This document shows, one piece after another, positions 1 to 64,000 of a DNA stretch of 64,000 nt (the stretch's first letter is position 1; each line of letters begins with the position of its first letter). The DNA lies in contig JAJDBF010000031.1 in assembly GCA_029261535.1 (NCBI GenBank), positions 35,577 to 99,576 of the forward strand, given 5' to 3'. The notes below the pieces were generated by a model that saw nothing but the letters and a program-made list of their open reading frames with translations, did no database searches and was not told where the DNA came from. The DNA is from Nitrospinaceae bacterium. GTDB lineage: Bacteria; Nitrospinota; Nitrospinia; Nitrospinales; Nitrospinaceae. The position numbers and the translations under genes are program-made.

Positions 1-88
1 CCACGGCTCCAAAACCGTTTACTATGTCTTTAAAATGTTACTGTCGATTTTTGTGATCCTGGTCAGACAAAAACCCGAACGGTTCTGA
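1..88 (+). CDS. C-terminal end of an upstream gene, probably a membrane-associated glycosyltransferase
   Basis: An open frame enters from the left edge (codons from base 2) and stops at TGA 86-88, giving 28 residues that end in RQKPERF. It holds one hydrophobic stretch (MLLSIFVILV). The next start follows one base after the stop. A polypeptide with a short C-terminal membrane segment directly before a DUF2304 gene is the usual arrangement of DPM1-like family 2 glycosyltransferases, so that is the likely identity. The catalytic part lies outside the window, and the assignment rests on context. Confidence 0.45.
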   Translation, partial: HGSKTVYYVFKMLLSIFVILVRQKPERF

Positions 89-89
89 C

Positions 90-488
90 ATGCCTCCACG
101 AATTCAAATAATCTCGATCCTGATCTGCATCTTCCTGTTGGCTTATGTGTTTGAGCTGGTGCGCAGGCGCTACCTGAACGAGGAATATTCCGTCACCTGG
201 CTGATCACCGGCCTGATGATGCTGGTGCTGTCGATCTGGGATGAATTACTGCAAGGAATTTCCGAACTGGTGGGAGCCACGCTATACACTTCCACACTGT
301 TCTTTTTTGGCATGCTCTTTCTGGTCGTCATCTGTCTTCACTTTTCAATCCGCATCTCGGCCCTCACCAATCAAGTGCGCACCCTCACGCAGGACATCGG
401 CATCCTGTACAAGGAACGCGAAACCCTGCAGGAACGAGTGAGCGATGTCGAGAAAAAATCCGAACCTTCGCCAATGGAAAAACTTTGA
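90..488 (+). CDS. DUF2304 family small membrane protein
   Basis: This 132-residue protein has three predicted membrane segments (about residues 7-23, 36-50 and 64-88), followed by a charged coiled-coil-like tail from about residue 95 (TLTQDIGILYKERETLQERV). The size, the YLNEEYSVTWL motif between helices 1 and 2, and its place after a probable DPM-like glycosyltransferase match the DUF2304 family. Its members are often coupled to lipid-linked sugar transferases, but their molecular role is not established. The stop (486-488) overlaps the TTG start of the next gene by four bases (TTGA), implying translational coupling in a glycan-assembly operon. Confidence 0.75.
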   Translation: MPPRIQIISILICIFLLAYVFELVRRRYLNEEYSVTWLITGLMMLVLSIWDELLQGISELVGATLYTSTLFFFGMLFLVVICLHFSIRISALTNQVRTLTQDIGILYKERETLQERVSDVEKKSEPSPMEKL

Positions 489-1632
489 GGATCCTGCGTA
501 CTATTGAATCCTTTCTTCCCTGCGTCACCGGGCCAGCACGCCAGGCCTTTGCAGTTTCCCACCAATTGGAAACACATGGGATCGCGTCACCTGTCCTCAC
601 GTCCACGCTGGATATCGACAGCGGATTGGCTAAACACGAAACCATAGGCAATGTAAACGTCACAAGACTTTCCTTTTTATTTAAGTTGATGCGCTACGCC
701 ATCACCCCTGGCATGGCCTCTCATATGGAAGGCTTCGACCTGATCCACAGCCATAATTACCGAAACTTTCAAACCGACCGCGCTTTTTTTTTGCCCGCAA
801 ACGACGACTGCCCTTTGTCCTGAACACCCACGGTTCGCTCCTCGGTTTCAGACACTACCTGCCTGTAAACTCCCGCTGGCCCTACCGACTGTACGATGTG
901 GTAACGCAAAAGTCAGCGGTGATTCGCGCCCAGGCCGTGGTGGTTTCTTCCAAGCTGGAACAGCAAGACGCTTTGCGGTTCGGCGTCGATCCATCGAAAC
1001 TCCACATCATTCCCATGGGAATCGACCTACCCGAAACCAACGCCACGTCTGACAACACGGATAGGACTCTGCGTCTTTTGTTCGTCGGACGCATCGCCCG
1101 CGTGCGCCGGTTGGAGTTGATCCTCAAAGCGGTGAGTCGATTAAAAATTGAATGGAACTTGACCATCGTCGGCGGTGAAGCCAGCACCTCGAGCATGACG
1201 CGCGGTGGCTATCTCGATGAACTGAAAACACTCGCTGGTGAACTTGGCATCGAACAACGCCTTCGATGGATCGACCCGGTCGCACCGGAAAACCTGTCGC
1301 CGTTCTATGCAGAATCGGACATCTTCCTCTACGCCTCCCAATATGAAAATTTTGGTCAGCCTCTTTTGGAAGCGGCGGCGCATGGATTGCCTCTTGTCTC
1401 AACACCTGTGGGTGTCGCTGTTGAATTGATCGATGAAGGGACAACGGGGTATTTCACCGATGACGATCCCGACACCCTGAGCCGTCAGATAACCAAACTT
1501 GAAAAAATGAGCGACCGGCAGGAAATGGGCCAGGCCCTGCGCCAAAAGGTAGCAGAGCAATTTTCCTGGAACAACATCATCGAACAATATCTTGAGATTT
1601 ACCGGAAGCTTCTGCCGGGCAGTGGTTTATAA
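485..1632 (+). pseudogene. GT4-type glycosyltransferase broken by a frameshift in a T9 tract
   Basis: Two frames together make one family 4 (GT-B) glycosyltransferase of about 380 residues. The N-terminal half (485-823, TTG start at 485) has the Rossmann-like start (RILRTIESFLPCVTGPARQA) and the DLIHSHNYR acceptor-side motif. The C-terminal half is open in the next frame, from at least 781 to 1632. It carries LLFVGRIARVRRLELILKAV and the donor-site region YENFGQPLLEAAAHGLPLVST. The break is at the T run 784-792: one extra T would restore a continuous reading A-F-F-F-A-R-K-R-R-L-P. This may be a real mutation, a homopolymer sequencing error or a slippage-expressed gene. The GTG at 898 is not a convincing independent start. 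Confidence 0.75.
784..792 (+). other. T9 homopolymer at the frameshift of the GT4 gene
   Basis: Nine consecutive T lie exactly where the reading frame of the GT4 gene changes. Reading with one additional T (T10) fuses the two halves without loss of residues. The tract is therefore the site of a deletion, of a base-calling error, or of polymerase slippage. Confidence 0.8.
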
Positions 1633-1671
1633 TCATTAAGGTATCTCGACAAAACTCTTTGAAAAGTATTA

Positions 1672-1750
1672 AACCACAGGGTTGTCATTCTGAACGAAGT
1701 GAAGAATCGCGCTTTTGATTTTTGGATTATGCGTTGAGAACTTTAAGACA
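1672..1750 (-). repeat. Dispersed repeat family A, partial copy
   Basis: The stretch GTCATTCTGAACGAAGTGAA followed by a GATTTTTGGATTATGC-like segment is the reverse-oriented core of the repeat found in fuller form at 39275, 51771, 57691 and 61502. It fills most of the gap between two glycosyltransferase genes. A polypyrimidine/polypurine patch (CCCCCTCCCC, about 1759-1790) follows and resembles the inner part of family B. Confidence 0.7.
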
Positions 1751-1825
1751 ACTGTTATTCCCCCTCCCCTTGAAAGGGAAGGGGGAGCAAAGCCCCACGA
1801 ATAACGAAAGACCTCTTTAAATGTC

Positions 1826-3046
1826 ATGCGCAATATCCTGTTATTCACTTCAACGTTTCCAACATCGGCGGACGATCCGCTCACGCCGCGTTTCGTCTAT
1901 CACCTCGGTCATGAACTGAGCAAAACTCACAACGTCCATGTGCTCGCGCCTCATACTGCCGGAGCGGCTCTTGAGGAAAACCTCGACGGCATGCAGGTGA
2001 TCCGCTTCCGCTATGCGTTCCCGGACGCAAGCCAACGCCTGGCCTATGGCACCGGCATGACCAATAACCTGCGTCAGCACCCGACCGCCTGGCTACAAGT
2101 GCCGTCGTTTTTTTATTACCAGCACCGCGCACTGCGCGAAACAATCAAGCGGTTCAACATCGAAGTCGTCAACAGCCACTGGATGGTGCCGCAGGGGCTG
2201 ACCGCCGCGTGGTCTTTGCAATCCACAAACGTTAAACACGTCCTCACTATTCACAGCGCTGGTCTTTTTCTGCTAAGACGCATACCAGCAGGAAAATTAA
2301 TCGCACGGCGCATTTTAAAACGCACCGACGCGCTTTACATCGTGAGCGAAAATAATCGGCGCATGCTGGAAGACCTGATCAAACGACCGGTCGAGGCGCG
2401 CATCCTGCCCATGGGTATCCACAGCGACTACTACCGGGCAAGAGGCGATGTTACGTCATTAAAGCGAACGTTAAATCTTCCCGACACCGGACCGATCATT
2501 TTATTCGTTGGCAAATTGAGCCGTATCAAGGGCGTGTCGTATCTTCTTAAAAGCTGGCCCGAGGTATTGCAACAGTTCCCGAAAGCCACGCTCGTCATTG
2601 CAGGATCAGGTCCAGAAGAAACTGCGCTTCAGGAAGAAGCGAAGCGACTTGAAGACGCGAGGCAGATTCATTTTGTCGGGCAAAAAAATCAGGTGGAGGT
2701 GCGCGACTATTTAAGCGTCTGCGATTGTGCTGTCATTCCTTCCATCGAGGACAGCAACGGACAGGTCGAAGGATTCCCGGTGGTCATGCTGGAGGCACTG
2801 GCCTCTGGCAAACCGGTAGTCGGCACGCGCCTCGGCGGCGTTGCCGAAGGCATTATCGAAGGAGACAATGGATTCCTCGTTGAATCGGAAAATCCTGGAG
2901 CATTGGCGGGAGGCATTCTGAAAATTCTTGAGCGCGGACCCGCAACCTTTGCCGACAACGCCATGAACTCAGTCAAACGCTTCGACTGGCAAACCATCGG
3001 TGAAGATTACAGTGGGACTTTCAACAGTCTGTCTTCCAGTACTTGA
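1826..3046 (+). CDS. GT4-type glycosyltransferase
   Basis: This 406-residue cytoplasmic GT-B glycosyltransferase is of normal family length and intact. The N-terminal acceptor domain includes NSHWMVPQGLTAAW (about 113-126). The C-terminal nucleotide-sugar domain starts at ILFVGKLSRIKGVSYLLKSW (about 226). The retaining-GT4 E-x7-E motif is in VEGFPVVMLEALASGKPVV (about residues 313-331). It probably transfers a sugar from a nucleotide donor in polysaccharide, O-antigen or glycolipid assembly; donor and acceptor cannot be read from sequence. No good ribosome-binding site precedes ATG 1826. The 190-bp upstream gap is repeat DNA, so the gene may be transcribed separately from the broken GT4. Confidence 0.85.
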   Translation: MRNILLFTSTFPTSADDPLTPRFVYHLGHELSKTHNVHVLAPHTAGAALEENLDGMQVIRFRYAFPDASQRLAYGTGMTNNLRQHPTAWLQVPSFFYYQHRALRETIKRFNIEVVNSHWMVPQGLTAAWSLQSTNVKHVLTIHSAGLFLLRRIPAGKLIARRILKRTDALYIVSENNRRMLEDLIKRPVEARILPMGIHSDYYRARGDVTSLKRTLNLPDTGPIILFVGKLSRIKGVSYLLKSWPEVLQQFPKATLVIAGSGPEETALQEEAKRLEDARQIHFVGQKNQVEVRDYLSVCDCAVIPSIEDSNGQVEGFPVVMLEALASGKPVVGTRLGGVAEGIIEGDNGFLVESENPGALAGGILKILERGPATFADNAMNSVKRFDWQTIGEDYSGTFNSLSSST

Positions 3047-3063
3047 TCTGAAAAATTCAGGTT

Positions 3064-3092
3064 TTGCTTGTGATTACCCGGCATGGTAGGAT
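3064..3092 (+). promoter_or_regulatory. Probable sigma-70 promoter of the toxin-antitoxin operon
   Basis: TTGCTT (3064-3069), a 17-base spacer and TAGGAT (3087-3092) lie 37 bases before the antitoxin ATG. An imperfect palindrome (TGAAACGTTTTA, around 3104-3115) between promoter and start is a plausible operator for the ribbon-helix-helix antitoxin. Confidence 0.5.
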
Positions 3093-3128
3093 AAAATCAT
3101 ACTGAAACGTTTTACAGGACACCTAACG

Positions 3129-3422
3129 ATGGCACGCACCGACAAAGCAGAAAAAATCAGCATCACGCTTCCCCCGGATATGCTAAGCAATATAAAAGAA
3201 AAGGTGGAGGCCGGTCATTACGGCTCCACCAGTGAAGTCATCCGGGAAGCCATGCGTTTGTGGCAACGGCAGGAAGAGGAATATCAGGAGCGCATTGCAT
3301 CAATCCGTACCCGTTTGAAACGCTCGGCTCGAAGCGGAAAGGCCGTGCCGATAGCTGACGCTTTCGGAGAAATTGAGGAACACCACAAAAAATGCATGAA
3401 TGCTCATAATGAAAAATTATGA
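3129..3422 (+). CDS. ParD-like antitoxin, ribbon-helix-helix type
   Basis: This 97-residue protein begins with a ribbon-helix-helix DNA-binding segment (EKISITLPPDMLSNIKEKV, about 8-26). The GSTSEVIREAMRLW helix typical of ParD/CopG-like antitoxins follows. The charged C-terminal half (about 50-97) would bind and neutralise the toxin. The stop overlaps the next gene by 23 bases, the usual coupling for antitoxin-first type II modules. By analogy, ParD autorepresses its operon, and the promoter and palindrome just upstream fit that. Confidence 0.85.
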   Translation: MARTDKAEKISITLPPDMLSNIKEKVEAGHYGSTSEVIREAMRLWQRQEEEYQERIASIRTRLKRSARSGKAVPIADAFGEIEEHHKKCMNAHNEKL

Positions 3423-3723
3423 TGTCTTCCTCACCCCGGATGCGATCCAGGACCTGAAATTTATTTACGATTATATTGCCGATGCCAGCGGGCTTCCCGA
3501 AGTCGCCTGGCGTTATATAGAGAAACTAAGAAAAAAGTGCACCGACCTCCAGACAGCTCCCTTACGAGGCCACAAGCGGGATGATTTGCGCAAGAATCTA
3601 AGAGTTGTCGCTATCGACAAGAATGCCGTCGCGGCTTTCGAAGTCCACGAAAAAAAACAATCCGTAACCATACTCAATATATTTTACGGTGGCAGGGATT
3701 ACGACACACTGATGCGTGATTAA
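3400..3723 (+). CDS. ParE/RelE-superfamily toxin
   Basis: This 107-residue protein has the ParE-type fold signature: TPDAIQDLKFIYDYIAD helices (about 12-28), a central LRGHKRDDLRKNLRVVAID strand region (about 59-77), and the ending VTILNIFYGGRDYDTLMRD. ParE toxins poison DNA gyrase while RelE relatives cleave mRNA; the ParD partner favours ParE. The ATG at 3409 (MKNYDVFLTP) is an equally possible start and would make a 104-residue protein with a 14-base overlap. The module sits alone between glycosyltransferase genes and a regulator, as mobile stability modules often do. Confidence 0.82.
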   Translation: MLIMKNYDVFLTPDAIQDLKFIYDYIADASGLPEVAWRYIEKLRKKCTDLQTAPLRGHKRDDLRKNLRVVAIDKNAVAAFEVHEKKQSVTILNIFYGGRDYDTLMRD

Positions 3724-3771
3724 AAATCATCGACCTTCATCATCTCCGGCTTTGGCTTGGAAGGAATCAAT

Positions 3772-3832
3772 AAAAAAATGCAAAGGCGAGGTTCTTCGTC
3801 CCGTAGGTCCGCAGAATGACATACTATATTTT
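3772..3832 (+). repeat. Dispersed repeat family A, short copy
   Basis: The core GCAAAGGCGAGGTTCTTCG followed by CAGAATGACAT matches the central part of the full copies at 39275, 51771 and 61502. The ends are missing or diverged. Confidence 0.65.
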
Positions 3833-3890
3833 TTGGGATTTTTGAAAGCCAAGGAATTTCGAATGGAGTGAATCCCCCCCCTTTTACCTT

Positions 3891-3941
3891 AAAAAAAAGA
3901 CCTTGGAGATGAGGGAAAAATTCTCCCTCAAACCCAAGGTC
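3891..3941 (-). terminator. Rho-independent terminator of the response regulator gene
   Basis: Read on the minus strand, arms at 3934-3941 and 3899-3906 pair perfectly (GACCTTGG with CCAAGGTC). An inner arm pair GAGGGA/TCCCTC lies inside them. The hairpin is followed directly by eight T (complement of A8 at 3891-3898). It lies about 130 bases downstream of the regulator stop and has the right polarity. Confidence 0.85.
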
Positions 3942-4069
3942 GCTTAACCCGACATCACACTTTTTACAGAGGAAATATAAAACCCCTGTGTATCTAAATT
4001 AAACCCACATCCGGTACAGATTCATCTGAAGATGTACCATCTCCTCGTTATCTAGCGTAGCCTCTTCAT

Positions 4070-4504
4070 TTATGCATAATTAAAATCTTGCGGGGAAGAA
4101 AGAATCTCGGCCACCTTGCCAAGCAATGTTTCCTTATCAACAGGTTTAACAAGGTAACCCTTGATTCCCTTTTCCAATAGTGAAACAGCAAGATCAGCAT
4201 CAGGATACCCGGTGACCACCAGGATGGGAATGGAAGGAGCGTTTTGTTTCAAATATTCGATGGCTTCCACCCCATTTACCTTGGGCATTCGTATATCGCA
4301 GATGATCAAACCGACCTGAAGCAAGTTGGCCCCAGATTTCATCAGGGTGATGGCTTCCTCCCCATTAGTCGCTTCAATTAAATCATACTTTCCAGAGCTT
4401 AAATGGAGCTTAAGGACATCTCTTATCTCCTCCTCATCGTCAATGATTAAAATTCTGCCCTTAGTGCTGTTTACATTTTCAATAATAGACATTAGGGACC
4501 CCAT
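4070..4504 (-). CDS. Single-domain response regulator, CheY-like receiver
   Basis: This 144-residue protein is one receiver domain with no output domain. The acidic pocket D22-D23, phospho-acceptor D70 (IICDIRMPKVNG), T98 (ILVVTGYPD) and K120 (YLVKPVD) are all present, so it should be phosphorylatable. Without an effector domain it must act by protein contact, as a chemotaxis-like or phosphorelay intermediate. No histidine kinase is adjacent, so its partner is elsewhere. The start may be ATG 4504 or ATG 4492 (MSIIENV). The latter has GGGG a few bases upstream. The gene is monocistronic, with a strong terminator at 3891-3941. Confidence 0.88.
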   Translation of the reverse strand: MGSLMSIIENVNSTKGRILIIDDEEEIRDVLKLHLSSGKYDLIEATNGEEAITLMKSGANLLQVGLIICDIRMPKVNGVEAIEYLKQNAPSIPILVVTGYPDADLAVSLLEKGIKGYLVKPVDKETLLGKVAEILSSPQDFNYA

Positions 4505-4881
4505 TTCGGTTAGAAGTTAATCTGACAATAGAACTCACAAGGGTAAAGAATCATTAAACCACCCAGCTTTGGGTCTCATTTGCCCATGTTCTTGCGCAAT
4601 TCTAAACTAATTTTGCATATTAACCCACTACTTTCCAAAGAAGCTCTTGGCATAGGGTCAATAGCTGACCAATAAAAAAAATACCCTCTTGTTTTTTAAG
4701 GAGTTACCCGTTTCAAAATTATATTTTCCGGGGAAAGTTCGTTGGAAAGGAAAAAAGGAGAAGGGCTTTTCGCTCCTATTATTTGTCCCGCCAGGGAACC
4801 GCCCCAAAAACCATTGCAATGCGCTTCGAAAATATTTCTGCTCAACCCAATGCTTTAGCCAACGAATCCGGCGCGAGCCGG
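4505..4881. other. Gene-free stretch between the regulator and a minus-strand membrane gene
   Basis: Nothing codes convincingly on either strand. The part nearest 4505 must hold the regulator promoter, but no clear boxes were found. Minus-strand bases around 4776-4745 form a weak 5-bp hairpin followed by T6, a possible but poor terminator for the gene ending at 4882. Confidence 0.5.
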
Positions 4882-5349
4882 TCAGGTGTCGATACGGCAC
4901 AGCCAGTAGTCGGTACCGGTCAGTGGCTCGGTATGTTTTTTGCGGCAGGAATGTTTTTGATCCGCCGATACCACGCGCCAGGAGCGAGACAAAAGCGGTG
5001 CCGCTCCACGGTACCGGTTGTATTCCGGGGTCCCTTTAAAGAATAAGTGCCGAGGCAGTAATGTCCGGTACAGTGCCGAGGGTGCAAGCACAGGCCCTCC
5101 GGCTTCCGGCAGAAAAATGTTGGCATTTTTCGGCGTGGCTAAACGGATCGCCTCTGCCAATTCAAACGACTGCCAGAACAAGTTAGGTAAATCATAGGTG
5201 CCGAGAGTTCGCGAATACTCGGCCTGAGTCATGCCTTGATGCGTTGCCATGAAAAAGAAACGCGGCCCGGCAAAGACTATCAACAGAGTCGCCAGATTGA
5301 GCCACACCACCGCCCGCAAAAATCGTTTGATGCTCCTCGATTCACTCAT
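4882..5349 (-). CDS. Unrecognised protein with one N-terminal membrane segment
   Basis: This 155-residue protein has a basic N-terminus, then a hydrophobic helix (VVWLNLATLLIVFAGPRFFF, about 14-33), then a soluble domain of about 115 residues with no motif I recognise. The helix is probably a membrane anchor or uncleaved signal. Its start overlaps the stop of the preceding minus-strand membrane protein by eight bases, so the two are translationally coupled and likely act together. By context this is envelope or glycan work. No function is claimed. Confidence 0.6.
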   Translation of the reverse strand: MSESRSIKRFLRAVVWLNLATLLIVFAGPRFFFMATHQGMTQAEYSRTLGTYDLPNLFWQSFELAEAIRLATPKNANIFLPEAGGPVLAPSALYRTLLPRHLFFKGTPEYNRYRGAAPLLSRSWRVVSADQKHSCRKKHTEPLTGTDYWLCRIDT

Positions 5350-6856
5350 GCTGAAACGCCTTTCTTATCTTGGGCAGGCAGGCCACCCAAAACAGAAACA
5401 GTGGGAACCACGCCAGATATTCGCGCGTGTCCAAACTTTTAACCGCATCGCCGGGGGAGATCATGAGACTGCCAAAAAACTGCACCGCGCTTTCGGACTT
5501 CAAAGGTAGTAGCGTGTACATCATCAGGTGAACCACCAGATAACTCAGCAGAAATAACAGCAGGTATCGATGCGCCACAGTCAAGCGGCTCCAGCGGGCG
5601 GTCAACGCTGGTGCCCACAGTAAAAATGAAAACGCGAAAAACACCTGAAATGCGAAAGTACGGAAAACTCCAATCCCGAAAGCGGTGACCGGGGTCAGCG
5701 ACGTTTGCGGACCAACAAACAGCAAGACCAAAAACGTAATGCCCCCTGCCAGTACGAGGCCTGACACTTGGGGAGGTGCTCCCTGCAACCATCCCATCCC
5801 CCAGAACAACATCAAAACCCAGCCGAAGAAAACCATCGCCACCATCGCAAGACCGGTCGAATGCACTCCGGAAACAACGGCGAGCAATGTAGCCGACCAT
5901 AGCGTCGGCAAGGCCAACACAGCCACAGCGAACAGCGGAAAAACTTTTTCAGTGCCCGGGTTTGATCGCACGCAGAAACGGTGCTGAATTTCCATGAGCA
6001 GAAGCAATGCAATGCCGGAGTAGATAACAAACTCCGGTCGCACCCAACACGCGGTACCAAACGCCACACCGGAAACCAGTGCCCAGGGCAGTAAAGGTGC
6101 GTTACTATCCGCGTCACTCGTTACGCGCTCCACTAAAGTGAACCAGTACAATCCACCCAGCGCAAAAAATACGCCGCTCATTAAATTGAGCAAACCGAGT
6201 TGGCTATGCCACCAGAAGTAAGGTGTCGTTGCAAAAATGAGGGTCAGCCATCCCGCCAACTCTTCACTGCGGGTGGCCTCGCGCAAACGGTAATAGAGAA
6301 CGACCGTAAGCCCCAGATAGGTCAGGGGGAACAGCACCTTCACCAGAGGCCAGTTGGCGGTTTCCAGCCACGCGAACAACAGAGAAACCAGTGGTGGGTA
6401 TTGACGATATTGGGTCGAGGTGTGAAGCGCACGGAATCCCGACTCGTGCAAAAAATCCCAGGCACGGACCTGATACCAGATTCCATCCGGTGCCGAAACG
6501 GGAAACCAGAGAGCGCACGCAAGCGAGGCGACAAACAGGGCTGTAATGACGAGAGCCACTTTCCACTTGAACGAAGTGGGAGCGGATGGCACCGTTGCCT
6601 GAGTCGCCTCAGCGGGAAGGTGCCGCCGCAGGGCATGTACCCCGAAGGCCAGCCCCAGCGTGCTGACACTCAGCAACATTTGCTCGGTCATTCCCGGAGT
6701 TCCCAACGCGACCAGCAAGAACATCTGCAATCCCTTGAGCAGAAAAAAAACAAACAGAGCGAGGGCCAGACGCTCTCCCCAACAGGCAATCACGTTGAGG
6801 CGCATGACCAGAAGAAGGGACGCTATATAGAGAATGGTGATATCGAAAAGGGGCAT
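5342..6856 (-). CDS. Polytopic membrane protein, probable GT-C (PMT/ArnT-like) glycosyltransferase
   Basis: From ATG 6856 this is a 504-residue protein with about ten or more hydrophobic segments. The first lumen-side loop contains the only acidic pair of note (SAPDGIWYQVRAWDFLHESG, about 133-152), and KVLFPLTYLGLTVVLYYRLR follows. The pattern of an early catalytic loop followed by many helices resembles family 39/83 GT-C enzymes that use polyprenyl-phosphate sugars in the inner membrane. The canonical DE motif is not clear, so the class is tentative. The frame stays open upstream to 6991, but that extension is translated repeat DNA (family B); ATG 6856 (MPLFDITILY) is the credible start. It is coupled to the 155-residue protein downstream. 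Confidence 0.6.
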   Translation of the reverse strand: MPLFDITILYIASLLLVMRLNVIACWGERLALALFVFFLLKGLQMFLLVALGTPGMTEQMLLSVSTLGLAFGVHALRRHLPAEATQATVPSAPTSFKWKVALVITALFVASLACALWFPVSAPDGIWYQVRAWDFLHESGFRALHTSTQYRQYPPLVSLLFAWLETANWPLVKVLFPLTYLGLTVVLYYRLREATRSEELAGWLTLIFATTPYFWWHSQLGLLNLMSGVFFALGGLYWFTLVERVTSDADSNAPLLPWALVSGVAFGTACWVRPEFVIYSGIALLLLMEIQHRFCVRSNPGTEKVFPLFAVAVLALPTLWSATLLAVVSGVHSTGLAMVAMVFFGWVLMLFWGMGWLQGAPPQVSGLVLAGGITFLVLLFVGPQTSLTPVTAFGIGVFRTFAFQVFFAFSFLLWAPALTARWSRLTVAHRYLLLFLLSYLVVHLMMYTLLPLKSESAVQFFGSLMISPGDAVKSLDTREYLAWFPLFLFWVACLPKIRKAFQHE

Positions 6857-6929
6857 AAACTTTTTACGCTCCTTGCGGAGGGCTAACGGAAAACATTTGA
6901 GGGTTGGGCTTGGATATTTCCCCTTGTAT

Positions 6930-7120
6930 AAGGAGAGTTTTGCATAACTCAAAAATTCGCAAGCAAGTTTCTCCGCGAACTTTGTAGCCAATGAACAAAC
7001 CGGTTTTTTTATCCCTCCCCTTAAAAGGGGAGGGTATGGGAGGGGTCATTTATACAACCTCCCCTGTGTCCCCTCCTAGTAAGGAGGGGAGAAAGAATTT
7101 CAAGGTTATGCCAAGGCCTC
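6930..7120 (+). repeat. Dispersed repeat family B, full copy
   Basis: It begins AGGAGAGTTTTGCATAACTC (6931-6950) and ends GGTTATGCCAAGGCCTC (7104-7120), giving inverted ends. The interior has GGGGAGGGTATGGGAGGGG and CAACCTCCCC blocks. It matches the copy at 41256-41450 along most of its length, and the ends are those of family A. Confidence 0.8.
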
Positions 7121-7178
7121 TGCATAAGCAAAGCTTTGCAAAACTCAAAAAATGAAAACAAAGGTGAGGTTCTTTACC
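7121..7178 (+). repeat. Dispersed repeat family A, left-end fragment
   Basis: AAGCTTTGCAAAACTC followed by AACAAAGGTGAGGTTCTTT is the left end and core start of family A, abutting the family B copy. This tandem pairing suggests repeated insertion at the same spot. Confidence 0.6.
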
Positions 7179-7188
7179 GGGTTACACG

Positions 7189-8226
7189 TCACCCCACGCT
7201 AGTGGGCCCACCGTTAGATTTTGGACGGTAGGCAGACAGGGCTTCCTGAATCAACTGTTTGGTTTGATGCGTGTGCCGGGAGGAAAAATGAAACACGTGC
7301 AGGTTGCGGACAGCGGCGCGGCGTGCTAATAGCCCGGCCTGTTCAGACGTAAGGTGACAACGGTCGCGCGCCCGTTCCGTTTCTTCTGCCAGAAAAGGAG
7401 ACTCGCAAAAAAAGCGGTCAGCACCGCGAACCAGATTGACGATCCGTTCGCTGTTCTCTTCGTTATAAACCGTGTCGGTGATGTAGGCAATTTTTTGTCC
7501 CTCGGTGATCACCACCAGTTCACGCTTCAATTCTTCAACGGAACGATGCTCGGAACGGCGGCCCTGTTCATCGCAAATCATAACCTCCAGCGTTTCGGCC
7601 TCACCCGGTTCGTTTTCCTGAATCATCTGTTTGAACTTGCTCAGCCAGGGACCCGGATGAAGATTGAGGACATCGAGTTTTTCCTTATCAATGTTGATCC
7701 TGGGTTTCTCGATCATGGCGTATCCCAGGCAGGGCACGCGATGCTCAAGGATCGCTGTTTCCACCTTGATGGTTTCTTCATCCAGCAAGGTTTTGCCGTC
7801 GAAAGACAGTTCGTGTTGATTGGAAGGCTGAAAGCGGTCGATTGCCCGGAAAGTCGCCTTCAGCAAACGGTCAGGATGCACTTCCGTCACTTCAAGGTTG
7901 ACCGATTCCTCATAACGGTCGACCAGATTCCAGGTGAACCCGGCGAGTTTCCCTTTGACGTTCTCGATAAAATTAACTGGCCCATACAGGCGAATGGTCT
8001 TGCCCTGCCCGAACACCACGCGCAGGAGACGATCGAAGCCGATGAAATGATCCATGTGCGTGTGCGTGACGAACACATCCGTCACCCTGAGCAAACGCGC
8101 TGGCGGCAAACGGTGAATGTCTCCAAGGTCGATCAGCAGTGCCCGTTTCTCGTAACGAAATTCGACGAAGAGTCCGGGATCGCCCAGCGGATTGTTGACC
8201 AGTCTGGCTTGTAAAAGTGTTTTCAT
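7189..8226 (-). CDS. rnz: Ribonuclease Z-like metallo-beta-lactamase-fold nuclease
   Basis: This 345-residue cytoplasmic protein has the metal-binding H-x-H-x-D-H motif in VFVTHTHMDHFIGFDRLL (about 52-69). The strand EGQKIAYITDTVYNEEN (about 242-258) supplies a metal-ligand aspartate. A late histidine motif is in VFHFSSRHTH (about 314-323), as in tRNase Z enzymes that cut the 3' trailer of precursor tRNA. It is slightly longer than short-form RNase Z. A stretch around residues 150-215 (HRVPCLGYAMIEKPRINIDK) matches the usual substrate-side insertion. It starts 12 bases after prfB ends, so the two translation-related genes probably share a transcript. Confidence 0.82.
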   Translation of the reverse strand: MKTLLQARLVNNPLGDPGLFVEFRYEKRALLIDLGDIHRLPPARLLRVTDVFVTHTHMDHFIGFDRLLRVVFGQGKTIRLYGPVNFIENVKGKLAGFTWNLVDRYEESVNLEVTEVHPDRLLKATFRAIDRFQPSNQHELSFDGKTLLDEETIKVETAILEHRVPCLGYAMIEKPRINIDKEKLDVLNLHPGPWLSKFKQMIQENEPGEAETLEVMICDEQGRRSEHRSVEELKRELVVITEGQKIAYITDTVYNEENSERIVNLVRGADRFFCESPFLAEETERARDRCHLTSEQAGLLARRAAVRNLHVFHFSSRHTHQTKQLIQEALSAYRPKSNGGPTSVG

Positions 8227-8238
8227 GGTAATTACAGA

Positions 8239-9370
8239 TTATGATTTTTGTCCGGATGAATCCGAGTCCTTGGTAACGCCCAGCAGGAACGCCTCGATAA
8301 ACCGATCGAGGTCGCCGTCAAGCACAGCATCGACATTGCCGCTTTCCACGCCAGTGCGCAAGTCTTTGACCATGCGATAAGGGTGCAGAACATAGGACCG
8401 TATCTGACTACCCCACTCGATTTTTTTCTTCTTCTTTTCCATTTCCTTTTTTTCTTCTTCCTGTTTTTCGCGTTCCGCTTCAAACAAACGTGCCTTCAGC
8501 ACCTTCATGGCAGAAGCCTTGTTCTTGTGTTGCGAACGTTCGTTCTGACATTGCACGACAATCCCGCTCGGTTTGTGGGTGATGCGAACGGCGGAATCAG
8601 TGGTGTTGACACCCTGCCCTCCCGGCCCGGAAGCGCGGTACACATCGATCTTGAGATCGTCTTCCTTTATTTCGATATCAATATCGTCTTCCACTTCCGG
8701 ATAAACGAACACCGACGCGAACGAAGTGTGCCGACGCTTGTTGGCATCGAACGGCGATATGCGCACCAGCCGATGCACCCCGATTTCAGACCGCAGGTAA
8801 CCGTAGGCATACTCACCGATAATATGCACCGTCGCGCTTTTGATGCCAGCCTCTTCACCGTATTGCATATCGAGCACATCCACTTTGTAGCCGCGCACCT
8901 CACCCCAACGCAGGTACATGCGGAACAACATCTGCGCCCAGTCCTGCGACTCGGTACCGCCCGCACCGGAGTTGATCGACACCAGCGCGTTGTTGCTGTC
9001 CTGATCGCCGGAGAGCATCGCCTTGAGTTCCGCTTCGCCCAGTTGTTTTTCGAGACTCGCCACCATGGCGGCGCACTCGTCCAGCAGGGAGTCGTCATTC
9101 TCCTCTTCCGACATGGCGACCAAAGTTTCCAGGTCTTCTTTTTCTTTATGGAGGTCTTCCCAGATCTGAACGCTTCTCTGCAGGGTCGAACGACGTTTGA
9201 GGATTTTTTGTGCGGCGGTGTTATCGTCCCAGAAATTGGGTTCAGCAACTTCTACATCGAGAGGAGCCAGTTCTTTCAGCTTGCCATCGACGTCAAAGAA
9301 ACTCCCGGATGCGGTCGATTCGCGTGGCGAGGTCCTGGGTTTTCTTTTTAATTTCTTCAATCAACATCAT
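8239..9370 (-). CDS. prfB: Peptide chain release factor 2, expressed by programmed +1 frameshift
   Basis: The gene starts at ATG 9370 (or ATG 9367). It reads 25 codons, MMLIEEIKKKTQ to IREFL, and meets an in-frame TGA at codon 26 (9295-9293). Slipping +1 on CTT-TGA-C continues as DVDGKLKELAPLDVEV to the stop at 8239, giving 376 residues, the usual RF2 length. The SPF anticodon-like tripeptide (VRISPFDANKRRHTSF) and the GGQ catalytic loop (YRASGPGGQGVNTTDS) are both present, so this is RF2, which terminates at UAA and UGA. Low RF2 lets ribosomes shift and make more RF2. An apparent TTG start at 9360 in the +1 frame is not the real start. RNase Z follows in the same operon. Confidence 0.95.
9292..9307 (-). 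promoter_or_regulatory. RF2 programmed +1 frameshift site
   Basis: On the minus strand the site reads CGGGAG (9307-9302), TTT, CTT (9298-9296), TGA (9295-9293), C (9292). The Shine-Dalgarno-like GGGAG sits three bases before the CTT shift codon. The poor-context stop UGA-C is codon 26. Both spacing and codon position match the classic Escherichia coli prfB site. Confidence 0.93.
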
Positions 9371-9592
9371 GTGTCCTGATTAATAATGAAACGGTAAATA
9401 ATTCGTTCGGATTTGTGCAGATAATCTGGGGCACGACAGGCAACAGAAAACATTTTGCTATGCGCTCAAAAGCCGTTGCCAGCTCAATACAGGTCCGCCC
9501 GTTGCCCGTCCGGCGAGGACAGGCAGGGGGTATTGTCTCCAATCCTTATCCGGAATGCAAGAAAGAGTGCGTTGGGGTCGGCTTCCAAACAG

Positions 9593-9621
9593 TTGACCCG
9601 CATGACCGGGTTCATTATACT
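9593..9621 (+). promoter_or_regulatory. Near-consensus sigma-70 promoter
   Basis: TTGACC (9593-9598), a spacer of exactly 17 bases and TATACT (9616-9621) match the consensus at five of six positions in each box. It points to the membrane/TPR gene at 9945 and probably starts the glycosylation operon. Confidence 0.7.
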
Positions 9622-9710
9622 ACGGGCGTGGATATGAGCCCGTATCCATCGTCTTTTCAAATCCATCCCGGCGAACCGCCACCTCCCAGATTTTTCTTAA
9701 CTCAAGGGAA

Positions 9711-9822
9711 CCTCTGAAAATTGTTTCTGGTCGCGAGGTGCTTGCGCACGGCAAACAAACTGTTCCCTTGTCAAACAAGAGGGCGCGAACTGCCGATACT
9801 GAAAATTTCGAATTGCCAGAGG
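9711..9822 (+). repeat. Dispersed palindromic repeat family C, copy 1
   Basis: It is bounded by CCTCTG (9711-9716) and CAGAGG (9817-9822). The interior GTTCCCTTGTCAAACAAGAGG, GCGCGAACTGCCG and CTGAAAATTTC segments correspond in order to those of the copy at 18171-18260. Confidence 0.65.
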
Positions 9823-9944
9823 CCCCTTAAGATATCTCCGGCGGAATCCGAAAAAGCTAAAAGGCAAGCTCCACTAAAATTTTCCCAATAAACTTGCCGG
9901 GTGACCCCGCTATTCAAACACCGCCCGGCCTGCATGCGGACTCC

Positions 9945-12329
9945 ATGAACACCCTGCACCTCGTATTCCCGGTTCTGATCGTCATCGCCGTTTTTGCCAT
10001 GCGCTGGCCGCACTTGCGGTTTCCGCTAGACGAAGATATGGCGACCTATACCTACATCGCCAGGTTCCGTAATCGTGGCCTCAAGTGGAAACGCGATGCG
10101 TTTCTTTTTCTGTATCCCATCTGGCGACTGCAGTTGATCGACCGCATTTACGGCAAGCCCGAAGGAGGCCCGGCGCGAGCCCGGCTTTTCATTGCGGGTC
10201 ACCACGCCATCACGGGCATCGCGACCTACGCGCTGGTGTTCACCCTGTCCGGAAATATCTGGTCAGCTTTTGTTGCAGGATTGCTCTCGGCTTTTTTCCT
10301 CACCTCTCCATCTCTGGAAGCGGAATCTTTCAGCACCGAGCCCTGCTACCTGCCTTTTCTGTTAACCGGATTCTGGCTGGCGTTACTCGGACCGGCTTAC
10401 GCTGTGTTTGCCGGTCTTGCCTGGGGATTGATGATCATCGGTAAACTCACTACTGCGGTTTATGTTCCGGCCTTCCTTATTTTGATGTGGGTGGAGCAAG
10501 GAGCGGAGGCGACCTTCAGTGCCTTCGTTGCCGCAGGTTTGATCGTGTCTGCCTCGACTGCTTTCGATGCGGCTCGGGGTTTTCTCGATGCCGAATCCCT
10601 GACGCAAATAAAGGCACGCATGATCGCGACCCTGCGCACCGCGCAACGCGACCCATTACTCCCGCGAATGGTCGGTGACCTGAAACTGATTGGCAAAGAA
10701 ACTCTGCCGCTGTGGCTGTTGGGACTTCCCGCGCTTGCCGGTGCCCTGATCGGACCCAAAGGCGACTGGCTGATCGTCCTCATCGGAATCACACTGTTTA
10801 TCCTTTTGGCACAGCGGGCCTTCACGCGTTATCACTACACGCCGTTCATCGCCATCCTGACCATCACCACTGGTCTTGGGCTGGCGCAATTGAGTGCGCT
10901 TGGTGGCTGGCTTGGACCGACCATCATTTGCGCATGGTTCGCTACACTCGTGCTCACCATCAAGCTACAACTGCCGTTTTACCTGAGACCAACGGACAAA
11001 GAAACTCTGGCGCGCTACGGCAAATTTGAACAACTGATCTACCTGCCCTATCTCGGCAAACTATTAAAACGGCTACTGCGGCTTCGTGGCAAAGACGAAG
11101 GCCGACTGTACGTCTGGGGCAACTTCACCCAACTCTACCATTACACCGATTGCCCGGCGGCCGACACCTATGTCTATTATGCAATGGGGCCGTGGTTGAA
11201 CCCGGGACTGGAACCGATCTTCGATACCATCATCGGCGGCCTGATGCGACACCAGCCAGCTTATCTTGTGCAAGCTTACCCGGATTTTGACCCCACTCTG
11301 CTCAAAGAAATCACCGGCCTCGAATACGCCCTGGTCAAAACCGTGCTGGCCCGTTATCCGGTTTACCGCCTGAACCAGGCCACCACGCCAGCGCAGGATC
11401 CACTCAAACTGACCTGGATGGAAAAATGTGGATTGATGGAGCGCCTGACCAAGGGCCGCCATATGCCTGGCATCTCCGATACCGACCTTTTGCGCGGACG
11501 CGAGTTGAAAGCCTTGTCCGAGTGCAGAAAACTGGTCAACCGTAATCCGTCGGACCGGGACGGACGTATTTTTCTCGGGGAGCTGTGCAGTCGTTTCGGC
11601 CTGCAACGTCAGTCGGCGGACATGTTCGAGTGGGTGGTGGCGCACCACCCTCAATTACCGCAAGTGCGTCTCCTGTTGGCAGGACAAAAAATCATTCTCG
11701 GAGATAATGACGAAGCGCGGTTCCTCATCAAAGATGAAATCCGCCTGTTCGGACAATCAACTGAAACGGTACAGATTCTGGGACGGCTCGAAAAAGCTGA
11801 AGGTGAATTTCGCAAAGCCATCGACCATTTCCAGAATGCCATCGTCGATGCACCGGAACGCTGGGACCTCAGGCTGGAACAGGCCGACTGTTATGAACGC
11901 CTGATGGAACCCGCCTCGGCGCGCAAACGATTCCTGCAAGTATGGGAAGGCGCGACAGAAAAAAGTGAAGACGGATTCCGCGCTCAATCAGCGGTGGGCC
12001 TCGCCCGTATCGGTGCCATTGTCAATCCGGAATCGGCCAGCCTCGGCGACTTCTGCCACAAGGCACCGGACAACACCGCCCTCGCCTACGCCCATGCCTC
12101 GGCTTTGGAACGCGAGGGTCATAACGATCAAGCGCGCGACCTGTTTGAATTGCTGACAAACCGGATGCAAACCGACATCTTGCAAGCGAGCGCCTGGTTT
12201 CGCCTGGCACGACTCTCTGAAGGAGAAAAGCGCGAGCGTTGCCTTACGGAATGTATAAGGCGCAACCCCTATCACTACGCCGCGCAGGAAATGAAATCAG
12301 TGTGGGAGGAAAGCAATGTCCCGGCCTAA
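9945..12329 (+). CDS. Polytopic membrane protein with C-terminal TPR domain, probable GT-C transferase
   Basis: From ATG 9945 (MNTLHLVFPVLIVIAVFAM) the protein has 794 residues. The N-terminal half has about ten membrane segments. An early periplasmic loop RFPLDEDMATYTYIARF (about 27-43) contains an acidic DED motif where GT-C enzymes carry their catalytic carboxylates. A soluble loop (about 385-500) and a TPR array follow (about 510-794). The final segment ASAWFRLARLSEGEKRERCL then NPYHYAAQEM is the tail shared with four other proteins of the locus. A TTG at 9894 would add 17 residues, but ATG begins at a clean membrane start. The stop overlaps the next gene by 14 bases. Probable role: lipid-linked sugar transfer across the inner membrane. 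Confidence 0.62.
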   Translation: MNTLHLVFPVLIVIAVFAMRWPHLRFPLDEDMATYTYIARFRNRGLKWKRDAFLFLYPIWRLQLIDRIYGKPEGGPARARLFIAGHHAITGIATYALVFTLSGNIWSAFVAGLLSAFFLTSPSLEAESFSTEPCYLPFLLTGFWLALLGPAYAVFAGLAWGLMIIGKLTTAVYVPAFLILMWVEQGAEATFSAFVAAGLIVSASTAFDAARGFLDAESLTQIKARMIATLRTAQRDPLLPRMVGDLKLIGKETLPLWLLGLPALAGALIGPKGDWLIVLIGITLFILLAQRAFTRYHYTPFIAILTITTGLGLAQLSALGGWLGPTIICAWFATLVLTIKLQLPFYLRPTDKETLARYGKFEQLIYLPYLGKLLKRLLRLRGKDEGRLYVWGNFTQLYHYTDCPAADTYVYYAMGPWLNPGLEPIFDTIIGGLMRHQPAYLVQAYPDFDPTLLKEITGLEYALVKTVLARYPVYRLNQATTPAQDPLKLTWMEKCGLMERLTKGRHMPGISDTDLLRGRELKALSECRKLVNRNPSDRDGRIFLGELCSRFGLQRQSADMFEWVVAHHPQLPQVRLLLAGQKIILGDNDEARFLIKDEIRLFGQSTETVQILGRLEKAEGEFRKAIDHFQNAIVDAPERWDLRLEQADCYERLMEPASARKRFLQVWEGATEKSEDGFRAQSAVGLARIGAIVNPESASLGDFCHKAPDNTALAYAHASALEREGHNDQARDLFELLTNRMQTDILQASAWFRLARLSEGEKRERCLTECIRRNPYHYAAQEMKSVWEESNVPA

Positions 12330-14712
12330 AAAATGCGTGGCCGTTTTCGCCACCGAACCTGTCACCGGGAAAATTGGCGGGCTTGGGGTGCGTCAACTGG
12401 AAGTGGCACGCGAGTTGTCGCGTCATTTTGAGGTGCGCCTGCTCACTCCGTTCAAGGTCACCGCGAACGACGAACCGTTTCCGATCAAACAAATTATTTA
12501 CGAACAACCCGCTACCCTGACACCGCATGTGAAATGGGCGGATTCCATTTACGCTATCGCCCTGTCCGTATTGCCGATTGCCCGGCGACATAATAAACCA
12601 GTGGCAGCAGACCTGCTGGTGCCTGAATATTTTGAAAACCTGGAAGGCATGCCGCTCGATATTTTTCACGCTCAGGAAAAATGCGACCGCTTCGGGCACA
12701 CCATTTCGCGCACCGCAAAATTACTGAACTCGGCGGATTTCTTTCTCGCACCGACCGAACGTGGCCGGGATTACTATCTCGGTCAACTGACTTTGCTGGG
12801 TCGCCTGCACCCGGACGACTACAAGCACGATCCGCAATTCCGCTCGCTGATCGATGTCGCGCCTTTTGGCATCCCAGACCGTGAACCGCGCAAAGGCCAA
12901 CCGCTGTTTCGTGGTCAATTGCCCAACGTCGGTGCGGATGATTTTATCCTGCTGTGGGGCGGGTCGCTCGCCAACTGGTTTGATGCCATGACCCCACTCA
13001 AAGCTGTTGCCCGACTCAGAAAAAAATACCCGAAGCTCAAATTGATCTTCACCGGAAGCAAACACCCGGTCTGGGGCAAACTTCCTTCTGCCTACGAGGA
13101 AGTGGTTAAGTTTTCCAAACAGAAAAAGATGTTTGAGGAAAATATTTTTATTTTTTCGGACTGGGTGCCTTATGAAGAACACGACCGTTATTTAACGGAA
13201 TCCTCTGCCGGGGTCTCTACGTTTTACGATCACATTGAAAATCATTTTTCCTTTCGCATTCGAGTGCTCGACTATCTCTGGGGCAACCTGCCGGTTCTGA
13301 CCAACCCCGGCAACACGCAAAGCGAATTCATCGAGCGGCAGAATCTGGGATGCGTTGTTCCGTTTGAAAACGAAAAAGCCCTTGCAGATTCCATCGAATG
13401 GATGATGTGCAACCCGGATGAGATGCAATTGCTCAGGAACAATATTCAGCAAGTGAAAAAAAGTTTTCACTGGTCAAAGGTGCTGGCACCGCTGGTCCGG
13501 TTTTGTCACGAACCGAGGCGCACTGTCTCGTTGTTCGACGATCAGGGTATTCCCGATGATCGTAAGCAGATGTCGGCAACCTTTGTCTTCGACCCGAACC
13601 AGTTCGCGGATACCGTGCCGAATCATCCGGCCTTTCAGCTCACCCTGGCAAGCACTGCGCACAAGGCGGGGGACACCGCGTCCGCAGCCTCGCACCTTCT
13701 GCAATACCTCGACCTGTACGGCACCGGTCTTGAGTCTTCGCTGTTCAAAAATCCTCTATTTGAGTTGACCACGGATTTTCCATTTGCCTTGTTAAAGGAA
13801 CTGATGCCAGATCATCCGCACGCTCTTTTGCTTGATGCCAAACTGGCGCTGGAGTCCAACGATCCTGATCGGGCGCAGTCGCTGGTGGAAGAGGAAGTCT
13901 CGCTGTTTGGCGAGTGTCCGGAAGCTGTGTTTCTTGAAGGTCTCATCTATCAACAGCGGGGAATGCACGCCGAGGCGGTGACACCGTTTCAGCAGGTCGT
14001 CGACAGTTTGCCCGGTCACCTGCCGTTTCTTTTGCCACTGGCGGACTCTCTGGTCGCCTCTGGAAATTCCGGCAAGGCGCGCCGGTTATACACCCGCATC
14101 TGGCGCGAATCACTCACCGGTCCGCACTCTGGCGAAGAATGGTTGCGCACCCGCGTTGCCCTGGCCATCTCAAAAATGGACAGAGGCCTCCGACCGGAGC
14201 TTGACACCCTCAATAAATATTTCAGTCGCGATCGCACCAACGAAACCCTGGCGCACCTTGTCGCCGCGCAACTGGAGCTGGAAGGTAAACGGCTGGAAAA
14301 AAACGGTGATGGCGCAACCGCCAAATCGTTCTACCAGACCGCCTGGAAGCAAAATGGAAAAACGTCTGGCGAAGGCTGGATCCGGGTGGTCGCCGCGCTC
14401 AACTTGGCAAAGCTTGAAAGAGACAGTAAACCGGAAATCGAAACACTCAATCATTGTCTGAGCTGTGACCCGGAAAACGAGCGGCTTGCCTATGCGGTCG
14501 CTTCCACCCTGGAGCGGCAGGGCCAGAAACTCGAAGCACGTAATATGTTTAAAAGATTCACCACCTCGTTCAAAGATCGCTCCATTCTTGGTAGTGTGTG
14601 GTACCGACTCGCGCTCCTGTCACCAAAAAGCAAGCAAAAACAAATGGTTAGGAAGTGCCTGGCGTTTCACCCCAACCACCGGGCGGCACGCGACCTCCTG
14701 CGCTCCCTGTAA
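12316..14712 (+). CDS. GT4-type glycosyltransferase fused to a TPR domain
   Basis: This 798-residue protein has an N-terminal GT-B glycosyltransferase of about 400 residues. It starts with VAVFATEPVTGKIGGLGVRQ (glycine-rich acceptor loop). DIFHAQEKCDRFGH lies around 115, and the donor half has LLWGGSLANWFDAMTPLKAV (about 215-234) and FRIRVLDYLWGNLPVLTNPG (about 314-333). A TPR region fills about residues 425-798. Its end (GSVWYRLALLSPKSKQK ... HPNHRAARDLL) closely matches the end of the preceding membrane protein, so the two C-termini are homologous modules. The start overlaps the upstream gene by 14 bases, so the pair is co-translated. Sugar and acceptor are unknown. Confidence 0.8.
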   Translation: MSRPKKCVAVFATEPVTGKIGGLGVRQLEVARELSRHFEVRLLTPFKVTANDEPFPIKQIIYEQPATLTPHVKWADSIYAIALSVLPIARRHNKPVAADLLVPEYFENLEGMPLDIFHAQEKCDRFGHTISRTAKLLNSADFFLAPTERGRDYYLGQLTLLGRLHPDDYKHDPQFRSLIDVAPFGIPDREPRKGQPLFRGQLPNVGADDFILLWGGSLANWFDAMTPLKAVARLRKKYPKLKLIFTGSKHPVWGKLPSAYEEVVKFSKQKKMFEENIFIFSDWVPYEEHDRYLTESSAGVSTFYDHIENHFSFRIRVLDYLWGNLPVLTNPGNTQSEFIERQNLGCVVPFENEKALADSIEWMMCNPDEMQLLRNNIQQVKKSFHWSKVLAPLVRFCHEPRRTVSLFDDQGIPDDRKQMSATFVFDPNQFADTVPNHPAFQLTLASTAHKAGDTASAASHLLQYLDLYGTGLESSLFKNPLFELTTDFPFALLKELMPDHPHALLLDAKLALESNDPDRAQSLVEEEVSLFGECPEAVFLEGLIYQQRGMHAEAVTPFQQVVDSLPGHLPFLLPLADSLVASGNSGKARRLYTRIWRESLTGPHSGEEWLRTRVALAISKMDRGLRPELDTLNKYFSRDRTNETLAHLVAAQLELEGKRLEKNGDGATAKSFYQTAWKQNGKTSGEGWIRVVAALNLAKLERDSKPEIETLNHCLSCDPENERLAYAVASTLERQGQKLEARNMFKRFTTSFKDRSILGSVWYRLALLSPKSKQKQMVRKCLAFHPNHRAARDLLRSL

Positions 14713-14891
14713 ATCAACGCCTCTGGCTTTTGCTCAAGATTTTCTTGTAGAAACCCGAAAAGATATTGATACCCCTTTAGGGTAAACTCTTTTGTTCATA
14801 ATCCTTTTTCAAGGGACTTTGTGGTCGGCAGACCTCGCGGTCAGCAGATTTTGCTGTCAATCTTGTCTGCCACCTATAGTCAGGACACGAT

Positions 14892-16703
14892 ATGAAAATC
14901 CTCGTTTGCCAACCTCCGGGGCGGTTCCCCGGAGATCGTTACGTTTGCCCGTTTCCCAGCAGATGGACCAGCATGTTCCAGAGCTATCCGGTTTTCATCT
15001 ACTACCCTTACCAGTTGGCGTACCTGAGCACATTGCTCAAGCGGGAATTCCCGAACGATTACGTCAAACTGATTGACGGCACCTATCTGCGCTTCACGGC
15101 GGAGGATTACATTCAGTACATGGAACTGGAAAAGCCGGACTGGCTGATTTTTGAAGTCGACACGGTGACCTATAACGAAAGTCTGCGCGTCGCCAAAGCC
15201 CTGAAGGCCAAGTACGGAACGCGGGTCATCATCACCGGGCAATACCCGACGGCGTTTCCGGAAAAAGTGATTGCGGACGGCATGGATTACGCCTGCATCG
15301 GCGAATTCGAATATGCGGTGGTCGACATCCTGAACGGGCTCGATCCGAAAACCATTTCCGGTGTCTACCCGAACAGCTACCGCAAGGTGTTGGATATCGA
15401 TTCCCTGCCCGACCCGGAAGACGAGGATATCCGGCGCATCGATTACAGTTATTGCGGCGGACACCGCTGGACCAAATTCCGCGAGATCGAAGTCCACGCT
15501 TCACGCGGTTGCCCCTACACCTGCGACTTCTGCGTGGCGGGCACGGTCTACTATGAAAAAGAAAACTGGCGCTTCCGCAGTCCGCATCGCATCGTTGCCG
15601 AGATAGAAAACCTCAGGCGCAAGTATCCGGAGATGGAAGGTTGCTGGTTCAACGAAGAGACCCACATCATCCGCAAAAAAGACATCATGTCGTTTTGCCA
15701 GGCATTGATCGACTCCGGCAACAATGACCTGCGCTATGAGGCGATGGCCAACCATCAGCGCATTGATGAAGAAATTCTGGAGATGATCAAAAAAGCCGGC
15801 TACTACAAACTGCGGCTTGGCATCGAAACCATCGATGAAGCCACCGGGCAGAGCATCGGTCGAAAAACCAAAGCTGATCGCCTGCACAGCCTGCTTCGCT
15901 CCGCCAAAAAACTGGGTATCGAAATCTACGGCACGTTCATGATCGGTGCTTCCGGATCGACGCCGCAAGGGGATTTGAAGACTATCGAATATGGCAAGAA
16001 ACTGATCTCGGAAGACCTCATTTCCAGCTGGCAATGTTCGATCTCGGTGCCGCATCCGGGCACCACCTTTCATAAAAAAGCAATGGAACATGGATGGCTG
16101 GCCACCAATGATCTCGAATCCTTCAACGGCTCCAGCGGAACCGTTGTCAGTTATCCCAACTACTCCAGCGAACAGATCATGGAGTCGGTGCAACTGATGA
16201 GCCGCGAATTCCGCGATGCCCGCACGCAGGATACGGTCCGACCGAGGCGATCCATCGCAGCAGAAAAAACTGCCATCCTGAAACAAGACAAACCGGAAAT
16301 CGACAGGCGGGTCAAGGCGATGAACGCGCGTTTTGAAACCGACCCGCAAGGGGCGAGCGAGGAAGCTAAAAAGATTCTGGAAGTATTTCCACAGTTGCTC
16401 AGTCCGCGTTATGTCATTGGCAAAGTGGCGGCACAAGAGGGTCAATTGCAGAAGGCTCGCGAGCAGTTTGAATACATTTACAAGACAGCGGTCGACTACG
16501 ACGATGCGCTGATGTTCGGGGCAGGTTCGCATTATCGGCTCGGCATGATCTGCATGGAAGAAAACAAACGCGACGAAGCCCTGCAACATTTTAAAATGTG
16601 CATGCACCTCAGTCCCGATCACAAGGAAGCAAGGAAGCAATACTGGCAACTGATTCCGGAAACCGTGCCCGAGGCCGAACCGGCTGAAGCTGTGGTGTCC
16701 TGA
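14892..16703 (+). CDS. B12-binding radical SAM protein with C-terminal TPR module
   Basis: This 603-residue enzyme has an N-terminal cobalamin-binding-like Rossmann domain (about 1-160; VIITGQYPTAFPEKVI and YACIGEFEYAVVDIL). The radical SAM cluster motif is C207-x3-C211-x2-C214 (ASRGCPYTCDFC). The core is TIM-barrel-like to about 440 (LRLGIETIDEATGQSIGR). The C-terminal TPR module (about 480-590) ends GSHYRLGMICMEENK then MHLSPDHKEARKQ. Such enzymes methylate or rearrange unreactive carbons using SAM and cobalamin. Substrate is unknown; position between glycosyltransferases suggests a sugar, lipid or surface molecule. The upstream gap (14713-14891) shows no convincing promoter or repeat. Confidence 0.85.
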   Translation: MKILVCQPPGRFPGDRYVCPFPSRWTSMFQSYPVFIYYPYQLAYLSTLLKREFPNDYVKLIDGTYLRFTAEDYIQYMELEKPDWLIFEVDTVTYNESLRVAKALKAKYGTRVIITGQYPTAFPEKVIADGMDYACIGEFEYAVVDILNGLDPKTISGVYPNSYRKVLDIDSLPDPEDEDIRRIDYSYCGGHRWTKFREIEVHASRGCPYTCDFCVAGTVYYEKENWRFRSPHRIVAEIENLRRKYPEMEGCWFNEETHIIRKKDIMSFCQALIDSGNNDLRYEAMANHQRIDEEILEMIKKAGYYKLRLGIETIDEATGQSIGRKTKADRLHSLLRSAKKLGIEIYGTFMIGASGSTPQGDLKTIEYGKKLISEDLISSWQCSISVPHPGTTFHKKAMEHGWLATNDLESFNGSSGTVVSYPNYSSEQIMESVQLMSREFRDARTQDTVRPRRSIAAEKTAILKQDKPEIDRRVKAMNARFETDPQGASEEAKKILEVFPQLLSPRYVIGKVAAQEGQLQKAREQFEYIYKTAVDYDDALMFGAGSHYRLGMICMEENKRDEALQHFKMCMHLSPDHKEARKQYWQLIPETVPEAEPAEAVVS

Positions 16704-16726
16704 GCCTTTCACGCGAGCCCGTTATT

Positions 16727-18166
16727 ATGTCCGGAACCTGCATCGTATTTTGCACCGCAAGGCCAGCCGATGTAAACCGTGCGTCTGAATTCACAAATTT
16801 TTCCGAAGACTACGTTCGCTATTTCGGGCCAGACTCCTCGCCCCTCAAAGATTCCAAAAATTTTAACTTCATCGACTGGGGTGACGGGCCTTTTACGTTT
16901 ACAAAAGCGGTCTGCCATTTCGCCCGATTAAAATCCCTGGCACCGACGCGGGTGGTCCTGCCGCTCAACAACGAAAATGGCGATGGCTATACCTTACTTC
17001 GCCTGTTTGCTCTCGGGCTTTCACGACACGCGGTGGAAGTGCCTCCGGGTGGCAAACCAAAAAATATTTCGACCAGCCAGATAATATCGCAAAAAGAAAT
17101 CATCTGGCACACCGCGTTGATCTGGTTTTTCGATTGTATCGCTCCGATTCTCAGGCTCTGGTTGAGCACGCAAGCCCCGCCCGTTAGAGGCCACGCCCGG
17201 TCGCCGATCAAGCCCGAGACGGTCCAGGATTTTTACAACGAAGAGTCGCCCACCGTTTCCATCATTATCCGGACATTCAATGAAGCGCGCACTCTCGGTC
17301 AGACGCTTTCAGCCATCGCCGAACAAAAGGGACCGACGCGCGAGGTCATTGTGATTGACTCGGGTTCGGAAGATGACACGGTCGCCATCGCCTGTTCGCA
17401 TTCTCTGCGCGTGTATAAAATTTCAAAAGAATCGTTTCATTATTCAAGTGCCCTCAATCTGGGAGCGCGACTGGCACGCGGTTCGTATCTTGTCAACATC
17501 AGCGCGCATGCGGTACCGCAGTCCGACAGCTGGCTTGCCAACCTGATCGCGCCCATGCAGGAAGATGAAAAAGTCGCCGGAGTCTGTGGTCGCGAAATTC
17601 CGCTCGAAGACTGGGCGAGCCCGTTCGAGCGCAAATTGTTGCACGACATGTTCCGCCAGAAAAAACGGGTGATGACCGAGTCTTTCTTTTTCTCCAACGC
17701 CAATTCGGCGGTGCGGCGTGACCTGGCACTGGAGGTTCCGTTTGATGAGACCATCGATTGGGGAGAGGATCAGGTCTGGGCGCACGCAGTGCACCAACTT
17801 GGATTTAAAACGGTGTACACGCCGGATAGCCCGGTGGCGCACTCGCACAATCTGTCGATGATCGATTGCTTTGTCCGCACCCTCAAATTTCAGCGGACTC
17901 TGTTTCGCCGCATGCATCAGGACCGCGCCGACATCACCAATACGGAATTTCATTTGCGCTTGCCAGCACGCGCACTTTCGTTGCGTCGGTTCATCGGAGA
18001 GCACCGCCTGATGCCGGAGTTGCGCGCCTTTTTTACTTCCGCCTTTTGTGAGTACCTCAATTTCCTCGGAAGCGATATGGCGCACCGGGAAATTTTTCTT
18101 GCCCAACGCAAACCCTCCTGCGGCGGAAACAGTTGTCAGCCAAAAAAGGAAACGGTTCTGCCATGA
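16727..18166 (+). CDS. GT2-type glycosyltransferase with an extra N-terminal domain
   Basis: This 479-residue protein has a family 2 (GT-A) domain from about residue 172. It opens with PTVSIIIRTFNEARTLGQTL, then EVIVIDSGSEDDT. The region where a DxD metal motif is expected instead reads VNISAHAVPQSDSWL, a variant seen in some rhamnosyl-type GT2 enzymes. EDQVWAHAVHQLG supplies the acid-base region. The first 165 residues are a separate domain (RVVLPLNNENGDGYTLLRLF, then a hydrophobic helix) that I cannot assign. It looks similar in pattern to the N-terminus of the methyltransferase at 21343. It lies 23 bases after the radical SAM gene, so it is probably in the same operon. Confidence 0.78.
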   Translation: MSGTCIVFCTARPADVNRASEFTNFSEDYVRYFGPDSSPLKDSKNFNFIDWGDGPFTFTKAVCHFARLKSLAPTRVVLPLNNENGDGYTLLRLFALGLSRHAVEVPPGGKPKNISTSQIISQKEIIWHTALIWFFDCIAPILRLWLSTQAPPVRGHARSPIKPETVQDFYNEESPTVSIIIRTFNEARTLGQTLSAIAEQKGPTREVIVIDSGSEDDTVAIACSHSLRVYKISKESFHYSSALNLGARLARGSYLVNISAHAVPQSDSWLANLIAPMQEDEKVAGVCGREIPLEDWASPFERKLLHDMFRQKKRVMTESFFFSNANSAVRRDLALEVPFDETIDWGEDQVWAHAVHQLGFKTVYTPDSPVAHSHNLSMIDCFVRTLKFQRTLFRRMHQDRADITNTEFHLRLPARALSLRRFIGEHRLMPELRAFFTSAFCEYLNFLGSDMAHREIFLAQRKPSCGGNSCQPKKETVLP

Positions 18167-18170
18167 GAGC

Positions 18171-18260
18171 ACCTCTAAAAACCGCGTTTGACCGTAAGTT
18201 CCCCTTGGTTTTAAAGGGGGAGCGAACTACCGGAACAGAAATTTTCAAATCATTAGAGGT
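18171..18260 (+). repeat. Dispersed palindromic repeat family C, copy 2
   Basis: A 90-bp element has perfect 8-base inverted ends: ACCTCTAA (18171-18178) and TTAGAGGT (18253-18260). It fills the gap between two genes of the operon. Its right end places AGAGG about five bases before the next ATG, so the repeat appears to supply that gene's ribosome-binding site. Confidence 0.75.
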
Positions 18261-18263
18261 CCC

Positions 18264-19214
18264 ATGAAAGTAACGGTCATCATTCCCAACTGGAACGGCG
18301 CACGCCTGCTCGGCATGTGCCTTGACTCCTTATTCGAGTCGAGCTTCCGTGATTTTGAAACCATCGTCGTCGACAATGGTTCGGAGGATGCTTCGTGCGC
18401 TTTGATTCGTGAGCGTTACCCAAAGGTCCGCCTGATTCAGCTCGATAAAAATTACGGCTTTGCCCCGGCCTGCAACGAGGGCATCCGCAATTCAGTCGGG
18501 GGTTTAATCGTTCTGCTCAATAACGACATCGAAGTTGAAACTCACTGGCTGAGCGAGTTGGTCAGCGGTATGGAACGTCATCCCGAATGCCGGTTGGGCG
18601 CGTCACGCATGATGTACCGCGATGATCGCAATCAGTTTTGCAACACCGGCGACGGATTTTATCCCTGGGGCGCGGGCAAGTCTCGCGGCGAAGGCGAAAC
18701 TGATTACGGGCAGTATGATTCCGAGAACGCGATACCGGGCGTGTGCGCCGGCGCAGGCATCTACCGCCGAAGCCTGTTTGATGACGTTGGCTTGTTCGAC
18801 GAACGGTTTCACTCCCTGGCAGAAGATGTCGATTTAAATTTCCGTGCGCGCCTGAACGGGGACACGGCATTTTATTTCCCTAAAGCCCGCGTGTTTCATA
18901 TCGGGTCGGCCACTCTGGGTCGGTACAGCGACCGTTACGTATATCAGGCGCATCGCAACGAATGGTTTGTTCTGCTGAAGAATTTACCGATCAAACATTT
19001 CATTCGGCACTTGTCGGGGATCCTCCGTTATCAAATCCGAACAGCCTGTTATTTTTCTTTCCGGGGTCAGGGAGGACTGTTATGGAAAGCCAAACTTGAT
19101 GCCATCCGGCAATCTCCGGTCATGCTGAGAAGTCGCCAGCGCATCCAGAGCCAGCGCACGTTGTCCGACTCTGCACTGGAGCGCGTCATGGAAAAAGAAA
19201 GCGGTACTGTATGA
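18264..19214 (+). CDS. GT2-type glycosyltransferase, rhamnosyltransferase-like
   Basis: This 316-residue GT-A enzyme has the standard order of motifs: VTVIIPNWNGARLLGMCLDS (3-22), ETIVVDNGSEDAS (nucleotide binding, about 33-45), IVLLNNDIEVETHWL (metal-binding region with NDIE, about 78-92) and AEDVDLNFRARL (catalytic base region, about 188-199). It resembles the WbbL/rhamnosyltransferase group and probably acts at the inner face of the cytoplasmic membrane on a lipid-linked or protein acceptor. The AGAGG just before ATG 18264 belongs to the family C repeat. The stop overlaps the next start by four bases (ATGA), so it is coupled to the following radical SAM gene. Confidence 0.88.
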   Translation: MKVTVIIPNWNGARLLGMCLDSLFESSFRDFETIVVDNGSEDASCALIRERYPKVRLIQLDKNYGFAPACNEGIRNSVGGLIVLLNNDIEVETHWLSELVSGMERHPECRLGASRMMYRDDRNQFCNTGDGFYPWGAGKSRGEGETDYGQYDSENAIPGVCAGAGIYRRSLFDDVGLFDERFHSLAEDVDLNFRARLNGDTAFYFPKARVFHIGSATLGRYSDRYVYQAHRNEWFVLLKNLPIKHFIRHLSGILRYQIRTACYFSFRGQGGLLWKAKLDAIRQSPVMLRSRQRIQSQRTLSDSALERVMEKESGTV

Positions 19215-21346
19215 AGGTGACGCTCATTTATCCGCCGGATCGCAATTTTCCGGGCAATCCCTACTCCAGTTTGCCGGCATTGTCGTCCTGCCTCAAGCAA
19301 GCCGGGCACGAGACGGCTCTGCACGATGTCAACCTGGAAGTGTTTCTGGAGTTGATAAACTCAGGCGCGTTGACAAGATTTTTTGACCGGAAAAATGAAC
19401 GCCTGGAGCTATTGGGAAATCAGTCTTCTCTCAATGCTCAGGATGCGGAAGAATACCAGACCCTGGTGCAATTGTTATCCGTTCCGCGAGAATGCCTTGC
19501 GGACGCACGCCGGGCCATCGACACCATGAAAACGGCGGAGTCATTTTACGATCCGGATCAGTTCAACCTGGCCTACGACAACCTCCGGTCAGTCCTTCGA
19601 TTTTATTTTGGCGAGCATCCGCTGGACAACGCGGCCAACCCGGATGTCGTCAACCGATTGTTCGAACGATTGCACAAACCCATGAACGACCCGATCACCT
19701 CGGCACTCCAAAGCGGAATCGTCGACACGATTATCGCGGAACAACCCGGTCTGATCGGCATCAGCATTCCTTTCATGGTGTCTTACTGGGAAGGCCTGCG
19801 CCTCGCAAAATTATTAAAGGACAAAGCACCGCATATTCCAATCATCATCGGCGGCGCGCTCATTGAAAATCATGAATTGATTTTTACCGGCGACCCGCGA
19901 TTATTCGATCTTTATGATTTCGTCATGGCGGGCGATGGTGACCTGGCACTGCCCAAGCTGGCGACGACTTTGGAAAATGATGGTGATCTCGCGCAGGTAT
20001 CGAATCTTTATTACAAGGATGCGAGCGGTAACTGGGCGTTCACCACTCAGCAACGCCTCGATGATTTGAGTTCGCTACCAGCACCGGACTTTGCAGGCAT
20101 GGCACTTTCCGACTACCCGGTGCCGGAAGTGGGAGCGACGTTCCAGACTTCGCGCGGTTGCTATTACGGTAAATGCACCTTTTGTTCGGAAAGCTTCCGC
20201 GAAAATTATCGCTTGCGAAAACCGGAACGAGTGTTCGACGATATGGAACATATTTACAACAGCACCGGCATCCGCCATTTTTATTTCTGGGATTCGCTGT
20301 GCCCACCGAGAACTCTTAAATATGTGGCCGAACAGGTGAAGGAGCGCAACCTCCCCTTTGTCTGGTTCGCCGAAACCAAAATGGAAAAAGCCTACCTGCC
20401 GCCCGCCTTCATGCAGAACCTTGCCGACGGCGGTTGCCGCTTTTTGCAGTTCGGTTTTGAATCGGCCAGCCAGCGCGTGCTCGACCTCATCGACAAAGAC
20501 AACGACCTTCAAGAGGTCGATCAGGTGTTGAGCAACATGGCCAACGCGGGCATCATGGCGTGCATGACCTGGTTCATCGGCTTCCCGACAGAAACCGAGG
20601 GCGAGGCGCGACTGACCTTCGATTACATTCGCAGTCACGGATCCAACATTGCCCTGTCTGCTTATTGCGGGGTGTATCATTTACTGCCGGACCAGCCGCT
20701 GTTTTATCATCAGAAAAAACTCGGCATTGAGGTTGAGCAAAACGAACACGGCGGCTATGTCTACACCTATCAGGATGGCTCATTGCCCTACGACAAAACT
20801 GAATATCATCAAACGTATGAAGCGCGGTCGGATTCCAAACTGTTGCATCACGGCGGCTACCTGCTCTATGCCGACCACTGCCCGGAAAAACTGGTGGAGT
20901 TGACTGGCTCGTACCGTGCCGGAACGATCGCGCGCCACATACCGGATTTAAAAAACACAACGGTCGCGTTCAACAACACCGCCGTTCTCAAACATTTCCC
21001 GAGAGATGTCGTGAAAGACTTCGCCCAGCCTTCGCAACCTTTCACGCTGGTGTATCACAAGATGTCCGGCGAAACATTTCGCTTGTGCGGTCTGGAGATC
21101 GCGGCTCTTAAAAATTGTGGTGAGTCCGTGTCGGCGGAACATTTACGGGCATCGCTTGGTGTCGATTGGAGTGAGATGACGGACATCCTGACCAAACTGT
21201 CGCACCGGGGGTTGCTACGCTTTGTCGATCAAGTAGAACAATTTGATATCGAACCCGCCGCCGCTCGCTACGCCGGTTCCGGATACCTGCTGAACACCGA
21301 TGATGCAATCCCTGCGGGCCCCGACCCTGTGAGCACATCCGCATGA
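19211..21346 (+). CDS. B12-binding radical SAM protein with an unusual CX4CX2C motif
   Basis: This 711-residue protein has an N-terminal cobalamin-binding-like domain (VTLIYPPDRNFPGNPYSSLP; IPIIIGGALIENH around 216-228; FVMAGDGDLALPKL). The radical SAM domain's cluster cysteines are C317, C322 and C325 (RGCYYGKCTFCS), so the spacing is CX4CX2C, not the usual CX3CX2C. FGFESASQRVLDLIDK lies around 417-432. The last 160 residues look like a small winged-helix or SPASM-like tail without a clear cysteine set. It is coupled by four-base overlaps to the GT2 gene upstream and the methyltransferase downstream. Substrate is unknown. Confidence 0.83.
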   Translation: MKVTLIYPPDRNFPGNPYSSLPALSSCLKQAGHETALHDVNLEVFLELINSGALTRFFDRKNERLELLGNQSSLNAQDAEEYQTLVQLLSVPRECLADARRAIDTMKTAESFYDPDQFNLAYDNLRSVLRFYFGEHPLDNAANPDVVNRLFERLHKPMNDPITSALQSGIVDTIIAEQPGLIGISIPFMVSYWEGLRLAKLLKDKAPHIPIIIGGALIENHELIFTGDPRLFDLYDFVMAGDGDLALPKLATTLENDGDLAQVSNLYYKDASGNWAFTTQQRLDDLSSLPAPDFAGMALSDYPVPEVGATFQTSRGCYYGKCTFCSESFRENYRLRKPERVFDDMEHIYNSTGIRHFYFWDSLCPPRTLKYVAEQVKERNLPFVWFAETKMEKAYLPPAFMQNLADGGCRFLQFGFESASQRVLDLIDKDNDLQEVDQVLSNMANAGIMACMTWFIGFPTETEGEARLTFDYIRSHGSNIALSAYCGVYHLLPDQPLFYHQKKLGIEVEQNEHGGYVYTYQDGSLPYDKTEYHQTYEARSDSKLLHHGGYLLYADHCPEKLVELTGSYRAGTIARHIPDLKNTTVAFNNTAVLKHFPRDVVKDFAQPSQPFTLVYHKMSGETFRLCGLEIAALKNCGESVSAEHLRASLGVDWSEMTDILTKLSHRGLLRFVDQVEQFDIEPAAARYAGSGYLLNTDDAIPAGPDPVSTSA

Positions 21347-22323
21347 ATCTGCTCCATTTATTTGAAGGCAATACCGAACAATACAAGAAGCCGCTCTATA
21401 TCTATTCGGCGCACCATTCCAAAACCCGGCACTACCTCGATACCGTTTCCCGGATTTACCACAACCAGAAGATCACCGTTTTATTACGGGGAGAAACTTC
21501 CTCCTTGCAAGTTCCCGCTAATATAGAAGTCAAAACGCTGGACTTAAGCGAAGCTTCGTCAGAAATAACGATCACGGCTTTCAAACAGATCGTGACTTCT
21601 GGAAATTTCGACAGCCTACTGATTCAAAATGATGAATCGGCGGAATCCTATGAAGTGGTCGACCTCATGCCGCTGTTGAGTCTGTTTGGCGACAGTCACA
21701 AGATCGCTTTTCTCAATGCCAGTTTTCAAATCGTCCCGGTCAACGAACTGATCGCGATCTGGAAAAATCCGATTTATTTGCAAGATGCTGAGCTGACGGT
21801 CGACTGTCCCGGTTTAATGATCGACCGCGAGTTGGCGCATCTGGAGCGACTGGCCCGCACGCGGCCTCCTTCTGACACTGTGATCGAGATCGGCCGGTAT
21901 TACGGACGTTCCACCATAGCGCTCGGACAAGGCGTGAAACGAAGTGAACAGGGTAAGGTCGTGAGCATCGATCCATTTTCTGCGCCGGATATTCAAGAGC
22001 GCATCACCGCGCATTGCGTTTCGCGTTTCGTAGAATTATGGGATCAGACCTCACGTTCAGGCTTTGAACGCTGGCAGACAGAGCGCAAGGACCACAGCAT
22101 TGGATTTGTTTTTATCGACGGTGACCACCGATACCCTGCCGTTGTTCAGGATATTGAACGGTGGGGGAGCTTGCTGGTACCGGGCGGCATCATCGCCCTG
22201 CACGACTACTACGAAACACAGCCCGACTGCCTCAAGGCCTTGAACGAGCAGATCATCTGGTCAGGAAAATTTGAAGATATCGAATTGAAAACCAGCCTGC
22301 TGATCGCCCGCAAAAAACAATAA
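21343..22323 (+). CDS. Class I SAM-dependent methyltransferase with N-terminal extra domain
   Basis: This 326-residue protein has a Methyltransf_24-type domain in the second half. SAM motif I is TVIEIGRYYGRSTIALGQGV (about 179-198), motif II is GKVVSIDPFSAPD, the IGFVFIDGDHRYPAVVQDIE metal/substrate region lies at about 250-269, and LLVPGGIIALHDYYE follows. The first 150 residues form another domain (LLIQNDESAESYEVVDLMPL) similar in pattern to the N-terminus of the GT2 protein at 16727. It probably methylates a sugar or lipid made by the neighbouring enzymes. It is the last gene of the plus-strand operon and faces the minus-strand radical SAM operon across 27 bases with no obvious terminator. 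Confidence 0.78.
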   Translation: MNLLHLFEGNTEQYKKPLYIYSAHHSKTRHYLDTVSRIYHNQKITVLLRGETSSLQVPANIEVKTLDLSEASSEITITAFKQIVTSGNFDSLLIQNDESAESYEVVDLMPLLSLFGDSHKIAFLNASFQIVPVNELIAIWKNPIYLQDAELTVDCPGLMIDRELAHLERLARTRPPSDTVIEIGRYYGRSTIALGQGVKRSEQGKVVSIDPFSAPDIQERITAHCVSRFVELWDQTSRSGFERWQTERKDHSIGFVFIDGDHRYPAVVQDIERWGSLLVPGGIIALHDYYETQPDCLKALNEQIIWSGKFEDIELKTSLLIARKKQ

Positions 22324-22350
22324 TCCTGCGACCTTCCAGCCAGTAAATTT

Positions 22351-23841
22351 TCAGGAACGAATACGCAGAGGCGTTTTGGGTTGGCGTTCCTGATAGTCGG
22401 GTGCTCCCAGAATCCGGTACACAAGGTAAAGAAAAGCGAACGCTTTTTTATGCGCAAAATTTTCGCGGAGCGCATTTTCAAAGCAATCCCGCGCCGCTTC
22501 CATTTCCCCGCGAAGCACATCCATTTCTCCAAGGTGGAACCACACTCCACTCCTTAAATTATCTGGCAGGTTGCCATCGAGCAACATCAGGAATTGCAGA
22601 CGGGCCTCTTCATAGCGCAATTTCCGTTTGGCTTCTGACGCTTCCCGATACAGATCGTAAATCGTCACTGTATCGAGCGTGTCGGCTGACATTTCTTCGC
22701 GCATGGTTTCAAAATATCGGGCCGGGTGCGTGGCAAGACATTCCTGACAATCTCTCGGCTGTCTCTGTTCTGGCTGACAAAACATCAGATAGCGGAGGTA
22801 ACGAAAGGGAAAAGAATTCCAGTAGGCTTTGGCACCCGTCTCCTCCGGCATGTGCGGCATATCCAGACTGCCACAACACACTTTGGGCGGCACATTCAAT
22901 CCACTGAACAACAGGGTGTTGTCCACATAAGAACACGGCGTGGTCGCCTCTTTCAGTTTTTGATATTCATTGAAGGACACGTGCAAACCCTTCGCTCGCC
23001 AGCGGTCGGCAATCTCGTTCAGAAAAGAACGACCGCCTTCATAATTTTCTGCAAATGACTGGCGATAGACTGCCTCGACCAACGCACCCCCTGCCTCTCG
23101 GTTGACCGACATCGGGAACAGCACGATATGTTCCACACCTCGTAACATGGCTTTTTCAAACAGGGCATTCATCTGGCTCAGGTTTTCGAGGTTCACCGTG
23201 ATGTGCAGTTCAAGGTGCGGAGTGGTTGATGCCAGTTCCTGTTTCATTTCCTGCACCAGCTCGATTTTTTCCCAGAGGTTCTGGCTGTATTCCGGGCGGC
23301 CACTGCCATGACCCACCACGGTGTCGCCTTCAAACGAAATCTGTAGACAGTCGAGCTTGCGGTTCATCAACTCGCCAAGACGGCGACGGGTCAAGCCCAC
23401 TCCGCTGGTCGTCACCAATGTGTATTTGTCGATTCCTTTTTCCAGAAACTCATTCAGGTAAGGACTGTCCAGCGTTTCCCCCACACCGACAAAGCACCAG
23501 TGGGTGGCATCTTTAATCCAGGGAAGAATTTCCTCCCACGATTGCGGCGATAAAAAATCGCGCCCGCCATAAGGCTGGGGGTCGATATGAAAACCGGCGT
23601 TGCACATTTCGCAGGCGATGTTGCAGGTATAGGATGGAGAAATCGCAAAATGTGTCGGGTAGGGTGCGGTCAGTTCAGGAAACACATCGGGCCGGTGCGC
23701 GGCCTGTTTCAGCAGGGTTCTCAGCGAGTGTGCGCTTTCTTCAACACCCTCGACCGCACGCAGGGCATCCGCCACCCGGTCATTCAGTATCAGGTTTAAT
23801 ATTTCCTGCTCGGTTATCGCCTGCGCTGTTATTTGCAACAT
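22351..23841 (-). CDS. Radical SAM/SPASM-type protein with C-terminal TPR module (paralogue 1)
   Basis: From ATG 23841 (MLQITAQAITEQEIL) it has 496 residues. The radical SAM cysteines are C73, C77 and C80 (YTCNIACEMC). FVGVGETLDSPYLNEFLEKG and LQISFEGDTVVGHGSGRPEY follow. A C-terminal SPASM-like set has a CC pair (PPKVCCGSLDMPHM) and RDCQECLATHP for auxiliary clusters. The last 90 residues are the shared TPR tail (SGVWFHLGEMDVLRGEMEAA, then FAHKKAFAFL). Length, order and many motifs match the gene at 24880, so the two are diverged duplicates. The frame extends upstream to 23973, but that part overlaps the previous gene. SPASM enzymes often modify peptides or sugar-like substrates; the substrate here is unknown. 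Confidence 0.82.
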   Translation of the reverse strand: MLQITAQAITEQEILNLILNDRVADALRAVEGVEESAHSLRTLLKQAAHRPDVFPELTAPYPTHFAISPSYTCNIACEMCNAGFHIDPQPYGGRDFLSPQSWEEILPWIKDATHWCFVGVGETLDSPYLNEFLEKGIDKYTLVTTSGVGLTRRRLGELMNRKLDCLQISFEGDTVVGHGSGRPEYSQNLWEKIELVQEMKQELASTTPHLELHITVNLENLSQMNALFEKAMLRGVEHIVLFPMSVNREAGGALVEAVYRQSFAENYEGGRSFLNEIADRWRAKGLHVSFNEYQKLKEATTPCSYVDNTLLFSGLNVPPKVCCGSLDMPHMPEETGAKAYWNSFPFRYLRYLMFCQPEQRQPRDCQECLATHPARYFETMREEMSADTLDTVTIYDLYREASEAKRKLRYEEARLQFLMLLDGNLPDNLRSGVWFHLGEMDVLRGEMEAARDCFENALRENFAHKKAFAFLYLVYRILGAPDYQERQPKTPLRIRS

Positions 23842-23866
23842 AAGTGGTTGAGTGTCCGGTCCGGCG

Positions 23867-24883
23867 TTATTGTTTGACCACGAAAGCGGCACCGTCGTAA
23901 CCCAGTAAGACGGTTTCCGGTTTGTCTTTAAAGAAATAATCGACGGCGACACGTTCTCCCAGGGTCGCTCCAAAACTGTAGTTCTGAAACATCATGATGC
24001 CCCCGGGCACCATGCGCGGGTACACCTGCTCACATAAAAATTGCGTGACCGCAAACTGGTCACAGTCAATATGAACCAGTGAGAACGGGCCTTCGCTGGA
24101 GGCACGAAAGGTCTGCATCACATCTCCAGGAACAAATCGAACATTGTCAAAGTCTGACAAAAGACTTTGCACGCGCTCCAGACTGGTGCCGGAAAAATCG
24201 TTCACCTCAACCAGATCCAGTGCCGAACTTTGCGGAATACCCTCGAAGGTGTCGTATAAAAAAAGCAGTTTTTCATCGAAGCCGAGCTTCTGCATAGTCA
24301 GCGCGAAAAAACAGGCACTGCCTCCCTGGAACACGCCAAATTCTGCGACATCGCCATCCAGTTCCATCGTCTGCTTGAGATACTGATAACAGCAGTACCA
24401 GTTTTTTTCGTCGGTGTACCAGACAGCGCCGTGCCGGGCCAACGCCTCGGTCGATTGTTCCACAAGCGTTGCGAATTCCTTTTCCGCCAGCGGCTGGGCA
24501 AACCGATGGACAAATAATATTTCTTTGTCCTGTAACGGCGAGAAGGCAACCTGACTCAACACTTCGGTTAAAGAGGGGCTGTCGATCATCACGGCGACCA
24601 GGTCAATATTGGGCACCAGATGCAAGGCTTCTTCAAAAGACATTACCGGGCAGGACTTGATCGGTCCCGACTCACCCGCTCGTTTGTTGTCGATGATGCA
24701 GACTGGGACGAAGCGATCACCAAGCACAGAAAAAAATTCGTTGACGAGAGATGCCGTCTGGTAGGTGTAGCCATACAGAGCCACCCGCGTTCCGGGGCGT
24801 TCACGGATGCGGTCAAACAAACATTGCTTCAGTTGATCCAGATTGCGGATCGCCTTTTGCTCTATACGCTGGCCTTCGTTCAT
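23867..24883 (-). CDS. TylF/macrocin O-methyltransferase-like enzyme with N-terminal Rossmann-like domain
   Basis: From ATG 24883 (MNEGQRIEQKAIRNL) it has 338 residues. The C-terminal domain (about 150-338) has the TylF-type features GDVAEFGVFQGGSACFFALT (SAM binding), LLFLYDTFEGIPQSS, PFSLVHIDCDQFA (metal site) and MVPGGIMMFQNYSFG. The N-terminal 120 residues have a nucleotide-binding-like pattern (RVALYGYTYQTASLVNEFFS; VPVCIIDNKR; CPVMSFEEALHL) seen in sugar-modifying fusions. Start and upstream stop overlap as ATGA, so it is translationally coupled to the radical SAM gene before it. Being sandwiched between two radical SAM paralogues suggests one biosynthetic branch acting on one product. 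Confidence 0.83.
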   Translation of the reverse strand: MNEGQRIEQKAIRNLDQLKQCLFDRIRERPGTRVALYGYTYQTASLVNEFFSVLGDRFVPVCIIDNKRAGESGPIKSCPVMSFEEALHLVPNIDLVAVMIDSPSLTEVLSQVAFSPLQDKEILFVHRFAQPLAEKEFATLVEQSTEALARHGAVWYTDEKNWYCCYQYLKQTMELDGDVAEFGVFQGGSACFFALTMQKLGFDEKLLFLYDTFEGIPQSSALDLVEVNDFSGTSLERVQSLLSDFDNVRFVPGDVMQTFRASSEGPFSLVHIDCDQFAVTQFLCEQVYPRMVPGGIMMFQNYSFGATLGERVAVDYFFKDKPETVLLGYDGAAFVVKQ

Positions 24884-26367
24884 ACCAGCAATCCTCCCGG
24901 CTTGATCTCCGGATGGTAGGTCAAAGGAAACTTGTCTTGTCGCCGATCTACTTTGGGAAGGCCGGTGATGCGCATCAGCAGGGACAGATAAGCCCATCCC
25001 CGTTTGTGATCGAAGTTATGCTGGATACATTTTTGAATGCAGTCCAGTGCCTCTTCATCATTGCCCCGGCCCAGCTCAATTTCCGTCAGATGAAAATAGA
25101 CACCGCCTTTCAAGGCATCGTCTTCGGTAAGCGTCAACACTTCTTTAAATCGCGCCTCGGCCTGATTCCACAATCCTTCCAGCTTCAACCGCGAGGCCTC
25201 CTGATAAACAGGAATGGGATCTACTTTAAGAGGAGCTGTATGGAGTGCTTCACCGCAGGTTTTGTAATAACGACGAGTCTCGAGAATCCAGCAGTCCTGA
25301 CATTCGCGCGGCAAACCTTTTCGTTCGCCGACAAAATGCAGATAACGGAAATAGCGAAAGGGTAGCGAGTTCCAGTATTCTTCGGGCGGCGTGTCCCAAA
25401 ACGTCAGCGGCATTTCGATCTTGCCGCAACAGATATTGGGTCCGCTGGACAAGCCGTGTATCTGAATGGTGTTGTCGACATAACTGCAGACCTCTGCACG
25501 CTCGTGGTATTCAGAATAAGCGTTGACCTGCAAACGCAGTCCGTTCCGGTTCCAGCGGTCAACAATGTTTTTGAACTCTGCCGAGCAACGATCAAAATCC
25601 GGCCCGAATGATTTTTCATAAAGCATGGGGCTGATGCGCCCACTGTCTTCCACCACCGACATGGGAAGCAGGAGGATGTCGCGGATATCGCGCTCCCTTG
25701 CCTGGGTGAACAGGTTATCGAGGTCACTCAGGTTTTCCCGGTTGACGGTGACGTTGAGACCCATCACCGGAGTTTCACTGCTCAATTCTTCTTTCACCTT
25801 TCGGACCAGATCGATCTTGTTCCAGATATTTTTGATGTAGGTGTCTTTGCCATCACCATGGCCCACAGACGTTTTTCCATCGAAAGAAAAATTCAGTATC
25901 TGCACCCCGGTCTCGATCATCATCCGTATTTTTTCGCGGGTCAATGGAACGCCGCTGGTGGTCACCACTTTCACGGGACCGTCCACGTCTTCCAGAAAAT
26001 CGAAGAGGTGAGGCGAATCCAGAGTCTCGCCAATGCCGACAAAAAACACATGGGTGCCGGTACGTATCCAGGGTTTGGCTTTTTCAAACTGCTCTGGCGA
26101 AAGATATTTGTAGTTGGGGTCGATCTCGGTCTTGTTGTGGAACCCGGTGATGCACATCTTGCAACCAATGTTGCAGGTGTACGAGGGGTTGACCACGACG
26201 TATTCAGGCAAGTCCGCCGTCAGTGAAGCCAGCGGTTTATCACGCCCTCTGGCCCGCGCGATGAGATTTTTCAGGACAGGATCGGGCTCGCTCTCCCTGG
26301 CCAGCGCGCACGCCGCGTCTTCCAAACGGTCGGTCATGAGCAGGTCAAGCACTTCTGGCAAGGGCAT
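24880..26367 (-). CDS. Radical SAM/SPASM-type protein with C-terminal TPR module (paralogue 2)
   Basis: This 495-residue protein has radical SAM cysteines C65, C69 and C72 (YTCNIGCKMC), then FVGIGETLDSPHLFDFLEDV and LNFSFDGKTSVGHGDG. The SPASM-like cysteines include GPNICCGKIEMPLT and RECQDCWILETRR. The TPR tail (GGVYFHLTEIELGRGNDEEA, then FDHKRGWAYL) is shared with four other proteins here. GGAG lies seven bases before ATG 26367, a good ribosome-binding site. It is first in a three-gene minus-strand operon with the TylF-like methyltransferase and the second radical SAM paralogue, and divergent from the NHL protein. Its N-terminal helix (PEVLDLLMTDRLEDAACAL) is also conserved in the paralogue. 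Confidence 0.83.
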   Translation of the reverse strand: MPLPEVLDLLMTDRLEDAACALARESEPDPVLKNLIARARGRDKPLASLTADLPEYVVVNPSYTCNIGCKMCITGFHNKTEIDPNYKYLSPEQFEKAKPWIRTGTHVFFVGIGETLDSPHLFDFLEDVDGPVKVVTTSGVPLTREKIRMMIETGVQILNFSFDGKTSVGHGDGKDTYIKNIWNKIDLVRKVKEELSSETPVMGLNVTVNRENLSDLDNLFTQARERDIRDILLLPMSVVEDSGRISPMLYEKSFGPDFDRCSAEFKNIVDRWNRNGLRLQVNAYSEYHERAEVCSYVDNTIQIHGLSSGPNICCGKIEMPLTFWDTPPEEYWNSLPFRYFRYLHFVGERKGLPRECQDCWILETRRYYKTCGEALHTAPLKVDPIPVYQEASRLKLEGLWNQAEARFKEVLTLTEDDALKGGVYFHLTEIELGRGNDEEALDCIQKCIQHNFDHKRGWAYLSLLMRITGLPKVDRRQDKFPLTYHPEIKPGGLLV

Positions 26368-26599
26368 GCAGGATCTCCAGGGAGTACGGTCAATATTGAC
26401 AGGGGACCCTCATCCCATAGGACAATAGAACCCTTATTTGACTTTATCGACAGAAAAATCGGGAGACTTTAGGGCCATGGCGAGCTAAATTCCAGGCCAC
26501 TTTGAGGGCCGACAACCCTACACGAAAGATTGTATAACATTTTGAATTATGATTAAATAACACGTCACTGCCGCACTTTTAACCGGCCTCCCCCATCCT

Positions 26600-29500
26600 A
26601 TGGCTCATCCCTCAAAACGCCTCAAAGACCTGTCTCCACAAGAAATCGCCGCCCTGTTTTTGAGCGAATGTGCGACCAATTCTACCTCCAAAAATGCGCG
26701 GGATCTGCTATCCGCCTTTCGCGATAAAGTGACGGCAGACGATTTCCCGGAAGGACAACCTGAGCCGGCGCAAAAACTTTTAAAGACCCTGACCGATCTG
26801 TTCGGCATTCAGCCGGGAGACCCCTTCAAAAGAAAAACAGAAGCGAATCTCAAACCTTCGCCTCCTTCCGGGATGACGATTACACCGGACGGCGGCCTGA
26901 TTCTTGCCGATGACTTCAATCACCGCATCCAGATTTTTGATAGTGACCGCAATTTAAAAACACAATTCGGATGCAAGGGCAAACAGCCGGGCGAATTTCA
27001 ATATCCCAAAGGTGTCGCGCTCGATAACAACGGGCACCTGTATGTCGCTGATGGCTGGAACCACCGCGTCCAGAAATTCGACCTCGAAGGAAATTTCATT
27101 TCCACGTTCGGAGAATTCGGCGAAGGCCTCGGTCAGATGAACGAACCCTGGGACGTGCTGGTCGATTCCAACGGTCGCGTCATCGTGGTCGAACGTTACA
27201 ACCACCGCATCCAGTTTTTCGATGCCAACGGCAACTCCGAGGGCTGGACCGGTCAACGCGCAACGGTGTTCGAGGATCAACTGGCGTTCATTTACGAAAC
27301 CTCTTCCGCGCTGGCACCACGCCCGGCACTGGAATTCCCCACCAGCGTTGCCGAAGACCCACACGGTAATTTCTTTGTGACGGACAGTGCCAATCACCGC
27401 GTGCTCAAGTTCGACCGCGAGTGGCAACTACTAAAAAGTTTTGGCAGTCAGGGCGAGGCACCAGGACAGTTTCAATATCCCATGGGCCTGTCGGTGGATG
27501 ATAGCGGACAGGTATACGTTGCCGACCTCAACAATAATCGCATTCAACAATTCACCGGCGACGGCGTGTTTCTCTCAGCTTTTACCGAAGGCGAAGGCGG
27601 CACAGCTCTTAAGATGCCCGGCCTCGTGCTTGCCGGGAATGACGGCGCACTCTGGGTCGCGCTCACGCTCGACCCGGTCCTGCACCCGTTCCAATCTCCA
27701 ACGCTCGCCACGGCTCAAACTTATGAAGCGCTGTCGACTTTGCAACCGCAATCAATTGAGCTGAGGTTGGCCCACAGCCAGCATCTTGAAGACAGCGGAC
27801 AAACCCAGGCGGCGTATGAAATTTACCAGCAGGCGGTCGACCTTTATATAAGGAACGAATCGGGCCTCTCGGAAAAATTCGCCAACCTGCCCGGCACCTG
27901 GGCGCGTCTCACTCAAAAAACGGACAGCAAAATTGAACACGCTGAACAATTGTCAAACGCGCTTGCTCAACTGGGCAAACTGCACGGGGCACGACGCGAG
28001 CATCTACTCGAACAATTTCAGGAGTGGACTGATTTTCTGCCAGCATATTGTGGTCGTTTGGTAGAAGAGCAGAACAAAACGCTGAACAATAACGAAGACC
28101 CGCTTGAATTCGACCGCCAATTTTTCGAGATGAAAAGTCGCGACAAAGAACTGTTCCGCAACACCCGCCTGGCGATGGTCGACTACCAGGAGTCCGTCGC
28201 CCGATTTGAACAGGCCGTGCGCGAAACCCTCCTGCTACCGCTTGATGAAAAGTTTCTTACGCAATTGATGCCAGAGCTTCAGCAGGGCTTCGGTCATGTC
28301 GGCGATCTCCTGCTTCAACTATTGAAGCGCAAGGAACGCAGTGAAGAGTTTCTCATCAAAACCCTACAGGAAGAACGCGGTGCCAAGGAACACTGGGCCG
28401 AGTTCGTCGCCAATCACAGCATCAGCAACCGGATTTCTGAACAGGTGCGACAGTTGATCGTCGAATTTTTGGCACTGACGCGACTGCTCGACACCGCCGC
28501 GAAACGGTTTCCAGACAAGACATCGGTTTTAGAAACACTGCGGACGACGTTGGGACTGGAGGACGCGACCCACCTGTTCGGGCAGGTCCTGCTGGGCTTT
28601 CAGGAAGACCCGGACCTCACCGCCCACCTGCAGGGCATCTTCATGGGGTTGCTCGATGGCTGGAAAACGCAGTGTGGCTCTGCATCTGCACCGGCCGCCT
28701 CTTTCGCCAGCGATGACATCTCAGCGTTCGAGTTTGACCGCGAAGAATTGTCTCCACAAGAATTGACCCGGTCTTACCGCATCGGCGGTGCTCCTATCAA
28801 CGTTCAGGCGGACGGAGTTTTAATGGGCGGCGAATTGTATCCCACCCAATTAATTGCCGACAAAGAAAATGACATTGGCGCACGGCTGGAAGGCATCCTG
28901 CAAAACCAAAGCGTCTACAGCGAAAAAACTGCCGACATCATCAAGCAGTCCGGGGAATTGCGCCAACAAAAATTGGACCTCGAAACACGGCTTTATTCCG
29001 TCGACGTGCGCGACAAAGCCACACCTGTGCAGATCGGCAACAACGTGCGCGTGATCGATTTCCAGATCAACCTTCTGCAACGCATGATCCAGACCCTTGC
29101 CGTCAACGAGATGAATAATCTGGTGCGGCTGGTCATCGGCGCATCCTTGCTGTCATCCACCGATGCCGGGAAAAATATTTTAATCCGACTCAATTTCCCG
29201 AAAACTCTGGGAAAACTTTTTGGCGGTGAGCTGGAACGTCTGCATCAACTCAAACAGGAATGGAAAGACATCGGCCTGTTCCACGCCGGATTGCAGGCGC
29301 GGCTGGCAGGCATCGCCCACAGGTTGGAACCGGAAAAAGTAAAAGAGATAGAAGCTTTGCAAAGTCAGGTGGCAGAATCCGATTTCAACTACCTGCAAAA
29401 AACATCCACCGTTTACCGGCAGGCCAACCTGACAGGGCTCTTACAAAAATTGAACGCGGTGATTAATCCGGCGACCACGGCATCGTCGACCCCGACCTTC

Positions 29501-30334
29501 TCACATTACGTTGGTAGTTTTGGTCACGCCGACAGCGCGTTCTTGTATCCCTTCGGCACCGCTCATTTAAAGAACGGCGACCTGCTGGTCAGCGACAACA
29601 AGAAACATTGCATTCTGCGTTTCTCACCAGACGGCGTGTACCAGAGTAGTTTCGGCAGGTTCGGCAATGGACCCGGCGCGCTGAACTCGCCGTTCGGCAT
29701 CGCCGTGTCGCGAGATCAAACAATCTACGTTGCCGACAACGGCAACCGGCGCATTGCCGTGTTCGATGCCGACGGACATTTTAAAAATGCTATCGGCAAT
29801 ACAGGCGCGGAAGAAAACAGAATAGGCTTGACCTACAGTGTAGCAGTCGATACCAAAGGCAACGTGTGGGTGCCCGACACCGATAAGCATCGCATACTGA
29901 TGTTCTCACCCACCGGTGAATTGCTCAACGTGATAGGAAAAGAAAACAATCGGACAACCGAGCTGTTGCATCCCGTCGCCGTGCGCCCTCTTGACGACGG
30001 CGGCTTTATTACCAGCGACCGCTCGGAGCACATCATCAAACGCTTCTCTGCCAACGGCGACCTACTTAAAACTTTTGACAGCACGCAGACGCCGTTGGGA
30101 GAGGCCTACAGCCTGGCTTACCACCCCGAGCACGGACTGTTTATCTCCGACACTTTTAATTGCCAGATAGTATGTTTGGATATTGATTTGAAATTGCTCT
30201 GGACGCACAACCACACCGGCAGACGCGGTGGGCAGGTCTTCCGCATCGGCGGCCTCTCACTATATGACAATCAACTCTTCATCGCCGACTACGATAATAT
30301 CCGCGTGCAGGTGTTTGATTTGCTAAAGAGATAA
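26600..30334 (+). CDS. Large NHL-repeat / TPR / helical protein
   Basis: This 1244-residue protein has no signal peptide. Residues about 90-350 are NHL repeats (GLILADDFNHRIQIFD, HLYVADGWNHRVQKFD, VIVVERYNHRIQFFD, FFVTDSANHRVLKFD, VYVADLNNNRIQQFT) forming a beta-propeller. A TPR-like helix pair follows (about 372-420). Residues about 430-965 are long amphipathic helices with little similarity to anything I recognise. A second NHL propeller occupies about 967-1244 (IYVADNGNRRIAVFDADGHF and others). It is probably a cytoplasmic scaffold or sensor. It is divergently placed from the radical SAM/TPR operon and may organise those enzymes. No good ribosome-binding site precedes ATG 26600. Confidence 0.78.
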   Translation: MAHPSKRLKDLSPQEIAALFLSECATNSTSKNARDLLSAFRDKVTADDFPEGQPEPAQKLLKTLTDLFGIQPGDPFKRKTEANLKPSPPSGMTITPDGGLILADDFNHRIQIFDSDRNLKTQFGCKGKQPGEFQYPKGVALDNNGHLYVADGWNHRVQKFDLEGNFISTFGEFGEGLGQMNEPWDVLVDSNGRVIVVERYNHRIQFFDANGNSEGWTGQRATVFEDQLAFIYETSSALAPRPALEFPTSVAEDPHGNFFVTDSANHRVLKFDREWQLLKSFGSQGEAPGQFQYPMGLSVDDSGQVYVADLNNNRIQQFTGDGVFLSAFTEGEGGTALKMPGLVLAGNDGALWVALTLDPVLHPFQSPTLATAQTYEALSTLQPQSIELRLAHSQHLEDSGQTQAAYEIYQQAVDLYIRNESGLSEKFANLPGTWARLTQKTDSKIEHAEQLSNALAQLGKLHGARREHLLEQFQEWTDFLPAYCGRLVEEQNKTLNNNEDPLEFDRQFFEMKSRDKELFRNTRLAMVDYQESVARFEQAVRETLLLPLDEKFLTQLMPELQQGFGHVGDLLLQLLKRKERSEEFLIKTLQEERGAKEHWAEFVANHSISNRISEQVRQLIVEFLALTRLLDTAAKRFPDKTSVLETLRTTLGLEDATHLFGQVLLGFQEDPDLTAHLQGIFMGLLDGWKTQCGSASAPAASFASDDISAFEFDREELSPQELTRSYRIGGAPINVQADGVLMGGELYPTQLIADKENDIGARLEGILQNQSVYSEKTADIIKQSGELRQQKLDLETRLYSVDVRDKATPVQIGNNVRVIDFQINLLQRMIQTLAVNEMNNLVRLVIGASLLSSTDAGKNILIRLNFPKTLGKLFGGELERLHQLKQEWKDIGLFHAGLQARLAGIAHRLEPEKVKEIEALQSQVAESDFNYLQKTSTVYRQANLTGLLQKLNAVINPATTASSTPTFSHYVGSFGHADSAFLYPFGTAHLKNGDLLVSDNKKHCILRFSPDGVYQSSFGRFGNGPGALNSPFGIAVSRDQTIYVADNGNRRIAVFDADGHFKNAIGNTGAEENRIGLTYSVAVDTKGNVWVPDTDKHRILMFSPTGELLNVIGKENNRTTELLHPVAVRPLDDGGFITSDRSEHIIKRFSANGDLLKTFDSTQTPLGEAYSLAYHPEHGLFISDTFNCQIVCLDIDLKLLWTHNHTGRRGGQVFRIGGLSLYDNQLFIADYDNIRVQVFDLLKR

Positions 30335-30442
30335 AAATAGCACCTTTTCACACTAGACCAATCAGGTTATTGATTCATTTAAGTTTTCAGTTTTTCTTAT
30401 CGCTTTAACCATTAATAACGACAAACAATCAGGAACAAGAAA

Positions 30443-32380
30443 ATGCTTTATTTAAAGCGGGTTATTCTCAAGAACAATGGTCCATTTGAGAAATTCATCT
30501 TGGATCTCCCATTCTCCTCAAATGGGAATCCTAAGCCTCTTGGTTTAATTGGAAAAAACGGCTCCGGAAAATCCATTTTGCTAAGTTGCATTGCAGATGG
30601 AATTATGGAGTTTGCTAACTCCGTGTTCAAGGATATATTAGATGGCACTCCCAACCATAGTTATTTTAGGACCATTGGCTTTACAAGCCGAACATCCCTA
30701 ACAAATCATGGATGGGCCCTTCTAGATTTTTTTAATGAAAAAAATGAGATTTATCAATTTTTTGAAAAAAACGGCATTATCTCTTATGAAGATTTAATCA
30801 AAGAAACCGGAGAAAATTTAACAATAGATAAAACTCATTTTGAGAAAATTCCAAAAGATGAATCTTTTAAATATTTCTCTAAAAACCGTGAGTTCTTTCC
30901 GAATGAATTCATTCAAAATTCTTATTGTTTTTTTCCTTCAAATCGCTTTGAACATCCCCATTGGCTAAACCCTATTTTCACTGAGGCCAAAGCAGGACCC
31001 ACCATAGAGATCAGAGACTCTCAAGAACTTAACAAGCCCATTTTAATAACATCTAGTTTCCAAAACAATTACGAATGGCTTCTTTCAGTCTTGATGGACT
31101 TTAAATGGAGAAGCAGTGGGTCACAATGGACTATAACAGTTGAAAAAAAATTAACTCAAATTATCAGAATTATTCTAGACGACCCTTCTGTAGACTTCTG
31201 TCTAAATCCCCGCCATAGTGCCAGTCAAATCTCTTTGGGAAAACACATTGAGGGCACTGAGCAGTTCACCCAAATTCTCCCCACTTTACGAAATCTTTCA
31301 GCAGGCCAAAGCACTCTCCTAAATTTATTTTTAACGATAATTAGATATTCCGACTATACCGAGAGAACTAGCTTTGAAGACATTCAGGGAATTGTCTTAA
31401 TTGATGAAATTGATTTATTTCTTCATGTTTACCTACAAAACAAAGCATTACCCTTACTCATCAAATTTTTCCCAAAAGTTCAGTTTATTTTTTCAACACA
31501 CTCCCCTCTCGTCCTCACCGGAATGAAAGAATTGTTTGGTGATGAATTCCAAATTATAGAATTACCCACAGGTGCTACGTGCGATGTTTCCAGTTTCGAA
31601 GAATTTGACCATGCTTGCACCATTTACTTAAAAGAAAACGAACGGTTTAAAAAAAACTTAAACTATCTAGAAACCAAATTGAAAAAAATAAACAAACCAA
31701 TTTTAATTACTGAAGGAAAAACAGATTGGATGCATTTAAAAACGGCTTTAAAAAAATTAACGGCCAAGGGATATTTTCAAAGCCTTTCGATTGATTTCAT
31801 GGAATACGACAGTAATGTTGAAATGGGAGACAACGAGCTAATGAAGTATTGCGAATACCTCTCCAAATTGCCTCAAGAGAAAAAAGTTATTTGTGTATTC
31901 GACAGAGACAATGATTCGATAATTAAAAAACATCAAGAAAATGGGGGCATAAAAAAATGGGGGAATAACGTATTCTCTTTTTGCATTCCTAGCCCCCCTC
32001 ACAGAAAAGACTATAAAAATATATCTATAGAAATGTTGTACTCAGATGATGAACTTAAAACCCCGGAGCCAGAATCTAAGAAAAGGCTCTATTTCACAAA
32101 TGAAGTTAAATTATCGTATGAAATTGATCTAATTACTAAAAAAAAGAAGAATTCTGAGTGGCGGGCCTTAGATATTCCTGAAACAGAAAGTGAACTCGAA
32201 AAAAAAATAATAACAGAAGATTGTGGAAAATATGAAAATTCTCTTGGCGAAAAAGTAGCTATTTCGAAAACCGTTTTTGCCCAACTAATTTTTGAAGGTG
32301 CAGGGCTCTTTAATAATTTTGATTTTGAACCATTTAGAGCAATCTTCGATACGGCCCAAGAAATCTTAGATATTGAATAA
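30443..32380 (+). CDS. OLD-like ABC-ATPase / TOPRIM protein, candidate phage-defence effector
   Basis: This 645-residue protein has an SMC/ABC-type ATPase split by a long insert: Walker A G37-KNGSGKS-44, signature LSAGQS (about 282-287), Walker B GIVLIDEIDLFLH (about 316-328) and H-loop FSTHSPLVL (about 349-357). A TOPRIM-like nuclease half follows, with PILITEGKTDW (about 420-430) and VICVFDRDND (about 482-491) supplying the E and DxD acids. This order matches class 1 OLD nucleases and retron-associated OLD-like effectors. No GajB-type helicase, reverse transcriptase or AriA-like partner is adjacent. Codons are strikingly AT-rich compared with all neighbours, indicating recent transfer. AGGA lies about nine bases before the ATG. 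Confidence 0.75.
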   Translation: MLYLKRVILKNNGPFEKFILDLPFSSNGNPKPLGLIGKNGSGKSILLSCIADGIMEFANSVFKDILDGTPNHSYFRTIGFTSRTSLTNHGWALLDFFNEKNEIYQFFEKNGIISYEDLIKETGENLTIDKTHFEKIPKDESFKYFSKNREFFPNEFIQNSYCFFPSNRFEHPHWLNPIFTEAKAGPTIEIRDSQELNKPILITSSFQNNYEWLLSVLMDFKWRSSGSQWTITVEKKLTQIIRIILDDPSVDFCLNPRHSASQISLGKHIEGTEQFTQILPTLRNLSAGQSTLLNLFLTIIRYSDYTERTSFEDIQGIVLIDEIDLFLHVYLQNKALPLLIKFFPKVQFIFSTHSPLVLTGMKELFGDEFQIIELPTGATCDVSSFEEFDHACTIYLKENERFKKNLNYLETKLKKINKPILITEGKTDWMHLKTALKKLTAKGYFQSLSIDFMEYDSNVEMGDNELMKYCEYLSKLPQEKKVICVFDRDNDSIIKKHQENGGIKKWGNNVFSFCIPSPPHRKDYKNISIEMLYSDDELKTPEPESKKRLYFTNEVKLSYEIDLITKKKKNSEWRALDIPETESELEKKIITEDCGKYENSLGEKVAISKTVFAQLIFEGAGLFNNFDFEPFRAIFDTAQEILDIE

Positions 32381-32531
32381 CGCCTTAAATACCAAATTAA
32401 AAAAAAGAAGAAGAGATGTAGAGAGGGGCCAAGTCCCTTCTTAACTACAAGTGGAAAATCACCCTGCTGCGCGTCCCTCTTCCCTTCGGCCTTGCTCAGG
32501 ACAGGCTCCGAAGAGGGAATATTGTATTGCC

Positions 32532-32660
32532 CCAAAATCAAAATCCAAGGCGAGATTCTTCCTCACCCTTCGGGTTCCTCAGAATGACATGCGGCAGTTT
32601 TTTTCTATCCCTGATGCCGCCCCACTTCGACAGGCTCAGTGTGACAGCCCAAAGTCGGAC
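32532..32660 (+). repeat. Dispersed repeat family A, copy with diverged ends
   Basis: AAAATCCAAGGCGAGATTCT, CTCAGAATGACAT and CTTCGACAGGCTCAG occur in the order seen in the complete copies. The terminal inverted segments are not recognisable. Confidence 0.65.
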
Positions 32661-32686
32661 CCCAAAAGGCCTACGGTCGGCTAACA

Positions 32687-32714
32687 TTCAAGAACGCGAA
32701 TAGCGGTTTTTGAA
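32687..32714. repeat. 28-bp palindrome (TTCAAGAAC / GTTCTTGAA family), copy 1
   Basis: Arms TTCAAGAAC and GTTTTTGAA flank a GCGAATAGCG loop. Other copies are at 39026, 41135 and 41214. It could form a hairpin in RNA or bind a dimeric protein. Confidence 0.75.
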
Positions 32715-32796
32715 CAAGGTGGTGCGACAGGGAGGATGCTTTAAAGTCCCAGTGATATTGCCAGCAAAGTTGCCCGCCAGCCCCACCGCAAGGTGG

Positions 32797-33726
32797 TTAG
32801 AGGACATTGGTGATGGGGTATTGGCGGGTTTGTGTGCTTTGCCGGTTGTTTTGCTCGATGGCGGTTTCAAGTTCACCCGGCGCAAAATCATCGCGCAGGA
32901 TTTTTGCGTTTTCATCGGCGAAGGCGTTGCTCTTTAAACTGGTGACAACTTCCGTCATGGAGATATCCATTCCCGGTGGTGGCTCGAAGGCTGAGGCGCG
33001 GCGGGCAAACTGATCGCGTCCCCAACCGAGTGCTTCTTGTGTGGCAATCGAAACCGTCGCCACCCGCTTTTCATCTTCGAGAACAAAAATTTCAGGGAAC
33101 ACTTCAAGAAATGTTTTGCGGTCATCGGGTTTCTTGTCGTTGCTCTTGCCGTACAGGTTGGAGGCCACCACGCCGCCGGGTGCCAGTGCTGATTTCATTT
33201 CGCTGTAAAACTCGAGGGTCTTCAGGTGATAGGGAATCGACCCGCTTTTGAACGCATCGAGGAAAATAATATCGTAGGTGATGCCGCTTGCGATTTGCTG
33301 TTGCAGGAAGAGCCGCCCGTCGGCCTCGAAGATTTTATAGTTCGGCCCCTCTTTCACATGAAAATATTTTTTCGCGAGGGCGGTGACTTTCGAGTCGATC
33401 TCGACGACATCAATCTGGCAGGCCGGGTACCAGGCCGACAGGCAATTCGACAACGCGCCGCCGCCCAATCCAACAATTAAAATTCTTCGTGGATTTGGAT
33501 GAATCAAAAGGGCCGCGAGGATCATCTTAGAGTAGACGAGTGCGGGCGTTTTCGGCTTGCGGGTGTCGACCCTCGATTGCAGGAAGAATTTACCACTGCC
33601 GTTGAACCACATTTCCCGTTTGACCCCGTCTTCGATCACATAAATATCGTTGAAACGGGTGCGGGCACGCGCCAGCACTTTCAGGTTGGATGTCGGTGGA
33701 ATCGTTTGGGTTTCCGGTTTGGGCAT
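32797..33726 (-). CDS. Spermidine synthase-like methyltransferase-fold protein
   Basis: This 309-residue protein has the polyamine-synthase nucleotide-binding core: RILIVGLGGGALSNCLSAWY (about 81-100), IDVVEIDSKVTALAKKYFHV, IFEADGRLFLQQ (about 134-145) and YDIIFLDAFKSGSIPYHL (about 152-169). Residues 20-60 resemble the N-terminal beta-hairpin domain of SpeE (FNDIYVIEDGVKREMWFNGS). The SpeE active-site signature (GGGDG) is changed to GLGGGAL. It belongs to the broad fused-MFS/spermidine-synthase-like group, and true polyamine synthesis is uncertain. It stands alone on the minus strand between repeat clusters. Confidence 0.72.
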   Translation of the reverse strand: MPKPETQTIPPTSNLKVLARARTRFNDIYVIEDGVKREMWFNGSGKFFLQSRVDTRKPKTPALVYSKMILAALLIHPNPRRILIVGLGGGALSNCLSAWYPACQIDVVEIDSKVTALAKKYFHVKEGPNYKIFEADGRLFLQQQIASGITYDIIFLDAFKSGSIPYHLKTLEFYSEMKSALAPGGVVASNLYGKSNDKKPDDRKTFLEVFPEIFVLEDEKRVATVSIATQEALGWGRDQFARRASAFEPPPGMDISMTEVVTSLKSNAFADENAKILRDDFAPGELETAIEQNNRQSTQTRQYPITNVL

Positions 33727-33740
33727 TTTGCGAGGTGGGC

Positions 33741-33835
33741 CTTCGGTCAGCTAACGGACCTTGCGGGTGCTTGCGCACGGCTAACGGACCTTGCGGTCAG
33801 CCCCGGTTGGCTCTCCGCGAGGACCGCAAGGTGTT
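33741..33835. repeat. Short direct and inverted repeats upstream of pckA
   Basis: CTAACGGACCTTGCGG occurs at 33751-33766 and again at 33781-33796 (period 30). ACCTTGCGG (33788-33796) is inverted at 33824-33832 as CCGCAAGGT. Related GGTGCTTGCGCACGGC also occurs near 9738. The patch lies between a minus-strand gene and pckA. Confidence 0.6.
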
Positions 33836-33986
33836 GATCTGCAACCTTTTCAAAACACGACTGTTATGTTACCATAAACCATACTCGTAACAGGACTCAA
33901 AGTATCCCCAAAAATTGCGGGAAGCCTTTATATTTGAAAGCGTTGTAAGAATACAGCGGTCGTAGACAGCTTAAGGAGCCAAGGAC

Positions 33987-35633
33987 ATGCCTAATCATAA
34001 TTTAAAACATAAAATCGGCCTGGAACATCACGGTGTCCGGAACGCGAAAGAAACGTTCTGGAACCTGTCCACACCCGAATTGTACGAACATATCATCAAA
34101 AACGAGGAAGGCACACTGAGCCACCTCGGCCCGATTGTGGTGTCCACCGGTAAACACACCGGTCGCTCTCCCAACGATAAATTCATCGTCCAGGAAGCGT
34201 CGAGCGAGGAAAATATCTGGTGGGGCAAGGTCAATTGTCCGTTTCCGATCGACAAATTTGAAGCACTGTATGGTCGCGTCCTCTCCTATATGCAACACAA
34301 AACGCTGTACGTACAAGACTGCACCGCCGGTTCCGACCCGGATTTTAATCTCCACATCCGGGTGGTGACGGAGACCGCCTGGCACAGCCTGTTTGCACGC
34401 AACATGTTCATCCAGATTCACGACCAGCAGAAAATCGAAACGCATTCGCCCGGCTTCACCATCATTCAAGTGCCCGGCTTTCAAGCTGTCCCGGAAATCG
34501 ATGGCACCAATTCCGAAACTTTTGTCATCGTCGACTTTGGCAAGAAACTGGTTCTGATCGGCGGCACCAGCTATGCCGGTGAGATCAAGAAATCTGTGTT
34601 CTCCGTGCTCAACTACATTCTGCCGTATAAACATAAAGTGATGTCCATGCATTGCTCGGCAAATATTGGTGAAAAAGATGACACCGCCGTATTCTTTGGT
34701 CTGTCTGGAACAGGAAAAACCACCCTGTCTGCCGATCCCAACCGTAAACTCATCGGCGACGACGAGCATGGCTGGAGCGATGCGGGTGTGTTCAACTTTG
34801 AAGGGGGTTGTTACGCCAAGGTGATCCGCCTGTCCGAGAAAGCCGAGCCGTTCATTTACGAATGCACACGCAAGTTCGGCACGGTGCTGGAAAATGTGGT
34901 GATCGATCCCATCACCCGGCGCATGGACCTCGACGACAACAGCCTGACAGAAAACACGCGGGCGGCTTACCCGTTGACGCATATCCCGAACTCCATTCCC
35001 GAGGCGCGTGGCGGGCATCCGAAAAATGTCATCATGCTGACCTGCGATGCCTATGGCATCATGCCGCCGGTGGCCAAGCTGACACCGGAACAGGCCATGT
35101 ATCATTTCATTTCGGGCTACACCGCCAAAGTGGCAGGTACGGAGCGAGGCATGAGCCGCGAACCGACTGCCGTTTTCAGCACCTGTTTTGGAGCCCCGTT
35201 CATGGCTCTGCATCCTTCGGTCTATGCCAAACTGCTTGGCGAAAGAATCTCCGGCAACGATGTCAATTGCTGGCTGGTCAACACCGGCTGGACCGGTGGC
35301 GCGTATGGTGTCGGGTCCCGCATGGAAATCGCCCACACGCGGGCGATGATCAAGGCAATCCTCGATGGTAGCCTGAGCAAGGTCAACACTTGGTCTGATC
35401 CTATATTCGGCTTCGCCGTTCCGGAAGAATGCCCGGATGTACCGGACGAGGTTCTCAATCCGCGCAACACCTGGAAGCGACCGGAAGATTACGATATAAA
35501 GGCACGCGAGTTGGCAGACCAGTTCATTGAAAACTTCAAGCAGTATGAGGAAGGTACAAGTTCAGAAATAAAAGCCGCTGGCCCGAAGGTGCCCCCGGCG
35601 AAGGTTGCCAACATCCAGCAAATCAAAAAGTAA
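33987..35633 (+). CDS. pckA: Phosphoenolpyruvate carboxykinase (ATP)
   Basis: This 548-residue protein is of full family length. It converts oxaloacetate and ATP to phosphoenolpyruvate, ADP and CO2, the entry to gluconeogenesis. The P-loop and kinase-2 region GLSGTGKTTLSADPNRKLIG (about 237-256) followed by DDEHGWSDAGVFNFEGGCYA is diagnostic of the ATP-dependent enzyme. HTGRSPNDKFIV (about 52-63) and NVIMLTCDAYGIMPPVAKL match the substrate and adenine regions. AAGGAG lies about ten bases before ATG 33987. A perfect-looking terminator follows at 35639-35679, so it is transcribed alone. Confidence 0.96.
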   Translation: MPNHNLKHKIGLEHHGVRNAKETFWNLSTPELYEHIIKNEEGTLSHLGPIVVSTGKHTGRSPNDKFIVQEASSEENIWWGKVNCPFPIDKFEALYGRVLSYMQHKTLYVQDCTAGSDPDFNLHIRVVTETAWHSLFARNMFIQIHDQQKIETHSPGFTIIQVPGFQAVPEIDGTNSETFVIVDFGKKLVLIGGTSYAGEIKKSVFSVLNYILPYKHKVMSMHCSANIGEKDDTAVFFGLSGTGKTTLSADPNRKLIGDDEHGWSDAGVFNFEGGCYAKVIRLSEKAEPFIYECTRKFGTVLENVVIDPITRRMDLDDNSLTENTRAAYPLTHIPNSIPEARGGHPKNVIMLTCDAYGIMPPVAKLTPEQAMYHFISGYTAKVAGTERGMSREPTAVFSTCFGAPFMALHPSVYAKLLGERISGNDVNCWLVNTGWTGGAYGVGSRMEIAHTRAMIKAILDGSLSKVNTWSDPIFGFAVPEECPDVPDEVLNPRNTWKRPEDYDIKARELADQFIENFKQYEEGTSSEIKAAGPKVPPAKVANIQQIKK

Positions 35634-35638
35634 TTTAC

Positions 35639-35679
35639 GGCCGGAAGTCACACGTTACTGTGACCTCCGGCCTTTTTTT
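35639..35679 (+). terminator. Rho-independent terminator of pckA
   Basis: GGCCGGA (35639-35645) pairs with TCCGGCC (35666-35672), and GTCACA with TGTGAC inside, separated by one mismatch. The loop is about six bases, and T7 follows. It starts five bases after the pckA stop. Confidence 0.95.
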
Positions 35680-35698
35680 ATCCTCTGCCCTCAATAAC

Positions 35699-36664
35699 AT
35701 GGAACCCCTTCCCCGTCTCGCGATCACCATGGGCGATCCCGCAGGTGTCGGCCCGGAAGTCATCGTCAAGGCACTCCAAACTCAGCCGGACAATTGTCGC
35801 CCGGTTGTCATTGGCGATCGGCGCATCCTTAATGACACAGCTAGCAAATTGCCGCTGTCCTCTGCTGCTCTGGATGCTGTCGAGATCATCGATCTTGGCA
35901 ACGTCCCGGAAAATTTATCCCGCGGCGGGCCTTCCAAAGAAAGCGGCACCGCATCCGTCGACTATATAAAAAAAGCGGTTGATCTCGCCATGCAACAGGA
36001 AGTGGATGCCATCGTCACCGCGCCCATCAGCAAGGAAGCCCTGCACCTTGCGGGTCATAACTATCCGGGACACACTGAACTTTTAGCCGATCTCACCGGC
36101 GCACCGTATTCGCTATTAATGCTAGCCTCGGATGACATGCGCGTCGTCCTCACCACCACGCACGTTGCGCTTGCCGACGTGTACTCGTTGATCACCCACG
36201 AGCGGGTATTGCGCACGATCAAGTTAACGCAGGAATGGTTGACCGGTATCGGCATTAAACATCCGCGCATCGCGGTTACCGGACTCAACCCGCACTGCGG
36301 CGATGGCGGTGTGTTTGGCAAGGAAGAGGAACATTCAATCGTTCCGGCCATCAAGGAAGCGCAGTCTTTCGGCTGGGATATCGCCGGTCCCTTTTCCGCT
36401 GATGCTTTGTTTGGCCGTTACCAGCCGGGGCAATACGATACCATCGTCACCATGTATCACGACCAGGGCATGATCCCCATTAAAATGGCGGCGCAGGATC
36501 GCGCAGTCAATGTCACTTTAGGTCTGCCCATCATCCGCACATCCGTCGACCACGGCACCGCCTACGATATCGCCGGGCGCGGTCTGGCCAAAGCTAACAG
36601 CCTGATCCATGCCCTCAATCTTGCGACGAAACTGTCGCGCCAGATGCTGACGGCTATTAAATGA
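35699..36664 (+). CDS. pdxA: 4-hydroxythreonine-4-phosphate dehydrogenase
   Basis: From ATG 35699 (MEPLPRLAITMGDPAGVGPE) it has 321 residues, typical of PdxA, which oxidises 4-phosphohydroxy-threonine in pyridoxal phosphate synthesis. GDPAGVGPEV near the N-terminus, the metal-ligand region HNYPGHTELLADLTG (about 121-135), GLNPHCGDGG (about 201-210) and YHDQGMIPIKM (about 252-262, metal histidine) are all intact. The frame is open further upstream, but any earlier start lies inside the pckA terminator. The stop overlaps rsmA as ATGA, beginning a three-gene operon pdxA-rsmA-cobA/hemD; pdxA next to rsmA is also seen in gamma-proteobacteria. Confidence 0.95.
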   Translation: MEPLPRLAITMGDPAGVGPEVIVKALQTQPDNCRPVVIGDRRILNDTASKLPLSSAALDAVEIIDLGNVPENLSRGGPSKESGTASVDYIKKAVDLAMQQEVDAIVTAPISKEALHLAGHNYPGHTELLADLTGAPYSLLMLASDDMRVVLTTTHVALADVYSLITHERVLRTIKLTQEWLTGIGIKHPRIAVTGLNPHCGDGGVFGKEEEHSIVPAIKEAQSFGWDIAGPFSADALFGRYQPGQYDTIVTMYHDQGMIPIKMAAQDRAVNVTLGLPIIRTSVDHGTAYDIAGRGLAKANSLIHALNLATKLSRQMLTAIK

Positions 36665-37452
36665 AAAGACGCAAACAACCCTTCGGACAAAATTATCTGG
36701 TCGATCTCACCGCCGCCAAAGAGATCGTGCATCTGGCGCATGTGCGCAATGATGGCTGTCTGGTCGAGATCGGCCCCGGCAAAGGCGTTCTCACGCATGA
36801 CCTTCTGCCGCTGACCTCGAAACTCATCGCCCTAGAAATCGATCCCATCCTGTGCCGTGAGCTGAAAAAGAAATACGGCGACCGCGACAACTTTCATCTT
36901 GAGCAGGTGGACGCCCTGAAAGTGGACTTCGGAAAACTGGCACCGCGTTTCCAGGTGGTGTCCAATCTGCCTTATTACGCCGCGACCCCTATCATCAAAC
37001 GCCTCATCCATTTTCGGAAACATATCGAGAACATGACCCTGATGTTGCAACGGGAAGTGGCGGCGCGGATGACGGCCAAACCGGGCACACGGGAATACGG
37101 ATCGCTCACGCTGTTCGTTCAGTATCATTGCGAAGCCAAACGTCTGCTGGAAGTTGGAGCCGAATGTTTTTTTCCGAAGCCGAAGGTAGAGTCCACCGTC
37201 ATTCGCCTCACCCCACGTGAGCTTCCGCCGGTGGTGGTTAACAGCGAGACCAATCTGTTCCAACTGATTCACTCCGCCTTCCTGCACAAACGCAAAACCC
37301 TGCGCAATAATTTAAAGGAAGTGAATGGACGGTTTCACATCGAGATGTCGACCATCGAGAAAATGGGAATCGATCCAAGCCAGCGTGCCGAGGAATTGAC
37401 GCTGAAACAATTCGCGCAAATCACCAACGCGCTGGAAATCAAAAATGGCTGA
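36661..37452 (+). CDS. rsmA: 16S rRNA adenine-N6,N6-dimethyltransferase
   Basis: This 263-residue protein is KsgA/RsmA, which dimethylates two adjacent adenines near the 3' end of 16S rRNA. FGQNYLVDLTAAKEIV (9-24), SAM motif I LVEIGPGKGVLTHDLL (about 37-52) and the NLPYYAATPIIKRLI catalytic motif IV (about 102-116) are present. The FFPKPKVESTVIRL segment (about 171-184) is typical. It is coupled to pdxA by ATGA and overlaps cobA/hemD by eight bases. Confidence 0.95.
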   Translation: MKRRKQPFGQNYLVDLTAAKEIVHLAHVRNDGCLVEIGPGKGVLTHDLLPLTSKLIALEIDPILCRELKKKYGDRDNFHLEQVDALKVDFGKLAPRFQVVSNLPYYAATPIIKRLIHFRKHIENMTLMLQREVAARMTAKPGTREYGSLTLFVQYHCEAKRLLEVGAECFFPKPKVESTVIRLTPRELPPVVVNSETNLFQLIHSAFLHKRKTLRNNLKEVNGRFHIEMSTIEKMGIDPSQRAEELTLKQFAQITNALEIKNG

Positions 37453-38977
37453 CGCTCCCTCCCCAACAGGAACCGTCGCGCTGGTCGGAGCCGGTCCCGG
37501 AGATCCTGGGCTCATCACGGTGAGAGGCCGCGACTGGCTGGGACGCGCCGATGTGGTGGTCTACGATTATCTCGCCAACGAACGCCTTTTGAAATTCGCA
37601 CCGGATCAAGCTGAGATAATTTACGCGGGAAAAAAAGAAGGCGTTGTCACCCTCACCCAAAATAAAATCACCGACCTGTTGATAGAAAAAGCCCGGCAGG
37701 GAAAAAACGTCGTCCGGCTCAAGGGCGGCGATCCGTTTCTCTTCGGTCGCGGCGGTGAAGAAGCCTCTGCCCTGGCCGAGGCCGGTGTCCCGTTTGTTAT
37801 CGTGCCGGGGGTGGCCTCCCCCATCGGCGTGTCTGCCTATGCCGGGATTCCGCTGACCCATCGCGACTGTTCATCGACCGTCTCCATCGTCACTGGTAGC
37901 AATGAAAAAGGAAATGAAGACCTGCACCTCGACTGGGAAAAAATTGCCAGCCGAAGTGGCACGCTGGTGTTCCTGATGGGGGCGCGCAAACTGAAACGCA
38001 TTTCAGCCAAACTGATGGAACACGGCAAAGCACCGGAGACACCCATCGCCGTCATCCAATGGGGCACCACCTTCCGCCAGAAAACCTGGAAGGGCACGTT
38101 GGAAAGTATCATCGAAACCGCAAGCCGCGAAACCATCACTCCGCCGGCACTCACCATCGTTGGCGAAGTGGTCGACCTCAAGCTCAATATCGACTGGTTT
38201 GAATCGCGCCCTCTGTTTGGTAAATCGGTCGTGATCACCCGCGCCGGAAATCAGGCGGATGGTTTCATCGAACAACTGTTTGAACGAGGTGCAGAACCTT
38301 TATTGTTTCCCGTCATTGAAATGGTGCCACCGGATGACCCCGGCCCACTCGATCAGGCGATCCAACATCTGGGTCAATATCATGGTGTGATCTTCACCAG
38401 CGTCAATGGCGTGCGCTGGTTCATGAAACGGCTGAAACAGCAGGGGCTGGATATTCGCGAACTCAAGGGAGTTCGCCTTTATTGTATCGGACCCAAAACC
38501 GGGCAAGCAGTGCAGGACCTCGGCATCCGCGTTGATGTCGTGCCGGAAGAATTTGTGGCGGAATCGCTCATCAAACACATCGGGCAGGAGGCTCTTGCTG
38601 GCAAACGCTTCCTGCTACCACGAGCGCAAGTGGCGCGTGAAGTATTGCCCGAACAACTGCGCAAGCTGGGTGCGACGATTGATGTCGCGCCCACTTACAA
38701 AACTATCCTGCCGGATACCGACATCTCGAACCTTAAAGAACGACTCAAGGCAGGCACAATTGATGTCATCACCTTCACCTCCTCCTCCACTGTCAAAAAC
38801 TTTGTAGAGATGATCGGACCTGAGTTGAAAGATTCACTCAAGCAGGTGACGCTGGCCTGTATCGGCCCGGTCACCGCAAAGACCGCCGAAAACCTGAGTC
38901 TGACTGTTGGCATACAAGCGAAAGACTACACCGTCGATGGACTACTCACTGCCATGGAATCCCATTTCCGGACCTAG
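37445..38977 (+). CDS. cobA-hemD: Uroporphyrinogen-III C-methyltransferase / uroporphyrinogen-III synthase fusion
   Basis: This 510-residue fusion has residues about 10-250 as CobA/SUMT: VGAGPGDPGLITVRGRDWL (14-32), VRLKGGDPFLFGRGGEE (about 92-108) and PGVASPIGVSAYAGIPLTHR. It makes precorrin-2 for sirohaem and cobalamin. Residues about 260-510 are HemD (GKSVVITRAGNQADGFIEQL; VIFTSVNGVRWFMKRL; ITFTSSSTVKNFVEMIG), which closes the tetrapyrrole ring. The fusion directs flux toward sirohaem/B12, fitting the B12-type radical SAM genes nearby and the cys genes downstream. The stop TAG lies within the terminal repeat of a MITE-like element (38974-39174). Confidence 0.94.
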   Translation: MADAPSPTGTVALVGAGPGDPGLITVRGRDWLGRADVVVYDYLANERLLKFAPDQAEIIYAGKKEGVVTLTQNKITDLLIEKARQGKNVVRLKGGDPFLFGRGGEEASALAEAGVPFVIVPGVASPIGVSAYAGIPLTHRDCSSTVSIVTGSNEKGNEDLHLDWEKIASRSGTLVFLMGARKLKRISAKLMEHGKAPETPIAVIQWGTTFRQKTWKGTLESIIETASRETITPPALTIVGEVVDLKLNIDWFESRPLFGKSVVITRAGNQADGFIEQLFERGAEPLLFPVIEMVPPDDPGPLDQAIQHLGQYHGVIFTSVNGVRWFMKRLKQQGLDIRELKGVRLYCIGPKTGQAVQDLGIRVDVVPEEFVAESLIKHIGQEALAGKRFLLPRAQVAREVLPEQLRKLGATIDVAPTYKTILPDTDISNLKERLKAGTIDVITFTSSSTVKNFVEMIGPELKDSLKQVTLACIGPVTAKTAENLSLTVGIQAKDYTVDGLLTAMESHFRT

Positions 38978-39174
38978 CAGGTTGCTGAAAAAGTCTTTTT
39001 TTCGAGCATTCCTCTGATTGTCACATTCAAGAACGCGAATAGCGGTTCTTGAACAAGAGTGCCTGTCCTTACCCTGTCGAAGTGTGCCCTTGATAGTAAA
39101 GGCTGTCAGCGGACCTTAATAGATTCATGTAATCCATTTTTGCCTTCGAAAATAGTTTTTCAGCAACCTGCTAG
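38974..39174. mobile_element. MITE-like element with 19-bp perfect terminal inverted repeats
   Basis: CTAGCAGGTTGCTGAAAAA at 38974-38992 is repeated in perfect inverted form at 39156-39174. The element is 201 bp and non-coding. The outer CTAG may be the duplicated target. It contains a nested 28-bp palindrome (39026-39053). No transposase is encoded, so it would need one in trans. Confidence 0.85.
39026..39053. repeat. 28-bp palindrome (TTCAAGAAC / GTTCTTGAA family), copy 2
   Basis: Perfect 9-base arms TTCAAGAAC and GTTCTTGAA flank GCGAATAGCG. It is nested in the MITE-like element. Confidence 0.85.
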
Positions 39175-39274
39175 CGGTCGGCAGACGGCGAGCGGACTTT
39201 GGGAAACTGAAAGTCCTTAAGTCATATCCCATGCAACCAACGTAGACTGTGCGCCGCCCCCCCCCCTTAAGCCC

Positions 39275-39459
39275 GAGGAGCTTTGCATTACTCAAAAATA
39301 AAAGCAAAGTCCAAGGCGAGATTCTTCGCTGATGCTCAGAATGACAGTTCGTTGATTTTATTTTTCACCCTGAGCTGATAGCCTGTCCTGAGCTTGTCGA
39401 AGGAAAGAGCGACACCCGCTTTTCAGTCCCTCAAAAAGTACTTATGCAAAGTTCTCCCC
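39275..39459 (+). repeat. Dispersed repeat family A, full copy
   Basis: It starts GAGGAGCTTTGCATTACTC and ends TTATGCAAAGTTCTCC, which are imperfect inverted ends. The core has GGCGAGATTCTTCGC, CAGAATGACAGTTCGTTGAT and CCTGTCCTGAGCTTGTCGAA. Confidence 0.85.
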
Positions 39460-39487
39460 ACTATAGTCAGCCCTACCGAACTAACCC

Positions 39488-39547
39488 TTGACATCAGCTC
39501 CCCTCCCCCCATAATCACTTGACAGAATCTTTTGGGGAAGATTTTAT
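39488..39547 (+). promoter_or_regulatory. Two tandem sigma-70 promoters
   Basis: P1: TTGACA (39488-39493), 16-base spacer, CATAAT (39510-39515). P2: TTGACA (39519-39524), 17-base spacer, TTTTAT (39542-39547). Both -35 boxes are perfect consensus. They drive the secreted repeat protein at 39609. Confidence 0.75.
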
Positions 39548-39553
39548 TTGAAT

Positions 39554-39577
39554 GCCGAAAGTCTTTTTACTTTCGGC
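39554..39577 (+). promoter_or_regulatory. 5' leader stem-loop
   Basis: GCCGAAAG (39554-39561) pairs perfectly with CTTTCGGC (39570-39577) around an 8-base loop. It lies between the promoters and the ribosome-binding site, and such hairpins commonly protect abundant mRNAs from 5' decay. Confidence 0.7.
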
Positions 39578-39608
39578 AATACCAGATAAATTTTGGGAGG
39601 AGTCCATC

Positions 39609-41003
39609 ATGAAAAATTTTCTACGTGGGGGTATCGTATTATTTATCATGCTTGCCCTTGCTTTACCGGCACAAGCACAAACAGTGGAAGAACGATTGAC
39701 AGCTCTTGAAGGTCAGATGGCGAATGTTGAGTTGCTATCCACTCAACTCTTTACTTTATTTTCCGCCTTGCAACCGGACATCGTTGCTATCCTCAATGCC
39801 CTGTCCGCTCAGGCACTGGATGTTGCTGTCTTGCAGGCCAATATGACAGCGGTGCAGGCCAGTCAGGGAACACAGGACACCGCAATTACGGCGTTGCAAA
39901 CCGATACTGGTGAATTGCAGACGCGTTTCAGCGGGGTCACCCGCTCGACCAACACATTACTCTTCACTGACATGAACCTGCAGGTGGTGTCCGGTTCCGG
40001 CACCACCAATGGCGTGGTCAACGGCAAGGGCAACGTCATCATCGGCTACAACGAGGCCATATTTCCTTATCTAGGGGCAGGACTCCCTGTTCGCAACCAC
40101 ACCGGGTCGCACAACCTGATCGTCGGCAAAGGGTTAAACTATTCCAGCTACGGTGCCGTGGTCTCCGGTCTCGATAATATCTCGGATGCGCAATACGCTT
40201 CTCTTATCGGGGGTAACCGCAACCAGGCTTCCGGGGATTTTTCAACGGTCACCGGTGGCCTCAGAAACTGGGCGAGAGCCTCGTCCTATGCCAGTGTCAG
40301 TGGCGGACAAAACAACATTGCTACCGGCATTGCCTCAAGCGTCAGTGGTGGCGATGGCAACACCGCGTCAAGTCTGGCATCGAGTGTCAGTGGCGGTCAA
40401 GGCAACAGAGCAAGAGTTCAATCCTATTCCAGCGTCAGCGGCGGACGAAACAACACCGCTTCCGGCATTGCTTCTAGTGTCAGTGGCGGACTGAACAACA
40501 CCGCCATCAACACGACGACAAATATTAGCGGGGGTAGCAACAACTCTGCCAATGGCGGCGGTTCAAGCATTAGCGGTGGTCTAAACAACATTGCTTTCGG
40601 AGTGAATGCCAGTGTCAGTGGTGGGGAGGACAATAATGCCTTTGGTTCGGCTTCATCCGTCAGTGGTGGTCAGGATAATACTTCTAATGGTCCACATACC
40701 AGTGTCAGCGGCGGATTAAGTAATAATGCTAATGGTGGATTTTCCAGCATCAGCGGCGGTGGTGGCAACACCGCTTCCGGAATTCAGTCCAGCGTCAGCG
40801 GCGGTCTGCTAAATACCGCTTCCGGGCAGAACTCCAGCATCTCTGGCGGGCGAACCAATGCCGCTTCCGGAGTTAATGCCAGCGTTAGCGGTGGAGCGGA
40901 AAATACCGCTTCTGGATCAGGTTCAACCATAGGCGGTGGATTTCAGCGAGCAGTTATCAGTCTTTTTGACTGGCGTGCGGGTGGACTTTTCCAATCGCAA
41001 TAG
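39609..41003 (+). CDS. Secreted pentadecapeptide-repeat protein, YadA-head-like
   Basis: From ATG 39609, with GGGAGGAG six bases upstream, it has 464 residues. A signal peptide (FLRGGIVLFIMLALALPAQA, cleaved after AQA) is followed by a coiled-coil-like region (about 25-120, ERLTALEGQMANVELL). About 15 repeats follow, mostly of 15 residues, with consensus SVSGGxxNTASGxxS (about 190-450). The repeats suggest a left-handed beta-roll resembling trimeric autotransporter heads. However, the C-terminus (FDWRAGGLFQSQ) is not an outer-membrane barrel, so it may be released or held by the coiled coil. Two promoters, a leader hairpin, a strong ribosome-binding site and a terminator suggest high expression. 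Ligand and function are unknown. Confidence 0.8.
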   Translation: MKNFLRGGIVLFIMLALALPAQAQTVEERLTALEGQMANVELLSTQLFTLFSALQPDIVAILNALSAQALDVAVLQANMTAVQASQGTQDTAITALQTDTGELQTRFSGVTRSTNTLLFTDMNLQVVSGSGTTNGVVNGKGNVIIGYNEAIFPYLGAGLPVRNHTGSHNLIVGKGLNYSSYGAVVSGLDNISDAQYASLIGGNRNQASGDFSTVTGGLRNWARASSYASVSGGQNNIATGIASSVSGGDGNTASSLASSVSGGQGNRARVQSYSSVSGGRNNTASGIASSVSGGLNNTAINTTTNISGGSNNSANGGGSSISGGLNNIAFGVNASVSGGEDNNAFGSASSVSGGQDNTSNGPHTSVSGGLSNNANGGFSSISGGGGNTASGIQSSVSGGLLNTASGQNSSISGGRTNAASGVNASVSGGAENTASGSGSTIGGGFQRAVISLFDWRAGGLFQSQ

Positions 41004-41038
41004 CTCCATAAAATCCAAAACTACTCGGCAATCCGAAC

Positions 41039-41076
41039 CGGGGGAGGCGTGTCATGCGCCTTCCCCGTTTTTTTTT
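41039..41076 (+). terminator. Rho-independent terminator of the repeat-protein gene
   Basis: CGGGGGAGGCG (41039-41049) pairs with CGCCTTCCCCG (41057-41067) across a short loop, followed by nine T. It is 35 bases after the stop. Confidence 0.88.
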
Positions 41077-41134
41077 AAACAGTTTTGCTTCAAACACAGG
41101 TTACAAATCACCCTGCTACGCCTCCCTCTTTAAA

Positions 41135-41162
41135 TTCAAGAATGCGAATAGCAGTTCTTGAA
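41135..41162. repeat. 28-bp palindrome, copy 3
   Basis: TTCAAGAAT...AGTTCTTGAA is a slightly diverged copy. The centre GCGAATAGC is conserved. Confidence 0.75.
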
Positions 41163-41213
41163 AAGGAATATCGGTTAGCACCACCCAAAACCGTTTCACA
41201 TTCGCCGTGCGCA

Positions 41214-41241
41214 TTCAAGAACGCGAACAGCGGTTCTTGAA
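41214..41241. repeat. 28-bp palindrome, copy 4
   Basis: Perfect TTCAAGAAC/GTTCTTGAA arms flank the centre GCGAACAGCG, which has one base change from copy 2. Confidence 0.8.
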
Positions 41242-41255
41242 CAAACCCTCCGCAG

Positions 41256-41450
41256 ACTGGAGCTTTCTATGACTCAAAAATTGAAAGCGAGTTTCTCGGC
41301 GAACTTTGAAATCAATGGGCAAACTAGATACTATTATCCCTCCCCTTTCAAGGGGAGGGTATGGGAGGGGTCATCAATACAACCTCCCCTGTATCCCCTC
41401 CTTCCGAAGGAGGGGAATATAAGTTTCAAGGTTATGCAAAGCTCTCCTTT
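41256..41450 (+). repeat. Dispersed repeat family B, full copy
   Basis: GGAGCTTTCTATGACTC at the left end and GGTTATGCAAAGCTCTCC at the right are imperfect inverted ends. The interior GGGGAGGGTATGGGAGGGG and CAACCTCCCCTGTATCCCC blocks match the copy at 6930-7120. Confidence 0.8.
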
Positions 41451-41514
41451 AATAAAGGGAATATAAAGTCTGCCGAAAAATATTTCTTCTTTCCGCTGGC
41501 CCTGCGCCGAGCAG

Positions 41515-41544
41515 TTGACCGGTAGTTCCCGAGTGTGTTAAAAA
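41515..41544 (+). promoter_or_regulatory. Possible sigma-70 promoter
   Basis: TTGACC (41515-41520), an 18-base spacer and TAAAAA (41539-41544) lie 31 bases before the ferritin-like gene. The -10 box is weak. Confidence 0.4.
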
Positions 41545-41575
41545 TAGCCCCAACTCAATTCAGGAAAGATGCCTC

Positions 41576-42400
41576 ATGACCACGGAAACAACGCCCATTC
41601 AGTACGGAACCGAAGCACACAAAGAACTGTTCTGCCGCCAATTCATCGACAGTCATCGCCCGTTTGAACCGAAAGATTTGCCTTGGCCTGATTTGAGTCA
41701 GGAAGTCATCGACAAGCTGGCCGGGTTCCCTATCTGGGATTACGCCATCCACACCGAGCGGCAGGTGTTCAACAAGCTGACAGCTTACGCGAAAGAAATC
41801 GAGGACCCGCTCCTGAAAGAAGCCATGGCCTTGCAAGCATATGAAGAAGGACGGCACGCTGATATTTTGAAATATTTCCTAAACCGTTATGGCATCCCGT
41901 TCAAGGAAATGCCGGACAAGCGTTTGCCGTCCAATCTGGAATGGTGCTTCATGACCACTGGTGCCGGTGAGTGCATCGATTCATTTTTTGCGTTCGGTTT
42001 CATTCAGGTATCCAAATCCACCGAGGACTATCCGATCGAGTTGATCGAGGCAATGGAGCCTATCGTTCAGGAAGAAGCGCGGCATATTTTATTCATTCAG
42101 AACTGGCTCTATTACAAGCGTTACTCCCGTTCTTTTTTAATGCAACCTTTGCATTTCCTCATCACCATGTACGCTTTCCTCGATTCCGGTATTTCACGAT
42201 TGATGGAGATGAAGGACCTCGGTGGGTCCGCCTTCACAGCGCAGGCCACCCAGTACGAGAGTTCATCAGGACTGAACGCCAAAGGGTTTATCGAACTGTG
42301 CCTCAGGGAAAACAAACGTCGGCTGGCCCCTTATGATAAACGGCTGGCGCGGCCCAAACTGATCCCGCGTGTGATGGGGCTGGTACGCCACGCTCTGTAA
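41576..42400 (+). CDS. Ferritin-like diiron protein
   Basis: This 274-residue, mostly helical protein has two ExxH-type metal motifs. LQAYEEGRHADILKYFLNRY (about 89-108) and PIVQEEARHILFIQNWLYYK (about 162-181) each give the E-x2-H pair expected for a di-iron four-helix site. Glutamates in AIHTERQVFN and GAGECIDSF lie in the helices before each motif. It is probably a soluble oxidase, hydroxylase or iron-handling protein; I cannot assign a substrate. AGGAAAG precedes ATG 41576 by about eight bases. The downstream parvulin gene follows after about 100 bases and may be co-transcribed. Confidence 0.78.
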   Translation: MTTETTPIQYGTEAHKELFCRQFIDSHRPFEPKDLPWPDLSQEVIDKLAGFPIWDYAIHTERQVFNKLTAYAKEIEDPLLKEAMALQAYEEGRHADILKYFLNRYGIPFKEMPDKRLPSNLEWCFMTTGAGECIDSFFAFGFIQVSKSTEDYPIELIEAMEPIVQEEARHILFIQNWLYYKRYSRSFLMQPLHFLITMYAFLDSGISRLMEMKDLGGSAFTAQATQYESSSGLNAKGFIELCLRENKRRLAPYDKRLARPKLIPRVMGLVRHAL

Positions 42401-42503
42401 TCCCGTCCGCTCCCCTATTGCTCTTGGCGATTTCCCGCTGACGGGATACAATGGTGCATCACCTGAATCCAAACGGCCTACCCGCCACTTCCAATAATTT
42501 CTT

Positions 42504-42860
42504 ATGACCATGCGTTCCATTAAAGTGAGCCACATTCTGTTGACCACCGAAGAACTGGCGGTCACCATCTACGACTCCCTCAAGGAAACTGAAGACACGC
42601 AGGAGTTGCTGTTCCGGATGTTCAGGAAACTGGCCGCCAAATACAGTGCCTGCGCTTCGCGCAACAAGGGCGGGGACATCGGTTTCATCGAGTTCAACAC
42701 CAATGCACGTGAACTGGAAGAAGCCGCCATGGCCACTCCGGTCGGCGTGGTGGGAGGACCGATCCAAAGCAAGTTCGGCTATCACGTTTTCCTGGTCACC
42801 GAGGAAGAAGAACTGGGCGATATGGGAATCGATGGTCTGCATTCGGTGGGCATCAAATAA
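42504..42860 (+). CDS. Parvulin-type (PpiC) peptidyl-prolyl isomerase, cytoplasmic
   Basis: This 118-residue single parvulin domain catalyses cis-trans isomerisation of Xaa-Pro bonds. IKVSHILLTTEELA (6-19), KYSACASRNKGGDIGFIEFN (about 46-65) and GPIQSKFGYHVFLVTEEEE (about 85-103) are the conserved strands and the active-site histidine loop. It has no signal peptide or membrane segment, unlike PrsA/SurA, so it is a free-standing cytosolic isomerase. ATG 42510 is an alternative start. It ends one base before the next start (TAACATG). Confidence 0.88.
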   Translation: MTMRSIKVSHILLTTEELAVTIYDSLKETEDTQELLFRMFRKLAAKYSACASRNKGGDIGFIEFNTNARELEEAAMATPVGVVGGPIQSKFGYHVFLVTEEEELGDMGIDGLHSVGIK

Positions 42861-42861
42861 C

Positions 42862-43248
42862 ATGGCTATCAATGGAATTCATCACGTTGCTTTGAATGTG
42901 CGGGACCTCGACCGCGCCGAAACATTTTATACCGAAGTCATGGGCTTCACCGTCACCCACAGGTTCAGCAAGGGGCTCCGGCACATCATGCTGTTCACCG
43001 GCAACTCGCACCTCGCTCTGTTCGAGGCACCAGAACTGGACACCACCTCAGCCATCGACACACTCAGTGAAGAGGGTTATCAGCATCTGGCTTTTGGAAT
43101 CAGTCCGAAAGAATTTGACAGCGTTGTTGCTCAACTGAAAGAACAGGTGGCGGATGTTGATGGTCCTGTGAAACGGGGAGCCGGTCAGTCGGTTTACTTT
43201 AACGACCCGGATGGCAACCCCCTGGAAATCCATTGCGACAAAGACTGA
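42862..43248 (+). CDS. VOC-superfamily (glyoxalase/dioxygenase-like) protein
   Basis: This 128-residue protein has two beta-alpha-beta-beta-beta modules. INGIHHVALNVRDLDRAETFYTEVMGF at the start gives the first metal histidine, LALFEAPE an acid, GYQHLAFGI the second histidine, and VYFNDPDGNPLEIHCD the last glutamate. The set matches glyoxalase I, fosfomycin-resistance and dioxygenase relatives; the exact reaction cannot be told. It directly follows the parvulin gene and is followed after 19 bases by mqnC, so the three are probably one operon. Confidence 0.88.
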   Translation: MAINGIHHVALNVRDLDRAETFYTEVMGFTVTHRFSKGLRHIMLFTGNSHLALFEAPELDTTSAIDTLSEEGYQHLAFGISPKEFDSVVAQLKEQVADVDGPVKRGAGQSVYFNDPDGNPLEIHCDKD

Positions 43249-43267
43249 ACCTCTCTCATCCCCCGCT

Positions 43268-44344
43268 ATGAAACACGAGTCTATTTTACAAAAAGCCCTC
43301 GATGGCGAACGCCTCAATGCAGACGAAGCCTGCGCCCTGTTTGACTGTCCGGACATCACCCTGCTCGGCAATGTCGCCACCCGCCTTTACCGGAAACGTC
43401 TCGCCACCAACGGAAAAACCATCACCTACATCGTTGATCGCAACATCAACTACACCAATGTTTGCGTGACCGACTGTTCGTTCTGCGCGTTTTATCGCAA
43501 GGAAGGCTCTGCCGAAGCGTACGTTTTATCCAATGAAACCATCGGCGAAAAAATAAAGGAAGTGCAGACACAAGGGGGTTTGCAAATCCTCATGCAAGGC
43601 GGACACAACGCCAGTTTAAAAATCGACTACTACGAAAATCTGTTCCGCTACATCAAGGAAAATTTCGACATCCATCTGCATGCCCTGTCTCCGCCGGAAA
43701 TAATTCATCTGAGCAAACTATCTCACCTGTCCCTTAAAGACACGATCACTCGCCTGAAAGATGCGGGACTCGACTCCATTCCCGGTGGCGGTGGCGAGAT
43801 TCTGGTGGACCGGGTGCGCGACATCATCAGCCCGAAAAAATGCACCACCGATCAATGGCTCGATGTGATGGCAACCGCCCATGGGCTGGACCTTCCCACC
43901 ACGGCGACGATGATGTTCGGTCATGTGGAAACACTGGAAGATCGCATCGAACACCTCATGCGCCTTAGGGAGCAACAGGACCAGACAGGCGGATTCACCG
44001 CTTTCATTTGCTGGCCGTTTCAGGCGGGAAACACACCGCTGGCTAAAGACATCGGGCAGAAAAACACCACCGGGTGGGAATATTTAAAGACGCTGGCGAT
44101 TGGTCGAATCGTGCTCGACAATATCGACAACCATCAATCATCGTGGGTCACGCAGGGACCAAAGGTTGGTCAAATGGCACTCTTCTTCGGGGCCAACGAC
44201 ATGGGCAGTACCATGTTTGAGGAAAACGTGGTCAGTGCGGCGGGCACCACTTACAATCTGGATGAAAAAGAAATCCGGCGACTGATCGAAGATGGCGGGT
44301 TTTTGCCACAGAGGCGCAACATGCGTTACGGACACGTGACTTGA
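43268..44344 (+). CDS. mqnC: Cyclic dehypoxanthinyl futalosine synthase (radical SAM)
   Basis: From ATG 43268 (MKHESILQKALDGERL) it has 358 residues, the family length. The radical SAM motif is C66-x3-C70-x2-C73 (NYTNVCVTDCSFCAFYR). LQILMQGGHNASLKIDYYE (about 106-124), HALSPPEIIHLS and GLDSIPGGGGEILVDRVR (about 170-187) are diagnostic of MqnC. It cyclises dehypoxanthine futalosine in the futalosine route to menaquinone. The frame is open further upstream, but that would overlap the VOC gene. No other mqn gene is in the window. The presence of mqnC means this organism makes menaquinone by the alternative pathway. Confidence 0.94.
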   Translation: MKHESILQKALDGERLNADEACALFDCPDITLLGNVATRLYRKRLATNGKTITYIVDRNINYTNVCVTDCSFCAFYRKEGSAEAYVLSNETIGEKIKEVQTQGGLQILMQGGHNASLKIDYYENLFRYIKENFDIHLHALSPPEIIHLSKLSHLSLKDTITRLKDAGLDSIPGGGGEILVDRVRDIISPKKCTTDQWLDVMATAHGLDLPTTATMMFGHVETLEDRIEHLMRLREQQDQTGGFTAFICWPFQAGNTPLAKDIGQKNTTGWEYLKTLAIGRIVLDNIDNHQSSWVTQGPKVGQMALFFGANDMGSTMFEENVVSAAGTTYNLDEKEIRRLIEDGGFLPQRRNMRYGHVT

Positions 44345-44359
44345 TTCAAAGGGTGAAGT

Positions 44360-45421
44360 CTAGCGAAACATAGTGGAATTTTTGTAGCGTGTGACCGTCC
44401 GCCGACGCAGAACATTCAGCACCGCCGCCGCTGGAACTCCCAGCAGGACCCCGACAAACCCGAACAGTTCCCCTCCCACCAGCACCGCCAGCATGATCAC
44501 CACCGGATGCAGGCCGATCTTATCGCCCACCACCCGTGGCGTGATCACCATACTCTCTAACGCCTGCACCACCGCGAAGACCACCGTCACTCCGAGTAAC
44601 GCCATCCAGTCCTGATACTGAAGCAGGGTCAGAATGGCGGCAGGCACGAATCCCAGGATCAATCCGAGATAAGGCACAAGATTGGCGTAGCCAGCCAGCG
44701 GGCCGATAAATAAACTCATCGGTGTGCCGCAGAGGAACAAGCCGAGCGTGTACAAACCGGACATAAGTGTTGCCACCATCAATTGTCCACGCACAAATCC
44801 GGACAATACCTCGTCAATTTCCTTGACGATGTTGACCATCTCCCGTCGATAACGCCTGGGGATGAGTTTCCCCAGCTTGCGATTGATCCCGTCGAAATCG
44901 CGTAGCAGGTAAAACATGGCCACCGGAATAATGAGGATGTTGACCAGCACCAACAAAATATTCATCAATCCGGAAAGGGAACTCCAGAGCATTTCGGTGG
45001 CGGAGCCAAGAGCCAGCAGGGGCAAGGTCCCCAGTTTTTCGAAAACGTCCTTCAGGTGCATCTTGATTTTTGCCGGATCGATCAACGACACCTGATCGAG
45101 GATAGGCTGGAGCCAGGACATGACCTGCCCCATGTAATCGGGCAGGCTGGAGGCCAGGTGTTCCACCTGAATGCGAAGGAGCGGGATCAGAAGGAGAGCG
45201 GTCAGGACCACCATCAGAAAAAATGAAAACAGGATGGTGCTGACCGACATCGTGCGTGACAGTCCCCAGCGTTCCAGCTTGTCGGCGAGAGGATCGAGCA
45301 GATACGCCAGAGCAAACGCGATGGCAAAAGGTGTCAACACATTGCGCGCCAGATACAAGGCGACAAAAAATACTGCGATGACCGCGAACAGAAAATATCG
45401 AAAACGCTTATCGTCTTTCAC
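44360..45421 (-). CDS. AI-2E family (YdiK/PerM-like) membrane transporter
   Basis: This 353-residue, polytopic protein starts at GTG 45421. LYLARNVLTPFAIAFALAYL lies near the N-terminus, then a soluble middle region (VEHLASSLPDYMGQVMSWLQ). The diagnostic second half includes GFVRGQLMVATLMSGLYTLG, LVPYLGLILGFVPAAILTLL and VVGDKIGLHPVVIMLAVLVG. The family exports or imports small molecules (AI-2, Na+/H+ in some), and the cargo here is unknown. It is last in a minus-strand series (rluB, exported protein, this gene), 38 bases after the previous stop. Confidence 0.9.
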   Translation of the reverse strand: MKDDKRFRYFLFAVIAVFFVALYLARNVLTPFAIAFALAYLLDPLADKLERWGLSRTMSVSTILFSFFLMVVLTALLLIPLLRIQVEHLASSLPDYMGQVMSWLQPILDQVSLIDPAKIKMHLKDVFEKLGTLPLLALGSATEMLWSSLSGLMNILLVLVNILIIPVAMFYLLRDFDGINRKLGKLIPRRYRREMVNIVKEIDEVLSGFVRGQLMVATLMSGLYTLGLFLCGTPMSLFIGPLAGYANLVPYLGLILGFVPAAILTLLQYQDWMALLGVTVVFAVVQALESMVITPRVVGDKIGLHPVVIMLAVLVGGELFGFVGVLLGVPAAAVLNVLRRRTVTRYKNSTMFR

Positions 45422-45459
45422 TCAACCTGCCTCCCGCCAGTAATCTGTTGCAACCGCCA

Positions 45460-46482
45460 TTATAAATCCTCCATGAGTCCGGGCTTTTTCGAAATTGGCG
45501 CAGAGGGTTTGGAAGGCTTCGGCGAAGTTTTCGGAGCCTCACCTGGTTTTGCCGGGGATGCCTTTTTGTTCACCGGTTGCCAGTAACGCTTGATGGTGGT
45601 TTCCAGAAAGTCGCCAATTTTTTCACCAACGATTTCAAACGCCTGCAATTCGCCATTGACCGGATCGACCGCTCTTGCAGAGGCAAAATCACTCTTGGCG
45701 GCGATGACTTTGGAGTCGAGCACCGACACCACCTTGACACTGAGGTTGGCTTGCACATTGACCGGCCCGGTGGCGGAACCTTTCTGCCGGGTCGAGGCGG
45801 CATTGCCGACGATGACAATCCCGGCACCGGCCTTGAGCCCGATGTCTACGGCGGCAGTCACATCGCCACGGGCGGCCGTGCGCACCCGGTCTTCGGTTAC
45901 GGTATTGGCCACACGATCGCGCCGGATCACATGAATACCGCCGCCCATGAGATTTTGCGCCAGCGAAATCTCCGACATGGGAACGTAATCCCAGAACCTG
46001 CCGGTGGCTCGGGCGGTGAAACTGCGCTCCAGAATGAGCACCACCACCGCTTTGGGGTTGACGGTGGAGGACACCAGCCCGGCAGTGTTGAGCGTTTTGT
46101 TGAGGGCGTCTGTCCAGAGAATCACTTCAAGCCGCACGCGGGTTTCTTCTTCCAAATCATCGTCCACCGCTTCCAGAAAGCGATAAGACTTCACATACTT
46201 CGTCGGCGAAGACAGGATTGTTTTTACCTGCGGCCCCTTGCGTGCACTCGCATCCTCACCCAGAAGGTCTCCCAATGCTTTGTTCACCGCAGAGCGGAGA
46301 GCCCGCCAGACAGCACTTTTTCTTGCCTTCAGATAATTTGCATTTTTCGCCGGGGCCTTGCCCTCGGATTCATAAGTGGTGAGAACGCCCAATTGGGCAA
46401 ATGACTGGGGTGCACAACATAAAAACAGGACCGCCATCGCAATCAAAAGAAAGGGTAACAGTCGGCATGAACGAGGACGCAT
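45460..46482 (-). CDS. Exported protein of unknown function, FlgT/LPP20-like in outline
   Basis: This 340-residue protein has a signal peptide (LLPFLLIAMAVLFLCCAPQS, cleavage after SFA). The mature part begins with a KARKSAVWRALRSAVNKALG helix (about 52-71). VRLEVILWTDALNKTLN and AVVVLILERSFTARATG strands and AAVDIGLKAGAGIVIVGNAA follow. A Lys/Pro/Ser-rich tail (about 305-335) ends it. The pattern of an NAL-type helix, then a Rossmann-like domain that finds or names a lipid-side partner resembles flagellar FlgT or LPP20-like proteins, but I do not see a decisive motif. It starts four bases after rluB ends. Confidence 0.55.
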   Translation of the reverse strand: MRPRSCRLLPFLLIAMAVLFLCCAPQSFAQLGVLTTYESEGKAPAKNANYLKARKSAVWRALRSAVNKALGDLLGEDASARKGPQVKTILSSPTKYVKSYRFLEAVDDDLEEETRVRLEVILWTDALNKTLNTAGLVSSTVNPKAVVVLILERSFTARATGRFWDYVPMSEISLAQNLMGGGIHVIRRDRVANTVTEDRVRTAARGDVTAAVDIGLKAGAGIVIVGNAASTRQKGSATGPVNVQANLSVKVVSVLDSKVIAAKSDFASARAVDPVNGELQAFEIVGEKIGDFLETTIKRYWQPVNKKASPAKPGEAPKTSPKPSKPSAPISKKPGLMEDL

Positions 46483-46486
46483 CTAT

Positions 46487-47230
46487 TCAGGCCGCGTCCG
46501 TTTTACGCGCCGGGCGAACCAGTCGGCGCAGGGACTTGATTTCCCGCTCGGTCAAAAACCGGAACGCCATGGAGGGCAAACGCGCCAGGCTGAGCCCGCC
46601 AAAATGAGTGCGACTGAGCTTCACCACCGGGTGACCAATGGTTTCGCAAACGCGTTTGATGTGGCGGTACTTGCCTTCGGTGAGGGTGAGGATCAGGAAA
46701 CAGTTGCGACCGGTGGCACGTTCGATCTTGACCTGCATAGGGCAGGTCTTCACCCCATCGAGGCTGACCCCGCGACGCAAACGCCGCAGGTCTTTTTCAT
46801 CCGGAAGACCGCGCACCTTGACCCGGTAAATGCGCTCCACCCCGCCTTTCGGGTCCAGCAGTTTTTTGGAAAGCGCACCGTCGTTGGTCAGCAGAAGCAA
46901 TCCTTCGGTGTTGAAATCGAGGCGGCCCACCGGAAAAATACGCACCGGAAATTTATCAAAATAATCCATGACCGTTTGTCGCTCCCGGTCATCGCGCACG
47001 GTGGTGAGGCAACCCTTCGGCTTGTTGAACATCACGTAGACTTTCTCCTCCGCCTTGGGCAGGAGCTTGCCTTTGATCCGTATCTGATCTTTGTCCGGGT
47101 CGGCGGTACTGCCAAGCTTGGTGACCACTTTCCGGTTCACACTCACCTTACCCGCTTCGATCCACCCTTCGGCTTCACGTCGGGAAGCGAGCCCGGCATC
47201 GGCGATAATTTTTTGAAGACGTATTTTCAT
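46487..47230 (-). CDS. rluB: 23S rRNA pseudouridine synthase, RluB/RsuA family
   Basis: This 247-residue protein begins with an S4 RNA-binding domain (MKIRLQKIIADAGLASRREA, then VSVNRKVVTKLG). The catalytic domain has the family motif PVGRLDFNTEGLLLLTNDG (about 99-117) with the nucleophilic aspartate, and LTEGKYRHIKRVCETIGHPV near 188-207. It isomerises uridine in 23S rRNA (RluB in E. coli acts at 2605), though RluE/RluF or RsuA specificity cannot be ruled out from sequence. It follows scpB by eight bases, a very common bacterial neighbourhood. Confidence 0.88.
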   Translation of the reverse strand: MKIRLQKIIADAGLASRREAEGWIEAGKVSVNRKVVTKLGSTADPDKDQIRIKGKLLPKAEEKVYVMFNKPKGCLTTVRDDRERQTVMDYFDKFPVRIFPVGRLDFNTEGLLLLTNDGALSKKLLDPKGGVERIYRVKVRGLPDEKDLRRLRRGVSLDGVKTCPMQVKIERATGRNCFLILTLTEGKYRHIKRVCETIGHPVVKLSRTHFGGLSLARLPSMAFRFLTEREIKSLRRLVRPARKTDAA

Positions 47231-47238
47231 GGGGTCAC

Positions 47239-47874
47239 TCAGGATTCTTCGGACGAAGCGGTGTCCGGCACCGGCGTTTCTTCCGCACCACCGGTAGGAG
47301 CCACTTCCGCAAATTCGATTTCAGTCTGCTCCGGCCCGGCGGTTCCTTCGATTTCGCCTTCGCCAAAATCTTCCAGCGTTGGCAGTTCGCTTAAATCCCG
47401 GAGCCCAAAGTAGTCGAGAAATTTCTGGGTGGTGCGATACATATAGGGCTTGCCCGGCACATCCTTGCGCCCCGCCGGGGACACTATTTTTTTATCGAGC
47501 AGGGTGCGGAACACGCCGCTGGAATCCACGCCCCGGATTTCATCGACCTCGGCCCGCGTGATCGGCTGTTTGTAGGCAACGATAGACAATGTGTCCAGTG
47601 AAGGCTGGGACAGGCGAAAGGTTTTATCTAGCTTGAGGTATTTGCGCACCCATTCGGCATACTCCGGGCGCGTACACAATTGAAACCCTTCCGCCACCTC
47701 GACAATTTGCAGAGGCTTGTCTTTAAAATCCTCCTGCAACTCTTCAAGTAATGCGCGCAGTTCGATTTTGTCACCGCCACTCAACAAAGTCTGGGCGAGA
47801 GCCTCAGCCGAGACCGGTTGGTCCGACGCGAGGAGCAGGTTTTCGATTATAGCTTTGAGTTCGTTTCGTTCCAT
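47239..47874 (-). CDS. scpB: Segregation and condensation protein B
   Basis: This 211-residue protein has two winged-helix domains typical of ScpB: AIIENLLLASDQPVSAEALA (about 7-26) and LDTLSIVAYKQPITRAEVDE (about 93-112). IRGVDSSGVFRTLLDKKIV and TTQKFLDYFGLRDLSELPTL follow. ScpB dimers bind the kleisin ScpA and regulate the SMC condensin that compacts and segregates the chromosome. The C-terminal 40 residues are acidic and disordered. scpA, usually just upstream, is not present here; instead dcd lies 61 bases upstream. rluB follows directly. Confidence 0.9.
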   Translation of the reverse strand: MERNELKAIIENLLLASDQPVSAEALAQTLLSGGDKIELRALLEELQEDFKDKPLQIVEVAEGFQLCTRPEYAEWVRKYLKLDKTFRLSQPSLDTLSIVAYKQPITRAEVDEIRGVDSSGVFRTLLDKKIVSPAGRKDVPGKPYMYRTTQKFLDYFGLRDLSELPTLEDFGEGEIEGTAGPEQTEIEFAEVAPTGGAEETPVPDTASSEES

Positions 47875-47935
47875 AGAGGTGTGGGCCTGTCCGTATCAAT
47901 TATAAAAAATCACCGGGAAATTTACAAACCCGGAT

Positions 47936-49102
47936 TCAGCTTTTAAAATATTTGCTCAGTTTGAGTTCCTGCGACTGATAATTCGATGCGATCTCCTGCC
48001 CATAAGCCTTGGCGGGCTGTTCGATCATTTTTTCAAATTTGAGACGGCAGAACGTTTGACCGTGCTCGATCATGAATGGGACATCGTGCGGCCTGACTTC
48101 CATCACCGCATGCGCGCCCTGGTTCATCGGCTCATCGGTCCCGTTCCAGCCAAATCCGGGATCGAAAAACCCGGCATAATGCGTCCGCAGTTCGCCGCTG
48201 TTGGGCTCATACGCTACCATCTCCGCCAGCACATGCGGCCAGATGCAGATTTTCTCCTTCGACATCATGATGTAAAAACTTTCCGGCTCCAGCACAATGC
48301 GTTTTTTACGTTTGCTCGGCAGGTGCACCGGCTCCCAGAAATCCTGCGGATCGTAATGGTTCTTTTTGGACAGGTCGATGAAACTGCTGTTGGTCTTGGC
48401 CTTGTAAGCTACGACTTCCCCTTCGCCGCTTCCCATCAGATCAACTCCGACATACAATCCGCCCTGCACCTTGATGTCCTTGAAAGGAACAGCAAACCCA
48501 CTGCGGTCGAACAGGACAGGAAATTTACGGTAGTCCGGTTCCAGACTTTGTCGGCCCATGGTGGTGGGTTGCCCCTGCGCGATGCGGAGCTGATTCAGGC
48601 ACAGGTTCTCTTTTACCTTGACCGGAAAGGACCGGGTGATGACCTCCAGATACATTTTCCCCTTGTACCCGCGCGGTATCTCGTCGAACCGATGACCTTT
48701 ATCCACGATAACACGGGTGAACATGTCGAGCCTGCCGGTGGAACTTTTTGGGTTGGTGTAACCGTACAGGTTCTTCGGAAAATCAAGTTCCTCTTTAAGA
48801 GGAATCAGGTAAACTCCGCCGCGCTCCAAAAATCCGGAATCCTTATTATTGGAACGCAGATCGACCTCGTACAGCTTCAGGTCCTTTAACTTCTGCTCGA
48901 CCGATTCGTTTTCCGGCAGAAAACTGCTCAGGATGCGGTAAGCCTTCGGCCCCAGTCGCAAATCCAGGCTGACCGGCTGAATCTGGGCGGGGGTAATTTT
49001 GTCTTCGGAATGGATGATCCCGGACTGACAGGCTTTCTTGATATGCTGATACGGCAGGTAGCCCGATTGCCCCTTGATCGCGTCCAAAAATGATTCTTCC
49101 AT
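47936..49102 (-). CDS. dcd: 2'-deoxycytidine 5'-triphosphate deaminase, long (double-domain) form
   Basis: This 388-residue protein matches the long dCTP deaminase family (PF06559), about twice the usual 190-residue Dcd. It appears to contain two dUTPase-like beta-barrel units. QIQPVSLDLRLGPKAYRILS (about 41-60) and GYTNPKSSTGRLDMFTRVIV (about 113-132, with the conserved SSxGR region) form the first. GGLYVGVDLMGSGEGEVVAY and HYAGFFDPGFGWNG (about 305-318) form the second. It would convert dCTP to dUTP to feed thymidylate synthesis. It is first of the minus-strand group and divergent from the fmdB-like gene. Confidence 0.83.
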   Translation of the reverse strand: MEESFLDAIKGQSGYLPYQHIKKACQSGIIHSEDKITPAQIQPVSLDLRLGPKAYRILSSFLPENESVEQKLKDLKLYEVDLRSNNKDSGFLERGGVYLIPLKEELDFPKNLYGYTNPKSSTGRLDMFTRVIVDKGHRFDEIPRGYKGKMYLEVITRSFPVKVKENLCLNQLRIAQGQPTTMGRQSLEPDYRKFPVLFDRSGFAVPFKDIKVQGGLYVGVDLMGSGEGEVVAYKAKTNSSFIDLSKKNHYDPQDFWEPVHLPSKRKKRIVLEPESFYIMMSKEKICIWPHVLAEMVAYEPNSGELRTHYAGFFDPGFGWNGTDEPMNQGAHAVMEVRPHDVPFMIEHGQTFCRLKFEKMIEQPAKAYGQEIASNYQSQELKLSKYFKS

Positions 49103-49261
49103 GAGCGTTTTGAGACCGAATTGTTTGAAATTGGGTGACAGCGGATTCCGGGGCGTGGGGCAGGCTGGAAAATCCCATTGACAGGCCGTTTGAAGCTATG
49201 ATTAAATCCTATTATACAAAAGTTTGCAACCCAAGATTTTACCAGCACTTGCGGAATCCCC

Positions 49262-49510
49262 ATGCCCCTTTACGAATATCATTGCGAAGATTGTCAGGCC
49301 GATTTTACCCTTCTGCAATCGCTCAGCACCAATAAAGAAGAGACTACCTGCGAGCACTGTGGTTCATCATCAGTTAATCCGCAGATGTCCTCTTGCGTCG
49401 GCAAGGTACAGGGGGCACCCCGAAAAGGGGTCAAACCCGCTACGATTGACGATTATCCTAATAAAACAATCTTCAATCTCCCAAAACCTCGCCATATTTC
49501 AGAAATCTAG
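49262..49510 (+). CDS. FmdB-family zinc-ribbon protein
   Basis: This 82-residue protein opens with MPLYEYHCEDCQADFTLLQS and TTCEHCGSS, supplying two CxxC knuckles (C8/C11 and C30/C33) for one zinc. These small proteins are often called FmdB regulators, but their function is generally unproven. No promoter is evident between dcd and this gene. The tail is basic and proline-containing (APRKGVKPATIDDYPNKTI). Confidence 0.82.
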   Translation: MPLYEYHCEDCQADFTLLQSLSTNKEETTCEHCGSSSVNPQMSSCVGKVQGAPRKGVKPATIDDYPNKTIFNLPKPRHISEI

Positions 49511-49590
49511 TCCTCCGCGGACAGCGAACGGGGACCTCCGCAGATGGCGAACGGAAAACAGACCTTGCGGTTGGCCAGGAAAACCCACCG

Positions 49591-49702
49591 CATGTCATTC
49601 TGAACGAAGCCCTTCGACAGGCTCAGGACAAACTCTGCAGAGTGAAGAACCTCGCCCTGGATTTTAATTCAGGAGTGATGCAAAGGCCTCCTTAATACAA
49701 AA
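49591..49702. repeat. Dispersed repeat family A, rearranged copy
   Basis: CATGTCATTCTGAACGAAGC, CCTTCGACAGGCTCAGGAC, GTGAAGAACCTCGCC and the end GATGCAAAGGCCTCCTTAAT are all family A segments. Their order is altered, as if two partial copies merged. Confidence 0.6.
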
Positions 49703-49773
49703 GGGAATATGAAAACCTTCAGAAAACTTATCGAATAATTTAGAAATCTTTTTTTAACGGTCAAAAAAAACAC

Positions 49774-51768
49774 ATGAGCAAAAATACTTCATCCAATAGT
49801 AAGAAACCCTCGTCCAACTGGACCAGTGCCCTCATTGGCCTGGTTGCTATCGCTGGCCTCATCGGAGTGGGCATTTTCTGGTCTGCCCCCGACAGTAAAA
49901 TGATCCCTTACGAACAATATAAGGAAGCCCGCATCAAAAAAGCATCGCAAACGGTGGCGGATGACAAAAGCTCACGCGATGGAGAATCCAAATCGCGTCC
50001 GATAGAAATCACATCGGAAGATGAAACCTTGAGCGATCTCAAGGAGCGGGCCGAAAATCTGCAACTGGCGCAAGTCAACACGCCGAAGCCCCCGACCACT
50101 GACCTGCCGCGTCAAACACTGGAGCACATTTCCAAAGGCATGGGGCTTTCGGAACAAGGCAAATATGAACTGGCCGAGCTCGAGTTTGAAAAAGCCGCAG
50201 AACTCAGCCCGAACTCGCCCGAGGTCTTCGCCATCTGGGGAGCCTCTCACCGCATGCAGGAAAAATTTGAAGGCGCCAACAAACGCTTTGGTCGCGCTTT
50301 CGAACTGGCACCGGACGATGAAGAAATCGCCTTCAACTGGGGCCTGTCGCGCTTGCACGAGAAAAACTCCGATGAAGCAATCAAGCTGTTCAAGGAAACG
50401 GTGGCCCTCGATCCCAAGCATTACATGGCCCACAACTACCTCGGCAAAAGTTATGGCCTGAAAAAGGATTACAAAAATGAATCCGCGGCTTACAAAAAAG
50501 CACTCGAGATAAAAGAGGATTTTGCGCAGGCGCATTTCAACCTTGCGGTGGTACTGGGCCTGATGAAAAATTTTGATGAGGCCGGGCCGCATTTCAAACG
50601 CGCCATCGAACTGGACAAACAATTCGACAAGCCGTTCGTGAATCAGTTCCTCGTTGCCATGGGCCTGCGTTCCGCGAAGGGTAAAAGAGACGACCTGAAA
50701 CCTGTCGACAAAACGAAGAAGGCCATTGAGGACGCTCTCGCCTCAAAAGGCAAAGCGGGCGAATCACACGAAGGACACGATAAAAAAGAAGGCGAAGGTT
50801 CTGAAGGTTCTGGCACAAAAATCGTAAGGCCTATCACCACCATCAAAGGTGCAATTAAAATCAATGGTCAAGCGGTATCAGCCCCTGGGCTGGTGATTCT
50901 CGAATCCAAAAGCAAACTCAAGGTTCCCAAACAGGCAACCGGAGCCCTTGAAATTTTCCAACGCGGCCTGAACTTTGCGCCACAAAACTCTGTGGTGATG
51001 GTGGGCTCCACCGTCAAATTTATTAATGATGACGCGGAAGTGCACAACATTTTTTCCAAATCGCGCAACAATCAGTTCAATCTGGGCGCGATGGCCTCGG
51101 GCACTGCAAAATCGATCACCCTCGATTCGCCAGGCCCGATCATCCTGCGTTGCAACCTGCACAAGGATATGATCGGCACCTTGTTCGTTGTGCCCAACGG
51201 GTACTACTCCGAACTGGATGAAAACGGCAATTACGCCTTTGACAAGGTCAAGAGTCAGGAGTACCTCATGCAGTTCTGGCATCCCAGGCTGGCACCGGAA
51301 GAGGTCAACCACAACATGAAAAATGCGGCCCTCACCGGCATCGACCACACGATGGACTTTGATATCGCGTCCAAATCTGAAATGGGCGAGATTCACGATA
51401 TGGTGGATCAAACCGATTACAATTTGCTGGTGGTCAATATTGAGCAGGAAATGGGACAGGCCATCAAGGACTGGAAAGCCGGCAAGAAATATCTTTCCCA
51501 CAAACGCATGCTGAAAACCATCACTTATTACTTCGATGGCGGCGGACTCAAAGGTGCCATCGCAAAAAGTTTCAGCGTCAAGCGCAGTGAAAATCTGGAA
51601 AAATCGCTGGATGAAATCCGCAAAATCATCGCCGGATTCAAAGGAGAATCGGACGAGACCACCGAAGCCAAGCTCAATGGCATGGCCAAGCGGGCAGTCG
51701 CGGCATTGAGAAACAATGTGCAGGAATTGTACGCCCGCATCGCACCGGAAAAAACGGCTGTGCAATAG
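49774..51768 (+). CDS. Membrane-anchored TPR protein with a cupredoxin domain
   Basis: This 664-residue protein has one N-terminal membrane segment (WTSALIGLVAIAGLIGVGIF, 17-36), so most of it is periplasmic. Residues about 105-310 are five or six TPR units (GKYELAELEFEKAAELSPNS, EAIKLFKETVALDPKHYMAH). A charged linker (GHDKKEGEGSEGSG) precedes a plastocyanin-like domain (about 350-480). Its type 1 copper ligands are H424 (DDAEVHNIFS), C460, H463 and M466 (LRCNLHKDMIG). A helical C-terminal domain (about 530-664) follows. The likely role is electron transfer or copper-dependent assembly in the periplasm, with TPRs binding partners. It is flanked by repeats, with no operon partner. Confidence 0.78.
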   Translation: MSKNTSSNSKKPSSNWTSALIGLVAIAGLIGVGIFWSAPDSKMIPYEQYKEARIKKASQTVADDKSSRDGESKSRPIEITSEDETLSDLKERAENLQLAQVNTPKPPTTDLPRQTLEHISKGMGLSEQGKYELAELEFEKAAELSPNSPEVFAIWGASHRMQEKFEGANKRFGRAFELAPDDEEIAFNWGLSRLHEKNSDEAIKLFKETVALDPKHYMAHNYLGKSYGLKKDYKNESAAYKKALEIKEDFAQAHFNLAVVLGLMKNFDEAGPHFKRAIELDKQFDKPFVNQFLVAMGLRSAKGKRDDLKPVDKTKKAIEDALASKGKAGESHEGHDKKEGEGSEGSGTKIVRPITTIKGAIKINGQAVSAPGLVILESKSKLKVPKQATGALEIFQRGLNFAPQNSVVMVGSTVKFINDDAEVHNIFSKSRNNQFNLGAMASGTAKSITLDSPGPIILRCNLHKDMIGTLFVVPNGYYSELDENGNYAFDKVKSQEYLMQFWHPRLAPEEVNHNMKNAALTGIDHTMDFDIASKSEMGEIHDMVDQTDYNLLVVNIEQEMGQAIKDWKAGKKYLSHKRMLKTITYYFDGGGLKGAIAKSFSVKRSENLEKSLDEIRKIIAGFKGESDETTEAKLNGMAKRAVAALRNNVQELYARIAPEKTAVQ

Positions 51769-51770
51769 GT

Positions 51771-51955
51771 AAAGGAGAGCCTTACATAACTCAAAAATCA
51801 ATAGCAAAGGCGAGATTCTTCGCGGAGCCTGTCCTGAGCCTATCGAAGGACTCAGAATGACAGTTCGTTGATTTAATGTGTCACCCTGAGCCTATCGAAG
51901 GGAGGCCTCCTCTTTTTAGCTCCCTCAAGAACACTCGTGCAAAACTCTCCTTAAA
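51771..51955 (+). repeat. Dispersed repeat family A, full copy
   Basis: AAAGGAGAGCCTTACATAAC at the left end and GTGCAAAACTCTCCTTAA at the right form inverted ends (AAGGAGAG/CTCTCCTT perfect). The core GGCGAGATTCTTCGC and CAGAATGACAGTTCGTTGAT are intact. Confidence 0.88.
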
Positions 51956-52015
51956 TAAAAGAAAAAATGTTAATTACGAACACTGGACCACTAACAGGAA
52001 AATCAATTCAGCCTT

Positions 52016-53452
52016 ATGACGTTACGCGTATTCAATACATTGACAGGACAGAAAGAACCGTTCCAGCCGATCCGTGAAGATAGCGTTGGTATGTACGTGT
52101 GCGGGGTCACTGTGTACGACCTGTGCCACATCGGTCATGCCCGTTCGGCGATCGTATTCGACATCATTTATCGTTACCTGAAATACAAGGGCTACCCGGT
52201 CACCTACGTCCGCAACTTCACCGACATCGATGACAAGATCATCAAACGCGCCAATGAAGAAAGCATCGACTGGCAGGAGGTGACAGAAAAATACATCGCC
52301 GCGTTTTATGAAGACATGGATCGGCTCAATATTTTAAGACCGGATGTCGAGCCCAAAGCCACCGACCATATTCAAGAGATGCTCGACCTCATTGCCGGGC
52401 TGATCGAAAAAGACCGTGCCTATGAGGTGGACAGCGATGTGTATTACGCCGTCCGCACTTTCGCGGAATACGGCAAGTTATCGGGAAAAAACGTTGACGA
52501 TCTTCGCTCCGGCGCGCGCGTGGAAGTGGACGAGCGCAAACGCGATCCGCTGGATTTCGCTCTATGGAAAAAAAGCAAAGAAGGCGAACCCTTCTGGGAC
52601 AGCCCATGGGGTAAAGGCCGACCGGGCTGGCATATCGAATGCTCCGCCATGAGCGAAAAATATCTCGGCCCATATTTTGATATCCATGGCGGCGGCAAAG
52701 ACCTGACCTTCCCGCATCACGAGAATGAAATCGCGCAGTCCTGTGGGTGCTCCGGCGAACCATTCGTGAAATATTGGATGCACAACGGATTCGTTAACAT
52801 CAATCAGGAGAAGATGTCGAAATCGCTCGGCAATTTTTTCACCATCCGCGACTTGCTGGAGAAATTTCATCCGGAAGTTCTGCGTCTGTTCCTGTTGACC
52901 AACCACTACCGTGGCCCGATTGATTTTGCCGACTCTTATTTAAAAGAAACTGTCAAGATGCTCGACCGGTTTTATGAGCTTTATGGCTGGATGGCAGATA
53001 ACCGCCAACTGAAAGCCATCCCCGCTGAGCCTTCGGCCTCTGCCAAAATTAAAAAACTATTTGATGAAGCCATGGACGATGACTTCAATTCAGCGCAGGC
53101 CCTCGGCCACATGAACGAAGAACTGCGCCGACTCAACAAACTGCGCACCGAACTTCCTACCGATTCCTCTGAATGGTCTGCCTTCGACCGCGACGCAGAA
53201 GGGCTCCTTTCAGTTGGGCATCTGCTCGGGCTATTCCACCGTTCCGCTGTTATTTTTCGCGAGGAGTCGATGGCACTCAAAACGGGCGGGCAGGAAATCG
53301 ATGTCGATAAAATTGAATCTCTCATCAACGGACGCAAGGTCGCTCGCGAAACCAAAGACTGGTCCGAAGCAGATCGCCTGCGCGATGAACTGAGCGCCCT
53401 CGGTGTCGTTCTGGAAGACACGCCCAAGGGAACCGTCTGGACAATCAAATGA
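52016..53452 (+). CDS. cysS: Cysteinyl-tRNA synthetase
   Basis: This 478-residue class I synthetase is of normal length. The HIGH motif is in CHIGHARSAIVFD (about 37-49). The KMSKS motif is in INQEKMSKSLGNFF (about 261-274). Zinc ligands include C28 (MYVCGVTVYDLCHIGH) and the GRPGWHIECSAMS region (C and H, about 201-213). It charges tRNA-Cys. Its neighbours cysD and cysNC supply reduced sulfur for cysteine, so the cluster has a common theme. The stop overlaps the next gene as ATGA. Confidence 0.96.
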   Translation: MTLRVFNTLTGQKEPFQPIREDSVGMYVCGVTVYDLCHIGHARSAIVFDIIYRYLKYKGYPVTYVRNFTDIDDKIIKRANEESIDWQEVTEKYIAAFYEDMDRLNILRPDVEPKATDHIQEMLDLIAGLIEKDRAYEVDSDVYYAVRTFAEYGKLSGKNVDDLRSGARVEVDERKRDPLDFALWKKSKEGEPFWDSPWGKGRPGWHIECSAMSEKYLGPYFDIHGGGKDLTFPHHENEIAQSCGCSGEPFVKYWMHNGFVNINQEKMSKSLGNFFTIRDLLEKFHPEVLRLFLLTNHYRGPIDFADSYLKETVKMLDRFYELYGWMADNRQLKAIPAEPSASAKIKKLFDEAMDDDFNSAQALGHMNEELRRLNKLRTELPTDSSEWSAFDRDAEGLLSVGHLLGLFHRSAVIFREESMALKTGGQEIDVDKIESLINGRKVARETKDWSEADRLRDELSALGVVLEDTPKGTVWTIK

Positions 53453-54993
53453 CCGCCGCCGTGTTCACGGACATCTATCGAAAATTCACTGACGTGTACC
53501 AACGCTCGTTGGTGGAAGAGGAAGACGCGCCGCAAATTCCCGAAAAAGTCATCCGCTGTGTGTGGAACGATCAACTCCTCAACACCGACCGTCTGCAATC
53601 CACCGCAGGTCATGGTATTGAAGTACTGTCACCCGGTCACTGGAATTTTGGTGCCGGCCCGGATTTCAAAAACGCCGTCATCAAGATCGATGGTCAGATG
53701 CAGGAGGGTGATGTCGAACTGCATGTTTACGGATGCGACTGGAAAGCCCACGGGCACTCCGACAACAACGACTATGACAACGTCATCCTGCACGTTTTCC
53801 TTTGGAAACACCGTGGTGCAAAACGCGCCCACACGACAACAGAAAAACCGGCGTCGCAATCCCGGCCCCATATCGTCGAGCTTGAACTCAAGCCTTATTT
53901 GAGAGATGGCCTGCTCAAACTGAACGCAGAACTGGATTTCGACAGTTACCCGCTACTCAACCAGTTCAATACCGGCTTGTGTTACGGCCCTCTGTCGCGC
54001 CTGCCCACAGCGCGGTTTGAAGAATTGCTTGGCAACGCCGGTGATGCACGGATTCAGATCAAGATGGACCGCTTCCACGACCGCATCATCCTGAACGGTT
54101 ACGAGCAGACATTTTACGAAGGCATCGCCGAGGCACTGGGCTACCCTTCCAACAAACAGCCGTTCAAGGATCTCGCGCAGAGGATCCCCTGCGCCGAATT
54201 GACCGGGCTGATTCCTGGCAACGGCTCTCCTACAGAAAAAGTATTGCCCTTACAAGCCGCGTTGTTCGGCGTGTCCGGATTGCTCGAGAACCGCTTTCCT
54301 CATCCCAAAGAGATGGAGGGCGAAAGCAGGCTGTATGTCGAAACCCTGCTGAAACTCTGGAACCAGCAAAAGAGCCACTATGGCGACCGGGTCATGGACC
54401 ACAGCCAGTGGAAATTCGGCAGGATGCGTCCGGCCAATTTCCCGTACCGACGCATCGCCGCGCTGTCCCATCTGGTGCTGAAACACAGCGAGGGCGGATT
54501 GTTCGAAAATTATATTAGTTTCATGAATACAATGGTTTCTATTTCCCAGGCCAAAGGTTATAATGCGCGTACCGGAAAGAAGGCCGCACAGTATTTTCTC
54601 TTGGAAGAAGACGATTTCTGGGCGCGTTATTACACGCCCGGCGGGAAAAAACTTCAAGGAAATCAAAAGCTTATTGGCCCTGACCGGGCACGGGAAATCC
54701 ACATCAACATTGCGGTTCCCATTTGCCTGATCTATGCCAGAGCCAGTCGGTCGCAACCCCTGGAGGCATTTTTGCACCGGGGGTTTTCTACGCAATCTTC
54801 CCTGGCAGACAACCAGTGGTTGCGGTTCATGAAGCACTACATTCTGGGCAAAGAACAACGCATGCTGGACACCTTGAACAGTGATCGGCACACCCAGGGA
54901 CTCATGCAGGTTTATCAGGATTTCTGCACTAAAAACAAAAATAATTGTCTGCGTTGCCGGTTCCCGGAAGTGGTGGACCGGTACTTTTCATAA
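53449..54993 (+). CDS. DUF2851 family protein
   Basis: This 514-residue soluble protein matches DUF2851 by length and landmarks. GHWNFGAGPDFKNAVIKIDG (about 64-83), GDVELHVYGCDWKAHGHSDN (about 87-106) and NVILHVFLWKH (about 111-121) form a beta-rich N-terminal domain. The middle is helical, and the cysteine-bearing end DFCTKNKNNCLRCRFPEV could bind a metal (C-x5-C-x2-C). The family has no established function. It is translationally coupled to cysS by a four-base overlap and sits 43 bases before cysD. Confidence 0.82.
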   Translation: MTAAVFTDIYRKFTDVYQRSLVEEEDAPQIPEKVIRCVWNDQLLNTDRLQSTAGHGIEVLSPGHWNFGAGPDFKNAVIKIDGQMQEGDVELHVYGCDWKAHGHSDNNDYDNVILHVFLWKHRGAKRAHTTTEKPASQSRPHIVELELKPYLRDGLLKLNAELDFDSYPLLNQFNTGLCYGPLSRLPTARFEELLGNAGDARIQIKMDRFHDRIILNGYEQTFYEGIAEALGYPSNKQPFKDLAQRIPCAELTGLIPGNGSPTEKVLPLQAALFGVSGLLENRFPHPKEMEGESRLYVETLLKLWNQQKSHYGDRVMDHSQWKFGRMRPANFPYRRIAALSHLVLKHSEGGLFENYISFMNTMVSISQAKGYNARTGKKAAQYFLLEEDDFWARYYTPGGKKLQGNQKLIGPDRAREIHINIAVPICLIYARASRSQPLEAFLHRGFSTQSSLADNQWLRFMKHYILGKEQRMLDTLNSDRHTQGLMQVYQDFCTKNKNNCLRCRFPEVVDRYFS

Positions 54994-55036
54994 AATAGAC
55001 AAAAACTATTAATCCGAAGAGACACCGATAAAAAAT

Positions 55037-55840
55037 ATGGATCATTTAACCGCACTCGAAAATCAAAGTATTTACATTCTGCGCGAGGCCTACAAGAATT
55101 TCAAAAACCTCGCCATGCTCTGGTCTATCGGCAAGGACTCGACCGTCATGTTGTGGCTTGCCCGCAAAGCTTTTTATGGTCACTGCCCCATTCCACTGGT
55201 GCACATCGACACCAGCTACAAGATCCCGCAAATGATCGAGTACCGGGACCGCGTTGCCAAAGAATGGAACCTGAACCTCATCGTCGGGCAAAACAAAAAA
55301 GCACTTGATGAAGGCATGAACCACGAGAAGGGTCGCATCGTTTGTTGTGAAGCGTTGAAGACCCAGGGGCTGGCCGGAATCATGGAAGAACACGAGTTCA
55401 CTGGATTGATTCTCGGCATCCGGCGTGATGAAGAAGGCACGCGCGCGAAAGAACGTTATTTCTCGCCTCGCGATAAAAATTTTGAATGGAATTTCAAGGA
55501 TCAGCCGCCGGAACTGTGGGACCAGTTCAAAACCACGTTTGCCGATGGCACACACATCCGCATTCACCCGCTACTGCACTGGACGGAATTGAACGTCTGG
55601 GAATACATCGGGCGCGAGAAGATGCCGATCATCGATCTCTATTTTTCCAGAGAAGGCAAGCGTTACCGATCACTAGGTTGCGCTCCCTGCACCGGCTCGA
55701 TTGATTCCAACGCCTCCAACGTCGATGAGATCATCGAAGAGTTGCGCGACAATACCTCGACCTCCGAGAGGTCCGGCCGGGCGCAGGATCAGGAAGACAC
55801 CTACGCCATGCAAAAACTTCGCGCGAAAGGATACATGTAA
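55037..55840 (+). CDS. cysD: Sulfate adenylyltransferase subunit 2
   Basis: This 267-residue protein carries the PP-loop ATP-pyrophosphatase motif ([19 protein letters not shown], about 26-44) and [60 protein letters not shown] and [20 protein letters not shown] follow. With CysN it forms adenosine 5'-phosphosulfate from ATP and sulfate. It is a little shorter than E. coli CysD (302), lacking some C-terminal residues. The stop and the cysN start share one base (TAATG), so the subunits are made in step. Confidence 0.95.
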
Positions 55841-57666
55841 TGCGCGAAAACGGAAATACCACAAGCGGTAAACTCATGCGGCTTGTCATCGTTGGTCATG
55901 TCGACCACGGCAAGTCCACGCTGGTGGGCCGCCTCTTGTCCGACACCGACAGTCTGCCTGACGGCAAGGTGGAATTCGTCCAGGACATCTGCGACCAGCA
56001 AGGCAAAGAGTTCGAATTCGCGTTCCTGCTCGATGCTCTCGAAGAGGAACAGGAACAAGGCATCACCATCGACACCTCGCAGATTTTTTTCAAGACCGAA
56101 AAACGTCCCTACTGCATCATCGATGCGCCCGGCCACAAGGAATTCCTGAAAAACATGGTCACCGGCGCGGCCAGTGCCGAAGCGGCCCTGCTCCTCATCG
56201 ATGCCAACGAGGGTGTGCAAGAGCAATCGCGGCGACACGGCTATATCCTGCGTCTGCTCGGGCTCACCGAAGTTGCTGTAGTCGTCAACAAAATGGATCT
56301 GGTCGGCTACAAGCAAGAGGTCTTCGACAAAATCAAGGACGAGTACACGCAGTTTCTAGGATCGATGGAAGTCAAGGCCAAGGAATTTATTCCGGTCTCC
56401 GCCAAGCTCGGAGTCAACATCGCCAAGTCCGCCAAGGAAGAAATGTCCTGGTACGACGGTCCAACGGTACTCGAAATGGTTGACCGGTTCGCCTCCAAAG
56501 CGTCACAGGTCAACCGACCGTTTCGTATGCCGGTGCAGGATGTTTACAAGTTCGACTTGAGACGCATCATCGCCGGGCGTGTGGAGTCCGGACGCGTCAA
56601 GGTAGGTGATGAAATTGTTTTCTCGCCGTCCAACAAACGCGGGACCATCCAATCCATTGAAGCGTGGAACGTTCCCGAACTGCCAGCGTCTGCCGAAGCC
56701 GATGACTCCACCGGCTTCACCCTCACCGAGCAGATTTTTGTCGAGCGCGGGGAAATCGCAAGCCTGGTGGACGAGTCGCCGATTGTCACCACCACCTTTG
56801 AAGCCAACGTATTCTGGATGGGGAAAAACCGTCTCGAAAAAGGAAAAACCTATTATCTGAAACTGACAACGCAGAATGTCGAATGCGAAGTGGCGGAGTT
56901 CAAACGCGCCATCGACGCTTCCACCCTGGAAACCCTGGCCAATCAGGACTACATCAATCGCAACGATGTTGCCGAACTGGTTTTGAAAACACGGCAACCG
57001 GTCGCCTTCGATTTGTTCGGCACGGTCGCCGAGACCGGGCGTTTTGTTTTAGTCGATGAGTACGACGTTTGCGGCGGCGGCATCATCACGCATTACACGC
57101 CGATGACCGATGTCGACCGTCTGCGTGACGAAACCCGTTTCCGCGATTCACACTGGGTCCAGGGTAATGTCACCTCCGAGATGCGGGCCTACCGCAACGG
57201 TCACCTGCCAGCACTCATCCTGTTCACCGGCAAACCGGGAGTCGGCAAGGCGCAACTGGCGCAGAGCCTCGAAGAAAAACTGTTTCACCAGAATTTCCAG
57301 AGCTACCTGCTTGACGGGCGCAACGTGCAACTCAGTGTCGCCGCTGATCTCAAACCGGATCAGATAAGGCAGACGCACGAATCGGTGCGCCGCTTCGGGG
57401 AAGTGGCCAAGTTGTTCACCGATGCCGGACACGTTGTCATTTCCACTTCCAACATATTCAATCAGGAAGATCACTCATCGCTCGACCTGTTAGTCGCGCC
57501 CAATCCGGTCATCGAAATTCAGGTGACCAACGATGCCAACCCGAAAGGCGTTCCGCAAATGGTGATGACCATCGACGAAGCCCGGCAGGTGGACAAGGCC
57601 GTTGAGCGGATTGTGAATCACCTCAAGGAAGAAAAAATTCTGGTCGGTCATAACTATTCGATTTAA
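55840..57666 (+). CDS. cysNC: Sulfate adenylyltransferase subunit 1 with degenerate APS-kinase domain
   Basis: This 608-residue protein has residues about 1-430 as CysN, a translational-GTPase relative: [19 protein letters not shown] (G1), the GITIDT switch I region, [20 protein letters not shown] (G3) and [11 protein letters not shown] (G4) are intact. GTP hydrolysis drives APS synthesis by CysD. Residues about 450-608 are a CysC-like domain, but its P-loop reads [11 protein letters not shown] (464-474), with alanine in place of the Mg-binding Ser/Thr. The substrate motif LDGDNVR is LDGRNVQ. The kinase activity is therefore probably lost, and APS may be used directly by an APS reductase or phosphorylated by another enzyme. 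Confidence 0.9.
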
Positions 57667-57690
57667 CCAGGGTAACTCGTCACCTTTGCA

Positions 57691-57877
57691 CAGAGGGCTT
57701 TGCATAACCCGAAAATCAAAAACAAAGGCTAGATTCTTCGTCCCGTTGGTCCTCAGAATGACAGTTCGGCACCAAATATGTCACCCTGAGCTGATAGCCT
57801 GTCCTGAGCTTGTCGAAGGAAAGGGGGCCTCCAAATTTCTGGCATTTGTTTTAATGCTTCTTCAAAGGTCTCCTTTG
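57691..57877 (+). repeat. Dispersed repeat family A, full copy
   Basis: GAGGGCTTTGCATAACC at the left and TCAAAGGTCTCCTTTG at the right are the end segments. The core AGATTCTTCGTCCCG, CAGAATGACAGTTCG and CCTGTCCTGAGCTTGTCGAA are in the usual order. Confidence 0.8.
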
Positions 57878-57893
57878 CAAACAGAAATAGCGG

Positions 57894-57921
57894 TTGACTT
57901 TTTCCCGCAGACGGTCAAAAT
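57894..57921 (+). promoter_or_regulatory. Possible sigma-70 promoter of the ferredoxin gene
   Basis: TTGACT (57894-57899), a 16-base spacer and CAAAAT (57916-57921) lie 29 bases before ATG 57951. The -35 is strong and the -10 moderate. Confidence 0.45.
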
Positions 57922-57950
57922 GTGGACTCAATTTTTCAGGGAACGACAAC

Positions 57951-58256
57951 ATGCCAAAAATTACCGTAGAAGACACAGTCACCGGCAAAACCGAGACTTT
58001 TAAAATCGGTTATGGTGGCAATCTGCGCCAGGCCGCAGAAGCCCGAGGCATCAACCTGTACAAGGGGATGAACGAATACCTCAACTGTCACGGCATGGGG
58101 TCTTGCGGCACCTGCCTGATTGAGATCGCACCCCTGGAAAATGTTGACGGTCACAGTATCATCGAAAAACTGCACAAAATCGGCGACAACCAAAAACTCG
58201 GTTGCCGAACCAAAGTCTACGGCGACATCACCATCAAGGCCAAACTGGTCGACTGA
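57951..58256 (+). CDS. 2Fe-2S ferredoxin
   Basis: From ATG 57951 (MPKITVEDTVTGKTETFKIG) it has 101 residues. It matches plant-type 2Fe-2S ferredoxins. The cluster cysteines are in YLNCHGMGSCGTCLIEI (C46, C52 and C55, with C x5 C x2 C spacing) and the fourth is in QKLGCRTKVYGD. It carries electrons one at a time. GGGA (AGGGAACGACAACATG) lies about ten bases before the ATG. An upstream in-frame start at 57894 is the -35 box and not a real start. No redox partner is adjacent. Sulfite reduction or a radical SAM system are possible users. Confidence 0.85.
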   Translation: MPKITVEDTVTGKTETFKIGYGGNLRQAAEARGINLYKGMNEYLNCHGMGSCGTCLIEIAPLENVDGHSIIEKLHKIGDNQKLGCRTKVYGDITIKAKLVD

Positions 58257-58293
58257 CCCCCCTCCCCACGCACACGATAGGCCCTCATTGTTC

Positions 58294-58722
58294 TCAGCTT
58301 TTCAGATTGCTTTGCAAATGGGTTTTATATTTTTTAAGAAGTTTCAGGTTGTAAACTTCCAGCCCAAATAAAATCGTCAAATATATATACCAAAGTAAAA
58401 GGCTCCTACTCTCAAGTAGTAATAGTTTTAGAGCCGGAAGCCACATAGCATTTCCTAACGGACTAATTTTAATGACGTGCATACCAACCCCGGTAGCCAC
58501 TACAAGCACCCCGCCTATTCTATAGTATGAAATCACCCTTTCAAGAGCGAAGAAAAATTCTGAAAACCTTAAAGTTGACATTAATATAAAATGATAAACA
58601 TTCACAATTATTAAGATCAAACGATATTCCCAAAACCCCCATTTAACAAGACCAGTTACGAGAATTAAATCGGTGGTGAGGAAGAGAATATAAGTTAGTT
58701 TGTAAATTTTCAGGTAACTCAT
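58294..58722 (-). CDS. Unrecognised four-helix membrane protein, AT-rich
   Basis: From ATG 58722 (MSYLKIYKLTYILFLTTDLI) it has 142 residues with four likely membrane helices (about 9-25, 32-50, 66-84 and 100-120) and a basic C-terminus (KLLKKYKTHLQSNLKS). Its codons are visibly AT-richer than those of its neighbours, so it may be acquired or under relaxed selection. CCGAGG lies about ten bases before the ATG. It follows the next minus-strand membrane gene by 20 bases and is probably co-transcribed. I recognise no motif and make no functional claim. Confidence 0.6.
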   Translation of the reverse strand: MSYLKIYKLTYILFLTTDLILVTGLVKWGFWEYRLILIIVNVYHFILMSTLRFSEFFFALERVISYYRIGGVLVVATGVGMHVIKISPLGNAMWLPALKLLLLESRSLLLWYIYLTILFGLEVYNLKLLKKYKTHLQSNLKS

Positions 58723-58742
58723 TTCAGGGCAACCTCGGATTT

Positions 58743-59096
58743 CTATATCTGTAGTAAAATCAATACTGGCAGTAGTGTCAGCCCCACCACCGCGACCAAT
58801 CCGTGGACCATGATGCCCCATTTCACGCTGAGGGGTAGGATTGTGATAAAGTAAAGCCCGGCTCCGTAGTCGAAGATCGTGTTGTCGCCATGCGCCCAGT
58901 TGAGGACGAGGAACATCGACAGGCTCAGCAGAATCGTGCAGTAAAAAACAAGATGCATGCGCAGACGCGCCGGTGTGGTCTTATGAAATGCCATGGTCAG
59001 CCCGAGGAAGGTGTTGACGATGTGCAGGCAAATTGCAGAGACCACCCAGATCAGGGAAGGCGAGTTGGCAATATTGGGAAAGGCTTCAGCAAACAT
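58743..59096 (-). CDS. Unrecognised four-helix membrane protein
   Basis: This 117-residue protein has four predicted helices (about 15-35, 46-66, 76-92 and 97-117). It contains histidines in the membrane-adjacent positions H25, H38 and H48 (CLHIVNTFLG, FHKTTPARLRMHLVFYC), which could bind haem or metal. The layout resembles small DUF420-type or cytochrome-associated membrane proteins, but the identity is not certain. It is the first gene of a two-gene minus-strand unit. An upstream repeat region (about 59160-59280) separates it from the divergent SDR gene. Confidence 0.6.
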   Translation of the reverse strand: MFAEAFPNIANSPSLIWVVSAICLHIVNTFLGLTMAFHKTTPARLRMHLVFYCTILLSLSMFLVLNWAHGDNTIFDYGAGLYFITILPLSVKWGIMVHGLVAVVGLTLLPVLILLQI

Positions 59097-59159
59097 TTGG
59101 CGGATGACCGGGAATTAATGTTTTAGAGAACGATAAAAATTAATGCCGTAAAGAATTGG

Positions 59160-59245
59160 GAAGCCCCACTTCGACAGGCTCAGCGTGACATATTGAAGCA
59201 TTCTTTGATTTTGCGATGCGCTCAAAAATTGTTACCCGCACAATA
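59160..59245. repeat. Dispersed repeat family A, partial copy
   Basis: GCCCCACTTCGACAGGCTCA followed by GCGTGACATATTG and TTGATTTTGCGATGCG corresponds to the right-hand half of family A. Confidence 0.55.
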
Positions 59246-59289
59246 AGGGAAAGCCCACTGGCCCCACCGCAAGGTGGTGAAATTTTAAC

Positions 59290-60087
59290 ATGAAACTCAC
59301 ACTACAAAATCGTAAAGTGGTCATCACCGGAGCCGGCGATGGCATTGGTCGGGCACTCGCGCTGGCCTTTGCCGAGGCTGGCGCAAAAGTCGCCGGATGC
59401 GCCCGAAGTGCCGACCGGCTGGAATCGCTATCCCGCGAAATTTCCGGAGACGGTCACCTGTTTGAAACAGCCGATGTAAAAAATGTCGACGACATTCAAC
59501 GGTTCGCAGAAAAAGTTAACGCAACATTAGGCGGGGTCGATGTGCTGGTCAACAATGCCGGTGCTATCGGCAAGCTCGCCACTTTTTTTGATCTCGACGA
59601 CAACGACTGGCAGGAAGCGTTCGAGGTCAACCTGTTGTCGGCGGCCCGATTATCACGCGCCTTCATTCCGGCGTTGAAAAAATCGTCTGCTGGAGCGATC
59701 ATCAATATATCGTCCATCGCCGCAAGCCGACCAGGCGAAATATTTCCGCATTATTCAGCGATGAAAGCTGGCATGTCTGCCCTGTCCTCTTCGCTATCCA
59801 CCACGCTTGCGCCGGATGGCATCCGCGTCAACACGGTTTCGCCGGGGCCGGTCTGGACCCGATCCTGGGAATTGGAAGCCGAACAAGCGGCAGAGGTCAG
59901 CGGGAAAAATATCGCCGAGATGGCAGACGAAATCCGCGCCTCCACCGCTGAAACCGTGCCGCTCAAGCGCATGGGCCTGCCAGAGGATGTCACCGGGCTG
60001 GTCCTGTTTCTCGCATCGGACCGGGCAGGCTGGATCACCGGGTCCAATTTTGTTGTCGACGGCGGCGTTCTGCGCCAACCTTATTGA
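59290..60087 (+). CDS. Short-chain dehydrogenase/reductase (SDR) with YxxxK site
   Basis: This 265-residue protein is a classical SDR. The NAD(P)-binding motif VVITGAGDGIGRALALAFAE (about 10-29), DVLVNNAGAIG (about 85-95), the catalytic IINISSIAASRPGEIFPHYS (S and Y, about 138-157) followed by AMKAGM giving the lysine, and RVNTVSPGPVWTR are all present. SDR enzymes reduce or oxidise carbonyls on sugars, acyl-carriers and other substrates; this one cannot be assigned further. No obvious ribosome-binding site precedes it. It ends shortly before the HtrA-like gene, which begins 11 bases after. Confidence 0.88.
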   Translation: MKLTLQNRKVVITGAGDGIGRALALAFAEAGAKVAGCARSADRLESLSREISGDGHLFETADVKNVDDIQRFAEKVNATLGGVDVLVNNAGAIGKLATFFDLDDNDWQEAFEVNLLSAARLSRAFIPALKKSSAGAIINISSIAASRPGEIFPHYSAMKAGMSALSSSLSTTLAPDGIRVNTVSPGPVWTRSWELEAEQAAEVSGKNIAEMADEIRASTAETVPLKRMGLPEDVTGLVLFLASDRAGWITGSNFVVDGGVLRQPY

Positions 60088-60098
60088 AGGAACGGAAA

Positions 60099-61499
60099 AT
60101 GTTTTCTATCATTAGATGGCGACTTTCGCATATGCGTTTGTTTAAATTCAAAAACAGGGCTGTCGCACTTCGACAAGCTCAGCGTGACACATTAAATATA
60201 AGAACTGGCATTCTGAGCGAAGCGAAAAATCTTGCCTTTGCTTTTGATTTTTCGGTTTATGCAAAACTCCTCACCATTACATTATTGTCCGGTCTGCTGT
60301 TGCTGAGTGCCTGTAGCATGAGACACAATCCGAACGCGCCAACAAAACAACTGGTGCCCGATTCTGCCGAGGTGTATGACAAACGATTCCGCAAAATAAA
60401 TATTGAAGACATCGACCTGGCCCAGTTCTGGGACGAGGACCCGGCATCCTCCGAAGAACGGGAACCCATCATCATCAGCAGTAGCACGTACTCGGAACTG
60501 CTTGAAGACGTGAAAGGCGGAGTCGTCAACATCTACACCCTCCGGCTGGAGGAACACGATATCCGTTTCGGCTTGTCACCCAACGATATCCTGCCACTCC
60601 GCATTCCATTATTGTCCGATCTGATCGACGTCGTTCCGTGGAAAGTTCCCCTGCCGCAACAAACGCAGGGCATCAGCCTGGGGTCGGGATTCATCATCAA
60701 TGAAGAAGGTTACATTTTAACGAACGCGCACGTTGCCGCCAACGCCACCGATATCCGGATTGTGCTGGCGGGAGGTGAGAGACAGATTCCGGCGAAGATC
60801 ATCGGCATGGACCCGATGACAGACACCGCGCTGTTGAAAGCCGAGGCCGGGTATCCCTTGCAGGCACTGCCGCTGGGCGATTCCGACGCGCTCAAGGTGG
60901 GCGAGATGGTCATCGCCATCGGCAACCCGCTGGGACTGACGCACACCATGACCTCGGGACTCATCAGCGCCAAGCAGAGGGTGATCCCCGGACAAAAAAA
61001 AGGACAGGTGCTCGATTTCCTGCAAACAGATTCGGCGATCAACCCCGGAAGCAGTGGCGGACCGTTGATCAACCTTTACGGTGAAGTCATCGGCATCAAC
61101 ACCGCCATCATTTCCGATGCGCAACTGGTCGGGTTCGCCATCCCCATGAACACGGTCAAGGAAGTGATGCCGCTGTTGATCACAGATCAAACCCAACGCG
61201 GATGGTTCGGAGCTTCGGGCATTCCACTCACCACCAAAGAAGCCGTCCGCCTGAATTACCCGGACGCCTCAGGCATCCTCATCCGGGAAGTGTCGGAGAA
61301 AAGCCCCGCGGAAAAATCGGGACTGAAAAAAGACGACATCATCATCGAACTGAACGGTCAGACCATGGACGATTTTCTACTCTTCCGGCGCAAACTGCTC
61401 GGCCTGACACCGGGCAAAACCATTTTGCTCGGCATCTTCCGTGACGGAGAAATTATCGACATCGAAGCCGAACTCATCACCAACCCGAAAGAGTCTTGA
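60099..61499 (+). CDS. HtrA-like serine protease, predicted lipoprotein with repeat-derived leader
   Basis: From ATG 60099, with AAGGAA about eight bases upstream, it has 466 residues. The trypsin-like domain carries H211 (LTNAHVAANATD), D242 (MTDTALLKAE) and S319 (AINPGSSGGPLI). A single PDZ domain follows (about 360-455; GILIREVSEKSPAEKSGLKK). A lipobox L-S-A-C puts Cys72 at the lipid site (LLTITLLSGLLLLSACSMRH). The stretch before it (about residues 19-57) is translated family A repeat, in reverse orientation, up to FDFSVYAKLL. The extra-long leader is therefore abnormal, and a native start may have been replaced. The protease would degrade or refold envelope proteins. Confidence 0.82.
   Translation: MFSIIRWRLSHMRLFKFKNRAVALRQAQRDTLNIRTGILSEAKNLAFAFDFSVYAKLLTITLLSGLLLLSACSMRHNPNAPTKQLVPDSAEVYDKRFRKINIEDIDLAQFWDEDPASSEEREPIIISSSTYSELLEDVKGGVVNIYTLRLEEHDIRFGLSPNDILPLRIPLLSDLIDVVPWKVPLPQQTQGISLGSGFIINEEGYILTNAHVAANATDIRIVLAGGERQIPAKIIGMDPMTDTALLKAEAGYPLQALPLGDSDALKVGEMVIAIGNPLGLTHTMTSGLISAKQRVIPGQKKGQVLDFLQTDSAINPGSSGGPLINLYGEVIGINTAIISDAQLVGFAIPMNTVKEVMPLLITDQTQRGWFGASGIPLTTKEAVRLNYPDASGILIREVSEKSPAEKSGLKKDDIIIELNGQTMDDFLLFRRKLLGLTPGKTILLGIFRDGEIIDIEAELITNPKES
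60160..60272 (-). repeat. Dispersed repeat family A inside the HtrA-like coding region
   Basis: GTCGCACTTCGACAAGCTCA, GGCATTCTGAGCGAAGCG and TTATGCAAAACTCCTC are family A segments in reverse order and orientation. The last is the inverted left end of the element. The whole stretch is open in the HtrA frame. Confidence 0.75.
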
Positions 61500-61501
61500 A
61501 C

Positions 61502-61686
61502 AGAAGAGCTTTGTATAACTCTAAAATCAAAAGCAAAGGCGAGATTCTTCGCTTCGCTCAGAATGACAGTTCGTTGATTTTATGTGTCACGCTGAGCTGA
61601 TAGCCTGTCCTGAGCTTGTCGAAGGAAAGCGCGACCTCCGCTTTTCAGTTCCTCAAAAAAGCACCTTATGCAAAGGTCTCCTTTTA
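61502..61686 (+). repeat. Dispersed repeat family A, full copy
   Basis: AGAAGAGCTTTGTATAACTC at the left and TTATGCAAAGGTCTCCTTTT at the right are imperfect inverted ends. The core GGCGAGATTCTTCGC, CAGAATGACAGTTCGTTGAT and CCTGTCCTGAGCTTGTCGAA are intact. Confidence 0.88.
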
Positions 61687-61719
61687 GCTAAAAACAACTT
61701 TTAAACAACAGGAAATAAA

Positions 61720-63084
61720 ATGAATCCCCAGATTTTCAGAGAGTACGATATTCGCGGTCTGGTAAAGACCGAACTGCTTCCCGACGTGGTCGAAAAAATC
61801 GGCAAGGCGGTCGGCACCACCATCCGTCGCCAAGGCGGCAAAACATTCACCCTCGGCTGGGACGTGCGCGCCAGTTCCATAGAGTTTCGCGATATCCTCA
61901 CACGCGCACTCAACTCCACCGGCTGTGATGTGATCGACATCGGGCTGGTCGCCACTCCTCAGGCCTACTTCTCCCTGCACCATCTCAATCCGGATGGCGG
62001 CATCATGATCACCGGCAGTCACAATCCGCCGGAGTACAACGGATTCAAATTGAGCGAAGGCAAACACAGCCTCTACGGAAAACGCATTCAGGATTTGCGC
62101 GTCCTCATCGAGAATAACGATTTTGAAACCGGAAGCGGCACCGCGCGCGAAGAAAATATCCAGGATGCTTACTGCGCCAAAATCAAAAGCATCATCAATA
62201 TCAAACGTCCGGTTAAAGTGGTGCTGGACGGCGGCAACGGTTGTTTCGGCATCACCGGACCGCGCCTGATGCGCGAACTCGGGCTCGACCCGATTGAACA
62301 GTTTTGCGAACCCGACGGCACCTTCCCCAACCATCATCCCGACCCGACCGTCGAAAAAAATATGCTCCCACTGATGGACCGCGTCAAACAGGAAGGCGCA
62401 GAGCTGGGTATCGGATTCGACGGAGACACCGACCGCCTCGGCGTGGTCGATGAAAAAGGCCGCCTGCTGTGGGGCGACGAACTGCTCATCCTGTTCGCCC
62501 GCGCCGTGTTGAAAGAGCATCCGGGAACCGCCGTGGTCGGCGAGGTGAAATGTTCACAAAACTTATTCAACGACATCAAACGTCATGGCGGGGCGGCTCA
62601 CATGTCCGCCGCCGGGCATTCGCTGATTAAAAAGAAAATGCGCGAGACCGAGGCTCTGCTGGCAGGCGAGATGAGCGGGCATATCTGTTTCGCAGACAAT
62701 TACTACGGCTTCGACGACGCCATCTTTGCCGCTTGCAGAATACTGGAGATTGTCGCCAACAGCGATCAGACGATTTCTGAAATGTTGTCGGACCTGCCAG
62801 TCCTGCACAACACACCGGAGATACGGGTCGATTGCCCGGACGACCTGAAATTCAAAATCGTCGGCGAACTGACCGAACACTTCCGCAAAAATTATGATGT
62901 GATCGATATCGATGGCGTGCGGGTCAACTTTGAAGACGGATGGGCACTGGTGCGCGCCTCCAACACGCAACCCGTGCTGGTCCTGAGAGCCGAAGCCACA
63001 ACGCCAGAAAAACTCGACAGCATCAAAGCCATCCTGTCCAATCAACTCAAACAGTACGAACCGGATGTTATGGTCGACCTGTAA
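61720..63084 (+). CDS. algC: Phosphomannomutase/phosphoglucomutase
   Basis: This 454-residue alpha-D-phosphohexomutase is of usual length. NPQIFREYDIRGLVKTELL (2-20) gives the N-terminal phosphate region. The phosphoserine S100 is in IMITGSHNPPEYNGFKLSEG. The Mg site is D234, D236 and D238 (GIGFDGDTDRLGVVD). The sugar-binding GEMSGHICFADNYYG (about 318-332) and the phosphate-binding RASNTQPVLVLRAEA (about 413-427) complete the set. It interconverts hexose 1- and 6-phosphates to feed nucleotide-sugar synthesis for the glycosyltransferases in this window. The symbol is by analogy with Pseudomonas AlgC, and manB/pgm are equally valid. Confidence 0.93.
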   Translation: MNPQIFREYDIRGLVKTELLPDVVEKIGKAVGTTIRRQGGKTFTLGWDVRASSIEFRDILTRALNSTGCDVIDIGLVATPQAYFSLHHLNPDGGIMITGSHNPPEYNGFKLSEGKHSLYGKRIQDLRVLIENNDFETGSGTAREENIQDAYCAKIKSIINIKRPVKVVLDGGNGCFGITGPRLMRELGLDPIEQFCEPDGTFPNHHPDPTVEKNMLPLMDRVKQEGAELGIGFDGDTDRLGVVDEKGRLLWGDELLILFARAVLKEHPGTAVVGEVKCSQNLFNDIKRHGGAAHMSAAGHSLIKKKMRETEALLAGEMSGHICFADNYYGFDDAIFAACRILEIVANSDQTISEMLSDLPVLHNTPEIRVDCPDDLKFKIVGELTEHFRKNYDVIDIDGVRVNFEDGWALVRASNTQPVLVLRAEATTPEKLDSIKAILSNQLKQYEPDVMVDL

Positions 63085-63309
63085 ATTTAATGGAAACTCT
63101 AATTATTATTTTTACGAAAAACAACCACGCGACATCGTTGTCTCTCAAAAAATAGGGGCCAGAATAACAAGAGATCTCAATGCCTTTCAAAAAGCACTGA
63201 AGTATTAATTAGTTAGACAGAGGTTTAGCCTTGGGGCATTCGCCCCTAGAACATTCAGTTGAACCGTTGAAATTAACAAAGAATGAGAAGAGGAGAGTAA
63301 AAATAAAGA
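63085..63309. other. AT-rich intergenic stretch with a GGGGC hairpin
   Basis: No gene is seen. GGGGCATTCGCCCC around 63234-63247 forms a tight hairpin without a T tract. The segment has the same AT-rich composition as the following orphan gene and probably belongs to the same acquired block. Confidence 0.5.
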
Positions 63310-63867
63310 ATGGAAGCAATCATAATTAAAGTATTGAGTTCTTTTGGGGCAGCATTTGCGGGGGCTTGGGCAGCTTTTCATTATCAAATTTATAATGAGA
63401 ACAAAAGCCAACTGGAGAGAAAAATTCAAATAATTAATTATTGCCAAATGGCGTTAGGTGCCAACCTAGAGACCTTGGTAAATTTTAAAAAAGATATATC
63501 AATACCCCAATTAGCGGAGGTAAAGGAGTTAAAAAAAATTCCTGAACTAAAAAAATTTCTAATAAAAGGCGAACCTCCCAATGAAGAAAGAATGGGAGTT
63601 CTTACAATGAATTGTTTGGTAAAGATTAGTCCAGAGCCTATATTTATGGAATTGACCAAATTGGAGGAGCTTTCTGGGTTTGCTGGAAAATATCCGGAAA
63701 TAGTAGGAATCGGGTATAGGGTAAAAAAACAAATTTGGAACTTTTCTTACGCAAATAAAAATTACAACTTAGAAGTCAAGGAATTTGCCAAAAGTTATCC
63801 CAAGTTGGATATTCAAAGACTAAGTTTTCTTATAAGTAGTGTGGATATAATTTCTAATGATACTTAG
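63310..63867 (+). CDS. Unrecognised AT-rich protein with one N-terminal membrane segment
   Basis: This 185-residue protein begins with a single hydrophobic helix (IIIKVLSSFGAAFAGAWAAF, about 4-23). A lysine/glutamate-rich helical soluble part follows (SQLERKIQIINYCQMALGAN; KKIPELKKFLIKG). It is probably anchored in the inner membrane and largely cytoplasmic. GAGGAG lies about 15 bases before the ATG, a little far. The codons are AT-rich and unlike the phosphomutase before it. It directly borders the left end of an IS30-type element, so it may be part of, or interrupted beside, acquired DNA. No function is claimed. Confidence 0.6.
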   Translation: MEAIIIKVLSSFGAAFAGAWAAFHYQIYNENKSQLERKIQIINYCQMALGANLETLVNFKKDISIPQLAEVKELKKIPELKKFLIKGEPPNEERMGVLTMNCLVKISPEPIFMELTKLEELSGFAGKYPEIVGIGYRVKKQIWNFSYANKNYNLEVKEFAKSYPKLDIQRLSFLISSVDIISNDT

Positions 63868-63875
63868 ATTCAAAT

Positions 63876-64000
63876 AGTAAGTGCAACTTCTATCGATTGG
63901 GAAAGTGGATAAGCTGCGGTAACATCGTGGTTTTTCCCACCGACCAAAGCGAGAGGTGCACCGATGAGAGGTTACACGCAACTTACCCACGAACAACGAT
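63876..64000 (+). mobile_element. Left end of an IS30-family insertion sequence (cut by window edge)
   Basis: The window ends 12 codons into a frame beginning ATG 63964: MRGYTQLTHEQR, the conserved start of IS30-family transposases (helix-turn-helix for terminal repeat binding). GAGAGGTG about six to thirteen bases upstream serves as ribosome-binding site. The left terminal repeat probably starts near 63876 (GTAAGTGCAACTTCTATCG). The right end and the rest of the transposase lie outside the window. Confidence 0.7.

Follow-up and report, generated by a model that had tools for sequence, protein, structure and literature searches.

Five enzymes encoded in one locus of a Nitrospinaceae bacterium end alike, which raises the question of whether their tails are parts of a common docking system or ordinary helical repeats. 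We analysed the window, that is, the whole 64,000-nt stretch of DNA around this locus. The five are a GT-C-like membrane protein of 794 aa with a C-terminal TPR array (9945..12329, forward strand; terminal TPR pair ~12060-12293), a GT4-type glycosyltransferase (12316..14712, forward; ~14476-14700), a B12-binding radical SAM protein with a CX3CX2C motif (14892..16703, forward; ~16389-16658) and two radical SAM/SPASM-like proteins on the reverse strand (22351..23841, 496 aa, with a TPR-like pair at ~22423-22659, and 24880..26367, with a TPR-like pair at ~24976-25215). All five open reading frames were present as predicted and end in (W/Y/H)(F/Y)(R/H)L...H-x2-(A/G), 7-38 residues from the C-terminus. 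A loosened form of this motif picked out exactly these five of the window's 49 ORFs, and in a control set it matched 1 of 58; since the five proteins themselves had served to define the motif, the 5/49 count describes presence, not significance. The shared tail is best read as a TPR pair. Pfam TPR models passed their cut-off in the GT-C, GT4 and B12 proteins, whereas the two SPASM-like proteins stayed under it, at 15.2 bits (22351) and 12.6 bits (24880) versus 27. In the model of the 24880 protein the tail forms helices at residues 385-396, 400-413, 417-433, 437-450 and 455-468. A search of solved structures by sequence gave, among its 60 best matches, nothing but helical-repeat chains (TPR, PPR, designed ones and others). 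Within the GT-C family the terminal TPR pair is more conserved than the inner repeats (0.593 versus 0.499).

The recurrent left border of the locus is prfB (8239..9360, reverse strand) and the recurrent right border a spermidine-synthase-like gene (32797..33726, reverse), followed by PEPCK, pdxA and rsmA-like genes. Among the tailed enzymes lie the glycosyltransferases GT2a (16727..18166) and GT2b (18264..19214), a second B12-binding radical SAM protein (19211..21346) and a Methyltransf_24 methyltransferase (21343..22323), all on the forward strand, and a TylF-like methyltransferase on the reverse strand (23867..24883). The ORF of the latter opens at 24997, and the start at 24883 was preferred because of a homologue in genome G010. 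For the 22351 protein the ATG at 23841 is the most likely start, in preference to 23973, since a 496-aa record of this contig begins there. No Pfam TPR was found in several of the cargo enzymes, namely the second B12-radical SAM protein, the methyltransferases, GT2a, GT2b and the c13 SPASM protein. A giant protein of 1244 aa (26600..30334, forward) carries NHL repeats at both ends; it had been described as NHL-TPR-NHL, and the TPR part of that description was not confirmed, as Pfam assigned eight stretches to NHL and, up to E = 1, none to TPR.

The original prediction also held that the catalytic halves of the five enzymes are unrelated, which was not confirmed: the 22351 and 24880 proteins, 40% identical over 480 aa, are paralogues along their full length, and a TPR array is common to the 9945 and 12316 proteins (31% over 134 aa). 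Because two of the five are thus a duplication and two more have a common array, about three attachments of the module are indicated and not five; repeated attachment as such is supported by TPR tails on several unlike enzymes. In homologous islands such tails occur on GT-C, GT4, two divergent B12-radical SAM, SPASM-like radical SAM and GT2 (family c16) proteins, and GT2-TPR and B12-TPR cargo is present in other islands. Radical SAM matches in the window's own genome overlapped a tail-profile match in 3 of 4 cases inside the island and in 0 of 39 outside it (Fisher's test, kinship ignored), the overlap being judged by eye from positions with a profile built from the five tails. When this five-tail profile was run against the same genome the five ranked first by construction, and the result was discarded as evidence of relatedness.

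The most serious alternative to a docking function is that the tails are ordinary TPR pairs, separately acquired or diverged, that their likeness is the TPR consensus, and that the genes form a simple surface-glycan cluster whose products share no docking partner. The tail motif, which we take to be largely TPR consensus, counts for it. A profile of tails from the SPASM-like family (SP), built without window sequences, ranked the GT4 and GT-C tails 8th and 14th in their own genome, among ordinary TPRs, and did not retrieve the B12 tail at E up to 10. With a profile of four B12 tails, ordinary TPRs scored equal to the other tails. Against a bridge profile, built in part from the tails of three distant GT-C proteins and one B12 protein, single ordinary TPR windows reached up to 67.8, exceeding four of the five window tails and not far under the 77.6 of the GT-C-tail profile. 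The same bridge profile ranked the single GT-C and GT4 tails 93rd and 24th among 413 control windows and, at E up to 1, found neither in their own genome, where the B12 tail came first (61.2 bits), the 24880 protein second (40.5), ordinary TPRs from 39.4 down and the 22351 protein twelfth (29.6 bits). The GT-C, GT4 and B12 tails taken singly ranked 12th to 15th with the SP profile and control windows. Compared directly, several of the window tails are no closer to one another than to the ordinary TPRs of the genome.

Other comparisons argue against ordinary, unconnected repeats. The GT-C-family profile placed the B12 tail third in the whole genome at 26.6 bits, with the next match at 14.8. Both the SP and the GT-C profile scored the c16 GT2-TPR tails and those of distant GT-C proteins higher than any of the 16 control TPR proteins; the L135 tail of B12-TPR type fell below the best controls (12.0 bits with the SP profile, 6.6 with the GT-C profile). 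SP tails also agree more closely with the terminal part of the GT-C array (46.4) than with its inner repeats (at most 35.3 in one comparison and 37.2 in another). In profile-profile comparisons the bridge tails scored 96.8 against SP tails, 77.6 against GT-C tails and 111.6 against B12 tails without the window sequence; for inner TPR windows from GT-C-family proteins the maximum was 43.0. Profile comparison thus relates the tails through intermediates from other genomes, the GT2-TPR family and distant GT-C proteins. Whether they are closer to one another than to random TPRs received a mixed answer, negative with the SP-family profile and positive with the GT-C-family profile. All in all, we consider ordinary repeats without a common partner a somewhat unlikely explanation.

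The chemistry of the radical SAM proteins was approached through their relatives. PF13186 (SPASM) is absent from the 22351 and 24880 proteins in Pfam at E up to 1; in the SPASM-like family C294, C313, C356 and C359 are invariant and may bind a cluster. The 14892 protein scored 152.8 with the HpnJ model (TIGR03471), below the curated score of 577.6. The best Foldseek matches of the 24880 model include BlsE, DesII, SuiB and anSME (E 3.6e-10 to 2.7e-8), with a query TM of only 0.36-0.47 and 13-17% identity, and sugar-acting and peptide-acting relatives rank alike.

The membrane part of the 9945 protein is predicted to adopt a GT-C fold. The 50 Foldseek matches listed for its model were helical-repeat chains, and the GT-C fold of the membrane part emerged in a second look with VIA-align. 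The first extramembrane loop carries the acidic motif: D29 and D31 are kept in 90% or more of the 31 aligned rows. PMT_2 (PF13231) gave no match in the window protein or its own genome; a single relative, P0050, has PMT_2 as a precomputed domain. Known GT-C enzymes act on the membrane's outer face, so that the TPRs would lie outside the cytoplasm, which argues against a cytoplasmic assembly. Mean K/R counts in the loops of the 31 sequences were 0.8 in 47 residues on the N-side and 28.3 in 188 on the C-side, with TM limits read by eye from model helices. Because of this charge pattern and the GT2 fusion described below, the C-terminal side with its TPR array is, unexpectedly, predicted to be cytoplasmic; a cytoplasm-facing GT-C enzyme would break the rule known for the superfamily. 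Control proteins, delimited by crude hydropathy segments, had N-side versus other-side K/R counts of 20 to 6 (L195:554-2683), 17 to 9 (L087) and, not one-sided, 13 to 15 (L080); a fourth, cut at its start, was unreadable. Identity to STT3/AglB/PglB and ArnT is 9-16%, and the GT-C-TPR proteins are set apart from these by the TPR array and GT2 fusion at their C-terminal end and by a charge pattern opposite to expectation. In TMTC-type O-mannosyltransferases, too, a TPR array follows a GT-C membrane domain at the C-terminal end. Their array lies in the ER lumen, whereas the charge pattern found here points to the cytoplasm, and no family model identifies TMTC here.

The genes form an island of Nitrospinota that recurs at one place in the chromosome, often between prfB and the spermidine-synthase-like/PEPCK block. 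A collection scan for GT-C relatives returned 44 loci, of which 42 carry a Nitrospin- title and the other two read 'Nitrospirae bacterium' and 'bacterium'. GT-C, NHL, prfB and the spermidine-synthase-like gene are neighbours in 14 of the 36 stretches compared, which had been fetched around these genes and paralogue loci; prfB is found in 17 of the 24 with GT-C, and the spermidine-synthase-like gene in 17 of the 25 with NHL. The core genes show joint inheritance and occur as fusions with one another. Of the 77 genomes surveyed 20 are less than 80% complete, and split contigs hide neighbourhoods. Among the 77, both GT-C-TPR and the double-NHL giant were present in 43, only one of them in 1 and 3, and neither in 30, at cut-offs that we chose (E 1e-15 for GT-C, 1e-60 for NHL and 1e-40 for SP). 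The two share a contig in 28 of the 43 genomes, within 7.3 kb in 23 of these; in genome G009 they are 52.7 kb apart. All 15 genomes with an SP protein (E up to 1e-40) have both. Six islands (L122-L127) had no TPR-tailed radical SAM gene beside their GT-C, GT2b-type and NHL genes. GT-C frames of at least 1100 aa were found in 18 of the 44 GT-C genomes, and a GT2b homologue lies behind the GT-C-TPR repeats in all 11 long frames checked, while in G009 a GT2a homologue is fused behind B12-radical SAM-TPR in a single frame. These naturally occurring fusions hint at the enzymes that work as partners. Literature searches, with off-topic results judged by title, found no paper on such a locus.

The reading that we tentatively favour, at a little short of an even chance, is that the TPR pairs of the island enzymes dock to a common partner and so form one cytoplasmic modification assembly at the membrane, built of a core and variable cargo. 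The core would comprise the predicted GT-C-fold TPR protein, a GT2 and the double-NHL giant, and the cargo would be supplied by radical SAM, glycosyltransferase and methyltransferase genes. The TPR pair would be the docking part, its partner being either the NHL giant or a common protein substrate; the glycosyltransferases would extend a glycan, which the radical SAM enzymes and methyltransferases would modify.

It is also conceivable, though unlikely, that the tails recognise a common protein substrate, most likely flagellins, with glycosylation and radical modification in the cytoplasm before export. Of the 47 genomes that have GT-C or NHL, 45 show flagellin-domain matches, against 15 of the 30 others (kinship ignored), but a T2SSF/type IV pilus marker tracks the island too, more weakly (46/47 versus 22/30), and streamlined genomes lose many things. 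Among 32 genomes at least 90% complete, one with 6% contamination, 18 of 20 carriers have 6-9 flagellin matches and the 12 others 0-4. A cytidylyltransferase and a GFO/IDH/MocA oxidoreductase, from families at home in sugar-nucleotide pathways, each adjoin the flagellin arrays in 3 of 4 carriers examined, and neither was found at the flagellin loci of three island-less g3 genomes; these sugar-type genes add weight to flagellin as the substrate. The arrays, however, lie far from the island, and no glycosyltransferase or radical SAM gene was seen beside them among the gene starts read. Moreover, G058 (70% complete) and G061 (59%) have island genes without flagellin matches, and G008 (86%) and G025 (96%) have 6 and 4 flagellin matches without an island match, and in G025 the oxidoreductase adjoins the flagellins. 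The precedent is FlmG, the Caulobacter flagellin O-glycosyltransferase: it, too, joins a glycosyltransferase to TPRs, and in FlmG these bind the protein substrates, several flagellin paralogues; in contrast to the window enzymes its TPR is N-terminal and its glycosyltransferase of GT-B type, and the available part of the FlmG paper describes no radical SAM, GT-C or NHL partner (PMC7591256).

An inside-out GT-C enzyme, with the fused GT2, the TPRs and the active side of the enzyme all cytoplasmic, and with TPR-tailed glycosyltransferases and radical SAM enzymes gathering on the double-NHL scaffold to modify a protein, perhaps multiple flagellins, before export, seems improbable. If the favoured TPR-docked assembly at the membrane is real, the island would represent a modification pathway specific to the phylum, with chemically unrelated enzymes using one kind of docking repeat, and its candidate substrates would make the pathway accessible to mass spectrometry, applied to the flagella or surface glycans of a cultured Nitrospina.

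Within positions 9945-30334 of the window, from a genome of the Nitrospinota, lie genes for two proteins that carry a TPR array, one a GT-C-like membrane protein (9945) and the other a GT4 (12316); a B12-radical SAM protein ending in a TPR pair (14892) and a second B12-radical SAM protein; two GT2 enzymes (GT2a at 16727 and GT2b at 18264); two methyltransferases; two paralogues of radical SAM/SPASM-like type, each with a TPR-like end (22351 and 24880); and a 1244-aa NHL protein (26600). On the plus strand, genes 12316, 19211 and 21343 each share 4-14 bases with the gene upstream, an arrangement that fits co-expression. As noted originally, five of the proteins share a C-terminal motif: its loosened form was present in all five and in none of the other window ORFs (49 ORFs in all), and it falls in the final helices of a TPR pair. 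The five attachments proposed at first come down to about three independent occurrences, because the SPASM-like proteins are paralogous along 480 aa and the array of the GT-C protein is shared by the GT4.

That these tails resemble each other more than random TPRs held in part. Several ranked with ordinary TPR windows from the window's own genome, and direct comparison provides weak evidence of tail-to-tail relatedness. In favour of the claim, a profile of GT-C tails from outside the window picked out, genome-wide, the tails of the GT-C and GT4 proteins first and that of the B12 protein next (26.6 bits; following match 14.8). A profile of the SPASM-like family tails scored the end of the GT-C array (46.4) above its inner repeats (at most 35.3; maximum of 37.2 in a second comparison). 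With both profiles, the c16 GT2-TPR family (represented by five sequences) and the GT-C proteins from three distant genomes exceeded all 16 control TPR proteins, a strict set since these were chosen as the best outside matches of a profile of the five window tails. A bridge profile of intermediate tails, among them one from a B12 protein and three from distant GT-C proteins, scored 96.8 with SPASM-like tails, 77.6 with GT-C tails and 111.6 with B12 tails; inner GT-C repeats reached at most 43.0 and ordinary single TPR windows up to 67.8. The B12 tail of stretch L135 fell below the controls with the SPASM-like and GT-C profiles and was linked by the c16 profile only (42.0 versus 26.0 for the best control), and the 22351 tail was linked to the others mainly via its paralogue. 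At the level of sequence, the gap between the tails is narrowed by intermediates from other genomes. Elsewhere in the window's own genome, the five-tail profile matched a stretch of TPRs in the second of two adjacent membrane proteins (L195:554-4499).

Of 77 phylum genomes, 43 had both GT-C-TPR and NHL, and four (59-83% complete) were discordant; each gene occurred in the same 16 of 24 genera. The SPASM-like gene (15 of 77 genomes) always occurred alongside both. Among 36 stretches fetched around island genes and paralogue loci, 14 combined GT-C-TPR and NHL with prfB and a spermidine-synthase-like gene, the recurrent left and right borders. Cargo between island genes varied (c16 GT2-TPR, c13 SPASM radical SAM, other B12-radical SAMs, methyltransferases), and in L122-L127 it was little beyond GT2 genes. 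The B12 protein aligned through its tail region in G009 and in all three genomes of the genus (66-100% identity), whereas the remaining matches stopped at about residue 460 or earlier. Outside the island, many Nitrospinales have another B12-radical SAM family, mostly as two copies per genome (G000:C26:3530-4849 and relatives). Next to island cargo in G041 are three 195-aa paralogues in tandem, each with an N-terminal stretch that is hydrophobic (L086:15472-17443). The window also encodes, between its NHL gene and the right border of the island, an AAA ATPase (30443-32380) whose C-terminal part gave a TOPRIM-like match (PADLOC RT-Toprim_I-C, E 8.9e-34; PtuA, E 3.9e-27); none was seen at the corresponding place in G010 (L078).

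Frames of at least 1100 aa were found in 18 of 44 GT-C genomes, and all 11 long GT-C frames checked carried a GT2b-like domain behind the TPRs (53-56% identity). In G009, a GT2a-like domain continues from the B12-radical SAM-TPR protein. In G002, a 1021-aa frame (L135:9922-12987) joins GT2, B12-binding, radical SAM and C-methyltransferase C-terminal domains, next to a GT-C-TPR gene. These fusions suggest, without proving, that the fused partners act together.

Against an assembly count the cargo enzymes without tails, the islands without tailed radical SAMs and the weak direct similarity among tails. The NHL protein, once described as an NHL-TPR-NHL giant, contains no Pfam TPR and its scaffold role is putative, both of which also count against an assembly.

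The 24880 model lies near structures of radical SAM enzymes that act on sugars (BlsE, DesII) or on peptides (SuiB, anSME). Flagellin-domain matches were more numerous in island carriers, and the type IV pilus/T2SSF marker weakly followed the same pattern. When four carriers were compared with three g3 genomes, a cytidylyltransferase and a sugar-type (GFO/IDH/MocA) oxidoreductase flanked flagellin arrays of carriers, whereas neither was found at the g3 loci. The four carriers have tandem arrays of four or five flagellins per locus (L186-L194, L194 being a short contig); the three g3 genomes, without the island, have two flagellins each. A study on FlmG shows TPRs able to bind flagellins (PMC7591256). 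All in all, the island is best read as a glycan/protein-modification assembly, of which flagellin is one possible substrate.
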